Positions 1 through 64,000 of a DNA stretch of 64,000 bases are shown here, one piece after another. The notes under the pieces were generated by a model. That model was given only the letters and a program-made list of their open reading frames with translations. It had not been told where the DNA came from and searched no databases. How positions within the stretch are numbered: the stretch's first letter is position 1; every line of letters begins with the position of its first letter. The stretch is from positions 994,392 to 1,058,391 of the forward strand of contig NZ_HG326652.1 of assembly GCF_000308295.2 (NCBI RefSeq), in the 5' to 3' direction. The stretch comes from Afipia birgiae 34632. GTDB lineage: Bacteria; Pseudomonadota; Alphaproteobacteria; Rhizobiales; Xanthobacteraceae. Both the position numbers and the translations under genes were made by a program.

Positions 1-546
1 GACGGTGCGATCGTGAAAGTCGCTGGAATGTCGGTGCTGAAGTTCACGGGACCCGCGCGTTGCTTCGATTGCGAAGAAGACGCGTTCGAATCTGTGAACA
101 AGAAGACCTACAAGGAAGGCGAAGTTCTCGTGATCCGCTACGAGGGCCCCAAGGGCGGCCCCGGCATGCGCGAAATGCTTCAGACCACCGCCGCTCTCAC
201 CGGCCAGGGCATGGGCGGCAAGGTTGCTCTCATCACAGACGGACGCTTTTCGGGAGCTACTCGCGGCTTCTGCGTCGGCCATGTTGGACCGGAGGCTGCG
301 GTCGGCGGCCCGATTGGCCTGATCCGGGACGGCGACATTATTGAACTCGACGCGGTCAACGGCACGCTTAGCGTCAAGCTGACGGATGCCGAACTAGCCG
401 AGCGCAGGAAGGCCTGGAAGCCGCGTGAAACCAAGGTCGGCTCCGGCGTACTCTGGAAATATGCCCAGCAGGTAGGTCCGGCGGTCAAGGGTGCCGTCAC
501 CCATCCCGGTGGATCGGCTGAGAAGGTTTGTTATGCGGACATCTGA
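1..546 (+). CDS. ilvD: Dihydroxy-acid dehydratase, C-terminal part (5' end outside window)
   Basis: The reading frame is open from the first base, so the gene starts upstream of the window. The 181 visible residues match the C-terminal barrel of IlvD/Edd dehydratases: [11 protein letters not shown], then [14 protein letters not shown] and [13 protein letters not shown]. IlvD uses an Fe-S cluster and Mg2+ to dehydrate dihydroxy-acids in isoleucine, valine and leucine synthesis. The cluster cysteines lie mostly in the missing part. The last 14 bases overlap the start of the next gene, which suggests translational coupling. Edd is the alternative, but the ending fits IlvD better. Confidence 0.93.
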
Positions 547-1360
547 ACGCATAGGCCTTGCCGCAGTCCTGACGGCCGCATTCTTTGCGGCCGGTCGGGG
601 CGTTGCCTTCGAGGGCACGTCGCCGGGCGGGCAGGAGGCTGCATTGCCGATGGTGGCCGCGCCCACCGGCGTCCCCGTTCTGAAGAAGCCAGTTCCTCCT
701 GCGGATATCCCGCAGGCGGCGGCGTCGCTGACCGCGCTGCAATATGCCGCCGAGGGTGGCCATCCGGTGGCGCAGTGGAGGCTCGGCCGCATGTACGCCA
801 AGGGCGATGGCGTGGCGCAGGACGATCTGCGCGCCTATGACTACTTCAGCAAGATCGCGAACGCCCACGCGGAAGACAGCCCGTCTGCGCCGCAGGCGGC
901 CATCGTCGCCAATGCCTTTGTGGCGCTGGGACGATATTACGTCTCCGGCATTCCGAATTCGCGCGTGAAGGCCGATCCGGAGCGGGCGCGGGAAATGTTC
1001 TCCTACGCCGCGTCGTATTTCGGCAATGCCGAAGCCCAGTACAATCTGGCGCGGATGTATCTCGACGGCGTCGGCATGCCGCGCGATGTCAAGTACGGCA
1101 TTCGCTGGCTTGGGCTGGCGGCACGCAAGGGCCAGCATCAGGCGCAGGCGCAGCTCGGCCTGATGCTGTTCAACGGTGACCGCCTGCAGCGTCAGGCCGC
1201 CCGCGGCCTGATGTGGCTGACACTGGCGCAGGATAGCGCCGGGCCGGACGAGACGTGGATCAAGGACAGCTACAAGACGGCAATGGCCAAGGCGTCCGAG
1301 GACGACCGGGCGATGGCGCTGCAGATGCTGGAGCGCTGGGTTCAGGGCCGCCGGGACTGA
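533..1360 (+). CDS. Exported Sel1-repeat (TPR-like) protein
   Basis: The ATG at 533 is chosen because it opens a typical signal peptide: a basic start (MRTSERIG), a hydrophobic run and a small-residue cleavage region near residue 25. The mature part has Sel1-like helical repeats, for example residues around 60-95 ([20 protein letters not shown]) and 160-215 ([16 protein letters not shown], then [17 protein letters not shown]). Sel1 repeats are scaffolds for protein-protein contact, and in alphaproteobacteria exported Sel1 proteins often belong to envelope or polysaccharide pathways. The exact role cannot be read here. It overlaps the ilvD end and may be cotranscribed with it. Confidence 0.85.
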
Positions 1361-1365
1361 GATTT

Positions 1366-1468
1366 GTCATTCCGGACACAGCGCTCTTTGCGCGATGATC
1401 CGGAGTTCATCGGAAACAGCCACAGGATTCCGGGTTCGCTCGCCAGCGCTCCTCGCGCCCCGGAACGG
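1366..1468. repeat. Intergenic palindromic repeat, GTCATTCCGG type
   Basis: The spacer between two convergent genes starts with GTCATTCCGGACAC and ends with inverse-like CGCGCCCCGGAACG; GATTCCGGGTTCGC lies inside. This matches the dispersed GTCATTCCGGGG...CCCGGAATC palindromes that I recall from Bradyrhizobium-group genomes. The arms are imperfect, so it is a degenerate copy. It could act as a bidirectional terminator for the two genes pointing into it. Confidence 0.6.
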
Positions 1469-1474
1469 TCTCCG

Positions 1475-2260
1475 TCAATTCAGATCCAGGTCAACCCACA
1501 CCGGAACGTGATCTGACGCCTTTTCCCATCCCCGGACGTGACGATCGATGCCGGCGTCGCGCAGCCGGTCGCTGGCCTGTGGCGACAGCAGCAGGTGGTC
1601 GATCCGGATGCCGTTATTCTTCGGCCAGGCTCCGGCCTGATAATCCCAGAACGTGTACTGCCCGGGCTGATCGGAAACGGCGCGGATCGCATCGGTCAGA
1701 CCGAGGTTGAGCAGGGCGCGGTAGTGCTCACGCGTCTTCGGCAGGAACAGTGCGTCGTTGGCCCAGGCCGCCGGATTGTAAACGTCGCCGTTGGCGGGAA
1801 TGACGTTGAAGTCGCCCGCCAGCACCAGCGGCTGTTCGCCTTTCAAGCGCTCCTTCGAGTACTCAAGAAGGCGTTCCATCCATTTGATTTTATATGGATA
1901 TTTTTCCGTCTCGGGCGGGTTTCCATTGGGCAGATAGAGGCACGCAATCCGCAGTGAGCCGTTCGGATACGACACCACGCCCTCGAGGAAGCGGGCGTGC
2001 AAATCGTCCGGGTCGCCGCCAAGACGCGGCGTGGTTTCGTCGAACCGATACTTCGAGAGCAGCGCCACGCCGTTGAATGTCTTCTGGCCGTGGGTGACGA
2101 CGTTGTAGCCAAGCGCCTCGATCGGCTCGCGCGGGAAAGCCTCATCGACGCACTTGATTTCCTGCAGGCAGACAATGTCCGGAGACCGCTCCTGGAGCCA
2201 TGCCAGCAGATGATCCAGCCGCTGGCGGACAGAGTTAACGTTCCAGGTGGCAATCCGCAT
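1475..2260 (-). CDS. xth: Exodeoxyribonuclease III
   Basis: The 261-residue product has the exonuclease/endonuclease/phosphatase fold: MRIATWNVNSVRQRL at the start, IVCLQEIKC with the metal-binding Glu, LAGDFNVIP, and a C-terminal IDHLLLS...SDHVPVWVDL carrying the catalytic Asp-His pair. These are the hallmarks of ExoIII (Xth/ExoA), which cuts abasic sites and removes 3' blocks during base excision repair. The start at 2260 is used because homologues begin with MRIATWNVNS; a further 27 upstream codons are open but look non-coding. It converges with the Sel1 gene across a palindromic spacer. Confidence 0.93.
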   Translation of the reverse strand: MRIATWNVNSVRQRLDHLLAWLQERSPDIVCLQEIKCVDEAFPREPIEALGYNVVTHGQKTFNGVALLSKYRFDETTPRLGGDPDDLHARFLEGVVSYPNGSLRIACLYLPNGNPPETEKYPYKIKWMERLLEYSKERLKGEQPLVLAGDFNVIPANGDVYNPAAWANDALFLPKTREHYRALLNLGLTDAIRAVSDQPGQYTFWDYQAGAWPKNNGIRIDHLLLSPQASDRLRDAGIDRHVRGWEKASDHVPVWVDLDLN

Positions 2261-2422
2261 GTCAGTTCCGTTAGTCACGTGAGCGATATTTAATGCCCAT
2301 GCCGTACCATGCTTCATACGGCTGTGATAAGTCGAATACAAATAACGCTGGAAAACCAGTACTATGGGGTTGGGGGGAATGGTGGCTGCTACAGATTGGG
2401 CGGCCTGCTCCTGTGAGTCGAT

Positions 2423-3562
2423 ATGATCAAAGATGTTTTCAAGAGACGGGCCCTGCTGATTGTCGGCATTGGCGTTGCCGCCATCGCGCTCTATGCGACC
2501 CGTTCAATGTGGACCGGCAGCGCGACCACTGCGCAGGCACCGCCGCGTCCGCAAGCGGTCTCCGTTGAAGTCGCAAAGGCGGAAAAGAAGCCGGTGCCGC
2601 TCGATGTGGATTCGATTGGCGCGGTCACGCCGATCTCAAGCGTGGCGCTGAAATCCCGCGTCGAGACCACCATCGTCGGGGTTCATTTCGAGGACGGCGC
2701 CCGCGTCAAGGAAGGCGATCTGCTGTTCACGCTGGATTCGCGCCAGATCGAGGCGCAGATCGCGCAGGCGGAAGGCAACCTCGCACGGTCCCAATCGCAA
2801 CTCGTGGCCGCCGAGCGTGACGTCAGGCGTTTCAACGAACTGATCGGCAAGGGCGCGACCACGCAGGTCAATGTCGACAATGCCAAGACCGCGGCGGACA
2901 CCGCGACCGCGACCATCCAGGCTGATCAAGCTATTCTGAACAATCTGAAGGTCCAGAAGAGCTACACCAAGATCACCGCGCCGATCAGCGGCCGCATCAG
3001 CGCCGCCACGGTGAAGGTCGGGAACTTCGTGCGTCCGGCGGACACGTCGCCGCTTGCGACCATCAACCAGATGGCGCCGGTCTACGTGACCTTTGCGATT
3101 CCGCAGCGCGTGCTGAGCGATCTCCGCGACGCCATGAAAACCGGACAATCTTCAGTCACGGCAACGATACCGGGGAATGGCAAGTCGGAGACCGGCACGA
3201 TTGCGATGGTGGAAAACACCGTCGATGCGACCACTGGCATGGTGACGGTGCGCGGCATGATGGGCAACGAAAGCGAACTGCTGTGGCCGGGCATCCTGGT
3301 CAACACCAGGCTCACGGTCCGCACCGAAGAAGCAGTCATTGTGCCGTCGGTCGGGGTGCAGCGCAGCCAGACCGGGAATTTCGTGTTTGTGGTTCGGGAC
3401 GGCAAGGCACAGATTCAGCCCGTTACGATCGGCCGCACGTTCCAGGGGTTTTCTGTGGTCGACACCGGTCTCCAGGGCGGAGAAGACATTGTCGTTGATG
3501 GCCAATTGCTGCTGTCCAATGGTACGCTCGTTGCGCCGCGCAGCCGCAAGGCCGGAGCCTAA
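2423..3562 (+). CDS. RND efflux periplasmic adaptor subunit (membrane fusion protein)
   Basis: The 379 residues open with a single N-terminal membrane anchor (about residues 10-28, LLIVGIGVAAIALYA). HlyD/AcrA-type segments follow: a lipoyl half-motif (SRVETTIVGVHFEDGARVKEG), an alpha-hairpin rich in Gln/Ala (residues about 105-165), the second lipoyl half (KITAPISGRI) and a beta-barrel domain. Adaptors of this family bridge an inner-membrane RND pump to an outer-membrane channel. The next gene is the pump, so this is the first gene of an efflux operon; no outer-membrane factor is encoded nearby. A 165-bp palindromic element separates it from the pump gene. Substrate unknown. Confidence 0.92.
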   Translation: MIKDVFKRRALLIVGIGVAAIALYATRSMWTGSATTAQAPPRPQAVSVEVAKAEKKPVPLDVDSIGAVTPISSVALKSRVETTIVGVHFEDGARVKEGDLLFTLDSRQIEAQIAQAEGNLARSQSQLVAAERDVRRFNELIGKGATTQVNVDNAKTAADTATATIQADQAILNNLKVQKSYTKITAPISGRISAATVKVGNFVRPADTSPLATINQMAPVYVTFAIPQRVLSDLRDAMKTGQSSVTATIPGNGKSETGTIAMVENTVDATTGMVTVRGMMGNESELLWPGILVNTRLTVRTEEAVIVPSVGVQRSQTGNFVFVVRDGKAQIQPVTIGRTFQGFSVVDTGLQGGEDIVVDGQLLLSNGTLVAPRSRKAGA

Positions 3563-3564
3563 CC

Positions 3565-3729
3565 TGGTGATCCGATTCTAATCATTCGCATCCCTTTGCA
3601 GCAGGCGGTCTTGCGAATGTTAGAATCAAAGGATCACTAGCAATTATAATTTTCGAGTGTCCTTCCGAATCCGCCGTTCGCTACGGAAGGCACCGCAAGA
3701 TAAGGCGAACGGCGGATTCGGGACACTCG
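3565..3729. repeat. Double-hairpin element, copy A
   Basis: Hairpin 1 runs from GTGATCC (3567) through GATTCTAATCATTCGCA and back as TGCGAATGTTAGAATC, an AAA bulge and GGATCAC. The centre is CAATTATAATTTT. Hairpin 2 runs from GAGTGTCC (3655), a short 5' bulge, CGAATCCGCCGTTCGC and back as GCGAACGGCGGATTCG then GGACACTC. The element fills the whole spacer between the RND adaptor and pump genes and ends one base before the pump ATG. Related copies lie at 8124, 20292, 31476 and 63809. Confidence 0.9.
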
Positions 3730-3730
3730 C

Positions 3731-6700
3731 ATGAATCTGTCGGAACTCTGTATCCGCAGACCGGTGATGACGACGCTGATGACGGCGTCGATCATTGCCT
3801 TTGGCGTGTTCGGTTTTCGGCTGCTGCCGGTCTCGGCGCTTCCCAAGGTTGATTTTCCGACCATCCAGGTCACGGCCACCTTGCCGGGTGCAAGCGCCGA
3901 CACGATGGCGGCTTCCGTTGCCGGCCCGATCGAGCGTCAGCTCTCCACGGTCGCCGGCATCTCGTCGATGTCGTCCAGTTCCTCGCAGGGAACAACTTCG
4001 ATCACCGTCCAGTTCGATCTCAATCGCAACATCGACGGTGCCGCACTCGACGTGCAGACCGCGCTGACGATCGCGCAGCGCCGCCTGCCGGTCGAGATGC
4101 TGATTCCGCCCAGCTTCCGCAAGGTGAACCCGGCCGATTTCCCCGTGCTGTTCGTATCGCTCAGTTCGGAGACGTTGCCGCTGTCGACCGTCAACGAATA
4201 CGGCGACATCACCATCGGCCAGACGCTGTCGCAGATCCCGGGCGTGGCGCAGGTGCTGATCTACGGCACGCAGAAATTCGCCATTCGCGTTCAGGCCGAT
4301 CCCGAGGCTGCGGCGGCTCGCGGGCTATCGCTGGAAGACATCCGCGCGGCGGTGTCGCGCGCCAACTCGTCGACGCCGGTCGGCACCCTGAACGGACCGA
4401 AGCAGGACATCGCCATTCAGGCGTCGGGGCAGCTCAACAAGGCGATCGATTATCGTCAGGTCGTGGTCGCGTGGCGCAACGGTTCGCCCGTCAAACTCGA
4501 TGAAGTCGCCAGAATCTACGACAGCGTCGAAAACGACAAGGTCGCCACCTGGTTCAACGGCACGCGCTCGATCGTGTTGGCGATCCAGAAGCAGCCCGAT
4601 GCGAACACCGTGGCGGTGGTCGATGCGGTGCGGGCCAAGCTGCCGTCGCTGCGGGCGCAGATCCCGCCCTCGATCACCATGGACGTCACGCTCGACCGCT
4701 CGGTGTCGGTGCGCGAATCCGTCGCCGACGTGGAGGAGACCCTGCTGATCGCGGTCGGTCTCGTGATCGTCGTGATCTTCCTGTTCCTGCGTTCGGCCTC
4801 GGCCACATTCATTCCTGCGCTTGCGGTTCCGATCTCGCTGCTCGGTACCTGCGCGGTGATGTATGCGCTGGATTACTCGATCAACAACATGACGCTGCTG
4901 GCGCTGACGCTGTCGGTAGGCTTCGTGGTCGACGACGCCATTGTCATGCTCGAAAATATCATGCGCCATATCGAGAACGGCATGAAACCGTACGAAGCGG
5001 CGCTGAAAGGCGCCCGCGAGATCGGTTTCACGATTCTGTCGATTACGTTCTCGCTGATCGCGGTGTTCATCCCGGTGCTGCTGATGGGCGGCATCGTCGG
5101 CCGCGTGTTTCGCGAATTTGCGGTCACCATTTCGGTCGCCATCATCGTGTCCGGCTTCGTGTCGTTGACGCTGACGCCCATGCTGTGCGCACGGGTGCTG
5201 AAGCCGCACGATCCGCATCACAAACCCAACTTCGTGTTGCGCTGGTTCGAGACGATGTTCGACTCGTGGCTGCTCGGCTACGAATGGACGCTCGACCGCG
5301 TTCTTAAATACAAGTCCATCATGCTGATGGTGACGCTGGCGACGCTTGGCGCAACCATCTGGTTGTACATGATCGTGCCGAAGGGTTTTTTCCCGCAGGA
5401 AGATACCGGCTTCCTGAGCGGCACGACGGAAGCGGCGACCGATACGTCGTTCGAAGCGATGGGCGCGCGGCAAAAAATTCTTGCCGATATTCTGCGAGCT
5501 GATCCTGCAGTGGAGTTCGTGAACAGCACGGTCGGGTCCGGTGGTCCCAATCCGACGGCGAACTACGGGCGTCTGTTCATTGGCCTGAAGCCGAAGAACG
5601 AGCGCGACCCCGCGCCGGTCGTGATGGCGCGGCTGCGGCAGAAGGCGCTGCAGGTGCCCGGCTTGCAGGCGTTCTTCCAGAGCATCCAGAACCTCAACAT
5701 CGGCGGGCGGCCGTCGAAGAGCCAGTATCAATACACGCTGCAAAGCGGTGATACGGACTCGCTCTATCGGCTTGCGCCGGAGATGCGCGAGAAGATCGCG
5801 AAGGTGCAAGGTCTGCAGGACGTCACCACGGACCTCTACATCAAGAACCCGCAGCTGACGGTCGAGATCGATCGCGAAAAGGCGGCGGTCTATGGCGTAA
5901 CCGCCGATCAGATACGCAATCAGCTCTTCAATGCTTACGGCGCTCGGCAGGTTGGCACGATCTACATGCCTTCGAATGACTACCAGATCATTCTTGAAGT
6001 GCAGCCGAAATTCCGCGTCGACCCGACAGACCTGTCCAAGCTGTACGTCAAGACGACGAACAACCAGACTATTCCGCTCGATGCCGTGGCCAGGATGGTG
6101 CCGACGGTCGGACCGCTGCAGATCAATCACCAGGGTCAGCAGCCGGCGGTGACGATTTCGTTCAATCTCGCGCCGGGCACGTCGCTCGGCTACGCCGTCG
6201 ACCAGATCACCAGGATCGAGCAGGATTCGAACCTGCCGGCGACCATCGCCACGGGTTTCTCCGGAACGGCGCAGGTGTTCCAGGATTCGCTGCGCGGGCA
6301 GGGCGTTCTCATTCTCGCCGCCGTGTTTGCCGCATTCGTCATCCTCGGCATTCTCTACGAGAGCTTCATCCATCCGATCACGATCATCTCGGGCCTGCCG
6401 TCCGCAGGTATCGGCGCGATCCTGACGCTGATGCTGTTCAAGATGGAGATGTCGGTGATCGCCATGATCGGCATCGTCATGCTGGTCGGCATCGTGAAGA
6501 AGAACGCCATCATGATGGTGGACTTCGCCATCGAGCGCCGCACCGTGGGACTCAGCGCCGAACACGCCATTCGTGAAGCGGCGCTGCTGCGTTTCCGCCC
6601 GATCATGATGACGACGTTTGCTGCGATTTTCGGCACGCTGCCGATCGCGCTGGGAGCGGGGGCAGGCGCCGAACTGCGGCAGCCGCTTGGTGTCGCGGTT

Positions 6701-6859
6701 GTCGGCGGTCTGCTGGTCTCGCAGTTGCTGACGCTGTTCATCACGCCGGTGATCTACATCTACCTCGATCGCATCGACCGCCGCCTGAAGCGTCGTCTCG
6801 ATCCGACCCTGGAGGAGACGCCGGACGTCCAGCCTCCGCGCGTTGCGGCGGCAGAGTAA
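3731..6859 (+). CDS. RND efflux pump, inner-membrane transporter (HAE-1/MdtB-like)
   Basis: At 1042 residues it has the usual RND length. It begins NLSELCIRRPVMTTLM, the standard first transmembrane start, and has two large periplasmic loops and twelve predicted membrane helices. The proton-relay residues are present: Asp401-Asp402 in FVVDDAIVMLEN (TM4) and Lys923-Lys924 in IVKKNAIMMVDFA (TM10). The N-terminal stretch (ALPKVDFPTIQVTATLPGAS) resembles MdtB/MdtC-type pumps. It works with the adaptor encoded just upstream to expel small molecules. The ATG follows directly on palindromic element A and no Shine-Dalgarno sequence is visible, so its translation may depend on the element. Confidence 0.95.
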   Translation: MNLSELCIRRPVMTTLMTASIIAFGVFGFRLLPVSALPKVDFPTIQVTATLPGASADTMAASVAGPIERQLSTVAGISSMSSSSSQGTTSITVQFDLNRNIDGAALDVQTALTIAQRRLPVEMLIPPSFRKVNPADFPVLFVSLSSETLPLSTVNEYGDITIGQTLSQIPGVAQVLIYGTQKFAIRVQADPEAAAARGLSLEDIRAAVSRANSSTPVGTLNGPKQDIAIQASGQLNKAIDYRQVVVAWRNGSPVKLDEVARIYDSVENDKVATWFNGTRSIVLAIQKQPDANTVAVVDAVRAKLPSLRAQIPPSITMDVTLDRSVSVRESVADVEETLLIAVGLVIVVIFLFLRSASATFIPALAVPISLLGTCAVMYALDYSINNMTLLALTLSVGFVVDDAIVMLENIMRHIENGMKPYEAALKGAREIGFTILSITFSLIAVFIPVLLMGGIVGRVFREFAVTISVAIIVSGFVSLTLTPMLCARVLKPHDPHHKPNFVLRWFETMFDSWLLGYEWTLDRVLKYKSIMLMVTLATLGATIWLYMIVPKGFFPQEDTGFLSGTTEAATDTSFEAMGARQKILADILRADPAVEFVNSTVGSGGPNPTANYGRLFIGLKPKNERDPAPVVMARLRQKALQVPGLQAFFQSIQNLNIGGRPSKSQYQYTLQSGDTDSLYRLAPEMREKIAKVQGLQDVTTDLYIKNPQLTVEIDREKAAVYGVTADQIRNQLFNAYGARQVGTIYMPSNDYQIILEVQPKFRVDPTDLSKLYVKTTNNQTIPLDAVARMVPTVGPLQINHQGQQPAVTISFNLAPGTSLGYAVDQITRIEQDSNLPATIATGFSGTAQVFQDSLRGQGVLILAAVFAAFVILGILYESFIHPITIISGLPSAGIGAILTLMLFKMEMSVIAMIGIVMLVGIVKKNAIMMVDFAIERRTVGLSAEHAIREAALLRFRPIMMTTFAAIFGTLPIALGAGAGAELRQPLGVAVVGGLLVSQLLTLFITPVIYIYLDRIDRRLKRRLDPTLEETPDVQPPRVAAAE

Positions 6860-6866
6860 GATCCCG

Positions 6867-7730
6867 ATGCGCATCAGGCCTGCGACGACATGGTGGTGCC
6901 TGGCGATCGCCGCCGTCGCATTGCTTGCTGCCGCGCCTGTTCGTGCAGCGGAAGAGCCGATCGAAATCTTCGACGCGCATCTGCACTACAACTGGGAGCC
7001 GACCCCGTACTACCAGCTCGACGAGGTGCTGGCGCTGTTCAAGACGCACCGCGTCACCGGCATTCTGGCAACCAGCCGCCCCAACACCGGGACGCATGCG
7101 CTGATGGACGCGAAGGCCGAGGGCTTATGGGTTGTTCCCTTCATTCGTCCATACCGCGTCCGTCCCGACATCCAGACCTGGTTCAACGATCCGACGATCT
7201 TCGATCTGGTGCAGGACGAGTTCAAGCGCGGCTACTATCGCGGCATCGGCGAGTTTCATCTCTCCGGGAAGGCCGCGGCCACCGAGTGGGTCAAGAAGGC
7301 CGTGGACTTCGCGGTCGCCAATGATCTCTACCTTCATGCCCACGCCGACGACGAGGCCGTGGAGATTTTGATGCGCCATAACGGGCGCGCGAAAATCATC
7401 TGGGCCCACACCGGATTCAGTCTCGCGCCGAGCCGTGTCGCATCGATGCTGGCCACCTATCCGCAACTGTGGGGTGAACTGTCCTATCGCGGTGGCATCA
7501 CGGGGGTTGGCGGAGAACTGACGCCGGAATGGCGCGCGATGTTCGAGAAGTATCCGGATCGCTTTCTGCTTGGATCGGATACCTGGATCAGCGAGCGCTG
7601 GGCGAGCTACGGCGCGATCATGGCCGGGTATCGCGGCTGGCTGAAGCAACTGCCGCCGGCGGTCGCCAAGCAGATCGCGCACGGCAATGCCAAGCGGCTG
7701 TTTGCCGCCAACGAAAACAGCCCTCGCTAA
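6867..7730 (+). CDS. Exported amidohydrolase-family (TIM-barrel) hydrolase
   Basis: The start at 6867 lies 7 bases after the RND stop and gives a signal peptide (MRIRPATTWW, hydrophobic run, APVRAAEEP). The mature domain is amidohydrolase_2-like: FDAHLHYNW carries the HxH metal pair (His38, His40), later LHAHADDEA and IIWAHTGFS supply further His ligands, and LLGSDTWIS the C-terminal Asp. Members hydrolyse or decarboxylate small cyclic substrates, usually in the cytosol, so an exported version is less usual. It may be cotranscribed with the RND pump. Substrate unknown. Confidence 0.82.
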   Translation: MRIRPATTWWCLAIAAVALLAAAPVRAAEEPIEIFDAHLHYNWEPTPYYQLDEVLALFKTHRVTGILATSRPNTGTHALMDAKAEGLWVVPFIRPYRVRPDIQTWFNDPTIFDLVQDEFKRGYYRGIGEFHLSGKAAATEWVKKAVDFAVANDLYLHAHADDEAVEILMRHNGRAKIIWAHTGFSLAPSRVASMLATYPQLWGELSYRGGITGVGGELTPEWRAMFEKYPDRFLLGSDTWISERWASYGAIMAGYRGWLKQLPPAVAKQIAHGNAKRLFAANENSPR

Positions 7731-7733
7731 GGG

Positions 7734-8084
7734 TCAGATCGAGAAGCTGGTGCCGCAGCCGCAGGACGCGGTGGCATTTGGATTGACCACGCGGAACGAT
7801 GCGCCGATCAGGTCATCGACAAAGTCGACTTCCGATCCGGCCAGGAACGGCACGGACGAGGGGTCCACCAGCACCACGGCGCTGTCGCGCTCGATCACCA
7901 GATCGTCGTCGGCCCTGGCGCGCTCCACATCGAATTTGTACTGGAAGCCGGAACAGCCGCCGCCTTCGACGCTGATACGCAGCATCGCACCTTCGCCTTC
8001 CGTCTTGAGGATGGCGCCGATTCGCTTCGCAGCCCGCTCCGAAATTGTGACATTGGCGGCTGGCGCGAGGTCAGTGGCAGTCAT
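7734..8084 (-). CDS. erpA: Iron-sulfur cluster insertion protein ErpA (A-type carrier)
   Basis: The 116-residue protein is an A-type carrier of the HesB/IscA/ErpA family, with Cys44 in GGGCSGFQY and Cys108/Cys110 in ASCGCGTSF as the cluster ligands. ErpA passes Fe-S clusters to apoproteins. Length and the GGGCSGFQYKF context favour ErpA over SufA or IscA; no suf or isc genes are adjacent. Its stop codon lies only 3 bases from that of the convergent amidohydrolase. Upstream is palindromic element B. Confidence 0.9.
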   Translation of the reverse strand: MTATDLAPAANVTISERAAKRIGAILKTEGEGAMLRISVEGGGCSGFQYKFDVERARADDDLVIERDSAVVLVDPSSVPFLAGSEVDFVDDLIGASFRVVNPNATASCGCGTSFSI

Positions 8085-8123
8085 GACAGGTCTCCGGACG
8101 GCCGGGGTGTTTGAATGTCCCCG

Positions 8124-8287
8124 CTAGTGTCCTGAATCCGAAGTTCGCCTTACTTTGCAGCGCGCTCCATAGCGAACTTCGGATTCAAAGGACACTAGCA
8201 AATTATAATTCCAGTGTGGTTTTGGTTCGCAAGTCCGCAAATGGACGTGCGGTGAGATAATGCGGACTTTGCGAACCACCACACTAG
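8124..8287. repeat. Double-hairpin element, copy B
   Basis: Hairpin 1: CTAGTGTCC, then TGAATCCGAAGTTCGC, a loop (CTTACTTTGCAGCGCGCTCC), GCGAACTTCGGATTC, an AAA bulge and GGACACTAG. The centre is CAAATTATAATT. Hairpin 2: AGTGTGG, a TTTT bulge, GGTTCGCAAGTCCGCA and its return TGCGGACTTTGCGAACC then ACCACACT. It lies in the divergent spacer between erpA and dgt. Confidence 0.9.
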
Positions 8288-8343
8288 GGCATAGTTAAGT
8301 GCGCTGAACGCCAGAATCAAACACCGAAAGTAGAATAAATCGT

Positions 8344-9552
8344 ATGTCGGTCGGAATGGCTGCCCCTCCTGTGGTCTATGGCTGCGACCCCGGTCAAAGC
8401 CGCGGGAGGCGGTTCAATGAAGCGCCCAGCCTGCGCCGCAGCGCTTTTCGCCGCGATTGTGACCGGGTTATTCATTCCAATGCATTCCGGCGCCTGAAGC
8501 ACAAAACCCAGGTCTTCGTGTTCCACGAAGGCGATCATTACCGGACCCGTCTGACCCATACGCTCGAGGTGGCGCAGATCGCCCGCGCGCTGGCCCGGCA
8601 ACTTGGGCTCGACGAAGATCTCACGGAGACGCTGGCGCTGGCCCATGACCTTGGCCATCCGCCGTTCGGCCATGCCGGAGAGCGCGCCCTCGACGAGTGC
8701 CTGAAGGCGCATGGCGGCTTCGATCACAATGCGCAAAGCCTGCGCGTGGTGACGCTGCTGGAGCGGCGCTATCCGGACTTCGATGGCCTCAATCTGACGT
8801 GGGAATCCCTCGAAGGCATCGTCAAGCACAACGGACCGTTGATCGACAGCAACGGCGAGCCTGTCGGCCGATATCGCGAGCATGGCGTACCGGTCGGCAT
8901 ATCGGAGTATGTCGCCCATCACGATCTCGAATTGTGGAGCTACGCCTCGCTGGAAGCGCAGGTTGCCGCCGTGGCCGACGACATCGCGTATGACGCCCAC
9001 GACATCGACGACGGGTTGCGGGCAGGGCTGTTCACGGTCGACGATCTCGGAGGGATTCCGCTGATCGCCGACATCAACGCCGTCATCATCGCGCGCTATC
9101 CTGTCCTCGACGAGACCCGGCGCGGCGCGGAACTGGTGCGCGAACTGATCTCCTACTTGATCGAAGATGTGTTTTCAGAAACCCGCAAGCGGCTCACGGC
9201 CATCCACCCCAGGAGCGTCATCGATGTGCGCAACCATAACGCCACGCTCGTCGGCTTCTCGGCCGAAGCCGAGAAAACGGAAGCGGCGATCAAGCGCTTT
9301 CTCAAGACGCGGATGTATCGCCACGAGCGGGTCATGAGCGTCATGCGCGACGCAGAGGCCGTGGTCCGCGATCTTTTCGCGCGCTATCGTGCCGAACCCG
9401 GCGACCTTCCTGCCGAATGGCTGCCGCATCATGGCGAGGAAGACGAGGCCGGCCGGGCCCGCCGGATCGGCGATTTCATTGCCGGAATGACCGACAGATA
9501 CGCCATTATCGAGCACCAGCGGCTTTTTGACTCGACCCCGGATTTACGTTAG
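8344..9552 (+). CDS. dgt: Deoxyguanosinetriphosphate triphosphohydrolase-like protein
   Basis: The 402 residues carry an HD domain: [19 protein letters not shown] supplies the first His and [17 protein letters not shown] the HD pair plus a further His. The N-terminal [20 protein letters not shown] is typical of Dgt-like dNTP triphosphohydrolases, which convert dNTP to nucleoside and triphosphate and so shape dNTP pools. The length fits the shorter alphaproteobacterial subgroup (about 400) rather than the E. coli type (about 505). It precedes argS by 49 bases and may be cotranscribed with it. Confidence 0.93.
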
Positions 9553-9601
9553 GCGGCGGCCTGAATATGCCGATTTCGTGCGCCCACCAGGACACTTTCC
9601 A

Positions 9602-11395
9602 ATGACTTCGCCCAGCCAGCCCCAGCATTTGTTCGCCGACGTGCTTTCGCGCGTGCATGCCGTATGCGCGGCGCTCGGCGGCGAGGGTGTATTGCCTGTG
9701 GGCATTGATCTGACGCGTGTGGTCGTGGAACCGCCGCGAGACGTCACCCACGGCGACATGGCCACCAACGCGGCGATGGTTCTGGCCAAGGACGCCAAGG
9801 CGAAGCCTCGCGAACTTGCGGACAGGATCGCGGACAAACTGCGCGCCGATCCGGTCGTTGAAAGTGTCGATGTCGCCGGACCGGGCTTCATCAATCTGAC
9901 GCTGAAGACGTCCGCATGGTTCGGCGCGCTGCGGAGCGTGCTGGAGCAGGGCAACGGTTATGGCCGCAGCGCGATCGGCGCGGCCGAGAAGGTCAATGTC
10001 GAATACGTCTCGGCCAATCCAACGGGGCCGATGCATGTCGGCCATTGCCGGGGCGCGGTGTTTGGTGACGCGCTTGCGAGCCTGCTCTCGTTTGCCGGTT
10101 ATGACGTCACGAAGGAATACTACATCAACGATGCCGGCGCGCAGGTCGATGTGCTCGCGCGTTCTGCCTTCCTGCGCTATCGCGAGGCGCTCGGCGAAGC
10201 CATCGGCGAAATTCCCGAGGGACTTTATCCCGGCGATTACCTTGTGCCGGTCGGCAAGGCCCTTGCGGCAGAACACGGCGACAAGCTGCTGAAGCAGTCC
10301 GAGGCAGAGTGGTTGCCGGTGGTGCGCGCCAAAGCCATCGCCATGATGATGGAGATGATCAAGGGCGATCTGGCGGCGCTCAACATCAAGCACGACGTCT
10401 TCTTCTCTGAACGCTCGCTCAACGAGAACGGCAACGACCGCGTCGGCGCCACCATCGCCGGACTGCGTGCCAAGGGCGATGTCTACGAAGGCCGCCTGCC
10501 GCCGCCGAAAGGAGCGCCGGTCGAGGATTACGAAGATCGTGAGCAAACGCTGTTCCGTGCCACCGCCTTCGGCGATGACGTCGATCGTCCGCTGAAAAAA
10601 TCGGACGGCTCGTACACCTACTTTGCGTCCGACATCGCCTATCACAAGACCAAGGTTGATCGCGGCTTCCTCAACATGGTCGACGTATGGGGCGCGGATC
10701 ACGGCGGCTACATCAAGCGCGTGCAGGCGGCCATCAAGGCCGTGACCGGAGGCAAGGCTGCGCTCGACGTGAAGATCGTTCAGCTCGTGAAGCTGCTGCG
10801 CAACGGCGAGCCGGTGAAGATGTCGAAGCGTTCCGGCGATTTCGTCACGCTGCGCGAGGTCGTGGACGAGGTCGGTTCAGACGCTGTGCGTTTCATGATG
10901 CTGTTCCGCAAGAACGATGCGGTGCTCGACTTCGATCTCGCCAAGGTGATCGAGCAGTCGAAGGACAACGCGGTGTTCTATGTGCAGTACGGGCACGCGC
11001 GCGGGCATTCGATCTTCAAGAACGCGCGCGAGACGGTTCCATCGTTGCCGGAAGAGGCGGCTGCGCGCGTTGCGTTTCTGCGTGATGCGAAAATCGAGCG
11101 CCTCAGCGATCCGGTCGAACTAAGCCTGATCCGGCAGATCGCACTGTACCCGCGAATTGTCGAAGCGGCGGCGCTCGCGCATGAGCCACACCGAATCGCG
11201 TTTTACCTGTATGATCTTGCGAGCGAATTCCATGCGCTTTGGACCAAGGGTCGCGATTTGCCCTATTTACGCTTCATTATCCAGAATGATGCAGAGATAA
11301 CAATCGCGCGGCTGGCCTTGGTTCAGGGCGTCGTCTCGGTTCTGGCTTCAGGCCTCGCCGTACTCGGCGTCCATGCTCCAGACGAGATGCGATAG
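9602..11395 (+). CDS. argS: Arginyl-tRNA synthetase
   Basis: With the start at 9602 the protein has 597 residues, normal for class I ArgRS. The HIGH-type signature is in [16 protein letters not shown] and the KMSKS-type loop is [11 protein letters not shown]. An N-terminal Add-1-like domain and a C-terminal DALR anticodon-binding domain (helical stretch with ending [11 protein letters not shown]) are in the expected order. The enzyme charges tRNA-Arg. The open frame extends 25 codons upstream into the dgt end, but that part does not look like ArgRS. It begins the argS-SPOR-nagZ-scp-tat gene run. Confidence 0.95.
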
Positions 11396-11499
11396 CTGGG
11401 GATTGACCGCCGCGGGGAACGGGTGGCGGCAGTGTGAATAGCGGCCGCTCCGTTTGAACGACGGGGGCGTCGCTTTCCCGAAGGGGATGCAACATCGCA

Positions 11500-13008
11500 A
11501 TGGCGAACCAATATCGCGACAGACCGTTTCCGGCGGACGACGACTACGCTCGGGATCAATCCCGTATTGCTCCCCAGCAGGGCGAGAGCGATCCGTTGGC
11601 AGAGCTGGCGCGCCTGATCGGGCAGACCGATCCGCTTTCGAATTTCGGCCCCGGTCAGCAGAAGCATCCGCAACAGCCTGCTCAGCACGACCAGTACGAC
11701 GCGTACGAGCCCGCTGCCGAAGAGGAAGTCCCCGCGAGCCGTCCGTCGTGGATGCAAAATCTGGCTGCGTCCCGGCATGCGCCGCAGGAGCCGGCCTATC
11801 GGCAGGAGCCCGCATTTCGGGACGAGGATCACTACGCTCCCCAAGAGGATCAGTACGCTCCTCAAGAGGATCATTACGATCCGCGGTATGCCGCGCAGAG
11901 CAATCCGGCCTATGGCAACCATGCTCCGCAGTTCGATCATTCCGGCTACGATCCGGTGCTGCCGGGACAGGCGCACGGCCATCAGGCCGCTGGCGGTGAC
12001 CGTTACGATGATGTCCTTTATGGCCGTCCGGATCATACTCCCGGCCGCGAGGAGTTCGGCGCTCAGGAGGAGCATTACGGCGACGGCGCCTATGACCGGC
12101 CGCCCTACGATGAAAATTTCGAACAGGAGCCGAAGCCGCGCCGCGGCGGGACCATGACGGTTGTGGTCGTTCTCCTGCTTGCAGTTGTCGGCACCGGTGC
12201 CGCCTTCACTTACCGGACCTTCGTCGGCTCGCCGCGCAGCGGCGAACCTCCGGTCATCAAGGCCGACGCCGGGCCGAACAAGGTTATCCCGCCCGGCGCG
12301 ATCGATGGCTCGGGCAAACAGATCTACGACCGCGTCGGCGACAAGTCAGCCGAGCGCGTGGTGTCCCGCGAAGAACAACCTGTTGACGTCAACGCCAGGA
12401 CCGGACCGCGCGTGGTGTTTCCGCCGCTCACCCAGAATGCGAACCCGCCGTCAGTCGCCAGCGCGTCGACCAGCGTTCGGCCGACGGGTGCAGGCGTCGG
12501 CAACGGCACCCTCACCGGCGGCGAGGAACCGCGGAAAATCCGCACCCTGAGCATTCGCCCGGACCAGCCGGATTCAGCGGCTGCCGCACCGACTGCGGCG
12601 CGTGCCCAGATGCCGGCGCAGCAACGCGCTCCGGCTCCGGCCAGCACCGCTTCCACAGGCGCGCCGGCAGCCAATGCTCCGGTTTCGATTACACCGCAAG
12701 CGGCTCCTCCTGAGCCCCGGGCGAAGGTCGCCGCGATCAACCCTGCCGCCGTCACGGGTGGGGGCGCCTATGTGCAGGTGTCCTCGCAGAAGACCGAGGC
12801 TGACGCGAAGGCGTCCTTCAAGTCCCTTCAGGGCAAGTACGCAGGCATTCTCGGTTCGCGAACCGCCGCGATCCACAAGGCCGACATCGCGGGCAAGGGC
12901 ACGTTCTATCGCGCGATGGTGGGACCGTTCGGGACCAACGACGAGGCCACGCAGTTCTGCGTGAACCTCAAGTCGGCCGGCGGGCAGTGCGTGGTCCAGA
13001 GGAAATAG
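11500..13008 (+). CDS. SPOR-domain cell-division/envelope protein
   Basis: The 502-residue protein has a long N-terminal cytoplasmic region very rich in Gln, Tyr, His and Pro (repeated EDQYAPQEDHY-like units near residues 108-130), one transmembrane helix (about residues 220-240, MTVVVVLLLAVVGTGAAF), a Pro/Ala-rich periplasmic linker and a C-terminal SPOR domain (YVQVSSQKTEADAKASF ... YRAMVGPFG). SPOR domains bind denuded glycan strands at the septum, so a divisome role like FtsN or DamX is likely. An AAGGGG Shine-Dalgarno precedes the ATG. The gene is normally linked to argS and nagZ in this group of bacteria. Confidence 0.88.
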   Translation: MANQYRDRPFPADDDYARDQSRIAPQQGESDPLAELARLIGQTDPLSNFGPGQQKHPQQPAQHDQYDAYEPAAEEEVPASRPSWMQNLAASRHAPQEPAYRQEPAFRDEDHYAPQEDQYAPQEDHYDPRYAAQSNPAYGNHAPQFDHSGYDPVLPGQAHGHQAAGGDRYDDVLYGRPDHTPGREEFGAQEEHYGDGAYDRPPYDENFEQEPKPRRGGTMTVVVVLLLAVVGTGAAFTYRTFVGSPRSGEPPVIKADAGPNKVIPPGAIDGSGKQIYDRVGDKSAERVVSREEQPVDVNARTGPRVVFPPLTQNANPPSVASASTSVRPTGAGVGNGTLTGGEEPRKIRTLSIRPDQPDSAAAAPTAARAQMPAQQRAPAPASTASTGAPAANAPVSITPQAAPPEPRAKVAAINPAAVTGGGAYVQVSSQKTEADAKASFKSLQGKYAGILGSRTAAIHKADIAGKGTFYRAMVGPFGTNDEATQFCVNLKSAGGQCVVQRK

Positions 13009-13151
13009 TGCTGAGAGTCTGACGGAAGGATCCTAAGGATGGTCGCCTGGCGAGACCAGCCAGTGGAAACTTTACCCAACCCTACGCGAATTGTTGCGAC
13101 CGCTGGTCCCGTCCGATCCAGCGGAAGCTTCTGTTTCAACGCTTCCCGTTC

Positions 13152-13538
13152 CTATTTCATTTCGATCAGTTGGACGAGATTTCCGCAGGTGTCGTCCAGA
13201 ACCGCCATTCGCACAGTTCCTGCATCCATCGGCTCCACCGTGAACGCGACCCCAAGCTCGCGAAGTCTTGCAAACTCCGCATTCAAATCCTGAACCTTGA
13301 ATGACACCGCTGGAATGCCGTCTTTGACGAGGGCGTCCTTGTACGGCTTGACGGCTGGATGCTCACTCGGCTCGAGCAGCAATTCCGTTCCCTCGGGTTC
13401 TTCTTGCGACACAACCGTCAGCCAGCGGTGAGTTCCAAGGGGAATATCGTGCTTCACCTTGAAGCCGAGCTTGTCGGTGTAGAACGTCAGGGCCTCGGCT
13501 TGGTTATCGACAGAAACGCAGGTCACATAAATCCGCAT
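13152..13538 (-). CDS. VOC-family (glyoxalase/dioxygenase-like) protein
   Basis: The 128-residue product starts at 13538 (MRIYVTCVSVDNQAEALTF) and has the beta-alpha-beta-beta-beta layout of one vicinal-oxygen-chelate protein, with FYTDKLGFKVKHD near the start, GTELLLEP in the middle and VLDDTCGNLVQLIEM at the end. VOC proteins bind divalent metal and handle glyoxal adducts, antibiotics or catechols; which of these cannot be read here. An ArsR regulator lies 14 bases upstream on the same strand, so the two form an operon. The pair sits between the SPOR gene and nagZ and looks like a local insertion. Confidence 0.85.
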   Translation of the reverse strand: MRIYVTCVSVDNQAEALTFYTDKLGFKVKHDIPLGTHRWLTVVSQEEPEGTELLLEPSEHPAVKPYKDALVKDGIPAVSFKVQDLNAEFARLRELGVAFTVEPMDAGTVRMAVLDDTCGNLVQLIEMK

Positions 13539-13552
13539 GGTGGATGCCTTTC

Positions 13553-13843
13553 CTAGAGGTGCTTCCTGAGCCACAGATCGGTCGCCACTCGCATTGGCGT
13601 GACATTCAGGGAATGGGTTTTGGTCCGCCCCTTCCATGCAGTTGTGATCAATCCGGCCCTTTCCAGCATGTCGAGGTGCTGGGAAATCGTTTGTCGAGAC
13701 AGGCTCTTGCCATCCGCCGCGAAGGATGAGGCACAGACCTCGAACAATGATTGCTCGGGGCGCTCTCGCAGGACATCGAGGATGCGCCTTCGGGTCGGAT
13801 CGCCGAGAGCCTTGAAAATCAGGTCGAGTTCGTCGTCAGTCAC
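13553..13843 (-). CDS. ArsR-family winged-helix transcriptional regulator
   Basis: The 96-residue protein is an ArsR/SmtB-type repressor: LIFKALGDPTRRRILDVL at the start, then SRQTISQHLDMLERAGLI as the recognition helix and a wing (TTAWKGRTKTHSLNV). No CxC metal site is seen in the recognition helix, so the signal is probably not arsenic; this fits the subgroup linked to VOC/SRPBCC (START-like) stress genes. It precedes the VOC gene by 14 bases and likely controls it and itself. Confidence 0.9.
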   Translation of the reverse strand: MTDDELDLIFKALGDPTRRRILDVLRERPEQSLFEVCASSFAADGKSLSRQTISQHLDMLERAGLITTAWKGRTKTHSLNVTPMRVATDLWLRKHL

Positions 13844-14089
13844 GCGTGCAGAAATGCAGTAAAATTACTGCATGTCAATGCGCTTGATGGCAGGCGGTGA
13901 TGCTCCCGCATCCGTTCTTCGGATCGCCCATCTCTCGTTGCGTCCATCGGCAGTCACGAGTTGTGAGGACGCGAAAGCGTTCGCCATCTCATTGAGATTG
14001 GCTGTGATTGTGGATGAAACCCCACAATCACGTGCGAATCCCCCGGGTTTCCTTGACCCTGGCGCCATGCGCGGGCTAATCGCCGACCT

Positions 14090-15118
14090 ATGGCCGCGCG
14101 CGCATTCATCACGGGTGTTTCCGGAACCGCTTTGACCGACGACGAGCGCGCATTTCTGCGCGATCAGCGGCCGTGGGGCTTTATTCTTTTCAAGCGCAAT
14201 ATTGACACTCCCGATCAAGTTATTCGACTGATTGAGGAAATGAGATCTGCTGTCGGCCAACCCGAGGCCCCGGTCCTGATCGATCAGGAGGGTGGCCGGG
14301 TCCAGCGGCTCCAGCCGCCCCAATGGCCAGCCTATCCGCCCGGTGCGGTGTTCAGTGCCCTGTACGAGATCGACCGCGATGCCGGGCTTGAGGCCGCGCG
14401 TCTGTCGTCCCGGCTGATTGCCGCCGATCTGGCCGATCTCGGGATCACCGTGGACTGCCTGCCATTGGCTGATGTCCCGGTTCCCGGAGCGGACTCCGTG
14501 ATCGGCAATCGGGCCTATGGCACGACCCCCGATAAAGTGGCCGCGATTGCCCGCGCGGTCACCGACGGGCTGGCGCAGGGCGGTGTGCTGCCGGTCCTGA
14601 AGCACATTCCCGGCCACGGAAGGGCCACAGCGGACAGCCACTTTCAGCTGCCGACGGTCGATACCCCGGTCGCGGAACTCGCCAAAACCGACTTCGCGGC
14701 CTTTGCGCCGCTGGCCGATCTGCCGATGGCGATGACGGCACATGTTGTGTTTAGCGCCCTCGACCCCGCCCAACCTGCGACGACATCTGCGACAATCATT
14801 GAACAGGTGATTCGCGGGGCCATCGGATTCCGGGGTTTGTTAATGAGTGATGACGTGTCCATGAACGCCTTGCAGGGATCGATTGCGGAGCGCACGCGCG
14901 CCAGCCTGGCGGCGGGCTGCGACGTCGTCCTGCATTGCAACGGCAAGCTCGATGAGATGCGGCAGGTCGCCGGCGAAACGCCGATGCTCGCGGGTGAAGC
15001 GTTGGCTCGCGCTGATCGTGCTCTCGCGTCGCGCCGGGCGCCTCAGCCGTTCGACCGGGGCGCGGCGCGTGCCGAACTCGACCGCCTGATCGATCGGGCA
15101 GGGAGCCTGACGTCATGA
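14090..15118 (+). CDS. nagZ: Beta-N-acetylhexosaminidase (family 3 glycosidase)
   Basis: The 342-residue protein is a GH3 NagZ. It has LIDQEGGRVQRL, and the catalytic loop K171-H172-IPGHGRATADSH with the Asp182-His184 pair that acts as acid/base in NagZ, followed by LMSDDVSMNAL containing the nucleophile Asp. NagZ removes GlcNAc from anhydro-muropeptides during cell-wall recycling. The ATG overlaps no upstream gene; the stop overlaps the scpA start by 4 bases (ATGA), so the two are translationally coupled. Confidence 0.94.
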   Translation: MAARAFITGVSGTALTDDERAFLRDQRPWGFILFKRNIDTPDQVIRLIEEMRSAVGQPEAPVLIDQEGGRVQRLQPPQWPAYPPGAVFSALYEIDRDAGLEAARLSSRLIAADLADLGITVDCLPLADVPVPGADSVIGNRAYGTTPDKVAAIARAVTDGLAQGGVLPVLKHIPGHGRATADSHFQLPTVDTPVAELAKTDFAAFAPLADLPMAMTAHVVFSALDPAQPATTSATIIEQVIRGAIGFRGLLMSDDVSMNALQGSIAERTRASLAAGCDVVLHCNGKLDEMRQVAGETPMLAGEALARADRALASRRAPQPFDRGAARAELDRLIDRAGSLTS

Positions 15119-15951
15119 GCGCCGAAATTCTCTCCTTCGAAACAGGTTTGCCGACGGACAACGCCGACGACGAACCGGCGCTGGTCGTCGATGTCGAAGG
15201 TTATGAGGGTCCGCTCGACCTGTTGCTTGCGCTTGCGCGTCAGCAGAAGGTCGATCTCGCCAAGATTTCCATTCTGGCGCTCGCGGATCAGTATCTCGTT
15301 TTCATCGAAGCTGCGCGCAAGCTGCGGCTGGAGCTGGCTGCCGACTATCTCGTGATGGCGGCGTGGCTGGCGTATCTCAAGTCGCGCCTGCTGCTGCCTG
15401 AACCGCCTGAGGCCGAAGGGCCGAGCGCGGAGGATCTCGCGACCGCGCTGGCCAACAGGCTGCGCAGGCTCGAGCAGATCCGCGAGGCCTCGAACCGCCT
15501 GATGACGCGGCCGCAACTGCGGCGCGATATTTTCCCGCGTGGTCAGCCGGAACAGATTGCGCAGGTCAAGCATGCCCGCTGGACCGCGACGCTGTACGAT
15601 CTTCTGACCGCCTACGCCACGCAGCGCCAGCAGCGTGTGCTGGCGACCGTGCATCTGACCAAGCGGACCGTATGGTCGCTGTCCGAGGCGCGCGCGTCGT
15701 TGGAGCGGCTGGTGGGTTCGGCCGAATCCGAGGATTGGGCGAGCCTCGACGATTACCTGATGCGCTACGTGGTCGATCCCACGCAGAAGGCGACGGTGTT
15801 CGCGTCGAGTTTCGCCGCGGCACTCGAACTCGTGCGCGAAGGCACGCTGGATCTGCACCAGAAGGAAGCGTTCGCGCCTTTGTATTTTCGTAAGCACGTA
15901 GAGCATTTGCCTCCCGACGCTCAAGCCGCGCCGGAAGTGCCTGTCGAGTAA
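15115..15951 (+). CDS. scpA: Segregation and condensation protein A (kleisin)
   Basis: The 278 residues contain the ScpA kleisin signature YEGPLDLLLALARQQKVDLAKISI and, further on, YLVMAAWLAYLKSRLLLPEP. ScpA bridges the SMC dimer and binds ScpB in the condensin that organises and segregates the chromosome. The start overlaps the nagZ stop by 4 bases. The scpB reading frame begins directly after its stop. The order nagZ-scpA-scpB is common in alphaproteobacteria. Confidence 0.94.
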   Translation: MSAEILSFETGLPTDNADDEPALVVDVEGYEGPLDLLLALARQQKVDLAKISILALADQYLVFIEAARKLRLELAADYLVMAAWLAYLKSRLLLPEPPEAEGPSAEDLATALANRLRRLEQIREASNRLMTRPQLRRDIFPRGQPEQIAQVKHARWTATLYDLLTAYATQRQQRVLATVHLTKRTVWSLSEARASLERLVGSAESEDWASLDDYLMRYVVDPTQKATVFASSFAAALELVREGTLDLHQKEAFAPLYFRKHVEHLPPDAQAAPEVPVE

Positions 15952-15972
15952 GTGGAAGAAGGAGAACAGGCG

Positions 15973-16175
15973 ATGCCGATGGCAGCGAAGTATATCGCTC
16001 CGGTTGAAGAGGTTCCTGTTGAGGAGTCTCTCGCGGAGGAACAACAGGCCACTTCGATCGAGGAGCAGGTTGCGTCTGCCGATGAGACCGTTGGCTCGGC
16101 TAAACCACAGGCCGCGCCTGTGCAGGAGAGCGCCGTTGCGGGGGGACGTCAACGACGGCCGATGATGGCGAGTCC
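15973..16175 (+). other. scpB: Probable scpB 5' part, separated from the main frame by a +/-1 shift
   Basis: After the scpA stop there is an AAGGAGAA Shine-Dalgarno and an ATG at 15973 that opens an acidic, Glu-rich frame (VEEVPVEESLAEEQQA). This frame runs past a six-G tract at 16140-16145 and then loses protein-like character. The main ScpB frame is open back to 16104 and reads ADDGESVRN just before the usual start region. One extra G in the tract would join the two frames. This may be a real frameshift, a slippage site or a sequencing error. Confidence 0.6.
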
Positions 16176-16847
16176 GTGCGTAACCCCGTCGCGCGCCCCG
16201 AGGAATTGCGCTTGCTCGAAGCCCTGCTGTTCGCTTCGACCGAACCGCTCGATGAGCCATCGCTCGCCAAGCGCATGCCCGAAGGCGTGGATGTGAAAGC
16301 TGCGCTGGCGCAGCTGCAGGCTGACTACGCGATGCGCGGCGTCAATCTGGTCCGCGTCGCGAGCAAATGGACCTTCCGCACCGCTGGCGATCTGGCGTGG
16401 CTGATGACCCGCGAAAGCATCGAGACGCGCCGCCTGTCGCGCGCGGCGATCGAGATGCTGGCGATCATTGCCTATCACCAGCCGGTGACCCGCGCCGAGA
16501 TCGAGGAAATCCGCGGCGTGGTCACGTCGAAGGGTACGCTGGACGTGCTGCTGGAAACCGGCTGGATCCGTCCGCGTGGACGTCGCAAGACGCCGGGCCG
16601 GCCGCTGACCTTCGGCACCACGGAAGCCTTCCTGTCGCAGTTCAGCCTCGAAGCGCTGGGCGATCTGCCCGGCCTCGACGAGCTGAAGGGCGCGGGCCTG
16701 CTGGATACGCGGCTGCCGGGCGGTTTCGCTGTTCCATCGCCATCCGACGATCCGGCGCTGCGCGAGGACGAAGAGCCGCTTGAGCCGGGCGATCTCGAAT
16801 TGGCCCTGGCGCCCGCCGTGGAGCCGGAAAAAAGCGAAGAAAGCTGA
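16176..16847 (+). CDS. scpB: Segregation and condensation protein B
   Basis: The frame from the GTG at 16176 encodes the complete pair of ScpB winged-helix domains: RPEELRLLEALLFASTEPL at the start, RLSRAAIEMLAIIAYHQPVTRAEIEEIRGV in the centre and GRPLTFGTTEAFLSQFSLEALGDLP near the end, then an acidic tail. ScpB dimers bind the ScpA kleisin. The GTG has no clear Shine-Dalgarno, whereas an ATG with a good one exists at 15973 in another frame, so the natural start is probably upstream and the gene may be frameshifted. Confidence 0.85.
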   Translation: MRNPVARPEELRLLEALLFASTEPLDEPSLAKRMPEGVDVKAALAQLQADYAMRGVNLVRVASKWTFRTAGDLAWLMTRESIETRRLSRAAIEMLAIIAYHQPVTRAEIEEIRGVVTSKGTLDVLLETGWIRPRGRRKTPGRPLTFGTTEAFLSQFSLEALGDLPGLDELKGAGLLDTRLPGGFAVPSPSDDPALREDEEPLEPGDLELALAPAVEPEKSEES

Positions 16848-16952
16848 GTTTCCGAGTGTGGCGCGGACGATCGCGCTTGTCGGGGAGCGAACATTAACTC
16901 TCGTGTCAATGCGCCGGTTTGCGCAGTCGTGACGCGGGGTTAATCCTTGTTT

Positions 16953-16958
16953 TTGACA
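16953..16958 (+). promoter_or_regulatory. Possible -35 element upstream of tatA
   Basis: A TTGACA hexamer lies 69 bases before the tatA start in the 179-base spacer after scpB. No convincing -10 hexamer is seen at the right distance, so the promoter call is tentative. Confidence 0.3.
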
Positions 16959-17026
16959 CCTCCGGGGCCTAGTTTCTGGTCAGATTTGGCTGGGAAAACC
17001 CGGTCGCGTGCTTGGAGGATGGCAGT

Positions 17027-17263
17027 ATGGGTTCGTTTAGTATCTGGCACTGGATCGTCGTGATCGGCGTCGTCCTGCTGTTGTTCGGCCGCGGCAAGAT
17101 TTCGGACCTGATGGGTGACGTCGCGCAGGGCATCAAGGCCTTCAAGAAGGGCATGGCCGACGACGAGGTGAAACCCGCCGAGAAGCCCGAGCCGGTCAAG
17201 ACCATCGATAGCTCGCCTTCGGCAACGTCGTCGCGCAGCGACGTCGGCAGCAAGGTGGTCTGA
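17027..17263 (+). CDS. tatA: Sec-independent protein translocase subunit TatA
   Basis: The 78-residue protein has the TatA layout: a short N-terminal transmembrane helix ([21 protein letters not shown]), the [12 protein letters not shown] hinge, an amphipathic helix ([12 protein letters not shown]) and a polar tail. TatA oligomers form the transport-active part of the twin-arginine translocon. The start at 17027 is preferred over an upstream GTG because it gives the family's usual MGSFSIWHW and has GGAGG 10 bases upstream. It is first of a tatA-tatB-tatC cluster. Confidence 0.95.
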
Positions 17264-17324
17264 TTTCAGACTGCGCTATTTCTGACTGAGGTGCGGGGGT
17301 CAAACCCCGTGAGCGGAATCTTCC

Positions 17325-17735
17325 ATGTTCGACATCGGGTGGAGTGAACTGGTCGTTATCGGCGTCGTTGCGCTGATCGCCATTGGCCCGAAAGAACTGC
17401 CCGGTGTGCTGCGCACGGTCGGGCAGTGGATGGGCAAGGCCCGCCGCATGGCCTCCGAATTCCAGGGCCAGTTCAACGAGGCGATGCGCGAAGCCGAAAT
17501 GGCCGACATCAAGAAGACCTTCGATGATGCGTCCGCCGCCGCGAAGGATCTGTCGCCGACCAATCTGCTGACGTCCCTCAACAAGGACGTCGAGGACGCC
17601 ATGAAAATCGACCAGCCGGTGATGACGCCGACCACGCCGGAGCCGCCGACAGCGGCGACGTTCGCCGAGGCTGAGGCGCACGCGCCGGCCATTGAGCCCC
17701 CGAAGCCTGCCGTACCGGACGCCAAAGCGTCATGA
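17325..17735 (+). CDS. tatB: Sec-independent protein translocase subunit TatB
   Basis: The 136-residue protein begins [26 protein letters not shown], the TatB pattern with a Glu in the membrane helix and a Gly-Pro hinge, followed by a long amphipathic helix ([27 protein letters not shown]) and a Pro/Ala-rich tail. TatB with TatC forms the receptor for twin-arginine signal peptides. Its stop overlaps the tatC start by 4 bases. Confidence 0.95.
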
Positions 17736-18559
17736 GCGCAGAAGACATCGAAGCCACCAAGGCGCCATTGATGGATCACCTGATCGAGCTGCGCTCGCGG
17801 CTGATCAAGGCGCTGCTGGCGTTCGCGGTGGCTTTCATCTTCTGCTTCTTCTTCGCCAAGCAGATCTACAACGTGCTGGTCTGGCCGTTCGTCTGGGTCG
17901 CGGGACCTGAGAACTCCAAGTTCATCTACACCGCGCTGCTGGAATATTTCCTGACGCAGTTGAAGCTTGCGATGTTCGGCGCGGGATTCATCTCGTTTCC
18001 GGTGATCGCCGCGCAGATCTACATGTTCGTCGCGCCGGGGCTCTACAAGCACGAGCGCGGCGCGTTCCTGCCGTACCTGATCGCGACGCCGATCTTCTTC
18101 GCGCTCGGTTCGCTGCTGGTTTATTTCCTCGTGTTGCCGATGCTGATCCGCTTCTCGCTAGGCATGCAGCAGGTTGGCGGCTCGGAGACCGCGCAGATCG
18201 CGCTGCTGCCTAAAGTCGGCGAGTATCTCTCGCTGATGATGTCGCTGATCTTCGCGTTCGGAATCGCGTTCCAGTTGCCGGTGATCCTGACGCTGCTCGG
18301 GCGGATCGGAATCCTGACCTCGAAGCAACTGCGCGAGAAGCGGCGCTATTTCATCGTGATCGCGTTCGTGATCGCTGCCGTGCTGACCCCGCCGGACGTC
18401 ATCAGCCAGATGTCGCTCGCGATCCCGCTGTTGGTGCTCTACGAGGGCTCGATCATCGCGGTCGGTGTCGTTGAGAAAAAAGCGGCCAAACAGGCTGCCG
18501 GCACGACGCCGCCCGCAGATGCGCCTCCAACCCCTCCGGCGACGACGCCTGCGGAGTAG
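17732..18559 (+). CDS. tatC: Sec-independent protein translocase subunit TatC
   Basis: The 275-residue protein has six predicted membrane helices and TatC marks: [18 protein letters not shown] at the start, [20 protein letters not shown] loop (residues about 95-112) and a conserved Glu in that segment, then [18 protein letters not shown]. TatC recognises the twin-arginine signal. The C-terminus ends in an Ala/Pro/Thr-rich tail. The exported fumarylacetoacetase-like protein at 47658 is a candidate substrate. Confidence 0.95.
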
Positions 18560-18579
18560 TCTCACTGCCTCCGACCCCA

Positions 18580-18691
18580 GCCGTCACCCTGAGGCGCCGG
18601 AGCGCAGCGGAGGACTCGAAGGGCGACGGCCTTGCATCCGATTCGCCATCCTTCGAGGCTCGCCAAGCGGCTCGCACCTCAGGATGACGGC
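18580..18691. repeat. Intergenic palindromic repeat, CCTGAGG/CCTCAGGATGACGG type
   Basis: The tatC-serS spacer holds CCGTCACCCTGAGGCGCC and, about 80 bases later, its inverse-like CACCTCAGGATGACGG, with an inner pair GGACTCGAAGGGCG and CATCCTTCGAGGCTCG. This is a dispersed palindrome type distinct from the double-hairpin elements. As RNA it would form one long imperfect hairpin after tatC. Confidence 0.75.
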
Positions 18692-18788
18692 CGAGTTTGA
18701 TATTCCAAATTGCGGTTATTCGCGGTACTGGATGCCCGCCGTTTATTCTCTGCATACGTGCAGATTGCCCGCATAAAAATGAGCTCCC

Positions 18789-20291
18789 ATGCACGATATT
18801 CGATGGATTCGCGACAACCCGGACGCTTTTGACGCAGCGCTGAAACGGCGCGGGCTGGAGCCGTTGTCGAAGATGTTGGTCGCGCTCGACGAGAAGCGCC
18901 GCGCGGCCATTCTGGCGTCGGAGCAGACACTGGCGCGGCGCAATGCGGCTTCCAAGGAAATCGGCGACGCCAAGAAGAACAAGGACAATGCGCGCGCCGA
19001 CGCGCTGATGGCCGAGGTCGGCGAACTCAAGACCAGACTTCCCGAGCTTGAGGCGACGGTGAAGCAGGTCGAAGAAGAGTTGAAGAAAGAACTCGCGCAG
19101 ATTCCAAACCTGCCGCTCGATGAAGTGCCAGACGGCGCCGACGAGCACGGCAATGTCGAGCATCATCACTATGGCGCGAAGCGCAATTACGCGTTCAAGC
19201 CGAAGGAGCATGTGGAACTCGGCGAAGCGCTGAAGTTCATGGACTTCGAGGCGGCGGCGAAAATGTCCGGCGCGCGTTTTGTCGTTCTGAAGAAAGGCCT
19301 CGCGCGCCTCGAGCGCGCGATCGGGCAGTTCATGCTCGATCTGCACACCAACGAGCACGGCTACACTGAAGTCAATCCGCCGCTCTTGGTGCGCGACGAT
19401 GCGATGTTTGGCACCGCACAGTTGCCGAAGTTTGAGGACGATCAGTTTTGGGTAAGGCTCTCAGCAGATCTTCATAGAAGCCGATCCAAAGAGATGATGT
19501 CGTATGTGAAGCGCATTGTTATCGCACAGAGCAAATTGGAAAAATTTGGGATAGATATAGAGTTTCACAAACCTGATGGCAGCGATTTGGATTTTGAGAT
19601 TTCCCTTTTGGTTTTGGAAATCGCAGAATGTCAGCAAGCAATTGCACATCTAAAATATCCTGACCGCTTGGGCCTTGTTCCAACCGCCGAAGTGCCACTG
19701 ACCAATCTCGTTCGCGAATCCATTCTCGACGAAAAAGAACTGCCGATGCGACTGACCGCGCTGACGCCGTGTTTCCGCGCGGAGGCGGGTGCTGCGGGAC
19801 GCGACACGCGCGGCATGATCCGTCAGCATCAGTTCACCAAGGTCGAACTGGTCTCGATCACGACTCCCGAAGAATCGAAGAACGAACACGAGCGCATGCT
19901 GTCCTGCGCCGAAGAAGTTCTGAAAAAGCTCGACCTGCATTACCGCGTCATGACGCTGTGCACCGGCGACATGGGCTTTGCGTCACAAAAGACTTACGAC
20001 ATCGAAGTCTGGATGCCGGGACAAATATCGAGCCAGGGTGAGGGCGGCATGTACCGCGAAATTTCCTCGTGCTCGGTGTGCGGCGACTTTCAGGCGCGGC
20101 GCATGGATGCGCGCTCGCGCGGGCCGGACGGCAAGCCGCGCTTCGTGCATACGCTGAACGGCTCGGGCACGGCGGTTGGCCGCGCACTGATCGCCGTGAT
20201 GGAAACCTATCAGCAGGACGACGGCTCGATTGCCGTGCCGGATGTGTTGCAGCCGTATATGGGCGGCCTCAAAGTGATCGCGAAGGAATAA
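18789..20291 (+). CDS. serS: Seryl-tRNA synthetase with an in-frame insertion
   Basis: The first 220 and last 205 residues are ordinary class II Ser[20 protein letters not shown], a coiled-coil arm (residues about 35-105), [27 protein letters not shown], then [39 protein letters not shown] (motif 2) and [14 protein letters not shown] (motif 3). Between DDQF and LVPTAEV, where bacterial enzymes usually have about ten residues, there are about 74 (residues 221-294), predicted as two amphipathic helices ([40 protein letters not shown]). My hand count gives about 41% GC in this stretch, well below the flanks. The total of 500 residues exceeds the usual 420-450. The reading frame is intact, so the enzyme is probably active. 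Confidence 0.93.
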
Positions 20292-20460
20292 CTGGTACCG
20301 CCTATTGGAAGTTCCTACAGCGCCAGCAGCGGGTCCGGTTAGGAACTTCCCATAGAAAGCGGTACCAGAATTATAAATAATGCCAGTACCCATAACTTTC
20401 CGAAGTTCGTGAAAGGCGGTGCTGAAATGGGACACGAACTTCGGAAAGTGGGTACTGGTA
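20292..20460. repeat. Double-hairpin element, copy C
   Basis: Hairpin 1: GGTACCGCCTATTGGAAGTT and its return AACTTCCCATAG, AAA, GCGGTACC. The centre is AGAATTATAAATAATG. Hairpin 2: AGTACCCATAACTTTCCGAA ... TTCGGAAAGTGGGTACT with loop GTGAAAGGCGGTGCTGAAAT. It begins one base after the serS stop and ends 3 bases before the surE ATG. An ATG in its second loop is in frame with surE. Confidence 0.9.
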
Positions 20461-20462
20461 AA

Positions 20463-21230
20463 ATGCGAATTCTCTGCACGAACGACGACGGCATTCACGC
20501 GCCGGGCCTCAAGGTCATCGAGGAAATCGCGCAACAGTTGTCGGACGACGTCTGGGTCGTTGCGCCCGAACTCGATCAATCCGGCGTGTCGCACTCGCTG
20601 TCGCTGAACGATCCGCTGCGGTTGCGCGAAGTCGGCCCGCGTCACTTCGCGGTGCGTGGCACGCCGACCGATTGCGTGATCATGGGATCGCGTCACATCC
20701 TCGGCGACAGGGGCCCGGACCTCGTGCTGTCGGGCGTCAACAAGGGCCGCAACGTCGCCGAAGACGTTGTCTATTCGGGCACCATCGCCGGCGCGCTGGA
20801 AGGCACCATTCTCGGTCTGCCGTCGTTTGCGCTGTCGCAGGAATTCTCGATGGAGACGCGCAACAAGCCGCTGTGGGATACCGCGCTGAAATTCGGGCCC
20901 GACGTGATCCGCAACGTGATGAAGTTAGGGGTGCCACGCGACACCGTGATCAACGTCAATTTTCCGGCGTGTTTGCCGGACGAGGTGAGGGGCATTGCCG
21001 TCACGAAGCAAGGCAAGCGCAATCAGGGCTTCCTGCGCGTGGACGGCCGCCATGACGGACGCGGCAATCCGTATTACTGGATCGGTTTCGAACGACTGGC
21101 AGTGGTCGACGTTCCGGCGGAAGGCACCGACCTCGCGGCGCTTGGCGCAAACTTCGTGTCGGTCACGCCGCTGCGGCTCGACCGGACCGACGTCGCGTTT
21201 TCGGAGAAGCTCAGGGGCGTTTTGAAATAG
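20463..21230 (+). CDS. surE: 5'/3'-nucleotidase SurE
   Basis: The 255-residue protein begins MRILCTNDDGIHAPGL, the SurE metal-binding start (Asp-Asp), and contains VSGVNKGRNVAEDVVYSGTIAGALEG with the conserved Asn and Ser-Gly-Thr. SurE is a metal-dependent nucleoside monophosphate phosphatase linked to stationary-phase survival, usually next to pcm as here (1.2 kb downstream). The frame is open upstream through element C, so a 273-residue form with the extension VKGGAEMGHELRKVGTGK is possible, but 20463 is where homology starts. Confidence 0.93.
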   Translation: MRILCTNDDGIHAPGLKVIEEIAQQLSDDVWVVAPELDQSGVSHSLSLNDPLRLREVGPRHFAVRGTPTDCVIMGSRHILGDRGPDLVLSGVNKGRNVAEDVVYSGTIAGALEGTILGLPSFALSQEFSMETRNKPLWDTALKFGPDVIRNVMKLGVPRDTVINVNFPACLPDEVRGIAVTKQGKRNQGFLRVDGRHDGRGNPYYWIGFERLAVVDVPAEGTDLAALGANFVSVTPLRLDRTDVAFSEKLRGVLK

Positions 21231-21239
21231 GGCGCTCCT

Positions 21240-21320
21240 GTCATTGCGAGCGCAGCGAAGCAATCCAGAGCGACGAGCAAGAACTGGATTGCTTCGTCGC
21301 AAGTGCTCCTCGCAATGACG
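21240..21320. repeat. Intergenic palindromic repeat, GTCATTGCGAG type
   Basis: The spacer after surE is GTCATTGCGAGCGCAGCG, AAGCAATCCAG, then CTGGATTGCTTCGTCGC and CTCGCAATGAC, an almost perfect 80-base palindrome. This is a dispersed repeat type seen in many bacteria. It separates the convergent surE and response-regulator genes and can act as a bidirectional terminator. Confidence 0.85.
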
Positions 21321-21325
21321 AACGT

Positions 21326-21709
21326 TTACGCCGCGATACCTTTCAGCACCGCCTCGATCGTGCGCGCCAGCGTTTCGATCTGGAAAGGCTTTTGCAGGGT
21401 CGGGCGGTCACGGAATTTTTCCGGAAGACCCTGCGCGCCGTAGCCGGTGGCGAACACAAGGGGGAGGCCGCGCATCTGAACGGCTTCGGCGACCGGTGTG
21501 ATCACCTTGCCGTTGACGTTCACGTCCAGGATGGCGATGTCGAAGTCGACGGCCTGGACCAGCCTGATGCCTTCGTCGATATCGCCTGCTTCGCCGGCAA
21601 TCGTATAGCCAAGCTCCTCCAGCATGTCGGCAACCATCATGCGGATCATGACTTCGTCTTCGACCAGCAGAATCGATGTCCGCGATGCTGCTTTAAAATT
21701 GCCCGGCAT
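21326..21709 (-). CDS. Single-domain response regulator
   Basis: The 127-residue protein is one receiver domain with no output domain: ILLVEDEVMIRMM (acidic pocket), DFDIAILDVNVNG with the phospho-acceptor Asp, LVFATGYGAQG with the Thr-type switch region and LQKPF with the conserved Lys. Such CheY-like stand-alone receivers in alphaproteobacteria often work in phosphorelays or general stress signalling. No kinase is adjacent. The start at 21709 is chosen for the GGGGG Shine-Dalgarno just upstream; an open frame continues 13 codons further. Confidence 0.88.
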   Translation of the reverse strand: MPGNFKAASRTSILLVEDEVMIRMMVADMLEELGYTIAGEAGDIDEGIRLVQAVDFDIAILDVNVNGKVITPVAEAVQMRGLPLVFATGYGAQGLPEKFRDRPTLQKPFQIETLARTIEAVLKGIAA

Positions 21710-21820
21710 TCGTCCCCCAACGACAAATCTGGACCACTGGAATAACACAATTATTCAGCGCAAAAACTCACACCTGATTGAAAGGTTCCATTAGCAGGAA
21801 CTTCTTGGCGCCGATCCTTG

Positions 21821-22291
21821 TCAGGACTGCACTGGAAAGAACCGACCCCGCCCGGTCGCCAGCACGACGCCGGTGCTCAGGTTCTCCAACCGGCCTTCGA
21901 CATCCACATAGCGACCATAGTCGGCAACCAGCGAACCGCGCCCGACGATCGGCGTCTCGGTCGGCACCGGTTTCATGTAGCGGATGGTCAGTTCGCCGGT
22001 TACCCCCAGCCGCCCTGTTACCCGGAGCACTGTGGCCGCCAGCACCTCGTCGAGATAGGCGGCAACGATGCCCCCGTGTGCGGCGCCCGGAGGCCCTTCG
22101 TACTGTTGCGAAACGACGATCGGCGAGGCGACGCCTTCGTCTGTCTTGAAGGTACGTACGTGCAGGCCCGTGGGATGCGATGGACCGCAGCCGAAACATT
22201 GATGAAAGCGGTTGTCCGGCTCGCCTGAAAGGCGCTGCTCCTCCAATCCGTCAAAGGTGGAGCGAAATGGTACGGGAAGGGGTAATGTCAT
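21821..22291 (-). CDS. PaaI-type hotdog thioesterase
   Basis: The 156-residue product has a single hotdog domain with HGGIVAAYLDEVLAATVL, the PaaI/YbgC-like helix carrying the catalytic Asp-Glu region, then ELTIRYMKPVPTETPI and a C-terminal strand pair. An N-terminal CFGCGPSHPTGL motif is typical of a subset of PaaI-family thioesterases. It probably hydrolyses an acyl-CoA thioester; the substrate is unknown. The start at 22291 gives MTLPLPVPF. It is divergent from pcm. Confidence 0.83.
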   Translation of the reverse strand: MTLPLPVPFRSTFDGLEEQRLSGEPDNRFHQCFGCGPSHPTGLHVRTFKTDEGVASPIVVSQQYEGPPGAAHGGIVAAYLDEVLAATVLRVTGRLGVTGELTIRYMKPVPTETPIVGRGSLVADYGRYVDVEGRLENLSTGVVLATGRGRFFPVQS

Positions 22292-22434
22292 GAGAGTCTC
22301 GGCACGCTTGAACTGCAAGCGGTCATTGCGCAGAACATATCCGGATTGCTAACACGAAAAGGTGGCGCATGCCGCCACACTTGTCAAAGCATGCATCGGA
22401 TTTAACTCTTTTCCGCTTTCAACGTTGATCACGT

Positions 22435-23088
22435 ATGCAGTCATCCCAGCCCACGCCACACGACAAGATGATGTTTCAGTTGACCTTGCGGCAGCGCGGG
22501 ATCAGCGATCAGGCCGTGCTGAAGGCGATGGGGGACATCCCCCGCGAACTGTTCGTGACCTCGCTGGACCGGGGCTATGCCTACCGCGATACCCCGCTGG
22601 GCATCGCCTGCGGCCAGACCATCAGCCAGCCGTTCGTCGTGGCCTACATGACCGAGCAACTCGATCTTGAGCCGGGGCATCGCGTGCTGGAGATCGGGAC
22701 GGGCTCGGGGTACCAGGCCGCGATCCTGTCGAAGCTATGCCGGGAAGTCGTGACGCTGGAACGGTTTCGTACGCTGGCCGATCGCGCCAGGCTGGTTCTG
22801 AAAGAACTCGGCTGCGACAATGTGGACGTCATCCTTGGTGACGGGTTCGACGTGCCCGAAACGCTGGGCACGTTCGACCGGATCATGGTCACCGCGGCGA
22901 TGGAGGAAATCCCCGAGGCGTTGCTCGGACGGCTGGAGCCGAACGGCGTGCTGATCGCGCCGGTTGGACCAATGAACGACCGGCAGGTTCTGGTCCGCGT
23001 CGTCAGAACGGCCGACGGCTTCAACCGGCAGGAACTTGTTGCAGTGCGCTTCGTCCCGGCGCTGCAGGGGATCGCCCGCGAACTCTGA
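22435..23088 (+). CDS. pcm: Protein-L-isoaspartate O-methyltransferase
   Basis: The 217 residues contain the PCMT pattern: [37 protein letters not shown] with the substrate-binding stretch, then the SAM motif [15 protein letters not shown]. The enzyme methylates isoaspartyl residues in aged proteins for repair. It follows surE at a distance and precedes an NlpD-like gene, a classic surE-pcm-nlpD linkage in proteobacteria. Confidence 0.94.
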
Positions 23089-23235
23089 GTTTGCAGTATC
23101 GGCTTCCCGTTCTCGGGATCACGCGCTGACGCGTTGCGAACCCTTGTGGCGGCAGGCAGATTTGGAGCCTTAAAGAGTTATTTACTCGGACTGTGTTTAC
23201 TCAAATTTGTGTTAGTTGCGTACGAGTGAGTAACC

Positions 23236-24606
23236 ATGTCCCGCTTTGTCGAGTTGATAAGCTCGCGTCACGCGCCGCATTTCGTGGTCCTGACGCTCGT
23301 CTCGGTCGGATTTGGCGGTTGTAGCGCCGACACTCAGACGCGGTTCTCGGAAACGACCTTTTCGAACCCCTTCGCTTCGCGCTCAGCGCCGGAGTCGACC
23401 GGGTCCGTCCCCAGCAATTATCGCGGCGCGCCTCAGCAGCAGCCCGCCTATCAGCAGCAATCTTATCAGCAGCCGCGCGAGCTTCCCCAGTACGCCCGGC
23501 CGCAGTCCGCTCCCGTGATCTCCGCGCCGCTGTCCGCGCCCGTTGCCACCTCAGGCGGCGGCAAGGGCATGGCGTCCTATGCGCCTCCGTCTTCTTCGCC
23601 GATCGAGACGACCGCTTCCGTTGCTCCGCGCTCGGTTGCTGCGAATTCGGGATACAGCCGCGAAGGCGGCACGACCATCATCGTCGGCACGGCGGATACG
23701 CTCGACGTCATTTCGAAGCGCTACAATGTTCCTTCGTCTGAAATCCTGAAAGCGAACGGCTATGGCGGGCCTCGTGTCCTTCAGCCGGGCCAGCAACTCG
23801 TCATTCCGCGCCGTGTGGCGCAAGCCAATCCGCCCACGCTGTCGACTGCACCGGGCACAAAGGTCGCAGCAGGGCTTCCGGCCAGCGTTCATGTCGTCAA
23901 GTCCGGCGATACGCTGATGAACCTGTCGCGCCGTCACAACATCGCGCCTGCTCAGCTGGCTGCGGCGAACAACATTCCGGTCACGACGCAGCTCAAGATC
24001 GGCACCAAGATCAATATTCCGGGCGGCAAGGCGGTTGCAGCGGCTCCTGCTCCGCAGGTTGTTGCTGAAGCGCCGAAGCCTGCGGCTGCAGCGCCTGCGC
24101 CAGCAGTCAAGCCGGTCACGGTTGCGTCTGCGGAGCCTCAGCAGAAGGCACGCGTCGCCGCTGAAGCTCCTGCGGCCGAATTGCCTGAAGCGTCACCCGT
24201 AAAGGCGGCTGATGCGACCAACGCCCTGCCGACATTCCGCTGGCCGGTGCGTGGACGCGTTATCACCGCGTACGGTGCAAAGGCCAACGGCAAGCAGAAC
24301 GACGGCATCAACGTCGCCGTTCCTGAAGGCACGCCGGTGAAAGCCGCAGAAGACGGCGTGGTTGCCTATTCAGGCAGCGAACTCAAAGGTTATGGCAATC
24401 TGATCCTGGTGCGGCACTCCAACGGTTATGTCACCGCGTATGCCCACGCGAGTGAACTGATGGTGAAGCGCGGGGATACGATCAAGCGCGGCCAGATCAT
24501 TGCCAAATCGGGTCAGACGGGGGAGGTGGGGTCGCCGCAGCTTCACTTCGAGATTCGCAAGGGATCTTCAGCCGTCGACCCGCTTCAATTCCTGAACGGC
24601 GCCTGA
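23236..24606 (+). CDS. NlpD-like LysM/LytM lipoprotein (amidase activator type)
   Basis: The 456-residue protein has a signal peptide ending in a lipobox (VGFGGC near residue 30), a Gln/Pro/Ala-rich low-complexity region, two LysM domains (TADTLDVISKRYNVPSSEIL; KSGDTLMNLSRRHNIAP) and a C-terminal LytM/M23 fold (about residues 340-455). The first metal His of M23 enzymes, normally HxGxD, is replaced by NDGIN, while LHFEIR near the end is kept. This loss is typical of NlpD/EnvC-type proteins that activate amidases rather than cut peptidoglycan. Lying next to pcm supports nlpD orthology. Confidence 0.87.
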   Translation: MSRFVELISSRHAPHFVVLTLVSVGFGGCSADTQTRFSETTFSNPFASRSAPESTGSVPSNYRGAPQQQPAYQQQSYQQPRELPQYARPQSAPVISAPLSAPVATSGGGKGMASYAPPSSSPIETTASVAPRSVAANSGYSREGGTTIIVGTADTLDVISKRYNVPSSEILKANGYGGPRVLQPGQQLVIPRRVAQANPPTLSTAPGTKVAAGLPASVHVVKSGDTLMNLSRRHNIAPAQLAAANNIPVTTQLKIGTKINIPGGKAVAAAPAPQVVAEAPKPAAAAPAPAVKPVTVASAEPQQKARVAAEAPAAELPEASPVKAADATNALPTFRWPVRGRVITAYGAKANGKQNDGINVAVPEGTPVKAAEDGVVAYSGSELKGYGNLILVRHSNGYVTAYAHASELMVKRGDTIKRGQIIAKSGQTGEVGSPQLHFEIRKGSSAVDPLQFLNGA

Positions 24607-24626
24607 GATTTTACGCCGATATTAGA

Positions 24627-24657
24627 AAATCCCCCGCGCGCAAGCCGGGGGATTTTT
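24627..24657 (+). terminator. Rho-independent terminator after the NlpD-like gene
   Basis: AAATCCCCCG, a 9-base loop, CGGGGGATTTTT: a 9-10 bp GC-rich stem followed by a T run, 20 bases after the stop codon. The reverse strand also has an A-to-T flank and may stop the convergent MFS gene. Confidence 0.9.
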
Positions 24658-24690
24658 GTTTGGAGACCGTTCTCATCTTTATTCAGCGGG

Positions 24691-26247
24691 CTATTCGGCT
24701 GCGTCGGCGACGCAGGCCAGGTTCGATTTCGCCGTGGCTTTCTCGAAACCGAAGATCAGGAAGCTGATCGCGGCCAGAATCCACGCGCCGATGCCGCCAT
24801 ACAGCATCACCCAGCCGAAGCCCTTGACCAGCGCCGCGTGAACCGCGGCACCGGACGGATCCTGAACGGATAGCGCCGGATACGTCTGCGGCAGCGAACC
24901 GAGATTTCCAGTGGCGATAGCCGAGGCCAGCGCCCGCAACTGCTGGCCATCGAGCGCGGCGGAGAGCGTGTCTGGAAGGGACCACTGAATGGCCTCCAAC
25001 AGGATCAGCCCCATCACCGCGATGTTGATGGCGAGCGAGATCAATCGTGCGCTGATGTCGATCCCGGACGCCATGCCCGCACGGTTGCTCGGGACTGCAC
25101 CGGTTGTGGTGTTGGTCACTGACGTGTTGGTCAGGCCAAGTCCGATCCCGGCCAGCAGCGCGCCGGGAAGCACGGTGAGCCAGTTCGCCTGTTCGATGCC
25201 GCTGCCGAGACGCATGGCGATAAAGCCGGCACCCATGACGGCCATGCCCAAGGGGATCACGATGCGAGCGCCGTGACGCCGGAGCAAATAGTCTGAAAAA
25301 GGAGGCAGGATCAGAAACGGAATTGTATAGGCCAGGAGCAGGAACCCGACAGCCTTGCTGTCGAGGCCAAGGCCACCCTCGAAGTAAATCGGCAGGTAGA
25401 TCATGAACGGCCAATAGCAGAAGTTCATGCCGATGCAGCCGATGATGGCGCCGCTGAATTTCCTGATCCGGAACACCGAGAAGTCGAACATCGGTTGCGC
25501 CGTGTTGCGCTCGACGAGTACGAACGCCACGAAGCTGGCGAGGGATATTGCAGCGAGCCCGATCGCACTGGTTCTGCCAAGGTCTGCTCCTTGCGTGATG
25601 ACGTAGGTCAGACCGAAGACGGCGATTGTCAACGTCACGATACCCCAGCCATCGAGTCTCCTGGCGTGCGGATCTCGCGATTCCACGATACCGATGCAGG
25701 CCGGAATGAGGGTCAGTATCGTCAGCGGGACGTGGATCAAGAACACCCAATGCCAGCTCGATACAGCGGCGATTGTGCTGCCGATGATCGGACCGAATCC
25801 CAGGCCGATGCCACTGATAATGGCCCAGGTGGTAAAGGCCCTCCCTCGCTCGCGCTCATCCTGGTACTGGTGCGAGATGATCGCGACGCAGCAGGTGAAC
25901 ATGGCGCCGCCGGCAAGACCTTGCAGAAACCGCGCGACGATGAGCACCGATGCGCTCTGCGCCAGCCCGCACATCAGCGACGTGACGCCAAAGGCGATCG
26001 TGGCCGTGGTGAAAACGCGCTTCCGGCCATACCGGTCAGCGAAGGTGCCGGTCGCCATCAGCACGGTGGTGCAGGCGATCGTGTAGGCGTTCATGATCCA
26101 CTGCAGGTCTTTGAAGTCTGCGGGCAGCGCCGTTTCCAGGGTCGGCAGGATGACGGGGACGCTCGATATTTCGAGGCCGAACATCAGTGACGCCAGACAG
26201 ACGCCGATCAGTGCGGCAGTATTTCTGGCCGAGGGCGAGACGCTCAT
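24691..26247 (-). CDS. MFS transporter, DHA2/EmrB-type multidrug exporter
   Basis: The 518-residue protein has about 14 membrane helices. Motif A is GTFADRYGRKRVF after TM2, and a motif-C-like stretch is ISGIGLGFGPIIGSTIA in TM5. The start LIGVCLASLMFGLEISSVPVILPTL fits the DHA2 (EmrB/QacA) family of proton-driven drug or metabolite exporters. It is divergent from a LysR regulator, which likely controls it. No EmrA partner is adjacent, so the partner, if any, lies elsewhere. Confidence 0.9.
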   Translation of the reverse strand: MSVSPSARNTAALIGVCLASLMFGLEISSVPVILPTLETALPADFKDLQWIMNAYTIACTTVLMATGTFADRYGRKRVFTTATIAFGVTSLMCGLAQSASVLIVARFLQGLAGGAMFTCCVAIISHQYQDERERGRAFTTWAIISGIGLGFGPIIGSTIAAVSSWHWVFLIHVPLTILTLIPACIGIVESRDPHARRLDGWGIVTLTIAVFGLTYVITQGADLGRTSAIGLAAISLASFVAFVLVERNTAQPMFDFSVFRIRKFSGAIIGCIGMNFCYWPFMIYLPIYFEGGLGLDSKAVGFLLLAYTIPFLILPPFSDYLLRRHGARIVIPLGMAVMGAGFIAMRLGSGIEQANWLTVLPGALLAGIGLGLTNTSVTNTTTGAVPSNRAGMASGIDISARLISLAINIAVMGLILLEAIQWSLPDTLSAALDGQQLRALASAIATGNLGSLPQTYPALSVQDPSGAAVHAALVKGFGWVMLYGGIGAWILAAISFLIFGFEKATAKSNLACVADAAE

Positions 26248-26312
26248 GCAAATTCCTTTTCAACCCGAGTCGGACGTCGCTGCTACGGGGTGACGGATAT
26301 GAGCGATATGAT

Positions 26313-26329
26313 TTCATGACGGAAATGAA
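26313..26329. promoter_or_regulatory. Candidate LysR-type operator between the MFS and LysR genes
   Basis: TTCAT-GACGGAA-ATGAA lies midway in the 125-base divergent spacer. It is an inverted repeat with the T-N11-A form favoured by LysR-type regulators. It would allow control of both the exporter and the regulator gene. Confidence 0.5.
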
Positions 26330-26372
26330 TTTATTTTGTTGATTTCAGTTTCATTGGTCATATGTGTGGGGC

Positions 26373-27269
26373 ATGGACTTTGAGCCCACATTGCTTCGCG
26401 CCTTTGTTGCCGTCTGCGAAACCGGCGGGTTCACGCGCGCTGCCGAGCGGCTTCATCTGACCCAGTCCGCCGTCAGCCATCAGATCCGGCGGCTGGAGGA
26501 GCAGGTGGGGCGGCCGCTCCTGTATCGAACCACGCGCAAGCTGACCCTGACCGAAGATGGCGAGGATTTTCTGCGTCACGCCGAGCAGATCTTGCAGGGT
26601 CAGGATGCGCTGACGCGCCGCTTTCAGTCCTCCACGGCGTCGGGGGCCATCCGTCTGGGCGTTCCGGAGAACTTTATCGGTGACAGGCTGCCGCAACTGC
26701 TTGGCCGGTTCGCTCGCAGCTACCCTGCGGTTAGGCTCGAGGTTTCGGTCAGTGTCTGCCTTGACCTGCGGGCCAAGGTCGATGCCGGCGAACTCGATCT
26801 TGCGGTGGCGATTACCCGATCGGACGCAAAGGGCGGAACCGTTCTTCGTCAGACCCAATTCGTCTGGGCGGCAGCCGACACGTTCAGACGGCCGCAGGAT
26901 TCATCGCTGCCATTCGCGCTCTCGCCGCCGCCGTGCGCGCTTCGTGCGATGGCTGTCGAGGCACTTACGGCTTCTAGCCTCGATTGGCACGTCGGCTTCA
27001 CGTCGGCGAACCAGCATGGTCTGAAGGCGGCAGTGAAAGCGGGGCTGGCGGTGTCGATCTTCGCCCAGGAAGAGATCGAACCCTGGATGAGGGTCCTGGA
27101 CGGTGACGACGGTTTGCCGCCTTTGCCGAAAGCGAATTACGTCTTGATCCGGAAGCAGGGCGGCCAGATGCCATGCGCGGCTGAATTGGGCCGGTTGATC
27201 GTTGATGAGGCGGGCTCTTGGCCCAGCTCATCAGGAGGGCCAGAGCGGGCGCGCCTGGCATCGGTCTAG
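26373..27269 (+). CDS. LysR-family transcriptional regulator
   Basis: The 298 residues start MDFEPTLLRAFVAVCETGGFTRAAERLHLTQSAVSHQIRRLEEQ, the typical LysR winged helix-turn-helix, followed by a periplasmic-binding-like effector domain (from about residue 90, IRLGVPENFIGDRLPQLL). A start three codons earlier (GTG 26364) is possible. It is transcribed away from the MFS exporter gene across a spacer with an operator-like palindrome, so it most likely regulates that exporter. Confidence 0.9.
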   Translation: MDFEPTLLRAFVAVCETGGFTRAAERLHLTQSAVSHQIRRLEEQVGRPLLYRTTRKLTLTEDGEDFLRHAEQILQGQDALTRRFQSSTASGAIRLGVPENFIGDRLPQLLGRFARSYPAVRLEVSVSVCLDLRAKVDAGELDLAVAITRSDAKGGTVLRQTQFVWAAADTFRRPQDSSLPFALSPPPCALRAMAVEALTASSLDWHVGFTSANQHGLKAAVKAGLAVSIFAQEEIEPWMRVLDGDDGLPPLPKANYVLIRKQGGQMPCAAELGRLIVDEAGSWPSSSGGPERARLASV

Positions 27270-27285
27270 CGGACTTGTGCAGCGG

Positions 27286-28260
27286 CTACGCCTTCGCGTT
27301 CAGCCGCACGCCTATCCGTCCCGCGATTTCCTGCGTGAACTGCCAGGCCACACGGCCCGAGCGTGATCCGCGCGTAGTCGACCATTCGAGCGCTTCGCGC
27401 TCTAACTGATCGTCGGGCATCTTGACGCCGAAGTGCTTGCAATAGCCGCGCACCATCTCAAGGTATTCGTCCTGGCTGCACTTGTGGAAGCCGAGCCACA
27501 GGCCGAAGCGGTCCGACAGCGAGACCTTTTCCTCGACGGCTTCGCCGGGATTAATGGATGTCGAGCGTTCGTTTTCGATCATGTCGCGCGCCAGCAGATG
27601 GCGGCGGTTCGATGTCGCGTACAGGATCACGTTGTCCGGCCGGCCTTCGATGCCGCCTTCGAGGACTGCCTTCAGCGACTTGTACGACGCGTCGTTGCCG
27701 TCGAACGACAGGTCGTCGCAGAACACGATGAAATGGAAGTCGGAGTCGCGCAGCAGCGACATCAGAAGCGGCAGGCTTTCGATGTCCTCGCGATGAATTT
27801 CGATCAGCTTCAACCGCCCGCGCACCTTGGGCATGGCGTTGACGCTGGCATGCGCCGCTTTCACCAGCGACGACTTGCCCATGCCGCGCGCGCCCCAGAG
27901 GAGGGCGTTGTTCGCGGGCAGGCCTGTGGCGAAACGCTCGGTGTTCTCGATCAGGATGTCGCGCATCCGGTCGATGCCCTTGAGCAGTCCGAGGTCAACG
28001 CGGCTGACCTTTGGAACCGGCACCAGATGGCCGCTGGGGTGCCAGACAAAGGCATCGGCATTTTTGAGGGAATCAGGGGTCGACGGTTTCGCCGCTGATG
28101 CGTTCAGGTTTGCGGCGATACTCTCGAGCGCGAGTGCGATCCGGGCCCGGGTCTCGCTGTCGGCCGCTGCCGCAGGGCGTTTTGTCGCGGCTTTGACGGC
28201 CTTGCCGGGACGCGCCTTCGTGGTGGCCCCGGAGGCCTTTTTACTGGCTTTTTTGGACAT
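27286..28260 (-). CDS. DUF815-family ATP-binding (AAA-type) protein
   Basis: The 324 residues open with a Lys/Ala-rich tail (residues 1-35), then a P-loop ATPase: Walker A GARGMGKS (123-130), Walker B FIVFCDDLSF (about 177-186) and a sensor-1 like ILYATSNRRHLL. Family DUF815 proteins are conserved in alphaproteobacteria, and their function is not firmly established. The basic N-terminus may contact nucleic acid. It is divergent from yajC and converges with the LysR gene. Confidence 0.88.
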   Translation of the reverse strand: MSKKASKKASGATTKARPGKAVKAATKRPAAAADSETRARIALALESIAANLNASAAKPSTPDSLKNADAFVWHPSGHLVPVPKVSRVDLGLLKGIDRMRDILIENTERFATGLPANNALLWGARGMGKSSLVKAAHASVNAMPKVRGRLKLIEIHREDIESLPLLMSLLRDSDFHFIVFCDDLSFDGNDASYKSLKAVLEGGIEGRPDNVILYATSNRRHLLARDMIENERSTSINPGEAVEEKVSLSDRFGLWLGFHKCSQDEYLEMVRGYCKHFGVKMPDDQLEREALEWSTTRGSRSGRVAWQFTQEIAGRIGVRLNAKA

Positions 28261-28456
28261 GAATCAGCACCCCTTGGAGGCACCCATAGCGAGGCCGGCG
28301 GACGCCCGCAAGCGCCACAAATGCATGGCCAAATCGACATGTCCGGTCCCGTTGCAATTGAGCGGCCTGCCGCTATAGTCCGCGCAAATTCGGCCAAAAC
28401 GGCCTTGCGCCTACGCGTTTCGCCCCATGGCGGGCGCCTTCCCGAGGACTTTTCGT

Positions 28457-28810
28457 ATGTTCATTACTCCTGCCTTTGCTCAAGCCGCCGGCGCCGGTGA
28501 TACCAACAGCATGCTGATGTCGTTGCTGCCGTTCGCGCTGATTTTCGTCATCATGTACTTCCTGATTCTGAAGCCGCAGCAAAAGAAGCTGAAGGATCAT
28601 CAGGAACTGGTGAAGAACATCCGCCGCGGCGACACCGTCGTGACCAACGGCGGCCTTGTCGGCAAGGTGACCAAGGTTGTCGATGACGACCAGATCGAGG
28701 TGGAAATCTCCGACGGTGTCCGTATTCGTCAGATGCGCCAGATGATCTCGGGCGTGCGGACCAAGGGTGAGCCGGCGAAGGATTCAAAGGAAGAGACAGC
28801 CGCGAGCTGA
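28457..28810 (+). CDS. yajC: Preprotein translocase subunit YajC
   Basis: The 117-residue protein begins MFITPAFAQAAGAG and has one membrane helix (LLPFALIFVIMYFLILKPQQKKLKDHQELV), the YajC signature, followed by a small soluble domain (GDTVVTNGGLVGKVTKV). YajC associates with SecD and SecF in the Sec holotranslocon. secD starts 42 bases downstream. The start at 28457 excludes ten upstream codons without homology. Confidence 0.95.
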   Translation: MFITPAFAQAAGAGDTNSMLMSLLPFALIFVIMYFLILKPQQKKLKDHQELVKNIRRGDTVVTNGGLVGKVTKVVDDDQIEVEISDGVRIRQMRQMISGVRTKGEPAKDSKEETAAS

Positions 28811-28852
28811 CATTCCCGCGCTGCAGCTTCATTAATCTGACGGGTCATCTCG

Positions 28853-30451
<1,599 letters not shown>

Positions 30452-30464
30452 GGATAGCTACACA

Positions 30465-31469
30465 GTGACTCAAACTATTATCATTGCTCTGGCCATCTTC
30501 ATCGTCGTCCTGACGGTGCTCAGCATTTATGGCGTGATCCCCGCGCTCCGTATCGTTCCCGACGATACGAAGTTCGACTTCATGCGCTTCCGCCGCATCA
30601 GTTTTCCGATCTCGGCGCTGCTGTCGTTGATCGCAATCGGCCTCTATTTCGCGCACGGGCTGAATTTCGGCATCGACTTCAAGGGCGGCACGCTGCTGGA
30701 AATCCAGACCAAATCGGGTCCGGCTGACATCGCGGCTTTGCGCGCGCAGCTTACAACGCTCAATCTCGGCGACGTTCAGCTCCAGCAGTTCGGCGGTCCG
30801 TCCGATGTGCTGATCCGTGTCGCGGAGCAGCCGGGTGGCGATCAAGCGCAGCAGGCAGCGGTTCAGAAGGTCCGTCAGTTGTTCGGGGACAGCGTCGAAT
30901 ATCGCCGCGTCGAAGTGGTCGGCCCGCGCGTGTCAAGCGAGCTTCTTGCCTATGGCACCGTGGGCCTGATGCTCGCGATCGTCGGCATTCTGATGTATCT
31001 CTGGTTCCGGTTCGAATGGCAGTTCGCGCTTGGCGCGATGATCGCCAACGTCCACGATATCGTGCTGACGCTCGGATTCATGTCGATCACCCAGATTGAA
31101 TTCGATCTGACCAGTATCGCGGCGCTGCTCACCATTCTCGGCTATTCGCTCAACGACACCGTCGTCATTTACGACCGTATTCGCGAAATGCTGCGGCGTT
31201 ACAAGAAAATGCCGATGACTGATCTCCTGAACCATTCGATCAACTCGACGCTGTCGCGCTCGATCATCACCCATGTCACGGTGACGCTGGCGTTGCTCGC
31301 GCTGCTGCTGTTCGGCGGCAAGGCGATCCACAGCTTCGCGGCGACAATGACCTTCGGCGTGGTGCTGGTCGGCACCTACACGTCGATCTTCATCGCGGCG
31401 CCGATCCTGATTTATCTCGGCGTGGGCGAAAACCGGGGCGGCGAGGACGACAAGCCGTCGAAGCCCTGA
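30465..31469 (+). CDS. secF: Protein translocase subunit SecF
   Basis: The 334-residue protein starts with GTG and has the SecF pattern: LNFGIDFKGGTLLEIQ in the first periplasmic part, and six helices ending with ILGYSLNDTVVIYDRIREMLRRY and LFGGKAIHSFAATMTFGVVLVGTYTSIF. It pairs with SecD. Two genes downstream are homologues of complex I assembly factors, separated from secF by element D. Confidence 0.96.
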   Translation: MTQTIIIALAIFIVVLTVLSIYGVIPALRIVPDDTKFDFMRFRRISFPISALLSLIAIGLYFAHGLNFGIDFKGGTLLEIQTKSGPADIAALRAQLTTLNLGDVQLQQFGGPSDVLIRVAEQPGGDQAQQAAVQKVRQLFGDSVEYRRVEVVGPRVSSELLAYGTVGLMLAIVGILMYLWFRFEWQFALGAMIANVHDIVLTLGFMSITQIEFDLTSIAALLTILGYSLNDTVVIYDRIREMLRRYKKMPMTDLLNHSINSTLSRSIITHVTVTLALLALLLFGGKAIHSFAATMTFGVVLVGTYTSIFIAAPILIYLGVGENRGGEDDKPSKP

Positions 31470-31475
31470 TGGCCG

Positions 31476-31642
31476 CTAGTACCGCCTATTGGAAGTTCCT
31501 GCAGCGCAAGCTGCGAGTCCCATCCAGGAACTTCCAATAGATAGCGGTACTAGAATTATAGGTTGCTAGTACCCACGACTTTCCGAAGTTCGTGAAAGGT
31601 GGTGCTGAGATGGATCACGAACTTCGGAAAATGGGTACTGGT
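31476..31642. repeat. Double-hairpin element, copy D
   Basis: Hairpin 1: CTAGTACCGCCTATTGGAAG and its return CTTCCAATAGATAGCGGTACTAG (split here by position). The centre is AATTATAGGTTG. Hairpin 2: CTAGTACCCACGACTTTCCG ... CGGAAAATGGGTACTGG with loop GTGAAAGGTGGTGCTGAGAT. It starts 6 bases after the secF stop and runs into the next gene: all in-frame start codons of that gene lie inside the element. It is most similar to copy C. Confidence 0.9.
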
Positions 31643-32017
31643 GCGCCGGATGCGTTGCATCTTCCGCGGTCGGCGCCGATCGAAGCCTACGGCAACGGCG
31701 GCTTCCGGTTCGCGGAGATGTCGCATCGCGGCTCGCTGCTGTGCCTGCCGGACTCGATCTGGGCATGGCCGGTCAACGATCCCAAGGACATTGACCGGTA
31801 TTCGCTGGCTCGCGTTTTCGAGCACGCCAACGACATCGATACATTGCTGATCGGCACGGGAAGCGAAGTATGGATCGCGCCAGCGCCGCTGCGCAATGCG
31901 CTGCGGCAGGTTCATGTGATGCTCGACACCATGCAGACGGGGCCGGCGATCCGCACCTACAATGTCATGATGGGTGAACGCCGGCGCGTGGCAGCGGCAC
32001 TCATTGCCGTTCCATGA
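31610..32017 (+). CDS. Mth938-domain protein (NDUFAF3-like)
   Basis: The protein has IEAYGNGGFRFAEMSHRGSL near the start and LLIGTGSEVWIAPAPLRNAL, the Mth938/DUF498 domain that also makes up the mitochondrial complex I assembly factor NDUFAF3. Its position after secF and before an NDUFAF6-like gene agrees with that role. Unusually, the possible starts (ATG 31610 or ATG 31631; GTG 31592) all lie within palindromic element D, so the N-terminal DHELRKMGTG segment derives from the repeat. ATG 31610 is preferred because AAAGGTGG precedes it. The stop overlaps the next start by 4 bases. Confidence 0.82.
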   Translation: MDHELRKMGTGAPDALHLPRSAPIEAYGNGGFRFAEMSHRGSLLCLPDSIWAWPVNDPKDIDRYSLARVFEHANDIDTLLIGTGSEVWIAPAPLRNALRQVHVMLDTMQTGPAIRTYNVMMGERRRVAAALIAVP

Positions 32018-32880
32018 GCAGCGCGACAGATCGAGCGGCTGAAGCGTTTTGCACGGAACTGGTGCGCGCACAGGATTTCAGAACCTATGCCGCGAGCCTG
32101 TTCGTGCCGCCGCAAGCGCGGCGTGCTTGGATTGCGCTGGCGGCGTTCAACGCCGAGGTCGCGCATGTTCGCGATCACGTCAGCCAGCCGCTGCCGGGCG
32201 AGATCCGCCTGCAGTGGTGGCGGGATGCATTGACCGGTGGCGGCCAGGGCAGGGACCACGGCGCGGTTGAGGGAAATCCGGTTGCGGCGGAATTGTTGCG
32301 GACAATGGCGCAGCACGATCTTCCCGTTGAAGCATTCGTTCGTCTGATCGACGCGCATGTGTTCGATGTCTACGATGATCCGATGCCGGACATGGCGGCG
32401 CTTGAAGCGCATTGCCGCGATACGGCTGCGGCGATGTATGACCTGCGTGCGAAGGTGATGGGCGTGAATTCGCCGGAGATTGAGCGTCTCGCCGAACATG
32501 CAGGCATTGCGGAGGGGCTTGTTGACGTGATGCTGGCGCTGCCGCGCCATGCCGCGCGGCGGCAGCTCTATTTGCCGGGCGATCTCATGTCCGTCCATGG
32601 TGTCATCTCGGAGGAGGTCTTTCTCCAGCAGAGCAGTTCGCCGCTCAAGGACGCGCTGGCGCATCTGCGCCGCGAAGCGAACACGCAGATGAAGCAGGCG
32701 CTGCTGATGCTTGAAGATGCGCCGTCCGCCGCGCGTGCGGCCTTCCTTCCGCTCGTGGTGATTGGAAAGACTCTGGCGCGGCTGGATTCGTCGGAGCCGT
32801 TCGCGCCGCCGTCACCTTCCCGGCTCGGCATGCTCTGGACGACCTGGCGTGCTGCGGGCGCAAAGCCGTTCAAGACGTAA
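32014..32880 (+). CDS. Squalene/phytoene synthase-fold protein, NDUFAF6-like
   Basis: The 288-residue protein has the all-helical squalene/phytoene synthase fold. The first Asp-rich catalytic motif (DxxxD) is not seen; in its place is AFNAEVAHVRDHVSQP followed by IRLQWWRDAL, which resembles NDUFAF6, the complex I assembly factor with a non-catalytic synthase fold. I infer an assembly role rather than terpenoid synthesis, supported by the translationally coupled NDUFAF3-like gene upstream. The alternative, a true synthase, would need the missing aspartates. Confidence 0.8.
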   Translation: MSSATDRAAEAFCTELVRAQDFRTYAASLFVPPQARRAWIALAAFNAEVAHVRDHVSQPLPGEIRLQWWRDALTGGGQGRDHGAVEGNPVAAELLRTMAQHDLPVEAFVRLIDAHVFDVYDDPMPDMAALEAHCRDTAAAMYDLRAKVMGVNSPEIERLAEHAGIAEGLVDVMLALPRHAARRQLYLPGDLMSVHGVISEEVFLQQSSSPLKDALAHLRREANTQMKQALLMLEDAPSAARAAFLPLVVIGKTLARLDSSEPFAPPSPSRLGMLWTTWRAAGAKPFKT

Positions 32881-32903
32881 GGCCCGTTATCAGAACGATG
32901 GTC

Positions 32904-33262
32904 TCAGCAGGGATTGTCCCGCTCATGAAACCAGCGGAAACTTGCAGGATCTGGAAATACGACCCAGGAACGAACTTGCTTTTCGACAGATGCAAGAAAA
33001 GCTGGCAGGGTCTCGCGCGGAATCCGGAACCCGCTCGTTTCAAACGACAGTCGGGTGTTGTTCGAGAGCGCGACGCTGAAAAGGAACCCTTCCTCAACTC
33101 CCGGATGAAGTTGATTGATAAGCGGAAACTCGATTCGCCACGCAGTGACGGGCGCACCAAAGGCCAGAAAGTCTCCACGAGCCATGTAGACTGGCCCAGC
33201 CGTCAGCGGCTCCTCGAACACATAGAACTTCCCATCTGCCCTGGCGGCTTTGCTTGGGTCTG
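32904..33262 (-). pseudogene. Truncated gene of unknown function (5' end lost at IS remnant)
   Basis: The reverse strand reads a protein-like frame (DGKFYVFEEPLTAGPVYMA, FGAPVTAWRIEFPLI, SFRWFHERDNPC) to a stop at 32904. The frame stays open upstream to about 33262, where it meets the transposase remnant, and no good ATG is found there. A GTG at 33221 could start a 105-residue product. I do not recognise the family. Insertion of an IS element probably removed the N-terminus. Confidence 0.5.
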
Positions 33263-33271
33263 GACGTCTCC

Positions 33272-33355
33272 CAGCCCTTCGTCTGGACAGCCGAGCCCGA
33301 CAAAATCATCGCCGCCGCCGCACGCGGGCACCCGGTGCTGGAGTCCATCCGCTAA
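33272..33355 (+). mobile_element. IS630-type transposase C-terminal remnant
   Basis: The frame reads QPFVWTAEPDKIIAAAARGH then PVLESIR and a stop. This matches the typical end of IS630-family transposases (FVWTADP...RG...LESIH). Only about 27 residues remain and no terminal repeats are seen, so it is a fossil insertion. The 33356-33575 stretch behind it holds no gene that I recognise. Confidence 0.65.
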
Positions 33356-33575
33356 CCTTTGGCCATGGTAGTGCGGCGATCCGCGCCGAATGTCCACTCT
33401 CCGGAAAGCGGCCAACGGGGAAGTTCGACCCTTTGCAGTCATTCGCGGAGGCCGCTGACCGGCCGCTAACCGAAATCGTAGCCTAGAGGGCTGCGGCGTA
33501 GGCGTAGCTTTCTTCGCCTACCGAATCTGCGCACAACTCGGCCGCCTGCGAACCACTTGCCGCGCCCTAAGCCCG

Positions 33576-33604
33576 CGTATATAAAACATATACGAATCGT
33601 ATAT
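33576..33604 (+). promoter_or_regulatory. Palindromic operator/promoter of the ParD-like operon
   Basis: Three alternating half-sites occur: CGTATAT, 5 bases, ATATACG, 3 bases, CGTATAT. They lie 14 bases before the ParD-like GTG and overlap the likely -10 region (TATAAAA/TATACG). Such tandem inverted half-sites fit binding of a ribbon-helix-helix antitoxin that represses its own operon. Confidence 0.65.
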
Positions 33605-33617
33605 TCAGGAGCGCTCA

Positions 33618-33830
33618 GTGGGTATCGTCAATATCGAGGATGAGCTGCACGAGCAGCTGCGCCGGGCGAGCAAGGCGTCCTATCGATCGATCAACGCCCA
33701 GGCGGCGTTCTGGATCAAGATCGGTATGCTCTGTGAGCTGAACCCAGGCCTCACCTTCCAAGAGCTTGTGGCGCGTGAGCTGAAGGAGGCGGGCGTCGAC
33801 GCCCTTGATCTCGCGGCTGCGGCCACATGA
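33618..33830 (+). CDS. ParD-like ribbon-helix-helix protein
   Basis: The 70-residue protein (GIVNIEDELHEQLRRASKAS, then SINAQAAFWIKIGMLCE) has the strand-helix-helix pattern of ParD-like/DUF3423 antitoxin-type DNA-binding proteins. It begins with GTG after an AGGAG Shine-Dalgarno. Its stop overlaps the start of a methionine aminopeptidase gene by 4 bases, so the two are translationally coupled. A palindromic operator precedes it. I infer autorepression; that the pair is a toxin-antitoxin system is only a possibility. Confidence 0.8.
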   Translation: MGIVNIEDELHEQLRRASKASYRSINAQAAFWIKIGMLCELNPGLTFQELVARELKEAGVDALDLAAAAT

Positions 33831-34597
33831 CGAAGACGCCGGCCGAGGTTGAGCTGCTGGCGGAGTCGGGGCGTCTGCTCGCGTCGGTGTTCGCGCACCT
33901 GGATGGGCAACCTCTCTCTGGATTGAGCACCCTGCAGGTCAATGACCTCGTCGAGGCGTTCATCGTCGATCAACTCGGCGCGCGGCCCGCCAGCAAGGGT
34001 CAATATGGCTACGGCTTCGTGCTGAACAGTTCGAGGAACGAGGTCGTCTGCCACGGCGTGCCGTCGAGGGACGAGGTCTTGCAGGACGGCGATATCGTGA
34101 ATTTTGACATCACGCTCGAGAAGCAGGGCTACATCGCGGATTCCAGCAAGACATTCCTGATCGGGAATGTGGCGCCCACGGCAAGGCGGCTCGTTCGCAC
34201 CACCTATGAGGCCATGTGGAAGGGCATCCGCGCCGTGCGCCCGGGCGCAAAGCTTGGCGACATCGGCTACGCCATTGAGCGGCACGCAAAGCGGAACGGC
34301 TATTCGGTCGTGCGAGAATACTGCGGTCATGGCATCGGGCGCGAGATGCACGAAGCACCGCAAGTGCTGCATTTCGGAAAGCCGGGGACCGGCCTTACGC
34401 TGCGAGAGGGCATGGTTTTCACGATTGAGCCCATGCTGAACCAAGGGCGCAGGACGGTTCGAACTGAGGAGGACGGATGGACCGTTGTCACAATGGACAG
34501 GAAGCTCTCCGCACAGTTCGAGCACACGGTTGCGGTCACTCATGACGGCGTCCACGTGTTGACGTTGCGTCCGGACGAAGCACGGTCCGCCGCATGA
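33827..34597 (+). CDS. map: Type I methionine aminopeptidase (ParD-linked paralogue)
   Basis: The 256-residue protein is a complete MetAP-I with all five metal ligands: Asp94 (NFDITLE), Asp105 (YIADSS), His168 (CGHGIGREMHE), Glu201 (FTIEPML) and Glu232 (FEHTVAV). It removes the N-terminal Met from nascent proteins. It lacks the N-terminal zinc-finger extension. The setting is not the housekeeping one: it sits in an insertion-scarred region and is coupled to a ParD-like gene, so it is probably a second, accessory copy. Confidence 0.92.
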   Translation: MTKTPAEVELLAESGRLLASVFAHLDGQPLSGLSTLQVNDLVEAFIVDQLGARPASKGQYGYGFVLNSSRNEVVCHGVPSRDEVLQDGDIVNFDITLEKQGYIADSSKTFLIGNVAPTARRLVRTTYEAMWKGIRAVRPGAKLGDIGYAIERHAKRNGYSVVREYCGHGIGREMHEAPQVLHFGKPGTGLTLREGMVFTIEPMLNQGRRTVRTEEDGWTVVTMDRKLSAQFEHTVAVTHDGVHVLTLRPDEARSAA

Positions 34598-34598
34598 T

Positions 34599-34638
34599 AC
34601 AAAACCTTGGTATGTGCTGACGAATACCGAGGTTTTGT
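34599..34638 (+). terminator. Hairpin terminator after the map gene
   Basis: ACAAAACCTTGGTAT, a 10-base loop and ATACCGAGGTTTTGT form a 15-bp stem (one G-U pair) right after the map stop. The A-rich start and T-rich end make it a plausible bidirectional terminator. Confidence 0.75.
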
Positions 34639-34639
34639 A

Positions 34640-34920
34640 CCATCTCAGGCGTCGGCGTTTGGCGTCAATTACCGCCTGCGCATTGCGCATCGCCTCGACA
34701 TGGCTGCCCGTCCGGTGTAGGGCGAACGGAGGATTTTCAGAACCTCCATCCGGTCCTGAAAGCCCTCGAACTTGCTGCGGGTCTGCAGATCGCGATGCAC
34801 CACGCGAAGCTTCAGGCGGCCCAGGAGCTTCTCGCCGATCTGATCAGGCTCGGCGAGCGGAGAGGTCGGTGTTCGCCCAGAAGCGCTTGTCGAGCCTCTG
34901 CTGGGCGGGATGCTGAGGGT
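34640..34920 (-). pseudogene. Decayed coding sequence of unknown function
   Basis: The reverse strand shows protein-like fragments in successive frames: KRFWANTDLSARRA, then VVHRDLQTRSKFEGFQDRME, LKILRSPYTG and, one frame over, GSHVEAMRNAQAVIDAKRRR. Joining the last two needs a single-base shift near 34715. I do not recognise the family. It looks like a broken gene from the accessory segment. Confidence 0.4.
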
Positions 34921-35554
34921 CAAGGGCGGCTTCGCCGTCGCTCCGCGATGCGCGCCGTAGGCGCGTAGACCCTCCGATGTCCGCAAACCACCCTCCCGCA
35001 ACCTTCCGGACGTCTGCAAACGGGTAGGGCCCCAGCCGCTCTTCCCCTAGCTGCGAGGCCGCTCTCGGGCGGGTACCAAGCGTCCGATTCAATCCACTAG
35101 CTTTCTTTGAGAAATCTTCGTCGAACGTTCGCTCAAGCTATTCAAAAGAATCGAACTTGCGCAACAAAGATTACAGTCAGTGTGCCCCTCTGAAAGAGTT
35201 CGCAAGATAGAGAGCGACAGCCTCCGTGCATGGCGTTTGGTTAGAAGGGCAGTCTCGTGTTTTTGGACTTGCCGACAACAGGACGGCTGCTCCAAGACAC
35301 TTCCCGCAGGCGTTGCCCCGTTAACTGGGCCAACGGCAAGGCCCGGTCACTTGGCTCGATGGCGGCCTGCGGCGGCGGCGTCACTCGCAGTCTGAATTCA
35401 TGTTCAGATCATCTGCATCAAGTCATTTTGATCGGCAGTGGATGCTAAATCCCGATCCGCTTGCGCGCTGCAATCCTGCCGCCACTTCGCCTTTTGCAGC
35501 GAAGTTCGTCACCAGTTTGCCCTTTGATTGCGGCGCGATGTTTCGCTGCGAATA
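34921..35554. other. Non-coding accessory spacer
   Basis: No gene is supported between the decayed sequence and trmFO. Open frames here are short and lack family motifs. The base composition is uneven, with an AT-richer patch at 35095-35180, which fits leftover DNA from past insertions. Confidence 0.5.
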
Positions 35555-36991
35555 TTACGCCGCGTCGGACACCCGCAACGTCTCTGCAATCCAGCGATCC
35601 ATGTCTGACAATGCCCGTGCGCTGATCGCCTGTTTCTTCGCGACTGTCTTCTCATTGCCGCGCAGCCGCGTGCCGTCCGGCTTCTTCGTCGGCGCCGAGG
35701 CGAGCGGCGGAAACAATCCGAAGTTGATATTCATCGGCTGGAACGAGCGCGGACCGGCATCGATGGTCTCGATATGGCCGCCGGTGATGTGACCGAGCAG
35801 CGCGCCAAGCGCCGTCGTCGGCGGGGGCGGCGCAATCGCATCCTGCCGCGCATCGGCGGCAGCGAACAGGCCGGCAAGCAGGCCGATGCCGGCGGATTCG
35901 ACATAACCTTCGCATCCCGTCATCTGCCCGGCGAAACGAAGGCGCGGCTGCGCTTTCAGGCGCAACTGAGGATCGAGCAGCTTCGGCGAGTTCAGGAAGG
36001 TGTTGCGATGCAGGCCGCCAAGACGCGCGAACTCCGCATTCTCGAGACCCGGAATGGCGCGGAGCACGTGCGTCTGCGCGCCGTGCTTCAGCTTGGTCTG
36101 GAAACCGACAATGTTGTAGAGCGTGCCGAGTTTGTTGTCCTGCCGCAGTTGCACGATCGCGTATGGCTTGACCGTCGGGTCGCGCGGGTTGGTCAGTCCG
36201 ACCGGCTTCATCGGTCCATGACGCAGCGTCTCGCGGCCGCGCGCGGCCATCACTTCGATCGGCAGGCAGCCGTCGAAGTAGGGCGTGTTGGTTTCCCATT
36301 CCTTGAAATCGGTCTTCTCGCCCGCGATCAGCGCATCGACGAAGGCGTCGTACTGCTCGCGGGTCATCGGACAATTGAGATAATCGGCGCCGGTGCCGCC
36401 CGGGCCGACCTTGTCGTAGCGTGATTGAAACCACGCGATCTCCATGTTGATCGAATCGCGGTGCACGATCGGCGCGATGGCATCGAAGAAGGCGAGGGCG
36501 TCCTCGCCCGACAGCCCACGGATCGCGTCGGCCAGCGCCGGTGACGTCAGCGGACCGGTGGCAACGACGACGTTTTGCCAGTCAGCCGGCGGCAGTCCGG
36601 CGATTTCTTCGCGCCGGATGTCGATCCGCGGATGTGCGGCGAGCGCTGTGCTGACCGCTCCGGAGAAGCCGTCGCGATCCACCGCGAGCGCGCCGCCGGC
36701 AGGCACCTGATTGGCGTCGGCGCAGCGCATGATCAGGGAGTTCAGTTTGCGAAGTTCCGCATGCAGCAGGCCGACAGCATTATTGGCCGCGTCGTCGGAG
36801 CGGAAGGAATTGGAGCAAACGAGCTCAGCGAGGCTGTCAGTGCGATGTGCATCGGTCGTGCGGACCGGACGCATCTCGTGCAGCACAACGCTGACACCGG
36901 CGTTCGCGATCTGCCACGCGGCTTCGGAACCGGCCAGTCCACCGCCAATGACGTGGATCGCTGCCGCTTTGGATTCTTTCTGGACTGTCAT
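35555..36991 (-). CDS. trmFO: Methylenetetrahydrofolate-tRNA-(uracil-54-C5)-methyltransferase
   Basis: The 478-residue flavoprotein begins with a dinucleotide-binding motif [17 protein letters not shown] and continues with [33 protein letters not shown], a TrmFO signature including the catalytic-region Cys. A second signature is [22 protein letters not shown]. The enzyme uses folate and FAD to make ribothymidine at tRNA position 54. Its promoter side faces the left end of the integrative element. Confidence 0.95.
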
Positions 36992-37071
36992 GGCACACCA
37001 CTAGAGCCGCTCACGCGCCGATGCAATGTTTCGGTGCGCAATGCGATTAAACCGGACGCCAGATATGACAA

Positions 37072-37090
37072 CGCCCGCACAGGGCGGGCG
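37072..37090 (-). terminator. Hairpin, probable original terminator of the DUF1127 gene
   Basis: GCCCGC-ACAGG-GCGGGC lies just left of the left attachment repeat. On the reverse strand it would follow the DUF1127 gene if the integrative element were removed, so it probably ended that gene before integration. Confidence 0.5.
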
Positions 37091-37120
37091 CAATCGTTCG
37101 TCAGTCAGTTATCGCAACGG

Positions 37121-37134
37121 TTAGCCGTTGTAAG
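37121..37134. repeat. Left attachment-site repeat
   Basis: TTAGCCGTTGTAAG, identical to the copy at 43014. It is followed inside by AT-rich DNA (TATTAACATAAGTAAAATCA), as is usual for attachment-site arms. Confidence 0.85.
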
Positions 37135-37165
37135 TATTAACATAAGTAAAATCAATTACTTACGT

Positions 37166-37211
37166 GTCTCATGGGGGCCTTTTTCAGCCATTTTGTGGCA
37201 TTTGTCTCACG
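37166..37211. promoter_or_regulatory. Candidate integrase arm sites, left end
   Basis: GTCTCATG at 37166 and GTCTCACG at 37204 lie 32 and 70 bases inside the left repeat. The same octamer recurs near the right end (42903-42934), which fits arm-type binding sites of a tyrosine integrase. Confidence 0.45.
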
Positions 37212-37215
37212 CTGT

Positions 37216-37536
37216 TTACCGGGTCTGGCGCTGGAGCTGCTCGATCCGGGCGACGCCTTCTTTGATGTAGGAGGTATCGCTTTCCAGCTTGACCAGGCGC
37301 GTGCCGAAGCCGATCTGGATCTGCTGGATCAAACCTACGGTGCTGTCGTCCTTGGCTTCCAGCTTGACGATCTGGGCCTGCAGGGACTGGATCGTCAGCT
37401 TGTCGGCCTTCACGTCGTTGCTCAAGGTGATATAGGCTCCGACCGCCGCGAAGATGATCGCGCAAAAGTTTGCCGCGCTCACGAAGAACTGCGGCGTCAG
37501 CTTCCACTCCATTTCCATTTTCGGCATCTGGATCAT
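37216..37536 (-). CDS. Small membrane-anchored coiled-coil protein (lysis cassette, last gene)
   Basis: The 106-residue protein has one N-terminal membrane helix (about residues 15-37, FFVSAANFCAIIFAAVGAYI) and a long coiled coil behind it (KLTIQSLQAQIVKLEAKDDS ... IARIEQ-like heptads). A GGAG Shine-Dalgarno precedes the ATG. Its position behind an endolysin and a holin, with an anchor plus periplasmic coil, recalls an inner-membrane spanin, but no spanin motif proves this. Confidence 0.7.
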   Translation of the reverse strand: MIQMPKMEMEWKLTPQFFVSAANFCAIIFAAVGAYITLSNDVKADKLTIQSLQAQIVKLEAKDDSTVGLIQQIQIGFGTRLVKLESDTSYIKEGVARIEQLQRQTR

Positions 37537-37568
37537 GCTCCGGTAACGCGGCGCGGCCGCTTAAGGTT

Positions 37569-38003
37569 TCACGGGCGGCGATTGAAGTATGCGTTAGCGG
37601 CAGCCATCACGGACCCGGTGCCGAAGATCCCGCCGATGATGACACCGGCCCATTCACCCACATTGCCCTTGATCGGCGGCGTGAAGCCGTACACGCCATA
37701 GATCCAGAAGCACAGCATGTTGTCCCAGAGGACTACCTTCCACTCGTAGGCGATCCATGGAAGCGCGAAGCTGCCGACCAGGGCCATCAGGAATTTGCTC
37801 TGCGAGACGACGCGCAGAAACTCAAAACGGGTTTGACCTTCGGCGACGACGCCAGAGACCAGCGCCTTGGCGACCTCTTTGTCGCCGCCGATCCGCGCCG
37901 TGGTGATCTGCACCTTTGCATCGTAATACTTGCTGACGAAATTATTGATGCCGCCGAAGATCGCAGGGATCGCCTGGATGAAAGCGATGATCGCGGTCAT
38001 CAA
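37569..38003 (-). CDS. Holin of three membrane helices (GTA-holin type)
   Basis: The 144-residue protein has an amphipathic N-terminus (AFIQAIPAIFGGINNFVSKY), a charged middle and two or three helices with FLMALVGSFALPWIAYEWKV and WAGVIIGGIFGTGSVMAAA. This matches the 3TM holin family described for gene-transfer agents and phages of alphaproteobacteria. It would let the upstream endolysin reach the wall. The start overlaps the upstream gene by 4 bases. Confidence 0.72.
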   Translation of the reverse strand: MMTAIIAFIQAIPAIFGGINNFVSKYYDAKVQITTARIGGDKEVAKALVSGVVAEGQTRFEFLRVVSQSKFLMALVGSFALPWIAYEWKVVLWDNMLCFWIYGVYGFTPPIKGNVGEWAGVIIGGIFGTGSVMAAANAYFNRRP

Positions 38004-38377
38004 TCATCACCCTGCGGAAGTACGATCGAGCGCACGCGCGCCGCGATCGTGATTGCTGAAATGGCCATCATCAACCGCCCGAGCATCACAGGGTTGGCCT
38101 GCAGAGCATCCGCAATCTGCTGCCGCAGATCCGGGTCACCGAAGAACGCAGCGATCGGGTCGATCCATTGCAGCCCCCAGCTCAGCGCCTGGATGAGGTA
38201 GGCAAAGGCCAGTGTCACCGACTTACCGCACAGCGCCCACACCTTCTGCCAGAAGCCATCCGCCTCGGCATAGAACACCTTGAACGCGCGCCGGGCGCGC
38301 AACACCGGCCGCAGGAACAGCGCATAAGCGACGATCAGGCCGGGCAGGGTGAGCGCGAGGAAGGCAAGCCAGCTCAT
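38000..38377 (-). CDS. Small membrane protein in the lysis cassette
   Basis: The 125-residue protein has an N-terminal helix (WLAFLALTLPGLIVAYALFL), a basic stretch and two weaker hydrophobic segments. No family is recognised. Both ends overlap neighbours by 4 bases (ATGA type), so it is made together with the endolysin and holin. A second holin-like or antiholin role is possible. Confidence 0.7.
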   Translation of the reverse strand: MSWLAFLALTLPGLIVAYALFLRPVLRARRAFKVFYAEADGFWQKVWALCGKSVTLAFAYLIQALSWGLQWIDPIAAFFGDPDLRQQIADALQANPVMLGRLMMAISAITIAARVRSIVLPQGDD

Positions 38378-39033
38378 GCGACCGCCGCCGCGACGACAGC
38401 GGGGTGCGGCGTGTCCTGATCGGTCTTGCGCGGCTTGAACTTCCAGACCAGGAACACGGCCACGGAAATGGCCAAGCCGATCGCGAATGCGACCGGCAGG
38501 CTAAGACCGCTTTGCACGCCCGTGGTGGTAGCAACTACAGTGCCGGCCGAGACCGATGTCGTTGCCTTCTTGACGGTGTTAGCGGTCGGGATGCCGGAGA
38601 ACACGCGCCGGCGCGCCTCAACAAATTCGGCATCGGGCGCCGGATATGGCTTTCCGGCTTCATGCCAGGCCTGTGCCTTGAGGAAGGCGATGCCCGACGA
38701 GCTGCGCCAGAAGTCATCGTTCAGAATGGTGTCGCGGGTCATGCCCGGCACGCGCTCAAGCACAAACCGGATATAGCTCGGCACGTTGTTGCCGCCCGCC
38801 CACTTGGCGATCGCCTCCGAAAACTTCTTGTTCTTGCAAAATTTGGAGGTGCGCCAGAGATCGAGCTGCGCGCAGATGCCCTGCACAAAGGTGGGAAACA
38901 CGGCGATGTTGTTGCCCTGGCCTTTGCCGTCGTTAAGGACAACCGCTTTCTTTTGCGCGCCCCATTTGATGGCGAGGGCGTTGCCCCACATCGCGCCGGG
39001 GTTTTTGTAGCGAATGGACGCTGGCTCGGTCAT
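38374..39033 (-). CDS. Lysozyme-like phage endolysin with C-terminal membrane anchor
   Basis: The 219-residue protein starts SIRYKNPGAMWGNALAIKWG, the NPG motif of phage structural/peptidoglycan-hydrolysing proteins of the P5 type, with FPTFVQGICAQLDLW and the AIAKWAGGNNVPSYI stretch of that group. Residues about 180-200 (LPVAFAIGLAISVAVFLVWKF) form a membrane helix, so the enzyme is probably tethered. The Shine-Dalgarno GGAGG sits inside a hairpin (39036-39059). It heads the leftward lysis cassette. Confidence 0.75.
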   Translation of the reverse strand: MTEPASIRYKNPGAMWGNALAIKWGAQKKAVVLNDGKGQGNNIAVFPTFVQGICAQLDLWRTSKFCKNKKFSEAIAKWAGGNNVPSYIRFVLERVPGMTRDTILNDDFWRSSSGIAFLKAQAWHEAGKPYPAPDAEFVEARRRVFSGIPTANTVKKATTSVSAGTVVATTTGVQSGLSLPVAFAIGLAISVAVFLVWKFKPRKTDQDTPHPAVVAAAVA

Positions 39034-39035
39034 GT

Positions 39036-39059
39036 ATGCCTCCTGGAATGTGGAGGCAT
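39036..39059 (-). promoter_or_regulatory. Hairpin covering the endolysin ribosome-binding site
   Basis: ATGCCTCC-TGGAATGT-GGAGGCAT is an 8-bp stem with an 8-base loop. On the reverse strand its 3' arm holds the GGAGG that serves the ATG at 39033, so folding would hide the ribosome-binding site. Confidence 0.55.
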
Positions 39060-39169
39060 CATCGGGGCGGGAAGGCGGTGTTAAATGCGGTGCGCAGGTA
39101 GCTGGCGATCCTTGCTGGTGGGTTCAGCCTCGTGGTACGAGTGTGCCCCGGCGAGTTTATGAGGATGTC

Positions 39170-40225
39170 GTGACCCTAAAAAACTTCCTGAAACGATCGA
39201 TCCCTGCACCGCCGATCCCTGCACCACCTCTGTTGACGCCACCTCCGTCTTTGGATGCATCGGTCCTGACGGCAGCCCTCAACCGACCAGATCCGGTTCT
39301 CATCGAGACACGACCGGGGGAAACCGCCGATCGAATTGATCGCCTCCCGCTGATTAAGGACGAGGACGGCGGAGATGTCGTGGACATTTGGGAGCGCATG
39401 CAGATCGACGCCAGGACAGATCCTGTAATCGCCGACTTATTCGACACGTTCCATCTGTGGGGATCCGAGACCGACCGCATGAATGCATTTGTCGAACTCG
39501 GCGTCGGTAAGGCTCTCGCCGAATTTATCGGGCGCTTCGGTGTTAAGCCGGAGCATTCGATCGCAGATGTCGGATGTGGTTCTGGCTGGCTTGCCTATTC
39601 ACTCAATTGCATCGGCTACAAAGATCTCGTCGCCATGGAACCCAACGCCGGAGCGACGATGCTGTTAAAGCGTTTGGCGGGCGATCGCATCGAAATCATC
39701 AACGACCTCGATATCTGGCGCGGCGTTCGCAACCGCTTCGACGCCCTTGTTTCCATGGCAACGGTTCATCATTGGGAGCACATCCCGTGGATAGCCATTG
39801 AGGCTCGCCGCACGATGAAGCCGGGCGCCTATTGGTTCGCGGTGATGGAGTGGTTTGCGGACACACCGGCTGAATTCGTTGAAGCGATGAACGGCCATCC
39901 GACGCGCGAGCGATATAAAATGTACGAATGGGCCTATCCAGCATCGGCCTATGTCGATCTCATCCAGTCCGTCGGATTTACGCTGAACGCGGTTGTTCCG
40001 ATGTACTATCGCAACAACGCTTACATGACTGTGGGAGCGAAGGCTCCGCTTCCCGACACCGTCGATCAGGATGCTCTCAACCGCCTGGTCGACGAGAACT
40101 TGACGGGGCCGAATGGGACGGTTGAACTGTTCTGGGCGGAAGTCGACGCTCGCCGCCGAGCGCCGGGTTACAAAATGTTCACTCGCCCGCAAGTGATGGT
40201 GTTTCAGAGAACTGCCGTTGATTAG
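39170..40225 (+). CDS. SAM-dependent methyltransferase (class I)
   Basis: The GTG at 39170 is used because GAGG lies 5 bases upstream and because an earlier start (39014) would overlap the divergent endolysin gene. The 351-residue product has a Pro-rich N-terminus (PAPPIPAPPLLTPPP), then SIADVGCGSGWLAYSL (SAM motif I), DALVSMATVHHWEHIPW and PGAYWFAVMEWF, a Methyltransf_11-like core. The target is unknown; phage-borne methyltransferases may modify DNA, sugars or proteins, but no such domain is visible here. Confidence 0.8.
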   Translation: MTLKNFLKRSIPAPPIPAPPLLTPPPSLDASVLTAALNRPDPVLIETRPGETADRIDRLPLIKDEDGGDVVDIWERMQIDARTDPVIADLFDTFHLWGSETDRMNAFVELGVGKALAEFIGRFGVKPEHSIADVGCGSGWLAYSLNCIGYKDLVAMEPNAGATMLLKRLAGDRIEIINDLDIWRGVRNRFDALVSMATVHHWEHIPWIAIEARRTMKPGAYWFAVMEWFADTPAEFVEAMNGHPTRERYKMYEWAYPASAYVDLIQSVGFTLNAVVPMYYRNNAYMTVGAKAPLPDTVDQDALNRLVDENLTGPNGTVELFWAEVDARRRAPGYKMFTRPQVMVFQRTAVD

Positions 40226-40238
40226 TTAGTTGGGGACG

Positions 40239-40523
40239 ATGCTCGCAATGTTCGTGCCCGCGCTTGTGTTTGCGGTCGCAAACATCCCGGTCTTTGCGAA
40301 CCATTTCTACAAGCGGCGAGGGCGATACGAGAAAATCGACGGCCTGCCGAAGCCGTACAAGGTCGGCTGCTGGGATCGCGCCAGCGTCGACGCATGGCGC
40401 ACGCGCAACCATCCGGCCCGGCCTCCGATCGCGGCCAACGACGCCACGCCGCCGATCATGCCCGGCACCGTCGAGCAATGGACCGACTACCTGCACCGGC
40501 ACTACGCGAAAGTAGGTGCGTGA
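40239..40523 (+). CDS. Excisionase/AlpA-like small protein
   Basis: The 94-residue protein has RRGRYEKIDGLPKPYKVGCW followed by DRASVDAWRTR. This arrangement (RGR...LPKPyk-G...W-D-a-VDAW) resembles the winged-helix of AlpA/excisionase-like proteins, though its N-terminus is hydrophobic. It lies upstream of the integrase, as an excisionase would. The ATG at 40239 follows GGGGA. Its stop overlaps the next start (TGATG). Confidence 0.55.
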   Translation: MLAMFVPALVFAVANIPVFANHFYKRRGRYEKIDGLPKPYKVGCWDRASVDAWRTRNHPARPPIAANDATPPIMPGTVEQWTDYLHRHYAKVGA

Positions 40524-40861
40524 TGTCGTTTCGCGATTTCAAGAACGGCGAACCGGCAAAGGCGATCTTTCGCGCTATGGGTCTCGGCAGCTATCTCGAT
40601 GCTGCTGGCAGTTGGTATGCTCTGCGGCACCTGATCGTCGACTTCAATGACAAATCGTCCGGCGGTTTTGTCGATCGAGCGCGGAAATGTGACGGCGTGG
40701 CCAGTTCAGGCGAGCGCACGTTGCTGCACGCGGTCCTGTTCGCAACAGACTTCGCCTGGCTCGCTGACGAACTGGCTGACGGCCGAGCTTGGCGCAAAAT
40801 GGACAACGTGAGCGGCGCATATCGCCGCGCTGTTGCGGCGTGCGTCGAAGGCGATGCCTAA
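40523..40861 (+). CDS. Conserved small protein of the integrative element, unknown function
   Basis: The 112-residue product (SFRDFKNGEPAKAIFRAMGL, later SSGERTLLHAVLFATDFAWL and VSGAYRRAVAACVEGD) is helical and soluble. No family is recognised. It is coupled to the upstream excisionase-like gene by a TGATG overlap and precedes the integrase by 20 bases, so the three form a rightward operon. Confidence 0.65.
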   Translation: MSFRDFKNGEPAKAIFRAMGLGSYLDAAGSWYALRHLIVDFNDKSSGGFVDRARKCDGVASSGERTLLHAVLFATDFAWLADELADGRAWRKMDNVSGAYRRAVAACVEGDA

Positions 40862-40881
40862 CTCCAACCATCGAGGGGCCG

Positions 40882-42234
40882 ATGGCTAAGCGCGCGCGAA
40901 ACAAGATCAACCTGTTTCCCTACGTCGCGAAGCGGCCGCAGAAGGACGGCACGTTCAAGCCGCGCTTCGTGCCGGGAAGCCGTGAGCGCGCGATGGGCTA
41001 CAGGGGGCAGGACCTCAAACACGAGAACGGCCGCTGGTATACCCTGGATGAAGCCAGCGGATGGGCGCTGGCAAAGCAGGCCGAGATTGCCGAGCAACGC
41101 AAGACCGGAAAGAAACTAAAATCGCCACCTGTGCCGCGCGGCCGCACCGTCGAGGCGATGTTTGACGCCTTCACCAAATCGGACGAGTACCGCGGATCGG
41201 TCGATGCTGACGGCAATGTTCTGGTCAAGGGTCTCTCGGAGACAACGCAGGGCGGTTACAAGCGCGCCGTGAAGCCGTTGAAGTCGGAGCCGATCTGGCA
41301 ATCCCCGCCGGGCGCGATTGATGCGATCGTGATGAAGGCGCTGCACAAGAAAATCATGCAGGAGCGCGGCCTGGGCATGGCGAGCCAGGCGCTCGCCGCG
41401 ATCGGCTCCGCCTTCGCGTGGGGGCGGCTCAACGGGTGGCTGCCCAAGATCAACGGGCAGATCATGGAGAGCCCATATCGCAATCTCAAACTGCCAAAGC
41501 CTGAAGTCAGGATCCGCGTGGCAACCGTCGCCGAGTTGACGGCACTGATTACCGCTGCCGATTACACCTTTGTGGACGGGGTCGCCCTGTCGTCCGTGGG
41601 CGACGCGATCGCGACCGGCTTCTATTCCGGGCAGCGCAAGAAAGACATCATCGAGTTTATCGATGCGGTCGAAGTCGGCCAGCGATTGGCGCTCAAGCAG
41701 AGCAAGACCGACGCCGTCGTATCGATACCACGCGCACCGATCCTCGTTGATCGCCTCGCGCGCGGCAAGGAGAGGCGCAAAACGCTCGGCTTGAAGGTCG
41801 AGGCGATGAACCTCATCATTAACGAGCGCACCGGCGGCGCTTACAGCAGCCGGCAACTACGAGACGACTTCGCACTGGTACGCGACACTGCAATCGCCGG
41901 CGTATTGGATGTGGAGGCAACGGCGATCGCTCGCGAGCTGCACGCGGCCGAACAGCGCAACACGCCAGAACCGGCTATCTGGATCCTGCCGCCGTGTCCC
42001 ACTCTGGCGCAACCTGATCGATACGGCTTCATCTTCCCGGATCTGCGCGACAGCGGCGTTACGTGGCTCGCCCGCGCAGAATGTACCGTGCCGGAAATCG
42101 GTTCGATCACCGGGCATTCGATGGGGACGATCTATTCCATCTTGAAGCACTATCTGCAGATCGACACGCACTTGGCGGACAACGCGATCCGCAAGCTGAT
42201 CGAGAAGATGGAGCGCGAAGGGCTGGCGGTGTAA
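40882..42234 (+). CDS. int: Tyrosine-type integrase
   Basis: The ATG at 40882 follows GAGGGG and gives 450 residues. The catalytic set is Arg252 (SGQRKKDII), Arg389 (DLRDSGVTWLA), His412 (ITGHSMG) and Tyr424 (LKHYLQ). The His of the usual HxxR box is replaced by Pro-Asp-Leu-Arg, a tolerated variant in some phage integrases. The N-terminal part (to about residue 100) is basic and may bind arm sites, followed by a core-binding domain. It most likely recombines at the DUF1127 3' end. Confidence 0.9.
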   Translation: MAKRARNKINLFPYVAKRPQKDGTFKPRFVPGSRERAMGYRGQDLKHENGRWYTLDEASGWALAKQAEIAEQRKTGKKLKSPPVPRGRTVEAMFDAFTKSDEYRGSVDADGNVLVKGLSETTQGGYKRAVKPLKSEPIWQSPPGAIDAIVMKALHKKIMQERGLGMASQALAAIGSAFAWGRLNGWLPKINGQIMESPYRNLKLPKPEVRIRVATVAELTALITAADYTFVDGVALSSVGDAIATGFYSGQRKKDIIEFIDAVEVGQRLALKQSKTDAVVSIPRAPILVDRLARGKERRKTLGLKVEAMNLIINERTGGAYSSRQLRDDFALVRDTAIAGVLDVEATAIARELHAAEQRNTPEPAIWILPPCPTLAQPDRYGFIFPDLRDSGVTWLARAECTVPEIGSITGHSMGTIYSILKHYLQIDTHLADNAIRKLIEKMEREGLAV

Positions 42235-42390
42235 TCGCCATTCTTTTGTGGCGCATCCTTCATCGCGCGCGGCAACACCGCATTAACCGCGCGCCTCAGT
42301 TTTCAGTTTTCATTTTGAAACGCTCACGCGCGCCGTGCGAACATTTTTTCCGTTGGGCAATAACCGAACAAAAACCATGCGGGGAAAATG

Positions 42391-42567
42391 ATGGATGCAT
42401 CGGATCCGACTGCACTGCTAGGGACAGAGTTCAGGATAATCGCGGAAGACAAAAAGCACGTCGTGATCGCGATCCGAGTGGAGAAGGAAACACTACGGCG
42501 CAATGCGCCGTTCTTGTGGGCGATGCTGACAACGGCGCCGGAGCCGCGCGACGAGATGGTCAACTAA
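42391..42567 (+). CDS. Short protein near the right end of the element
   Basis: A 58-residue frame (DASDPTALLGTEFRIIAEDK, then VVIAIRVEKETLRRNAPFLW) follows GCGGGGA at a suitable distance. Composition and a clear Shine-Dalgarno support a real gene, but I do not recognise a family. An ATG one codon earlier is possible. Confidence 0.5.
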   Translation: MDASDPTALLGTEFRIIAEDKKHVVIAIRVEKETLRRNAPFLWAMLTTAPEPRDEMVN

Positions 42568-42626
42568 CCGCGTCGATCGTCCGGACGCTTTAATCGATTG
42601 GGGACGTGACGTGATGCCGGCGCACG

Positions 42627-42902
42627 CTAGCACGCGCGAGGCGGATACTGCTTCAGGATCCGCGCGCCATGCCGGCAGACAAACCGCTTGTCGGGCCAAT
42701 GCTCGGCAGCGGCATCGAATGTCGCAAGCGCGATGATCGGGTTGCAGACGATCGCGACGAACCGGACGCGCCGATCGGCGGCGTCCTGCTCTTCGACGTA
42801 CCATTCCATCACATCGATCTCAGCGATCGGCGGCCGGTGCAAAAATCCCATGCCAAGACGAAAGAACAGATTGAGAACGCGCGCAACACGGAACCGCGCC
42901 AT
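42627..42902 (-). CDS. Small protein of the integrative element, unknown function
   Basis: The 91-residue product reads ARFRVARVLNLFFRLGMGFL at the start and VCNPIIALATFDAAAEHWPD later, ending in a basic tail. The second half resembles small accessory proteins often found in prophages and islands of this bacterial group, but no function is known. A perfect 14-base palindrome lies directly at its start codon. Confidence 0.55.
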   Translation of the reverse strand: MARFRVARVLNLFFRLGMGFLHRPPIAEIDVMEWYVEEQDAADRRVRFVAIVCNPIIALATFDAAAEHWPDKRFVCRHGARILKQYPPRAC

Positions 42903-42934
42903 GTCTCACGTGAGACAAAAATATCAGTCTCACG
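42903..42934. promoter_or_regulatory. GTCTCACGTGAGAC palindrome plus a further half-site
   Basis: GTCTCACGTGAGAC (42903-42916) is a perfect palindrome, and GTCTCACG recurs at 42927. The octamer also occurs near the left end (37204). It may be an operator for the gene ending at 42627 or an integrase arm site about 80-110 bases inside the right repeat. Confidence 0.5.
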
Positions 42935-42957
42935 TTGCCGCGATGTTCCGCCAGAAA

Positions 42958-42990
42958 ATCAAAAAGCCCCTGTGCTGCAGGGGCTTTTGA
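42958..42990. terminator. Bidirectional terminator at the right end of the element
   Basis: AAAAGCCCCTG and CAGGGGCTTTT form an 11-bp stem with A and T flanks. On the reverse strand it ends the DUF1127 transcript, replacing the terminator left behind at 37072. Confidence 0.85.
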
Positions 42991-43013
42991 TATCTCGCAG
43001 TATGAGCAGATGC

Positions 43014-43027
43014 TTAGCCGTTGTAAG
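43014..43027. repeat. Right attachment-site repeat (3' end of DUF1127 gene)
   Basis: TTAGCCGTTGTAAG: on the reverse strand it encodes the final Tyr-Asn-Gly and stop of the DUF1127 protein. Identical to 37121-37134, so integration left the gene intact. Confidence 0.85.
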
Positions 43028-43166
43028 CACCGGCTGCGACCCGCTGGATGTCGGAGCGGTCAAGCCCGATATCGGCCAGTTCCCGATCGCTCAACTGGGA
43101 CAGCTCAGCGACATTGCGCTGATAGTCACGGAACGCCTGGATAGCACGGATAAATGAGAGCAGCAT
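43014..43166 (-). CDS. DUF1127 small protein, integration target
   Basis: The 50-residue protein has the DUF1127 pattern FIRAIQAFRDYQRNVAELSQ followed by LSDRELADIGLDRSDI. Such small Arg-rich proteins are widespread in alphaproteobacteria; some affect RNA turnover and phosphate or stress responses. The start at 43166 follows GGAG. Its last 14 bases are the attachment core of the neighbouring element. Confidence 0.88.
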   Translation of the reverse strand: MLLSFIRAIQAFRDYQRNVAELSQLSDRELADIGLDRSDIQRVAAGAYNG

Positions 43167-43651
43167 GGTTAGTCTCCTTCGTAATCTCGATTCAGCTCTT
43201 GGAGTAGCGTCATCGTTGAGACTGAATATAGGGGACGATTCTGCGCTGCAACACCGCAAATGTTGCGATGCAGCTAAGCGTCATACGCATATCAAGGGTA
43301 AGAAGTGATTAGTATTTCACCAAGAGTTTTACCGATCTGATCTCTCATCTCCGCCCCATTCAAGCTTGCTAGATCAAAATTTAGATCGTTATTTCATCGG
43401 TTTGACGCAAAGGAGACATAGATTTCGACAGGATCCCGCGCGTCGGTAATTTAATAGGGTTCTCGCTAAGCTATGCTATATCGACATGGTAAAACTGGGC
43501 ACTTCCGTTATCGATATAATGCCAGACGATCAGTCTAACAGCGAACAATAGTTCATTTTATATGGCGTCCGAGAGCTCTACCGACACAGCGTGTTACAGA
43601 AACCGTCTCCGAATCGTGGACGTTCCGTCCTGAGCGTGGCATAGCCGCGAG
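43167..43651. other. Intergenic region without recognised gene
   Basis: This 485-base spacer is AT-richer than its surroundings. It must hold the DUF1127 promoter (AATATA at 43225-43230 on the reverse strand is a possible -10) and a promoter for the copper genes. No coding sequence is supported. Confidence 0.4.
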
Positions 43652-44032
43652 ATGCGTGATCGCTACCCATTTCGCCGGCTGCTTTTGACCATCGTGCTGT
43701 CGCAGATCCTTGCGATCCAGGGGCTGCTGCTGGCCTGGAGTGGCACGCTGGCGTTCGCGGGTGGTGCTGGAAGCCTCGGCACTATCTGTTCCGGCGGAGG
43801 AGCACCAGCAAGCCTGAATGATGACGGGAGCAGGCCGCTTGCCCCAATAGCGGATCACGATTGCCTTAGTGCGTGCCTGACGGGTCACACGACGGGGATG
43901 TTGTCGGATCAGGGGATTCCTCTGGCACTCGCCACGATCTACGCGCGCTCCGTTGTTGCACGCGAAACAACCCTGACGGTTGTTTTACGGGAACCAGCCT
44001 TTTTGGCCCGGGCTCCTCCGATGCTGAGCTGA
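43652..44032 (+). CDS. DUF2946-like small exported protein
   Basis: The 126-residue protein has an N-terminal membrane/signal segment (LLLTIVLSQILAIQGLLLAW) and, further on, GTICSGGGAPASLN and ADHDCLSACLTGH with paired cysteines. This resembles DUF2946 proteins found beside copper genes. It lies 55 bases before the YcnI/PCuAC gene, supporting a copper role. The family call is tentative. Confidence 0.6.
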   Translation: MRDRYPFRRLLLTIVLSQILAIQGLLLAWSGTLAFAGGAGSLGTICSGGGAPASLNDDGSRPLAPIADHDCLSACLTGHTTGMLSDQGIPLALATIYARSVVARETTLTVVLREPAFLARAPPMLS

Positions 44033-44087
44033 GACAGCCTGAGACGTTCGTTTCGGAATTATCCTTCAGCATCAGTCGAGGAAAAAC

Positions 44088-45131
44088 ATGTCCATCAACT
44101 TCCGCAGTCCCAAGCGGTTGCTGCCCGGCGCTGGCTTGGCCGCATCGGCGTTCATCATCTCGCAGTCAGCCGCGTTCGCCCACGTTACGCTTGCGACAGG
44201 CGAGGCGCGCACCGGCTCCTACTACAAGGCAGTATTTCAGGTTCCGCATGGCTGCGACGGAACAGCCACCCAAACCATCCGGATTCAAATCCCGGAGGGT
44301 GTCATTGGCGTGAAGCCGATGCCCAAGGCGGGGTGGACGCTCAGCATCACGCGGGGCGCCTACACCAAGTCCTATCAGAGCCACGGTAAGGCCGTGACCG
44401 AAGGGCCGAAGGAGATCGTGTGGTCGGGCGGCTCGTTGTCGGACGATAACTATGACGAGTTCATGTTCACGAGCTTCCTTGCCGGAGATTTCCGTCCGGG
44501 GCAGACGATTTCGTTTCCAACGGTGCAGCAATGCGCCAAGGGTGAGGTTCGTTGGGAACAGATTGCGTCGGACGGACAAGATCCACACAGTCTAAAATCG
44601 CCGGCCCCAACGCTGCGGATCGTTGCCGATACGACGATGGTAGCGCAGGCGCAGATGGACCACAGCAAGATGGATCACGCCCAGATGGGTGGGGCCGCCC
44701 AGACCGGTACTGACATCTTCAGGACCGGCGATCTGGTTGTAGCATCGCCGTGGACGCGTGCCACGCCGGGCGGCGCCAAGATCGCTGGCGGCTATCTCAA
44801 GATCACCAACAACGGCAAGTCACCCGATCGCCTGGCCGGTGCGGCCACAGCCAGCGCGGATTGTGTGGAAATTCACGAAATGTCGATGACCGACGGCGTG
44901 ATGAAGATGCGGCAACTGACAGATGGATTGATTATCAAGCCCGGAGAGACGGTCGAGCTCAAGCCCGGCGGCTTTCATATGATGTTCATGGATATCAAGC
45001 AGCAGTTGAAGCAGGGTGACACGCTGAAAGCGACATTGACGTTTGAAAAGGCTGGCAAGCTCGATGTCAGCTTCAATGTCAATGCCATAGGCGCGAGTGG
45101 AGCGGGAGCACCAGCACACAAGCACCACTAA
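44088..45131 (+). CDS. YcnI-like (DUF1775) and PCu(A)C copper chaperone fusion
   Basis: The 347 residues form a signal peptide (to about residue 31, ending SAAFA), a YcnI/DUF1775 domain beginning with His (HVTLATGEARTGSYYKAVFQ), a Met/His-rich linker (QMDHSKMDHAQMGG, about 190-203) and a PCu(A)C domain with HEMSM, MKM and HMMFM copper ligands. YcnI proteins bind copper through the mature N-terminal His; PCu(A)C delivers Cu(I) to cytochrome oxidase. The two are normally separate or neighbouring proteins. It ends in HKHH. It probably acts in the periplasm in copper delivery or storage. Confidence 0.88.
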   Translation: MSINFRSPKRLLPGAGLAASAFIISQSAAFAHVTLATGEARTGSYYKAVFQVPHGCDGTATQTIRIQIPEGVIGVKPMPKAGWTLSITRGAYTKSYQSHGKAVTEGPKEIVWSGGSLSDDNYDEFMFTSFLAGDFRPGQTISFPTVQQCAKGEVRWEQIASDGQDPHSLKSPAPTLRIVADTTMVAQAQMDHSKMDHAQMGGAAQTGTDIFRTGDLVVASPWTRATPGGAKIAGGYLKITNNGKSPDRLAGAATASADCVEIHEMSMTDGVMKMRQLTDGLIIKPGETVELKPGGFHMMFMDIKQQLKQGDTLKATLTFEKAGKLDVSFNVNAIGASGAGAPAHKHH

Positions 45132-45140
45132 TCGACTGGC

Positions 45141-45177
45141 GTGATGACGCGGCAACGCTGTTGCTGCGCCATCATTC
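45141..45177. terminator. Hairpin between convergent genes
   Basis: TGATGACGCGGCAAC-GCT-GTTGCTGCGCCATCA forms a long imperfect stem in the 49-base spacer and can stop transcription from either side. Confidence 0.65.
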
Positions 45178-45180
45178 GGT

Positions 45181-45987
45181 TCAAGGCGCGCGGTCGAGCT
45201 GGTTCGCAAAATAAGCGATCGTTTTGGAGTAGACCTCGCTCTTATTCCACTGCTGGATGACAGCGAAATTGTCGGTGCCTGGAGCCCATGGCTGTCCGCG
45301 CTTCCAGCCGTGTCCCGCGAGGAAATTTGCGGTTGAGGCGAGCACATCGGGTGGGCTGCGCAGCAGATCCCGCCGCCCATTGCTGTCGAAGTCGACTGCA
45401 AACTTGATGTATGACGACGGCATAAACTGGGTTTGTCCGATTTCACCGGCCCATGCTCCACGCATTTCGGCAGGCGAGAGGTCGCCTTGATCGACGATCC
45501 GCAGCGCGTCCTTCAGTTCGGCCCGAAACATTTCGGAACGGCGGCAATCGTAAGCCAGCGTCGCGACCGAGCGAATGGTTGGAAATTTTCCGATATTGAC
45601 GCCGTAGTCGGTTTCAAGTCCCCAGATCGCGACGAGAACAGATCCCGGCACTCCGTAGCGCTGCTCGATGCGGGATAGCACCGAGCCGAACTGTTTCATT
45701 TTGTTGGCGCCAGCAGCCAGCCGAGGCGGTACCATCCGGCCAGAAAATTCCTCGAAGCTCTGACGGAAAACGTGCTGCGATCTGTCGCGTGAAAGAACGC
45801 TTTCGTCGAGCGTGACGCCGCTCAGGCCCAACGCGATCGCTTTCTGAGAGATACCCTCTGCCGCCGCTTCGGTCTTGAAGTTATCGAGCCAGCTTTCGAA
45901 GCTGCCCGTGCCGCATGCTGCGGCGTGCGCGGGTGAGGTGGCTACGGTAAACAAGACGGCAAGGGTCACGCGCGAGAGAACAATCAT
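45181..45987 (-). CDS. Lytic murein transglycosylase (SltB/MltB family)
   Basis: The start at 45987 gives a signal peptide (IVLSRVTLAVLFTVATSPAH) and a 268-residue protein. The GH103 domain shows the catalytic Glu in AIWGLETDYGVNIG, then TIRSVATLAYDCRRSEMF and GAWAGEIGQTQFMPSSY. It cleaves peptidoglycan to anhydro-muropeptides that NagZ later recycles. The open frame upstream (40 codons) lacks homology. It is convergent with the copper gene. Confidence 0.9.
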   Translation of the reverse strand: MIVLSRVTLAVLFTVATSPAHAAACGTGSFESWLDNFKTEAAAEGISQKAIALGLSGVTLDESVLSRDRSQHVFRQSFEEFSGRMVPPRLAAGANKMKQFGSVLSRIEQRYGVPGSVLVAIWGLETDYGVNIGKFPTIRSVATLAYDCRRSEMFRAELKDALRIVDQGDLSPAEMRGAWAGEIGQTQFMPSSYIKFAVDFDSNGRRDLLRSPPDVLASTANFLAGHGWKRGQPWAPGTDNFAVIQQWNKSEVYSKTIAYFANQLDRAP

Positions 45988-46072
45988 CTGGAGCCTGTCA
46001 CGCCTGCGAGTATCAACGCGAATCTCGCCTTCAACAAAGGCTAAAACGTGTCGTGCCGCCAATCGTGATTGG

Positions 46073-46587
46073 TCATCGATTGAACGAGGCGGTGAACGCG
46101 TCGCCATCCTTCAAGCCGAGTTCGTAGGCGCGGCGGATGCCGTCGGGATTCCTGATGTCGAATTGCTCCACATTGACCTTCCGTGACGGTTGCACGTATG
46201 TGCGTCCTTTGACGGCCGGAATTGATTTTTAGACTCGCGTCAGCAGCACCAACGTGCGTCCGCCTGCGGATTCCACGGGCTCAATCGGCTCGATGGGAAC
46301 GTTATCAACAAGGCCGCCATCGAACACCGACTGACCGGCAACGTTCGTGACCGGCATGCCATGCGGCAAAAGTCGAAATTTTGCAATTTCGGATAGCATG
46401 CGCCAATCACGCGGGCGCGTGTCGCAGGTCCGGTTTCGAGCAATGAATAGACCGCAGCAAATGCGCCTGCGCTAGCGCCGACGACGAGGCGCGGCACCAA
46501 ACCCAGACGCGCTACAGCTGCCTCGTAGAAGCCGCCTTGCCAGTAACAGCGGTTACCCCCGCCTGCGAAAACCACTGCGTCGAACAT
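46073..46587 (-). pseudogene. Patatin-like phospholipase pseudogene
   Basis: The reverse strand starts as a normal patatin: VVFAGGGNRCYWQGGFYEAA and LVVGASAGAFAA with the Ser of GxSxG. After about 65 residues it jumps, by an internal deletion and frameshift, to the catalytic-Asp region VFDGGLVDNVPIEPIEPVES in another frame. A stop follows at 46229-46231, after which the same frame continues with YVQPSRKVNVEQFDIRNPDG to a stop at 46073. About 100 residues of the usual length are missing. Confidence 0.8.
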
Positions 46588-47080
46588 GGGAGTCTTAGGA
46601 TGCGCGCCTTGAAGAACGCATCCATGCCAAACCTCGGCGTCTCGGGCAACAGGCCCGACATCCTTGATGACGGAGCGATGGCGAGATCATGGTGAACCAG
46701 CACGCTGCGCATGCGGGGTCGTCGGCGTTTCACCTGTTCGCGTCGCCCACTGAGATCCTAAATCCGAGCGCTCGTCCGAAGGGCATTCTGCGAAAGACAT
46801 CAGGATCGCTTAAGGCCGAGCAGACGCAGCAGGTTCTGTCAAAGAAGGGCGGTGTGACTCTGTGTGTGACAAATTGAAGTCGGCATCGCTCCAGTCATTG
46901 TGGCGTCTTTTTGGCGCTTTGGACTCAAATCGCCGCAGCGCAATGTCGATGACTTGCATTGGCAAGCTGTAATGAGGCGTCTACACTGACTTGTGACCAC
47001 CGGTGAGGTGCTGCCGGAAGAGCAGGAGAAGCACCAGTCAGATCCACCTGTCAATCGACAGGTTATCGGGAGTTTTAGAG
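46588..47080. other. Intergenic region without recognised gene
   Basis: Between the patatin remnant and the DUF3597 gene I find only short frames with no family match. The longest (46689-46877, forward) has 62 codons and no clear Shine-Dalgarno. Confidence 0.4.
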
Positions 47081-47446
47081 ATGAGCATTTTTGGAAAGAT
47101 CATGGGCGCGATTTTCGGCACGAAAGCCGAAGCTGCTGAGCCTGCTAGCGGTGCTGGATCGGCTGCGGGTGGCGCTGCCAGCGTGCCGATGGTTGATGTT
47201 GCGCCAATTCTCGACAAAGCCGTCGCGGCCAAGGGCGAGAAGCTTGAGTGGCGTACGTCAATCGTGGACTTGATGAAGGCTCTCGACATCGACTCCAGTC
47301 TTTCGGCCCGCAAGGAACTGGCGAAAGAATTGAAGTACGATGGCGACACCAGTGACTCGGCCAAGATGAACATTTGGCTGCACAAGCAGGTGATGACCAA
47401 GCTTGCGGCCAATGGCGGCAAGCTTCCGGATGACCTGAAGAATTGA
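47081..47446 (+). CDS. DUF3597 protein
   Basis: The 121-residue protein starts SIFGKIMGAIFGTKAEA, has an Ala/Gly-rich linker, then a helical domain VDVAPILDKAVAAKGEKLEW with SIVDLMKALDIDSSLSARKE and ends KLPDDLKN. This is the DUF3597 pattern, a small soluble domain related to LysM-associated stress proteins of unknown role. A strong terminator follows. Confidence 0.85.
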   Translation: MSIFGKIMGAIFGTKAEAAEPASGAGSAAGGAASVPMVDVAPILDKAVAAKGEKLEWRTSIVDLMKALDIDSSLSARKELAKELKYDGDTSDSAKMNIWLHKQVMTKLAANGGKLPDDLKN

Positions 47447-47479
47447 TTCCAAGAGCCGGCCGCCGAGGCTGGCTTTCCG

Positions 47480-47509
47480 AAAGGCCCGCCTCTCAGGCGG
47501 GCCTTTTTT
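47480..47509 (+). terminator. Rho-independent terminator after the DUF3597 gene
   Basis: AAAGGCCCGCCT-CTC-AGGCGGGCCTTTTTT: 11-bp stem, short loop and a T run. Confidence 0.93.
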
Positions 47510-47657
47510 CATTGCAGTGCACACTGGTATCGACGTCCTGTTCAAACCGCCGACTCCGGAATACAAAATGCCACCGGTACAATCATCCGTCCGCTGCGAT
47601 TGAGCACGCGGAAGGGGATGTGACCGAAAGAGAAACAATGCAAGGCGGGAAACGACC

Positions 47658-48449
47658 ATGACCGAACTCAATCGCAGAAACATTCTGGCCGGCGGCGCAG
47701 CGGCCTTGGCCGGCACCGCAGCCTTCGCTGAGATCGCCGAAGCCCAGGTCGGAGTGAAGGCAGTTTTTCCGGTTGGACAGGCCACGATCCCCATTGTCGG
47801 CCTCAACGAGGTGTTTCCTGTTCGCCGCATCTATTGCATCGGCCGAAACTACGCGGCGCATGCGCGCGAGATGGGATCGGATCCGACGCGCGAGCCGCCG
47901 TTTTTCTTTCAGAAGCCGACGGATGCGATTCAGAACGTCGCGATAGGTTCGGTTGCGGATCATCCATATCCATCGCTAACCAAGAATTATCATTACGAAG
48001 TCGAACTCGTGGCTGCGTTGAAATCGGGCGGCTCCAACATCTCGCCTGAAAAAGCACTGGATTGCGTCTACGGCTATGCGCTTGGTCTCGACATGACTCG
48101 CCGCGATCTGCAGCGTGCCATGGGAGACCAGAAAAAGCCGTGGGAGATCGGCAAGAGTTTCGATAATTCCGCGGTAATTGGGCCCATACATCCTGTCACC
48201 AAGACCGGACATTTCACCAAGGGAGGGATTTCCCTCGCGGTCAATGGAGCGGTGAAGCAAAACTCCGATCTGAGCAACATGATATGGAGCGTGGCCGAGC
48301 AGATCGCCAAGCTATCCGAAGCCTGCGAACTGAAGGCTGGCGATATTATCTATTCCGGTACGCCAGAGAATGTTGGACCGGTTGTGAAGGGCGATGTTAT
48401 TCTTTGCAAGCTCGACGGCTTGCCGGATATGTCGATCAAGATCGTTTGA
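47658..48449 (+). CDS. Fumarylacetoacetate hydrolase-family protein with Tat signal
   Basis: The 263-residue protein begins NRRNILAGGAAALAGTAAFA, a twin-arginine signal with an Ala-rich core, cleaved near residue 29. The rest is a complete FAH-fold domain: RIYCIGRNYAAHAREMG, HYEVELVAAL with the ExE metal ligands, and YGYALGLDMTRRDLQ. FAH-family enzymes (hydrolases, decarboxylases) are normally cytosolic, so export is unusual. tatABC lie 30 kb away in the same window. Substrate unknown. Confidence 0.85.
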   Translation: MTELNRRNILAGGAAALAGTAAFAEIAEAQVGVKAVFPVGQATIPIVGLNEVFPVRRIYCIGRNYAAHAREMGSDPTREPPFFFQKPTDAIQNVAIGSVADHPYPSLTKNYHYEVELVAALKSGGSNISPEKALDCVYGYALGLDMTRRDLQRAMGDQKKPWEIGKSFDNSAVIGPIHPVTKTGHFTKGGISLAVNGAVKQNSDLSNMIWSVAEQIAKLSEACELKAGDIIYSGTPENVGPVVKGDVILCKLDGLPDMSIKIV

Positions 48450-48470
48450 TTCTTTTCGATGTTCGATAGG

Positions 48471-48494
48471 AAAGCCCGCCGATGGCGGGCTTTT
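48471..48494 (+). terminator. Rho-independent terminator after the FAH-family gene
   Basis: AAAGCCCGCC-GAT-GGCGGGCTTTT: a compact 10-bp stem with T run; the A-rich left side also serves the convergent GNAT gene. Confidence 0.92.
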
Positions 48495-48515
48495 CATAAC
48501 GGGAAAAAGGCGCGC

Positions 48516-48782
48516 TCAGGCAGCCACGTCTGCAAATTCCGGATGCTTCTCCAGATAGTCGACAACGAACCCGCAGCCAGCGACGACTTTTAGTCCATCG
48601 GCGCGGATCTGTTCCAGAGCCCCTTGCACCAGTTTCGAGGCAATGCCGCGGCCGCGCAAGGCACGCGGCGTTTCGGTGTGTGTGATGGTCACTTTGCCCG
48701 GTGAAAGCCGATAATCGGCGAAAGCGACTGTGCCATCGACGTCGAGTTCGTAGCGGCTGAGTGCAGTGTTGTTGCGAACCAT
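48516..48782 (-). CDS. Small GNAT-type N-acetyltransferase (YjdJ-like)
   Basis: The 88-residue protein is a minimal GNAT fold with the acetyl-CoA loop LRGRGIASKLVQGALEQIRA and the C-terminal CGFVVDYLEKHPEFADV typical of the YjdJ/GTLF3B-like subgroup. Its target is unknown. A paralogue sharing the same layout lies directly upstream on the same strand. Confidence 0.87.
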   Translation of the reverse strand: MVRNNTALSRYELDVDGTVAFADYRLSPGKVTITHTETPRALRGRGIASKLVQGALEQIRADGLKVVAGCGFVVDYLEKHPEFADVAA

Positions 48783-48827
48783 GACTTGAATCGTGTGCCT
48801 GTGTTTATGGCCTCGATCGGGGCGGAT

Positions 48828-49103
48828 CTATTTCAACAGGTCGGCGTACTCGGCGTGTTTTTCAATGTAGGCTTTTACGAAAGGGCACTGAGGGATAACC
48901 TTGAGCCCGGCGGCACGAACCTGATCGAGGGCGCCCTTGACGAGCTTCGATCCGATACCCTTCCCTGCGAGTTCTTTCGGGACCTCGGTGTGCACAAAGG
49001 TGATGATGCCGTCAGAAAGCTCGTAATAGGTCGCAGCCAGATGGCCCTCGGCCTCCAGTTCGTAGCGTTTCCGGGCCGGATTGTTTTGAACGGATTCGGT
49101 CAT
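48828..49103 (-). CDS. Small GNAT-type N-acetyltransferase, tandem paralogue
   Basis: The 91-residue protein matches the neighbour in plan: ARKRYELEAEGHLAATYYEL, the acetyl-CoA loop LAGKGIGSKLVKGALDQVRA and CPFVKAYIEKHAEYADLL. The pair arose by tandem duplication and is separated by 45 bases. Transcription runs from this gene into the other. Confidence 0.87.
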   Translation of the reverse strand: MTESVQNNPARKRYELEAEGHLAATYYELSDGIITFVHTEVPKELAGKGIGSKLVKGALDQVRAAGLKVIPQCPFVKAYIEKHAEYADLLK

Positions 49104-49352
49104 TGCGGAGATTTCCAGATGTAGGGCGTTTGTTGCTGGTTTGGCCGAAGTTTGTCGATCGACGGTTGTTGCCCCGGCGTTGCGGGACTTTCCGAACCCG
49201 ACAAAAACCCGTTCCGAAGGCCTTGTAAAGGTTGCGGGGATTCATACGTTTTTTTGAGACATACCGTGAGGCGGCCAAAGTGGTCGTTTGGCAGTCGGAA
49301 TGTCACATCTGTCAGGCCGCCGTCGTATGCCTTCGTTTGATGGAGGTATTCA

Positions 49353-49760
49353 ATGTCAGTCGAACGGTTCTTGAAGGAACATCGGTCCTGGGAAGATTGG
49401 TCCGGCATGCTGCTTGGCTTGCTGATTACCCTGTCGCCGTGGCTTACTGGGCAGGCAAACAACGGCCTCGGTACCCACGTTGATCAGGGAATGGCGATCC
49501 TGAATGCGGTTTGCGTCGGTATCCTTGTGTTTGGCCTTGCCCAGCTGGAGTACATCGCGCTTCGGCGCTGGGAGGAAGCGTGCGAGATGGCGCTTGGCTT
49601 CTGGCTGATCGCTTCACCCCACATCTTCGGCTACTCTGGGGCCGGAACGCTCAGGCTGTGGCACACGGCCCTCGGCGGCGTTGTGATCCTGCTGGGTATC
49701 CTCAAGCTTTGGCAGGACTGGGATCTGAGTGACGACGAGCTTGCCCGGCATGGGCAATAA
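49353..49760 (+). CDS. SPW-repeat membrane protein
   Basis: The 135-residue protein has four membrane helices arranged as two repeats, each with the SPW signature: ITLSPWLTGQ and LIASPHIFGYSG (second Trp changed to His). It begins SVERFLKEHRSWEDWSGMLL. SPW proteins are found in rhizobia and related bacteria; function unknown. Confidence 0.85.
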   Translation: MSVERFLKEHRSWEDWSGMLLGLLITLSPWLTGQANNGLGTHVDQGMAILNAVCVGILVFGLAQLEYIALRRWEEACEMALGFWLIASPHIFGYSGAGTLRLWHTALGGVVILLGILKLWQDWDLSDDELARHGQ

Positions 49761-49980
49761 GCTCCTTGCTGAAGCGACATCCGCTTCATCAAGTCCGGCG
49801 ATGAGATCGAGTCTGGCTGCCGGCTTGTAGGAGCCGACGGTCAGGCTCGATTTATTCCGGCCATGGCCGTCCACTATTTAAGTTTGAATGTTGTATAACT
49901 TAAGTCGCGCGATAACAGGATTGCGGGCTATTTGAGAGCACGGCGCAGTTTGCGTCCTGCGATGATGTCAGGAAAATAGA

Positions 49981-50109
49981 ATGGCGAACGAAAAAGGCCC
50001 CAACATCAAGAAAAAGCAGAAGTGCAAGAACTGTGAGGGCAAGGGGTTGGTAAAGAAGGGGGACAAGGTTCTCACCTGCCAGCGGTGCAAAGGGACCGGG
50101 GTGCGCTAG
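49981..50109 (+). CDS. DnaJ-type zinc-finger microprotein
   Basis: A 42-residue frame starts with ATG and has two CxxCxGxG units, CKNCEGKG and CQRCKGTG, separated by a Lys-rich turn. This is exactly one zinc-binding site of a DnaJ cysteine-rich domain, standing alone. It may bind zinc and act as a small redox or chaperone module. It converges with uvrA, whose stop is 42 bases away. Confidence 0.75.
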   Translation: MANEKGPNIKKKQKCKNCEGKGLVKKGDKVLTCQRCKGTGVR

Positions 50110-50151
50110 TCACCTCGCTCAAACGATATCCCTTTGCATGCCGATGTCTTC

Positions 50152-53133
50152 TTACTCTGCCGCCTCTTCGGCATCGCGAATTTTCCCGGCGCGGCCTTTC
50201 TTCAGGACCGGTGCTAGGAATTTACCGGTGTAACTCCGCGGTGCCTTGACGATGTCTTCCGGCGGTCCCCAGGCGACGATTTCGCCGCCGCCATCACCAC
50301 CTTCAGGGCCGAGATCAATCACCCAGTCCGCAGTCTTGATGACCTCGAGATTGTGCTCGATGACCACAACGCTGTTGCCCTGGGCTACCAGTTCGTGAAG
50401 CACCTCGAGCAGCTTGGCGACGTCGTGGAAGTGCAATCCCGTGGTCGGCTCATCAAGGATATAAAGCGTGCGGCCGGTCGCGCGCTTGCTCAGTTCCTTA
50501 GCCAGCTTGACGCGCTGAGCTTCGCCGCCAGACAGCGTTGTCGCCTGCTGCCCGACATGGATATAGCCGAGGCCGACGCGCTGAAGAGTCCTGAAGGTTT
50601 CGCGGACGCGTGGTACCGCCTTGAAGAAGTCAGCGGCTTCATCGACCGTCATGTCGAGCACGTCGGCGATGGACTTACCTTTGAACAGGACGTCCAGCGT
50701 CTCGCGATTGTAGCGCTTGCCCTTACAGGTGTCGCAGGTGACGTAGACGTCCGGCAGAAAGTGCATCTCGATCTTGATCAGGCCATCGCCCTGACAGGCC
50801 TCGCAGCGTCCGCCCTTTACGTTGAACGAGAAGCGCCCGGGCTCGTAGCCGCGCGCCTTGGATTCCGGCAATCCAGCGAACCATTCGCGGATCGGAGTGA
50901 ACGCGCCGGTGTAAGTCGCAGGGTTTGATCGTGGCGTGCGGCCGATCGGTGACTGGTCGATATCGATGATCTTGTCGATATGCTCCAGACCTTCGATGCG
51001 GTCATGAAGGGCAGGGCCCTCGGATGCGTTGTTGAGCTTGCGCGCGATAGCCTTGTACAGCGTATCGATCAGCAGCGTGGATTTGCCGCCACCCGAAACG
51101 CCGGTAACGCAGGTGAACAGCCCGAGCGGAACTTCAGCGGATACATTCTTGAGATTGTTGCCGCGTGCGTTGATGACCTTGATGGTGCGGCGATGATTGG
51201 GCGGCCGCCGCTCTGGAATCGGCACATACATTTCGCCGGTGAGATACTTTCCCGTCATCGAGTTCGGATTGCTCATCACCTGCTGCGGCGTGCCCTGGGC
51301 GACGATGTTTCCGCCATGCACGCCCGCGCCTGGTCCGACGTCCACGACGTAGTCGGCCGTTTCGATGGCGTCTTCGTCATGTTCGACGACGATGACGGTA
51401 TTGCCGAGATCGCGCAGCCGCCGCAGCGTTTCGAGCAGCCGGGCATTATCGCGCTGATGCAGCCCGATCGACGGCTCGTCCAGCACGTACAGTACGCCGG
51501 TCAGGCCAGAACCGATCTGCGATGCGAGACGGATACGCTGGCTTTCACCGCCGGACAGAGTGCCGGATGCGCGCGCCAGGGTCAGGTAGTTCAAGCCGAC
51601 GTCGAGCAGGAACGACAGCCGCTCGCGAATTTCTTTCAGGATTCGCGCTGCGATTTCGTTTTGCTGCTTGTTCAGTTGCTTCGGAACGGTCTCGAACCAT
51701 TCACCGGCGCGCATCACCGACAGTTCGGAAATCTCGCCGATATGCTTGCCGCCGATCTTGACGCACAGGGCTTCCGGCTTCAGGCGATGACCGTGGCAGG
51801 ATTCGCAGGGAACGTCGCTGAAATACTTTCCGAGCTCCTCGCGCGCCCACTCGCTCTCAGTCTCGCGAAAGCGGCGTTCGATATTGGTGACCACGCCCTC
51901 GAAAGGCTTCTTGGTATCGTAAGACCGCACGCCGTCCTCGTAGGAGAACTTGATCTCGTCGTCGCCGGAGCCGAACAAGATCACGTCCTTGGTCTTTTTG
52001 GACAGGTCCTTCCACTTGGTGTCCAGCGTGAACTTGTAGAACTTTCCCAGGGCCTGCAGCGTCTGCACATAATAAGGTGACGAGGATTTCGCCCACGGCG
52101 CAATCGCGCCCTTGCGCAGCGTTGCTTCCTTGTCAGGAATCACGAGTTCCGCGTCGATATGCTGCTCGACGCCGAGGCCGCCGCATTTCGGGCAGGCGCC
52201 GTACGGGTTATTGAACGAGAACAGACGCGGTTCGACTTCCGGGATCGTGAAGCCGGACACCGGGCAGGCGAATTTCTCCGAGAACAGAATCCGCTCAGGT
52301 CCGCTTTTGTCGTGAATTCTGGCGGTCTTTTTTTCTGCCTTCTTTTCCGAAGTTGGTTCGTTTGCGGGGGCGTCGGCGAATTCGACGACAGCCAGTCCCT
52401 CTGCGAGTTTCAACGCGGTCTCGAACGATTCGGCGAGGCGCTGCGCGATGTCTGCGCGCACGACGATTCGATCCACCACGACGTCGATATCGTGGGGGAA
52501 TTTCTTGTCGAGAGTCGGCGCATCGGCCAGCTCATAGAACTTCCCGTCGATCTTGACGCGCTGGAAGCCCTTCTTGAGGTATTCCGCGAGTTCCTTTTTG
52601 TATTCGCCCTTGCGGCCCCGCACGACGGGCGCGAGCAGGTAGAGGCGAGTGCCTTCGGGAAGCGTCAGAACCCGATCGACCATCTGCGAGACGATCTGGC
52701 TTTCGATAGGAAGTCCTGTTGCTGGCGAATAGGGAATGCCGACGCGCGCCCACAACAGGCGCATGTAGTCATAAATCTCGGTAACGGTTCCGACCGTCGA
52801 TCGCGGATTCTTCGATGTGGTCTTTTGCTCGATGGAAATGGCCGGCGACAGCCCGTCAATCTGATCGACATCGGGCTTCTGCATCATTTCCAGAAACTGG
52901 CGGGCATAAGCCGACAGCGATTCGACGTAGCGCCGCTGGCCTTCGGCATAAATGGTGTCGAAGGCGAGGGATGACTTGCCCGAGCCTGACAGACCAGTGA
53001 AAACGACCAGCTTGTCGCGCGGAATCTCGAGGTCGATGTTCTTGAGATTATGTTCGCGCGCGCCGCGAATCGTGATGGCCCGCATACTCGATCCAGCGGT
53101 TGTTTTGCGGCTTGCCTTGATGACTTCGTCCAT
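50152..53133 (-). CDS. uvrA: Excinuclease ABC subunit A
   Basis: The 993-residue protein has the two ABC modules of UvrA: first Walker [21 protein letters not shown], zinc modules ([19 protein letters not shown]), signature [16 protein letters not shown], second Walker [26 protein letters not shown] and [16 protein letters not shown]. UvrA scans DNA for lesions in nucleotide excision repair. The start at 53133 ([10 protein letters not shown]) is preferred; MRAITIRG at 53085 is an alternative. A LexA box lies about 100 bases upstream. Confidence 0.96.
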
Positions 53134-53235
53134 GAGGGATTTCCGGTGGCACGTTGCGCGCAGCAAGAGCGCTGTCCCCGGAAAACGCGATGACCGTTCG
53201 CCGGTTTCTCATTCTCGATCAGATTCTTGTTTGCA

Positions 53236-53250
53236 GAACATAGTGAGAAC
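53236..53250 (-). promoter_or_regulatory. LexA (SOS) box of uvrA
   Basis: GAAC-ATAGTGA-GAAC matches the alphaproteobacterial LexA site GAAC-N7-GAAC (GTTC-N7-GTTC on the coding strand) exactly. It lies 103 bases before the uvrA start, consistent with DNA-damage induction. Confidence 0.8.
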
Positions 53251-53333
53251 GCAGCCGGATTTCCAGTGCTGTTCGCACTCCATCAACTGTTTGCTGTCTG
53301 AGCGGGATGTTGAGGATATAGGGACGCCATGGG

Positions 53334-53366
53334 CAAACAAAAAGGCCGGCTGAAGAGCCGGCCTTT
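53334..53366 (-). terminator. Rho-independent terminator after the outer-membrane protein gene
   Basis: On the reverse strand AAAGGCCGGC-TCTTCA-GCCGGCCTTT is followed by TTGTTTG. It separates the porin-like gene from the uvrA promoter. Confidence 0.88.
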
Positions 53367-53399
53367 CCGTGTTCCTGAGAAGCTCAGGTCAAGCGAAGC

Positions 53400-54122
53400 T
53401 TAGTACTTCGCGACGACCGGGCCACCCCAGTTGAAGCGATAGTTGACGCCAACCTTCACAGTGTGGAGGTCGTCCTTGAAGGACAGCGCCCGAGCGCCAA
53501 CGTTGTTGTAGGCGACGTTGGTGGTGTCGAAGTTGTAGTACTGGTACTCAACCTTCGCCGACCATGCGGGAGCGAACATGTACTCCAGACCGCCACCGAC
53601 GGTGTAGCCAGTCGATTCGCGGCTGGCGACGGCCGGCAGGAAGCCAGCGGTTGCAGCAAGACCGTTGTCGTCACGGAACGCGACACCGCCCTTGGCGTAG
53701 ATCAGGCCCGGACCCCAGGTGTAACCGAGGCGACCGGTGACCGAAGCGAGCCAGTCGGAACGATCACGGAGCGAGTTCACGCCGCTGGTGAAGGTGCGGT
53801 CGCTGTTCGACAGGCCGGAAATCTGGCCTTCGATACCAACCAGCCAGTTCGGAGCGAACTGGTAGTCAGCGCCGATCTGGCCACCGCCGAGGAACGCTGC
53901 GTCACGGTTGGTGCCGACGAGGGTCGGGTCGGTGGTGGTGAAGCCGTTATCACCACCGAAAGCGGCGCCGATGTGCGCACCGACGTAGATGCCGGTCCAG
54001 TTGTAGATCGGCGCGGCGTAAACCGGTGCCTTGGTGTAGGTACGGGCCGGCAGATCAGCGGCAACTGCCGAAGCAGTACCGAGGGCAACCAGTGCCACAG
54101 TGCCGAGCAAAAACTTCTTCAT
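53400..54122 (-). CDS. Outer-membrane beta-barrel protein (Omp25/Omp31-like)
   Basis: The 240-residue protein has a signal peptide (MKKFLLGTVALVALGTASAV, cleaved after AVAA), DLPARTYTKAPVYAAPIYNW and YVGAHIGAAFGG, then alternating amphipathic strands and a terminal Phe-type strand region (VKVGVNYRFNWGG). This is the Omp25/31 small-barrel family abundant in rhizobia and relatives. It is likely an abundant structural surface protein. Its 5' spacer (54123-54613) is AT-rich, typical of a strong promoter. Confidence 0.92.
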   Translation of the reverse strand: MKKFLLGTVALVALGTASAVAADLPARTYTKAPVYAAPIYNWTGIYVGAHIGAAFGGDNGFTTTDPTLVGTNRDAAFLGGGQIGADYQFAPNWLVGIEGQISGLSNSDRTFTSGVNSLRDRSDWLASVTGRLGYTWGPGLIYAKGGVAFRDDNGLAATAGFLPAVASRESTGYTVGGGLEYMFAPAWSAKVEYQYYNFDTTNVAYNNVGARALSFKDDLHTVKVGVNYRFNWGGPVVAKY

Positions 54123-54613
54123 CTTAGTTCTCCAGTTTTAAGTCCGCTTCGATTTTTCGAAGCAGTTTTCCAAGGCGCGAACGCAATGGGGTTTCGATTT
54201 CGTGAGTCGGAATATACCGGCTTCCTCCGAAAAAGCCGTCTCCGAAATGCAACAGTCAGAAGGGAAGTGAGACTTCCTAAGACAAGGAATTGTTTGGGAT
54301 ATTTGGTTCCCTAGTCTCCATGATTTGATCACGTTTTCGTCACATTTCCAGAAGCCGTCGGAACAATCATCTGTTTATCAAAGGGTTCCCGTTCGCACTT
54401 TCCTTGCGCTAGAACAAAAAGAGTACATATTATGTCTGTAACTAACGGGCGGCTTGCGTGTGGATAACCGATGAGGCGGGCTCATCGGGCGGGCCGGAGC
54501 GTATAGGGTCATTTTCGGAGCGGGCGTTTCCCAAGTTGGGATGGCAATCCCGCGAACATAAATCCTGACAGATTCGGGCGCACCGTATGCGTGCGCGAAA
54601 GTGGAGAGCGGCA
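54123..54613. other. Divergent regulatory spacer between the Omp and ssb genes
   Basis: This 491-base spacer has no supported gene. It is AT-richer than its surroundings and must hold promoters for the leftward outer-membrane gene and rightward ssb. A one-mismatch LexA box is at 54412. Confidence 0.5.
54412..54426 (+). promoter_or_regulatory. Possible LexA box of ssb (one mismatch)
   Basis: GAAC-AAAAAGA-GTAC differs from the alphaproteobacterial LexA site by one base. It lies about 190 bases before ssb, so it is only a candidate. Confidence 0.4.
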
Positions 54614-55102
54614 ATGGCGGGAAGCGTCAATAAAGTCATTCTGGTTGGAAATCTCGGCGCCGACCCTGAAATCAAGCGGACGCAGGATGGTCGCCCGATC
54701 GCGAACCTAAGCGTCGCAACGTCGGAGACCTGGCGCGACAAGAATTCCGGCGAGCGGAAAGAAAAGACGGAGTGGCATCGCGTCGTGATCTTCAGCGAAG
54801 GTCTCTGCAAGATCGCCGAGCAGTATCTAAAGAAGGGATCCAAGGTCTACCTGGAGGGCCAGTTGCAAACCCGCAAATGGCAGGACAAGGATGGCAAGGA
54901 CCGCTATTCGACCGAAGTCGTTCTTCAGAACTTCAATTCGACTTTGACAATGCTCGACGGCAAGAGCAGTGGCGGTTCGTTTGGCGCTGATGAGAGTGGT
55001 GGTGACTTCGGATCGTCAGGTCCGTCGCGCTCGGCACCTCCGCGCCGTGTTGCTGCTGGCGGCGGTCGCAACGACGACATGAATGACGATATTCCATTCT
55101 AA
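54614..55102 (+). CDS. ssb: Single-stranded DNA-binding protein
   Basis: The 162-residue protein has an OB fold ([60 protein letters not shown]), a Gly/Ser-rich linker and the acidic DDIPF tail that recruits repair proteins. The start at 54614 is the normal SSB start; nine upstream codons are open. It is near uvrA, a common linkage in alphaproteobacteria. Confidence 0.96.
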
Positions 55103-55131
55103 TCTATTTTATTGACGATGGTGTGCGAGCG

Positions 55132-55159
55132 CAGAGCCAGTAAAATTTCGCTGGCTCTG
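55132..55159 (+). terminator. Hairpin after ssb
   Basis: CAGAGCCAG-10 bases-CTGGCTCTG, a 9-bp stem without a long T run. Probable terminator. Confidence 0.6.
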
Positions 55160-55238
55160 TGTGTCGCAGCTTCAACGTCGCCTGACGCATCCCGTTGAGG
55201 TCTGATTTTCAAGCCAGCTTCATTGCCGGAAGCGACCG

Positions 55239-55643
55239 ATGAGCCTAGCGCCACTGTTCAATGCGCCTTTGGTCATTCAGCTGCACGCCTTTGCCGCCAT
55301 GAGCGCGCTGGTGCTGGGTATCGTCCAGTTCGCTTCTACGAAGGGTACGTTGCCTCATCGCGCCCTCGGCTGGACCTGGGTTGTACTGATGATGACCGTC
55401 GCGGTAAGTTCGTTCTGGATTCATCAGAATCAGATCAGGCTGGGCGGGCCGTGGAGTCCGATCCATTTGCTGTCGATCTTCAGCTTGATCATGCTTCCGC
55501 TGGGCATCTGGTTTGCTCACAGACATCGGGTGAATGGCCACCGGATTACAATGATCTCGCTTTTTACGGGCGGGCTGGTGATTGCGGGACTGTTCACATT
55601 CGTGCCTGGCCGCATCGTGCATGCGATCGCGTTTGGGCAGTAG
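55239..55643 (+). CDS. DUF2306 membrane protein
   Basis: The 134-residue protein has four hydrophobic helices and the DUF2306 pattern: IQLHAFAAMSALVLGIVQF, PHRALGWTWVVLMM, SSFWI, and HRITMISLFTGGLVIAGLFT with conserved His residues (HAF, HR, HRH, GHR) spaced as in a heme- or quinone-binding bundle. Function unknown. Confidence 0.85.
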   Translation: MSLAPLFNAPLVIQLHAFAAMSALVLGIVQFASTKGTLPHRALGWTWVVLMMTVAVSSFWIHQNQIRLGGPWSPIHLLSIFSLIMLPLGIWFAHRHRVNGHRITMISLFTGGLVIAGLFTFVPGRIVHAIAFGQ

Positions 55644-55749
55644 CTCCCGTTCCAAAGAGCGGTTTACCGCCAAGCCGAGCCGATTTTTTGTCACTTATAA
55701 GCTTTTGTAACTGTTGGCATTTTCGTGCTGTTTTTAGGCGTGAATGCGG

Positions 55750-55779
55750 TTGGCGTTGGCCCGCGAATTCGCCTATATA
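55750..55779 (+). promoter_or_regulatory. Candidate gyrA promoter
   Basis: TTGGCG, 18 bases, TATATA lies about 30 bases before the gyrA start. It fits a vegetative promoter with a near-consensus -10. Confidence 0.45.
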
Positions 55780-55810
55780 ACAGGAGTATTTCGCACCCAG
55801 GATTCGCACG

Positions 55811-58528
55811 TTGGCTGACCAAGAAGATCCGCCGTCCGGCCCGTCCGAGACGGCCGATATCCGTCCCGTTTCGATCACGGATGAGATGAAGCGCTCGTAC
55901 CTCGATTACGCGATGAGCGTGATCGTGGCGCGTGCGTTGCCGGACGCGCGCGACGGTCTCAAGCCCGTTCACCGCCGTATCCTCTATGCGATGTACGAAA
56001 ATGGTTTCGAGTGGAACAAGCCGTATCGCAAATCGGCGCGCACCGTCGGTGACGTGATTGGTAAATACCATCCACACGGCGACCAGTCGGTCTACGACGC
56101 GATGGTGCGCATGGCGCAGGACTTCTCCATGCGCGTGCCACTGATCGACGGGCAGGGCAACTTCGGCTCGGTCGATGGCGATATGGCCGCTGCGATGCGT
56201 TACACCGAGTCGCGCCTTGAGAAGGTCGCTCACTCGCTGCTCGACGATATCGACAAGGACACCGTTGACTACCAGCCGAACTACGATAGTTCCGAGCGTG
56301 AGCCGAAAGTTCTGCCTGCAAAATTTCCGAACCTGCTGGTCAATGGCGCCGGCGGTATCGCGGTCGGTATGGCGACGAATATCCCGCCGCACAATCTCGG
56401 CGAAGTGATCGACGCGTGTATTGCGCTGATCAACGACCCCGCGCTTGGCATCGACGACCTTATCAATATCGTTCCCGGACCGGATTTCCCGACCGGCGGC
56501 ATTATCCTTGGCCGCCAGGGTATCCGTGCGGCCTACCATCTGGGCCGCGGCTCCATTGTGATGCGCGGCAAGGTCAACATCGAGACCATCCGCAAGGATC
56601 GCGAAGCGATCATTGTCTCGGAAATCCCGTATCAGGTGAACAAGGCGAGCATGGTCGAGCGCATCGCCGAGCTGGTGCGCGAAAAGAAGATCGAAGGTAT
56701 TTCGGATCTGCGCGACGAGTCCGACCGCGACGGTTACCGCGTGGTTGTTGAACTGAAGCGCGATGTGGTGCCGGAGGTGGTGCTGAATCAGCTCTATAAG
56801 TTTACGCCATTGCAGACCAATTTCGGCGCTAACATAGTGGCTCTCGATGGCGGCCGTCCGCGGGTGATGAACCTGAAGGATTTGCTGACTGTTTTTGTCG
56901 CGTTCCGCGAGAGTGTTGTCTCACGTCGCACCAAGTTCCTGCTCGGAAAGGCGCGAGACCGCGCCCATATCCTGGTGGGGCTCGCCATCGCCGTGGCCAA
57001 TATCGACGAGGTCATTCGCGTGATCCGCACCTCGCCGGACCCGAACACCGCGCGCGAAACCTTGATGTCGCGAGACTGGCCCGCAAAAGACATGGCGACG
57101 ATGATCACGCTGATTGACGATCCGCGTCATCGCGTCGCTGAAGATGGTACTGCGCGTCTGTCGCTCGAGCAGGCCAAGGCAATCCTCGACCTGCGTCTGC
57201 AGCGTCTGACTGCGCTCGGCCGCGAGGAAATCTCCGAAGAGCTGAACAAGCTTGCGAAGGAGATTGCCGACTATCTCGATATCCTGCGTTCGCGCGCCCG
57301 GATTCAGTCCATCATCAAGGACGAACTCACGGCCGTGAAGGACGAGTTCGCAACACCACGCCGCACCATGATCATCGATCAGGAAGGCGAGGTTGAAGAC
57401 GAAGACTTGATCCAGCGCGAGGATATGGTCGTTACCGTTTCGCATGCGGGCTACGTCAAGCGCGTGCCGTTGTCGACCTATCGCGCGCAGAAGCGTGGCG
57501 GCAAAGGCCGCTCGGGAATGCAGACGCGCGACGAGGATTTCGTCAGCCGGCTGTTCATCGCTTCCACGCATACGCCGGTACTGTTCTTCTCGTCCCGCGG
57601 TCAGGTTTACAAGGAGAAGGTCTGGCGTCTGCCGATGGCGGCTCCGAACTCGCGCGGCAAGGCGCTGATCAACATCCTGCCGCTGGAGCAGGGCGAGCGC
57701 ATCACCACCATCATGCCGTTGCCCGAGGATGAATCATCTTGGGGTAATCTCGATGTGATGTTCGCCACGACAGGTGGCAATGTCAGGCGCAACAAGCTGT
57801 CCGATTTCGTCGATGTTCGCCGATCCGGCATCATCGCTATGAAGCTCGATGAGGGCGAGGCCATCGTCGACGTGCAGATCGCGACCGAGAATGACGATGT
57901 GTTGCTGACCGCCGCGGGCGGACAGTGCATCCGCTTCCCGGTAACCGACGTACGCGTGTTCCAGGGTCGTACCTCGATGGGTGTGCGTGGTATCGCGTTG
58001 GGTGAAGGCGACAAGCTGATCTCTCTCACGATCCTGCGCCATATGGATGTCAACGCCGATGAGCGCGCCGCTTATTTGCGCCGCGCCAACGCGGTGCGTC
58101 GCGGTGGGGTCGAGGAAGAGGTCGGTTCTGATCAGGAAGAGGCCACGGGCGCGATCGAGCTTGGTGAGCAGCGCTATGTGGAAATGTCGGCCGCCGAACA
58201 ATTCGTGCTGACCATCAGCGAGAATGGCTACGGCAAGCGCAGTTCATCGTTCGAGTATCGCACCACAGGCCGCGGCGGAAAGGGCATCGTTGCGATGTCC
58301 GTCAACAACCGCAACGGCAAGCTGGTGGCATCGTTCCCGGTTGAGGACAGCGACCAGATCATGCTGGTGACTGACAACGGCCAGTTGATCCGCTGCCCGG
58401 TCGAGGACATCCGTGTCGCAGGGCGTTCGACTCAAGGCGTGATCGTGTTCGACACGGCTGAAGACGAGCATGTCGTCTCCGTTGAGCACATTACCGACGA
58501 TGAAGCGGAAAACGGCAACGGTGGTTAG
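55811..58528 (+). CDS. gyrA: DNA gyrase subunit A
   Basis: The 905-residue protein starts with TTG and has the GyrA N-terminal domain ([20 protein letters not shown]), the quinolone region [20 protein letters not shown] and the active-site Tyr131 (AAMRYTE). The C-terminal beta-pinwheel carries the GyrA box ([11 protein letters not shown], about residue 561), which distinguishes it from ParC. The residue matching E. coli Ser83 is Gln92; Asp96 matches Asp87. No parC is in the window. An acidic tail ends the protein. Confidence 0.96.
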
Positions 58529-58537
58529 AATCTGATC

Positions 58538-58558
58538 TCCCGGCCCGTCGGGCCGGGA
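58538..58558. terminator. Hairpin between gyrA and kup
   Basis: TCCCGGCCC-GTC-GGGCCGGGA, a 9-bp perfect GC-rich stem in the spacer between the two convergent stops. No T run. Confidence 0.7.
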
Positions 58559-58565
58559 CCGTGAC

Positions 58566-60473
58566 CTAGATCTCGATTTCAGTTCCGAACTCGACGACCT
58601 GCTTGGTCGGTACGCCGAAGAACGCGGCTGTGCGTTCCGCATTCCGTTGGAGGAATGCGAACACGGTCTCTCGCCACACCCACATGCCAGCGATTTTCTC
58701 GCTGGGAATGATCGTCTCGCGGCCGATGTAGTAGGTGATGTCGCTGAGATCGATGCCTGGAAGCTTGCCCTGTTCGCAAGCAAGTTGCAGTCCTTCCAGA
58801 ATAACCGGGTACTGCATGAAACCGAAGTGCAGGATTACGCGCGTTATTCCTTCGATGACCTCGATGACCTCGGCCCTGTCTTCGTCAGGGATGCGCGGCG
58901 CTTCCGCAATCAGGACGGTCACGAGAACGACGCGTTGATGCAGGACGTGATTGTGTTTGACGAACTGCGTCAACGCGAGAGGCACACCGTTCGGCGCCGA
59001 GGCGAGAAACACTGCGGTTCCCGGAAGCCGCGTATGGCATTTGCTTATCGCAGTTTCGATCAGGTCTTCTTCCGGCTGGCGTAGAGCACCTCGCGCCGCC
59101 TCGACGAGTTTCACGCCGCCGCGCCATGTCAGCATCAGGAACGCGATGACGGCTGCGATCACCAGCGGAAACCAGCCACCCTCGAACAACTTGGCCGAGT
59201 TTGCCGCGAAGAAAATACAATCGATTACGAAAAAGAACCCGTTGACCGCGATGACAACGATCGGTGGATAGCCCCACTGGATAGCGACCAGCGCTGCCAG
59301 CAGCGTCGTAATCGCCATCAGCAGCGATACCGCAACACCGTAGGCCCCGGCGAGCGCATCAGATGTGCCAAAACCGATGACGGCTCCAAGAGTTCCTGCG
59401 GCCAGCAGCCAGTTGATCAGCGGGACATAGATCTGGCCTTTCTCGTCACTCGCTGTGTGCTGGATATGCATGCGGGGCAGGAATCCCAGCTGAATGGCCT
59501 GCTGCGTGAGGGAGAAGACACCTGTGATGATCGCCTGAGATGCAATCACCGCCGCGAGCGTCGCGAAGGCAACGAGTGGATAGTGCACCCAATCAGGGGC
59601 GAGCTGGTAGAACGGGTTTTCAAGGGCTCCGGGATCGGTCAGGAGCAATCCAGCCTGGCCGAAATAGTTCAGGACAAGCGCTGGCAGCGCAATCGTAAAC
59701 CACGCGAGCTGGATCGGTGTACGGCCGAAATGCCCCATATCCGCATACATAGCTTCGCCACCAGTCACGGCCAGAAATGCCGCGCCCAGGATCGCAAACG
59801 AGACATGGAAATTCTGGCTGATGAGAAACGTCACTGCGTATGTCGGACTCAGGGCCGCAAGGACGTCAGGATTCTTCGCGATGCCGTGTATTCCCAACAG
59901 TGCAAGAACCACGAACCAGACCAGCATGAACGGTCCGAATATCCCCCCTATGAACCCGGTGCCTTTGCGTTGCATCAGGAAAAGCCCGATCAGGATGACG
60001 ACAGTGATAGGCACGACGGCGGGGGCCAGTGAAGGTGCGTCGACCTTTAATCCTTCTACGGCGCTGAGGACCGAGATCGCGGGTGTGATGGCTCCATCGC
60101 CATACAACAGCGCGGCGCCGATCAGTCCAACGATAAGCAGTTTCGCGCGCCACGTTCCCGGTTGCGCATTGCGGGCATGGAGAAGAGCCAGAAGCGCGAC
60201 GATTCCGCCTTCGCCGCGGTTGTCTGCCCGCATGATCAGCATGGCGTATTTGAACGAAATGATGAGGATCAGCGCCCAGAGGATCAGTGAGACCACGCCA
60301 AGAATGGCTTCGTTGGTGAGGACGCCACCGTGGCTTGCCGCCTTGGCGGCCTCCTTCAAGGCATAGAGCGGGCTCGTCCCGATATCGCCATAGACGACGC
60401 CGAGGGCTCCGATTGTTGCAGTGATCGGAAGTCCGGGGCTGCGGACTGAAGCTGCGCCATGCACGGCAGTCAC
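58566..60473 (-). CDS. kup: Potassium uptake protein Kup
   Basis: The 635-residue protein has about 12 helices and the Kup signature GALGVVYGDIGTSPLYALKE at the start, then FKYAMLIMRADNRGEGGIVA, ALLYGDGAITPAISVLSAVE and a soluble C-terminal domain. Kup imports K+ with H+. It begins with GTG after GGGG. A small hairpin (CATCCG-AAAA-CGGATG, 60498-60513) lies in its leader. Confidence 0.95.
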   Translation of the reverse strand: MTAVHGAASVRSPGLPITATIGALGVVYGDIGTSPLYALKEAAKAASHGGVLTNEAILGVVSLILWALILIISFKYAMLIMRADNRGEGGIVALLALLHARNAQPGTWRAKLLIVGLIGAALLYGDGAITPAISVLSAVEGLKVDAPSLAPAVVPITVVILIGLFLMQRKGTGFIGGIFGPFMLVWFVVLALLGIHGIAKNPDVLAALSPTYAVTFLISQNFHVSFAILGAAFLAVTGGEAMYADMGHFGRTPIQLAWFTIALPALVLNYFGQAGLLLTDPGALENPFYQLAPDWVHYPLVAFATLAAVIASQAIITGVFSLTQQAIQLGFLPRMHIQHTASDEKGQIYVPLINWLLAAGTLGAVIGFGTSDALAGAYGVAVSLLMAITTLLAALVAIQWGYPPIVVIAVNGFFFVIDCIFFAANSAKLFEGGWFPLVIAAVIAFLMLTWRGGVKLVEAARGALRQPEEDLIETAISKCHTRLPGTAVFLASAPNGVPLALTQFVKHNHVLHQRVVLVTVLIAEAPRIPDEDRAEVIEVIEGITRVILHFGFMQYPVILEGLQLACEQGKLPGIDLSDITYYIGRETIIPSEKIAGMWVWRETVFAFLQRNAERTAAFFGVPTKQVVEFGTEIEI

Positions 60474-60635
60474 TTGCTACCCCCGTCGCTTCACAAGCAT
60501 CCGAAAACGGATGCATGCTGTAGTCTGCTACCGGGAGCGGAAAATTGCCATGGCCGCTGAGCGGATTTTATTGGTCCCGCAACGCCCACTCGCCAATCCA
60601 GACGACGCAAATGGGTCTAAGTCTGGCGGGGTGGG

Positions 60636-60890
60636 TTAGTTGCGGTCCGTCGTCACGACCCGGACCGGCTGGACGCCGGCTTTCCAGTTGCTGCGCCGCA
60701 GACATGACGCGTCCATGGTCGGCCAATGCTGGGCCGCACAGGATACGCTGGCCGTCCGGATCGGCAGCCGGTCAGCCTTTGCAAGTGCTTGCGGCATGCT
60801 CGCCTCCACGCGAGGCGCAAAACTTGGTAAGATTGTCATGGCTGCTGCAACGAAAGCCGCAATCGTCACTACTGAGAGTGCCTTGATCAT
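60636..60890 (-). CDS. Small exported protein, unknown function
   Basis: The 84-residue product has a signal peptide (MIKALSVVTIAAFVAAAMTI) and a mature part with two cysteines (SCAAQHWPTMDASCLRRS), the plan of small secreted proteins common in Bradyrhizobium relatives. They probably form one disulfide in the periplasm. It faces coaD divergently. Confidence 0.72.
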   Translation of the reverse strand: MIKALSVVTIAAFVAAAMTILPSFAPRVEASMPQALAKADRLPIRTASVSCAAQHWPTMDASCLRRSNWKAGVQPVRVVTTDRN

Positions 60891-61054
60891 GGTCCGTCCT
60901 CTGCTGATTTCCAGCCTTATGGTCTGCTTGCAGGGATGACGCGCGGCGGCCGGTAAAGGTTCACGAGATCTTAAAATTTTTGCCCCGAAAAACAGCCGTC
61001 AGCTACGGAACCCGCCCTGCTTGCGGCGGTCGCCGGGCCGGGGTAGGAGGGGAT

Positions 61055-61552
61055 ATGTCCCGCATAGCGCTTTACCCCGGGTCGTTCGACCCTGTTACCA
61101 ATGGCCATTTGGATGTGGTTCGGCAGGCTTGCAGCCTGGTCGACCGGTTGATCGTTGCGATCGGCATCCATCCCGGCAAGGCCCCTCTGTTTTCCGCGGA
61201 AGAGCGGCTGGAAATGGTTCGCGAGGTGTTTGCGCCCATCGCCGCCAACGCCGGTTGCGAAATCGACTGTGTCACATTCAATGATCTGACCGTTACCGCG
61301 GCGCAGCGCGCAGGGGCGACGATCCTGATCCGTGGCCTGCGTGATGGCACTGATCTCGATTATGAAATGCAGATCGCCGGTATGAACCAGACGCTGGTGC
61401 CCGAGGTTCACACCGTTTTCATTCCCGCTTCGGCCACTGTTCGCCCGATCACCGCCACACTGGTGCGTCAGATCGCGGGGATGGGTGGTGACGTTTCGCA
61501 CTTCGTGCCGAAAGCCGTCGCCGCGCGCCTGACGAAGAGACTTGCTGGCTAA
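61055..61552 (+). CDS. coaD: Phosphopantetheine adenylyltransferase
   Basis: The 165-residue protein starts [20 protein letters not shown] with the TxGH nucleotidyl-transfer motif, then [18 protein letters not shown] and [20 protein letters not shown], all typical of CoaD. It makes dephospho-CoA in coenzyme A synthesis. The start at 61055 has GGAGGGG 5 bases upstream. Confidence 0.96.
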
Positions 61553-61579
61553 CTAGCTTTCTATCACCCCGGAGTTGTC

Positions 61580-62122
61580 ATGATCCGCATACTCGCCGTT
61601 CTCGCGGCTTTCGCTTTCGCAACACCCGCTTTGTCTCAGGCGCTTCCCGCCGGTCTCGACAAGGACAACGCCATCGTTATCGACACCACCCAGGGCCGGG
61701 TCATTTTCAAGCTCCGCACCGATCTGGCGCCCAAGCATGCCGAGCGGATCAAGCAACTCGCGCGCGACGGCTATTACAACAACGTGCCGTTTCATCGCGT
61801 GATCGAAGGCTTCATGGCGCAGACCGGCGACGGCCAGCGCTTCAACGGGACGGGCGGATCGAAGTATCCGAACCTTCCGGCGGAATTCTCCAGCGTGCCG
61901 TTCAAGCGCGGCATTGTCGGAATGGCGCGTTCGGGCGAACCGAATTCGGCTAATTCGCAGTTTTTCATCATGTTCGCGGACGGCAGCTTCCTGAACAACA
62001 AGTACACCGTCGTCGGTGAAGTGGTCTCGGGCATGAACGTCGTGGACAAGATCAAGCGCGGCGAGCCGGTTCAGGATCCGGACAAGATGGTGAGGGTGCA
62101 GGTCGCTTCCGACATCAAGTAA
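61580..62122 (+). CDS. Periplasmic peptidyl-prolyl isomerase (cyclophilin)
   Basis: The 180-residue protein has a signal peptide (MIRILAVLAAFAFATPALSQ) and a cyclophilin domain with FHRVIEGFMAQTGDGQRFNG and NSANSQFFIMFADGSFLNNK. It assists folding of exported proteins. It follows coaD by 27 bases and is followed by a cytosolic paralogue. Confidence 0.93.
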   Translation: MIRILAVLAAFAFATPALSQALPAGLDKDNAIVIDTTQGRVIFKLRTDLAPKHAERIKQLARDGYYNNVPFHRVIEGFMAQTGDGQRFNGTGGSKYPNLPAEFSSVPFKRGIVGMARSGEPNSANSQFFIMFADGSFLNNKYTVVGEVVSGMNVVDKIKRGEPVQDPDKMVRVQVASDIK

Positions 62123-62187
62123 CCCATCTCAGGCGATCCGCGGCCATACCGGCCATCGCGGGTTTCCCAACCTGCAAAGGAAACATC

Positions 62188-62652
62188 ATGGCAGACAACG
62201 AAAACACATTGATCCTGGAAACCACGCAGGGCCCGGTGACGATCGAGATGCGTCCCGATCTGGCGCCGGGGCACGTCGCGCGCATCAAGGAACTGGTACG
62301 CGAAGGATTTTACGATGGCATCGTTTTCCATCGCGTTATCGAAGGATTCATGGCGCAGACCGGCTGCCCGCAGGGCACCGGCACCGGCGGCTCCGGCAAG
62401 AAGCTGAAGGCCGAATTCAACAAGGAACCGCATGTGCGCGGCACCGCGTCGATGGCGCGTGCGGCGAACCCGGATTCAGGTGACAGCCAGTTCTTCATCT
62501 GTTTCGACGATGCCGCTTTCCTCAACGGCCAGTACACCGTATGGGGCAAGGTGACGTCCGGCATGGAGAACGTCGACAAGATCAAGCGCGGCGAACCCGT
62601 GCAGAATCCCGACAAGATCATCAAGGCGCATATGGCGGCTGACGCCGCCTGA
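62188..62652 (+). CDS. Cytosolic peptidyl-prolyl isomerase (cyclophilin)
   Basis: The 154-residue protein has the same cyclophilin domain without signal peptide: FHRVIEGFMAQTGCPQGTGT and DSGDSQFFICFDDAAFLNGQ. It starts with ATG after AAGGAAA. It and the preceding gene form a tandem exported/cytosolic pair, probably in one operon from coaD to queA. Confidence 0.94.
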   Translation: MADNENTLILETTQGPVTIEMRPDLAPGHVARIKELVREGFYDGIVFHRVIEGFMAQTGCPQGTGTGGSGKKLKAEFNKEPHVRGTASMARAANPDSGDSQFFICFDDAAFLNGQYTVWGKVTSGMENVDKIKRGEPVQNPDKIIKAHMAADAA

Positions 62653-62718
62653 TAGTCGCTGTAGTCTGGTCTTGCGAACGGATGGCCGGGCATGCCCGGC
62701 CATCGACATTTGAGCATC

Positions 62719-63795
62719 ATGCGTACTGACTTATTCGACTTCGAACTTCCGGAAGCCAACATCGCGTTGCGGCCTGTCAGCCCGCGCGACACGGCCCGCA
62801 TGCTGGCAGTCACACCCGGCAAGCCGTTGACGGATGCGGTCGTATCTGACCTGCCGGGGTTCCTTCAGCCAGGCGATCAACTGGTGGTCAACGACACCAA
62901 GGTCATTCCGGCGCAATTGATCGGTCGCCGCATCGGCCGGGAGACTGAACCGAAGATCGAAGCCACCCTTATCAAGCGCATCGACGGATCGCGCTGGCAG
63001 GCATTGGTGAAGCCGGCGAAGAAGCTCATCCAGGGTGACGCGATCCGCTTCGGCAACGAAGGCCGCGTCTGTCTGCTGGGAAACCTTGACGCGCAGGTTG
63101 AGCACAAGGGCGAGAACGGCGAGGTGACGCTGTCGTTCTCGTTTCACGGGCCGGTGCTCGATCAAGCCATTGCCGATGTGGGCGCGCCGCCGTTGCCGCC
63201 CTATATCGCATCACGGCGGACGCCGGACGAACGCGACACGGCAGACTATCAGACCATGTTTGCGGTCAGCGAAGGCGCGGTCGCTGCGCCCACGGCGGGG
63301 CTGCATTTTACGCCGGCGCTTGAGGCTGCATTGCGCAACCGTGGCATCGGTCTGCACCGCGTGACGCTGCATGTCGGGGCAGGGACATTTCTCCCTGTGA
63401 AAGCGGATGACACCGCCGGTCATAAAATGCACGCTGAATGGGGCACGGTGTCCGGGGAGACCGCTTCTGCGCTCAACGATGCCCGGGCCAAGGGTGGTCG
63501 GGTCGTGGCTGTCGGGACGACGTCGTTGCGGCTTCTCGAAAGCGCTGCGGCGGATGACGGCACGATCCAGCCGTTTACCGGCGAGACAGCAATTTTCATC
63601 ACGCCGGGCTATTGCTTCAAGGCAGTGGATGTTCTGATGACGAACTTCCATCTGCCGCGTTCGACCCTGTTCATGCTGGTTTCAGCCTTTAGCGGGTTGG
63701 AGACCATGCAGCAGGCCTATGCCCACGCCATCTCGAACGGCTATCGCTTTTACTCCTATGGCGACGCATGCCTGTTGTTTCGTCAGCCGACCTGA
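62719..63795 (+). CDS. queA: S-adenosylmethionine:tRNA ribosyltransferase-isomerase
   Basis: The 358-residue protein begins [20 protein letters not shown] and contains [20 protein letters not shown] ([20 protein letters not shown]), [15 protein letters not shown] and [19 protein letters not shown], all QueA marks. The enzyme builds epoxyqueuosine on tRNA. The start at 62719 is preferred; nine codons upstream are open. Its usual partner tgt would be expected just beyond the window. Confidence 0.95.
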
Positions 63796-63808
63796 CCCAT
63801 AACGTCGG

Positions 63809-63972
63809 CAGTGTCCCGTATCCGACGTTCGTTTCACTCGGCAACACCTTCCGTACGAACGTCGGATACGAAAGGACACTAGCTATTTATTGTTCTCGTG
63901 ATCCTTTGGTTCTGACATTCGTAAATGGTGTCTGCTGAGATGGAATACGAATGTCAGAACCGGATCACGAGA
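63809..63972. repeat. Double-hairpin element, copy E
   Basis: Hairpin 1: CAGTGTCC, CGTATCCGACGTTCG and its return CGAACGTCGGATACG, AAA, GGACACT. The centre is AGCTATTTATTGTTCT. Hairpin 2: GTGATCC, TTT, GGTTCTGACATTCGT and its return ACGAATGTCAGAACC, GGATCAC with loop AAATGGTGTCTGCTGAGATG. The two hairpin classes are those of copy A in swapped order. It follows queA by 13 bases. Confidence 0.9.
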
Positions 63973-64000
63973 TGAGTGTTCCCAACCATTTCCAGCTTCT

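Follow-up and report, generated by a model that had tools for sequence, protein, structure and literature searches.

Does a repeat whose stems vary in sequence while staying paired represent a structured RNA kept by selection, or a piece of mobile DNA? The question is raised by five copies of a double-hairpin element in the window (the whole stretch of 64,000 nucleotides analysed here), which a reading of the sequence alone had described as two facing units of a kind known from enterobacterial BIMEs. The family seems to be a small parasitic DNA element, spread across many genera of one bacterial order, rather than a regulatory RNA. From the arrangement of copies and insertion sites we infer that these are probably double-hairpin MITEs moved by a CTAG-preferring transposase of the IS630 type.

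Layout and distribution of the elements

All five copies are present where the sequence-only reading placed them, and each folds as a hairpin, an AT-rich centre and a second hairpin, with stems of about 25-30 bp and bulges of 2-3 nt on the 3' side of hairpin 1 and on the 5' side of hairpin 2. Copy A (type I; 3564..3729, coordinates of all five copies including the terminal 4-mers), recognized by its fold and its terminal 4-mers CTGG and CTCG, lies between the stop of an HlyD-like gene (2423-3562) and the ATG of an AcrB-like gene (3731), both assigned by Pfam. Copy B (type II; 8124..8287) has CTAG at both outer ends. Its hairpin 1 runs from CTAG to CTAG on the plus strand (8124..8198; foot TGTCC, upper stem TGAATCCGAAGTTCGC, bulge on the 3' side), and is followed by the spacer CAAATTATAATT, measured from inner 4-mer to inner 4-mer (8199..8210), and by hairpin 2 on the minus strand (8211..8287; foot TGTGG, upper stem TGGTTCGCAAGTCCGC), which faces hairpin 1. 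Copy C (type IV; 20292..20458) has serS (stop at 20291) on one side and a surE-like gene on the other; copy D (type IV; 31476..31641) is preceded by the stop of secF at a distance of 6 nt; and copy E (type I; 63808..63971), located past a queA-like gene (stop at 63795), is oriented oppositely to copy A.

The two stems of copy A recur in copy E in reversed order, as had been recognized from the sequence, and this amounts to insertion in the opposite orientation, because the element reads hairpin-centre-hairpin on either strand. The companion statement, that loops are conserved and stems vary, was not confirmed: by our own reading of a 12-copy alignment, about 2 of the 32 invariant columns are in loops, and the rest are in stems and centre. 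Rfam had no match in the window at gathering score, and 4 loci gave only three sub-threshold microRNA matches.

A covariance model built from 12 copies produced 146 matches over both strands of the window's genome (best E 7e-37; full-length matches 155-171 bp). By our own count they occupy at least about 74 distinct places, a lower bound, since scoring covered 150 of the 1166 first-look candidates. The same search of relatives, which had been proposed along with the family, revealed many further copies throughout the order: matches occur in 29/29 genomes of the window's genus, 139 of the 248 genomes of its family, and 65 of the 347 genomes of an order draw. In a draw of 398 genomes from the phylum, 16 had a match, every one within the class (filters were stricter in searches that spanned over 40 genomes). 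Copy A was without a match among PLSDB plasmids (distant blastn).

Paired stems, decay and gene context

That both arms change together holds for copies dispersed over the genome. A direct search found stems in 139/142 hairpins, with a finder that takes the best-pairing 16-mers and is biased towards pairing. Sorting 133 of these stems into seven classes gives a Watson-Crick share of 95.4-98.1% of cells per class, which exceeds all 300 shuffles in six of the seven, the seventh having 3 sequences. Among 2090 stem cells, 91 are changed on both sides and 73 are unpaired, these being cells rather than independent events. A family with few other copies, or with arm changes that are not compensatory, is not what was found.

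From such changes the sequence-only reading had derived selection on structure or, as the alternative, modular mobility. In dispersed copies these co-changes are genuine, yet decay of the single orthologous copy tested is mainly one-sided (orthologues of site A, 3 two-sided versus 13 one-sided changes), which does not indicate maintenance by the host. The window's own copy at the compared orthologous site has a one-base insertion.

An element that serves the host as structured RNA or DNA (terminator, mRNA 3' end, nucleoid or CcrM site), with pairing kept by selection, would account for compensated stem changes, and it also fits the genic surroundings: no called gene extends over any of the 71 copies (calls are from our own ORF scoring), and 29 of the 50 facing stop codons are within 20 nt of a copy. 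We nevertheless think a host function very improbable, given the one-sided decay, the lack of the element at a given site in many relatives (see below), and two further observations. All three gene arrangements are occupied, with 40 tandem, 26 divergent and 5 convergent copies against 187, 50 and 67 such gaps in the same loci, so that convergent gaps hold fewer copies than their share, not more. In the 16-bp stems, G-T pairs (23) are no commoner than A-C pairs (38), where strand was not set by transcription. Insertion at TAG stops was considered as the cause of stop proximity and set aside, the signal being too weak to claim: 13/60 exact-CTAG ends have at least 100 open codons leading into that TAG, compared with 15/120 in the other two frames.

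Co-variation of stems, usually read as a sign of functional RNA, occurs here in a mobile DNA repeat. At the single site tested, vertically inherited copies mostly lack it, and this calls for caution in covariation screens.

Insertion sites, CTAG and the probable moving enzyme

Orthologous sites have the element in some genomes and lack it in others. The locus of copy A, found in 20 genomes, is filled in 6, is without the element in 13 and contains a scar in 1. The site of copy B is empty in the relative G025, with the 4 nt CACA instead; that of copy C is empty in L100, L101, L102, L104 and L105; that of copy D has no element in L100, L102, L107, L109 and L162, and a damaged remnant in L101 and G025; and at that of copy E, also empty in G025, the 4 nt CGTT are found instead. 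At one orthologous site the class of the first hairpin is the same and the class of the second is different. Judged by eye, 6/9 filled/empty pairs contrast 4 nt at the empty site with 4-mer, element and 4-mer at the filled one. The 4-mers of empty sites are mostly other than CTAG (CTGG, ATGT, CGTT, CACA, CTAC, CATG), and TA is in place only in CTAC among the 6 clean empty sites in relatives.

In the window's genome, with 4-mers found by likeness to CTAGTG, the two outer 4-mers of a copy agree in 18/69 cases (shuffle mean 15.8), and the outer and inner 4-mers of the same hairpin in 85/139 (shuffle maximum 57). Agreement is hairpin-wise, not copy-wise, a pattern that plain target duplication does not predict. 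We rejected a strict 4-bp target duplication in this genome, as outer-end agreement is not beyond chance.

Younger copies were surveyed in 800 kb of another genome, G070, which has a further 5.1 Mb. This stretch contains 161 hairpins bounded by CTAG, and 297 of its 442 CTAGs flank one of them; the family is abundant, sitting between genes and also within operons. Most young copies have CTAG at either side, complete units of types X and Y read H+ spacer H-, and 75 of the 82 spacers are 13 nt long. The 13 nt spacing corresponds to about two helical turns between inner CTAGs. In 4 of 76 arrays a complete Y unit lies within an X unit at the inner CTAG, and at locus L262 one unit is likewise nested in another; each nested insertion adds one CTAG. 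Modular mobility, as suggested from the sequence alone, is supported by the filled and empty sites, the nesting at CTAG and the site at which one hairpin class differs. Of all tetramers CTAG is the scarcest in 400 kb of G025, but in G070 it has rank 15; a scarce tetramer is thereby linked to a mobile element that is at once its user and its source.

Under the BIME analogy, the units would be moved as single strands by RAYT (Y1, HUH), which would recognize the hairpins as structures and cleave at the tetranucleotide CTAG. The analogy is good for the layout, that is, facing hairpin pairs with asymmetric bulges, in which hairpins of opposite orientation form a unit; CTAG on both sides also fits peel-and-paste, and the window's genome has a RAYT gene (L009 1357-1890, NF047646). 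It does not extend to the mover, for which an IS630-family transposase is likely instead. A RAYT accompanied by the same repeat had been suggested as a check, but the RAYT at L009 is flanked by a different REP (by eye). Y1_Tnp does not track the elements, as it has matches in 3 genomes of the genus and none in the other 26 of 29, and in 5 of 16 copy-rich genomes; copy-rich G028 has no Y1_Tnp match, though past loss is possible. On these grounds we rejected RAYT as the mover, and give that mechanism a very small probability.

IS630-type movement has a candidate partner in G070. Two identical 1184-bp IS copies, each at an array and with CTAG on both sides, encode a transposase that matches NF033545 IS630 (E 1.7e-75) and Pfam DDE_3. 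Their ends resemble the feet of the hairpins. Ends of IS were compared with 197 hairpin arms (from G000 and G070, with the element arms of G394, G060, G120 and G146 left out), and the result for each end is the count, uncorrected for multiple testing, of those among 1200 random 24-mers that score as well. The counts are 0 and 12 for the 1184-bp IS630, 40 and 3 for IS630 of G060, and 6 and 150 for IS630 of G027, the latter end (G027_e2) being no match to arms. Ends are weak in G052a (26 and 18), G146 (40 and 84) and at e1 of G052b (13), and unlike arms at e2 of G052b (150), in G394 (1073 and 395) and at an end in G120 (463). That the elements and an IS630-family IS of the same genome have common terminal repeats holds in G070. 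IS630 relatives are at CTAG in 9/9 loci seen in G394 and in 8/8 in G052.

The 4 nt at empty sites would also be expected if a different DDE transposase (e.g. IS5-like) made a true 4-bp duplication of the CTAG type and IS630 merely used the same target; MITEPsy1, listed as 'IS5?' in PMC3189936, duplicates CTAG or YTAA, and two other IS in the same stretch of G070, of 1057 and 855 bp, are also at or beside CTAG, though their ends are unlike arms. The 1057-bp IS gives counts of 1123 and 1061. The 855-bp one (IS5-like by eye) was rejected as a partner, because its ends score like random (119-790). The 800 kb contain 52 pairs of repeats longer than 400 bp, and of the four IS whose ends were inspected, the 1184-bp IS630 alone has ends resembling the hairpins, which makes another DDE enzyme unlikely.

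The transposase of G070 has matches in 10/38 genomes searched; there is no match in the window's genome or in 19 of 23 genomes searched from the genus. G052 has 16 transposase matches, yet no element by the covariance model. Three partial element matches in the window's genome (C1:2579530, C1:1402318 and C3:98210, inspected together with 150 nt of flank at either end) were considered as an autonomous partner and rejected; they look like deletion derivatives, in a genome without a match to the G070 transposase. The enzyme that moves the elements is most likely borrowed from a larger mobile element.

Movement by an IS630-type transposase may proceed as follows. Each copy would be a non-autonomous MITE made of two facing palindromes and an AT-rich spacer of 12-13 nt, and each palindrome would start and end with a terminal-repeat-like arm, which makes four such ends per unit. 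An IS630 (Tc1/mariner) transposase that prefers TA inside CTAG would recognize the outer arms, excise the unit and insert it into a CTAG, with TA or CTAG duplicated so that CTAG stands on both sides. The CTAGs within the elements would serve as further targets, so that insertion into older copies gives rise to arrays, and hairpins may be exchanged at common CTAGs. Stem classes would mirror the terminal repeats of the various IS630 relatives. Two things would keep the arms of moving copies matched, the need for both to be recognized and the capacity of a palindrome to correct one arm with the other as template; resident copies would decay after insertion.

A broader version is more tentative, and we put it somewhat below an even chance: order-wide composite MITEs, each with two palindromes at a fixed distance of 13 nt and mobilised by IS630 relatives that prefer CTAG. 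New subfamilies would arise from hairpin reassortment at common CTAGs and from arms following the ends of resident IS630, and arm co-variation would result from palindrome-templated correction and two-end recognition, with no host RNA function.

Comparison with known repeats and insertion sequences

RIME elements consist of two large palindromes and are about 130 bp long. They resemble the present elements in this layout and in being intergenic rhizobial repeats. RIME was described as an intergenic repeat of Rhizobium and Sinorhizobium (Osteras 1995). In 300 kb of S. meliloti pSymB we found no model match (best E 0.42) and no CTAG-bounded hairpin, and identified no RIME copy. More generally, no description of elements like ours was found in our searches of the open-licence literature, a scope that most subscription papers fall outside.

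REPs are 20-40 bp long and have GTAG/CGTC tags (PMC3733652). REPs and BIMEs are similar to our elements in being palindromic, intergenic and arranged as dimers (PMC3733652; Br-REP1 and Br-REP2 of Bradyrhizobium, PMC5082802), but the consensus printed for Br-REP1 and Br-REP2 in PMC5082802 is, by eye, unlike the arms found here. A larger repeat mentioned for Afipia in the same paper might be the same element.

IS630 prefers TA within CTAG (Tenzen and Ohtsubo 1991, cited in PMC2170065). IS630 and ISY100 (PMC2170065) correspond to the putative mover in transposase family and TA duplication, and IS630 also in its preference for TA in CTAG; both are autonomous, whereas the present elements are gene-free. 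RUP of Streptococcus pneumoniae, for which mobilisation by IS630-Spn1 has been proposed, is likewise non-autonomous, with terminal inverted repeats like those of the IS630 family and targets with TA, according to the account in PMC2229807. RUP is one 107-bp unit, in contrast to the two facing palindromes, near-fixed spacer, CTAG arrays and many stem classes seen here.

The CIR repeats of Caulobacter and Brucella (Chen and Shapiro 2003, via Delihas 2007, PMC2229807) are, as described there, also alphaproteobacterial and intergenic, with two long inverted-repeat arms, a linker and TA at the termini, and their mobility is unexplained. The likeness is one of description, CIR being about 110 bp long and our elements about 165 bp; CIR has GANTC in the terminal loop (PMC2229807), whereas here GANTC occurs in 5/139 loops and in 49/139 5' stem arms. 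For such two-arm alphaproteobacterial repeats, an IS630-type transposase is a candidate partner that can be tested.

The two-hairpin copies in the window and beyond

All five elements that the sequence-only reading had claimed in the window proved on folding to be real, each consisting of two long hairpins around an AT-rich centre; the first stem bulges on its 3' side, the second on its 5' side. Terminal 4-mers included, copy A lies at 3564-3729, between HlyD-like and AcrB-like neighbours; copy B at 8124-8287, with an HD-domain protein as right neighbour; copy C at 20292-20458, between SerS and SurE; copy D at 31476-31641, between SecF and a squalene/phytoene synthase; and copy E at 63808-63971, with a QueA-like protein on its left. 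The window also has two stretches, 61658-61828 and 62194-62364, of 171 nt each, 72% alike and 536 nt apart, that fall in adjacent ORFs of 180 and 154 aa, which are probably tandem paralogues.

No Rfam family matches the two-hairpin elements at threshold. The proposed search of the complete 5.33-Mb genome was productive: at least 40 blastn matches to copy A were found (the best 40 of 55 candidates were scored), and the covariance model R1, built from a 12-copy alignment, gave at least 146 matches over both strands, representing at least about 74 distinct places and nearly all 155-171 bp long and two-hairpin. In the same 12-copy alignment conservation does not reside in the loops, contrary to the idea of conserved loops on varying stems. 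Detailed analysis covered 71 copies, leaving out three apparent deletion derivatives; a clear stem is seen in 139 of their 142 hairpin halves, and Watson-Crick pairs fill 2133 of the 2224 cells of the 16-bp upper stems. Stem classes come mostly in fixed pairs, and four pair types were named by eye: I, CGnATCCGACGTTCGC with GGTTCTGACATTCGT; II, TGAATCCGAAGTTCGC with TGGTTCGCAAGTCCGC; III, TGGATTTGACATTCGC with CGATTCTAACATTCGC; and IV, CTATTGGAAGTTCCT with a GTACCC hairpin. Copies A and E are both of type I, in opposite orientations.

Relatives, also proposed for searching, carry the elements across the genus, much of the family and parts of the order. The host itself is Afipia-like, with 93-94% protein identity to contigs of Afipia. 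R1 has matches in every one of the 29 genus genomes, in at least 139 of 248 in the family (34 of 47 genera), at least 65 of 347 in a draw from the order that contains family members too (32 of 135 genera), and at least 16 of 398 in a draw from the phylum, 14 of them within the order and 2 in other parts of the class; the counts from the larger searches are lower bounds because stricter filters were used there.

Insertion sites and gene context

Of the 29 genus genomes, 20 yielded the HlyD|AcrB locus that holds copy A. The locus is filled in six (the window's genome, G005, G008, G017, G023 and G024), shows a gap of 3-7 nt in 12, and has 52 nt and no element in G009. Genome G011 has only CCTAGTGATCCG where relatives carry copy A, likely a scar, apparently from imprecise loss of the element. 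The serS|surE site of copy C is empty in five relatives' loci (L100, L101, L102, L104, L105) and holds longer inserts in L107 and L109; an element lies at secD|secF in L101, and none in the window, L100 or L162. In 6 of 9 pairs of filled and empty sites, 4 nt at the empty site (CTGG, ATGT, CGTT, CACA, CTAC, CATG) correspond to 4-mer, element, 4-mer at the filled one; the other three (A, C and secD|secF of L101) were not counted, their junctions being too diverged. At C1:1226946 of the window's genome and its orthologue in G025, the first hairpin is type-IV-like in both and the second hairpins differ.

From species to species, some short gaps between genes differ in the palindromic repeat that they hold, as serS|surE does in L162, L108, L103 and G025, where the sequence is palindromic and other than the element; at the 3' end of secF in L101 and G025, a further repeat splits copy D. 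Such gaps are possible insertion hot spots between genes.

None of the 71 copies is covered by a called gene when ORFs are allowed to span the element. Their neighbouring genes are tandem for 40 copies, divergent for 26 and convergent for 5 (gaps in the same loci: 187, 50 and 67), and 29 of 50 facing stop codons lie within 20 nt of an element. This placement does not suggest a dedicated terminator; the elements may affect operons such as HlyD-AcrB. At HlyD|AcrB in the window's genome, G005 and G024, the element parts the stop of the first gene from the start of the next, and in the latter two a TAG at the element edge seems to act as stop codon.

Matched change of the stem arms

The proposal that both arms change together stands among dispersed copies: in seven stem classes, which take in 133 of the 139 stems, both-sided Watson-Crick changes occupy 91 of 2090 cells against 73 non-Watson-Crick. 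At the orthologous A site, six genomes show both-sided changes in 3 of 174 cells and one-sided changes in 13 (Fisher p 0.007, the cells not being independent). Matched change thus seems, on the one site compared, typical of copies that move or once moved, and not of copies at rest. In 85 of 139 hairpins the outer 4-mer agrees with the inner one (shuffles reach at most 57), and in 39 of these both are other than CTAG. If the outer 4-mer derives from the target, this agreement suggests that one arm is corrected from the other once the unit has been inserted; if not, the unit would carry the 4-mer with it.

CTAG units, a candidate transposase and known systems

At least 150 candidates each were found in genomes G028 and G070, the latter a complete 5.9-Mb genome of another genus of the family. 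The G070 copies are young, and CTAG stands at both outer ends of the unit in 14 of the 15 G070 loci shown (L271 has CCAG at one), and adjacent units share one CTAG. In 800 kb of G070 (L289-L328), 297 of 442 CTAGs flank a CTAG-bounded hairpin (161 hairpins), the spacer is 13 nt in 75 of 82 cases, and hairpin-spacer-hairpin triplets join Xa to Xb or Ya to Yb, the two hairpin-pair types, in 49 of 60, with 11 mixed. A complete Y unit sits within an X unit, at an inner CTAG, in 4 of 76 arrays, and L262, outside this stretch, is a fifth such case; nesting of this kind is expected if each insertion adds one CTAG. Lone hairpins with CTAG on both sides also occur, and single hairpins possibly move or are lost. 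In 400 kb of G025 no tetramer is rarer than CTAG, which ranks 15 in G070.

Two identical 1184-bp insertion sequences in the 800 kb are both CTAG-flanked and at an array. Their 360-aa transposase is of the IS630 family (NF033545, E 1.7e-75; DDE_3); for IS630 itself a preference for the TA in CTAG is reported (Tenzen and Ohtsubo 1991, as cited in PMC2170065). The IS ends (TGTCCTGACTCTCAATTGCC, TGTTCCGTCTCGCAAATCAG) are similar to the arms of X (TGTCCTGTCTCCGAATTACC, TGTGGCGTCTCGCAATTGCC); among 1200 random 24-mers that keep the first two bases, 0 and 12 do as well. A search of 38 genomes found relatives of the transposase in 10, the closer ones at 38-48% identity. Such relatives lie at CTAG in all loci viewed in G394 (9, from 11 matches) and G052 (8, from 16). 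Compared with arms of G000 (the window's genome) and G070 only, and uncorrected for multiple tests, some of the relatives' ends show a degree of likeness (of 1200: G060 40 and 3, G027_e1 6, G052b_e1 13, G052a 26 and 18, G146 40 and 84) and others none (G027_e2 and G052b_e2 150 each, G120 463, G394 1073 and 395). The G070 transposase is without a match in the window's genome, whose copies may therefore be relics.

The hairpin arrays of G070 are also landing sites for other elements. Four of six copies of a 1057-bp IS (IS630-like by eye; 277816, 343171, 356648, 585066, 684253, 770846) sit in a CTAG of an array; its ends are unrelated to the arms (1123 and 1061 of 1200). An 855-bp IS (IS5-like by eye; 99733-100587, 235169-236023), whose ends are likewise unlike the arms (119 to 790 of 1200), and a ~1285-bp IS (IS3-like by eye; 122429-123713, 233836-235117) are placed at CTAG or next to it; of these four copies, three are in a hairpin unit or at one.

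Among known systems, enterobacterial BIMEs had been offered as an analogy, and a RAYT/TnpA-REP or other transposase gene with the same feet as something to look for. The sole Y1_Tnp match of the window's genome is a REP-associated tyrosine transposase (NF047646; L009 1357-1890, minus strand, G000:C3:244949-245284), but the REP that flanks it is one of its own, with the form GCCCGGAT...CATCCGGGC as judged by eye, and has no relation to the two-hairpin elements; the BIME/RAYT assignment was rejected. CIR, likened by description, has the two-arm plan in common with our elements but differs in length, and its loop GANTC is not a feature here. The elements likely work like an IS630 MITE, and the G070-type IS630 transposase is, judged from sequence, a candidate mover; they are best filed as IS630-type MITEs in a new variant form, double palindromes.
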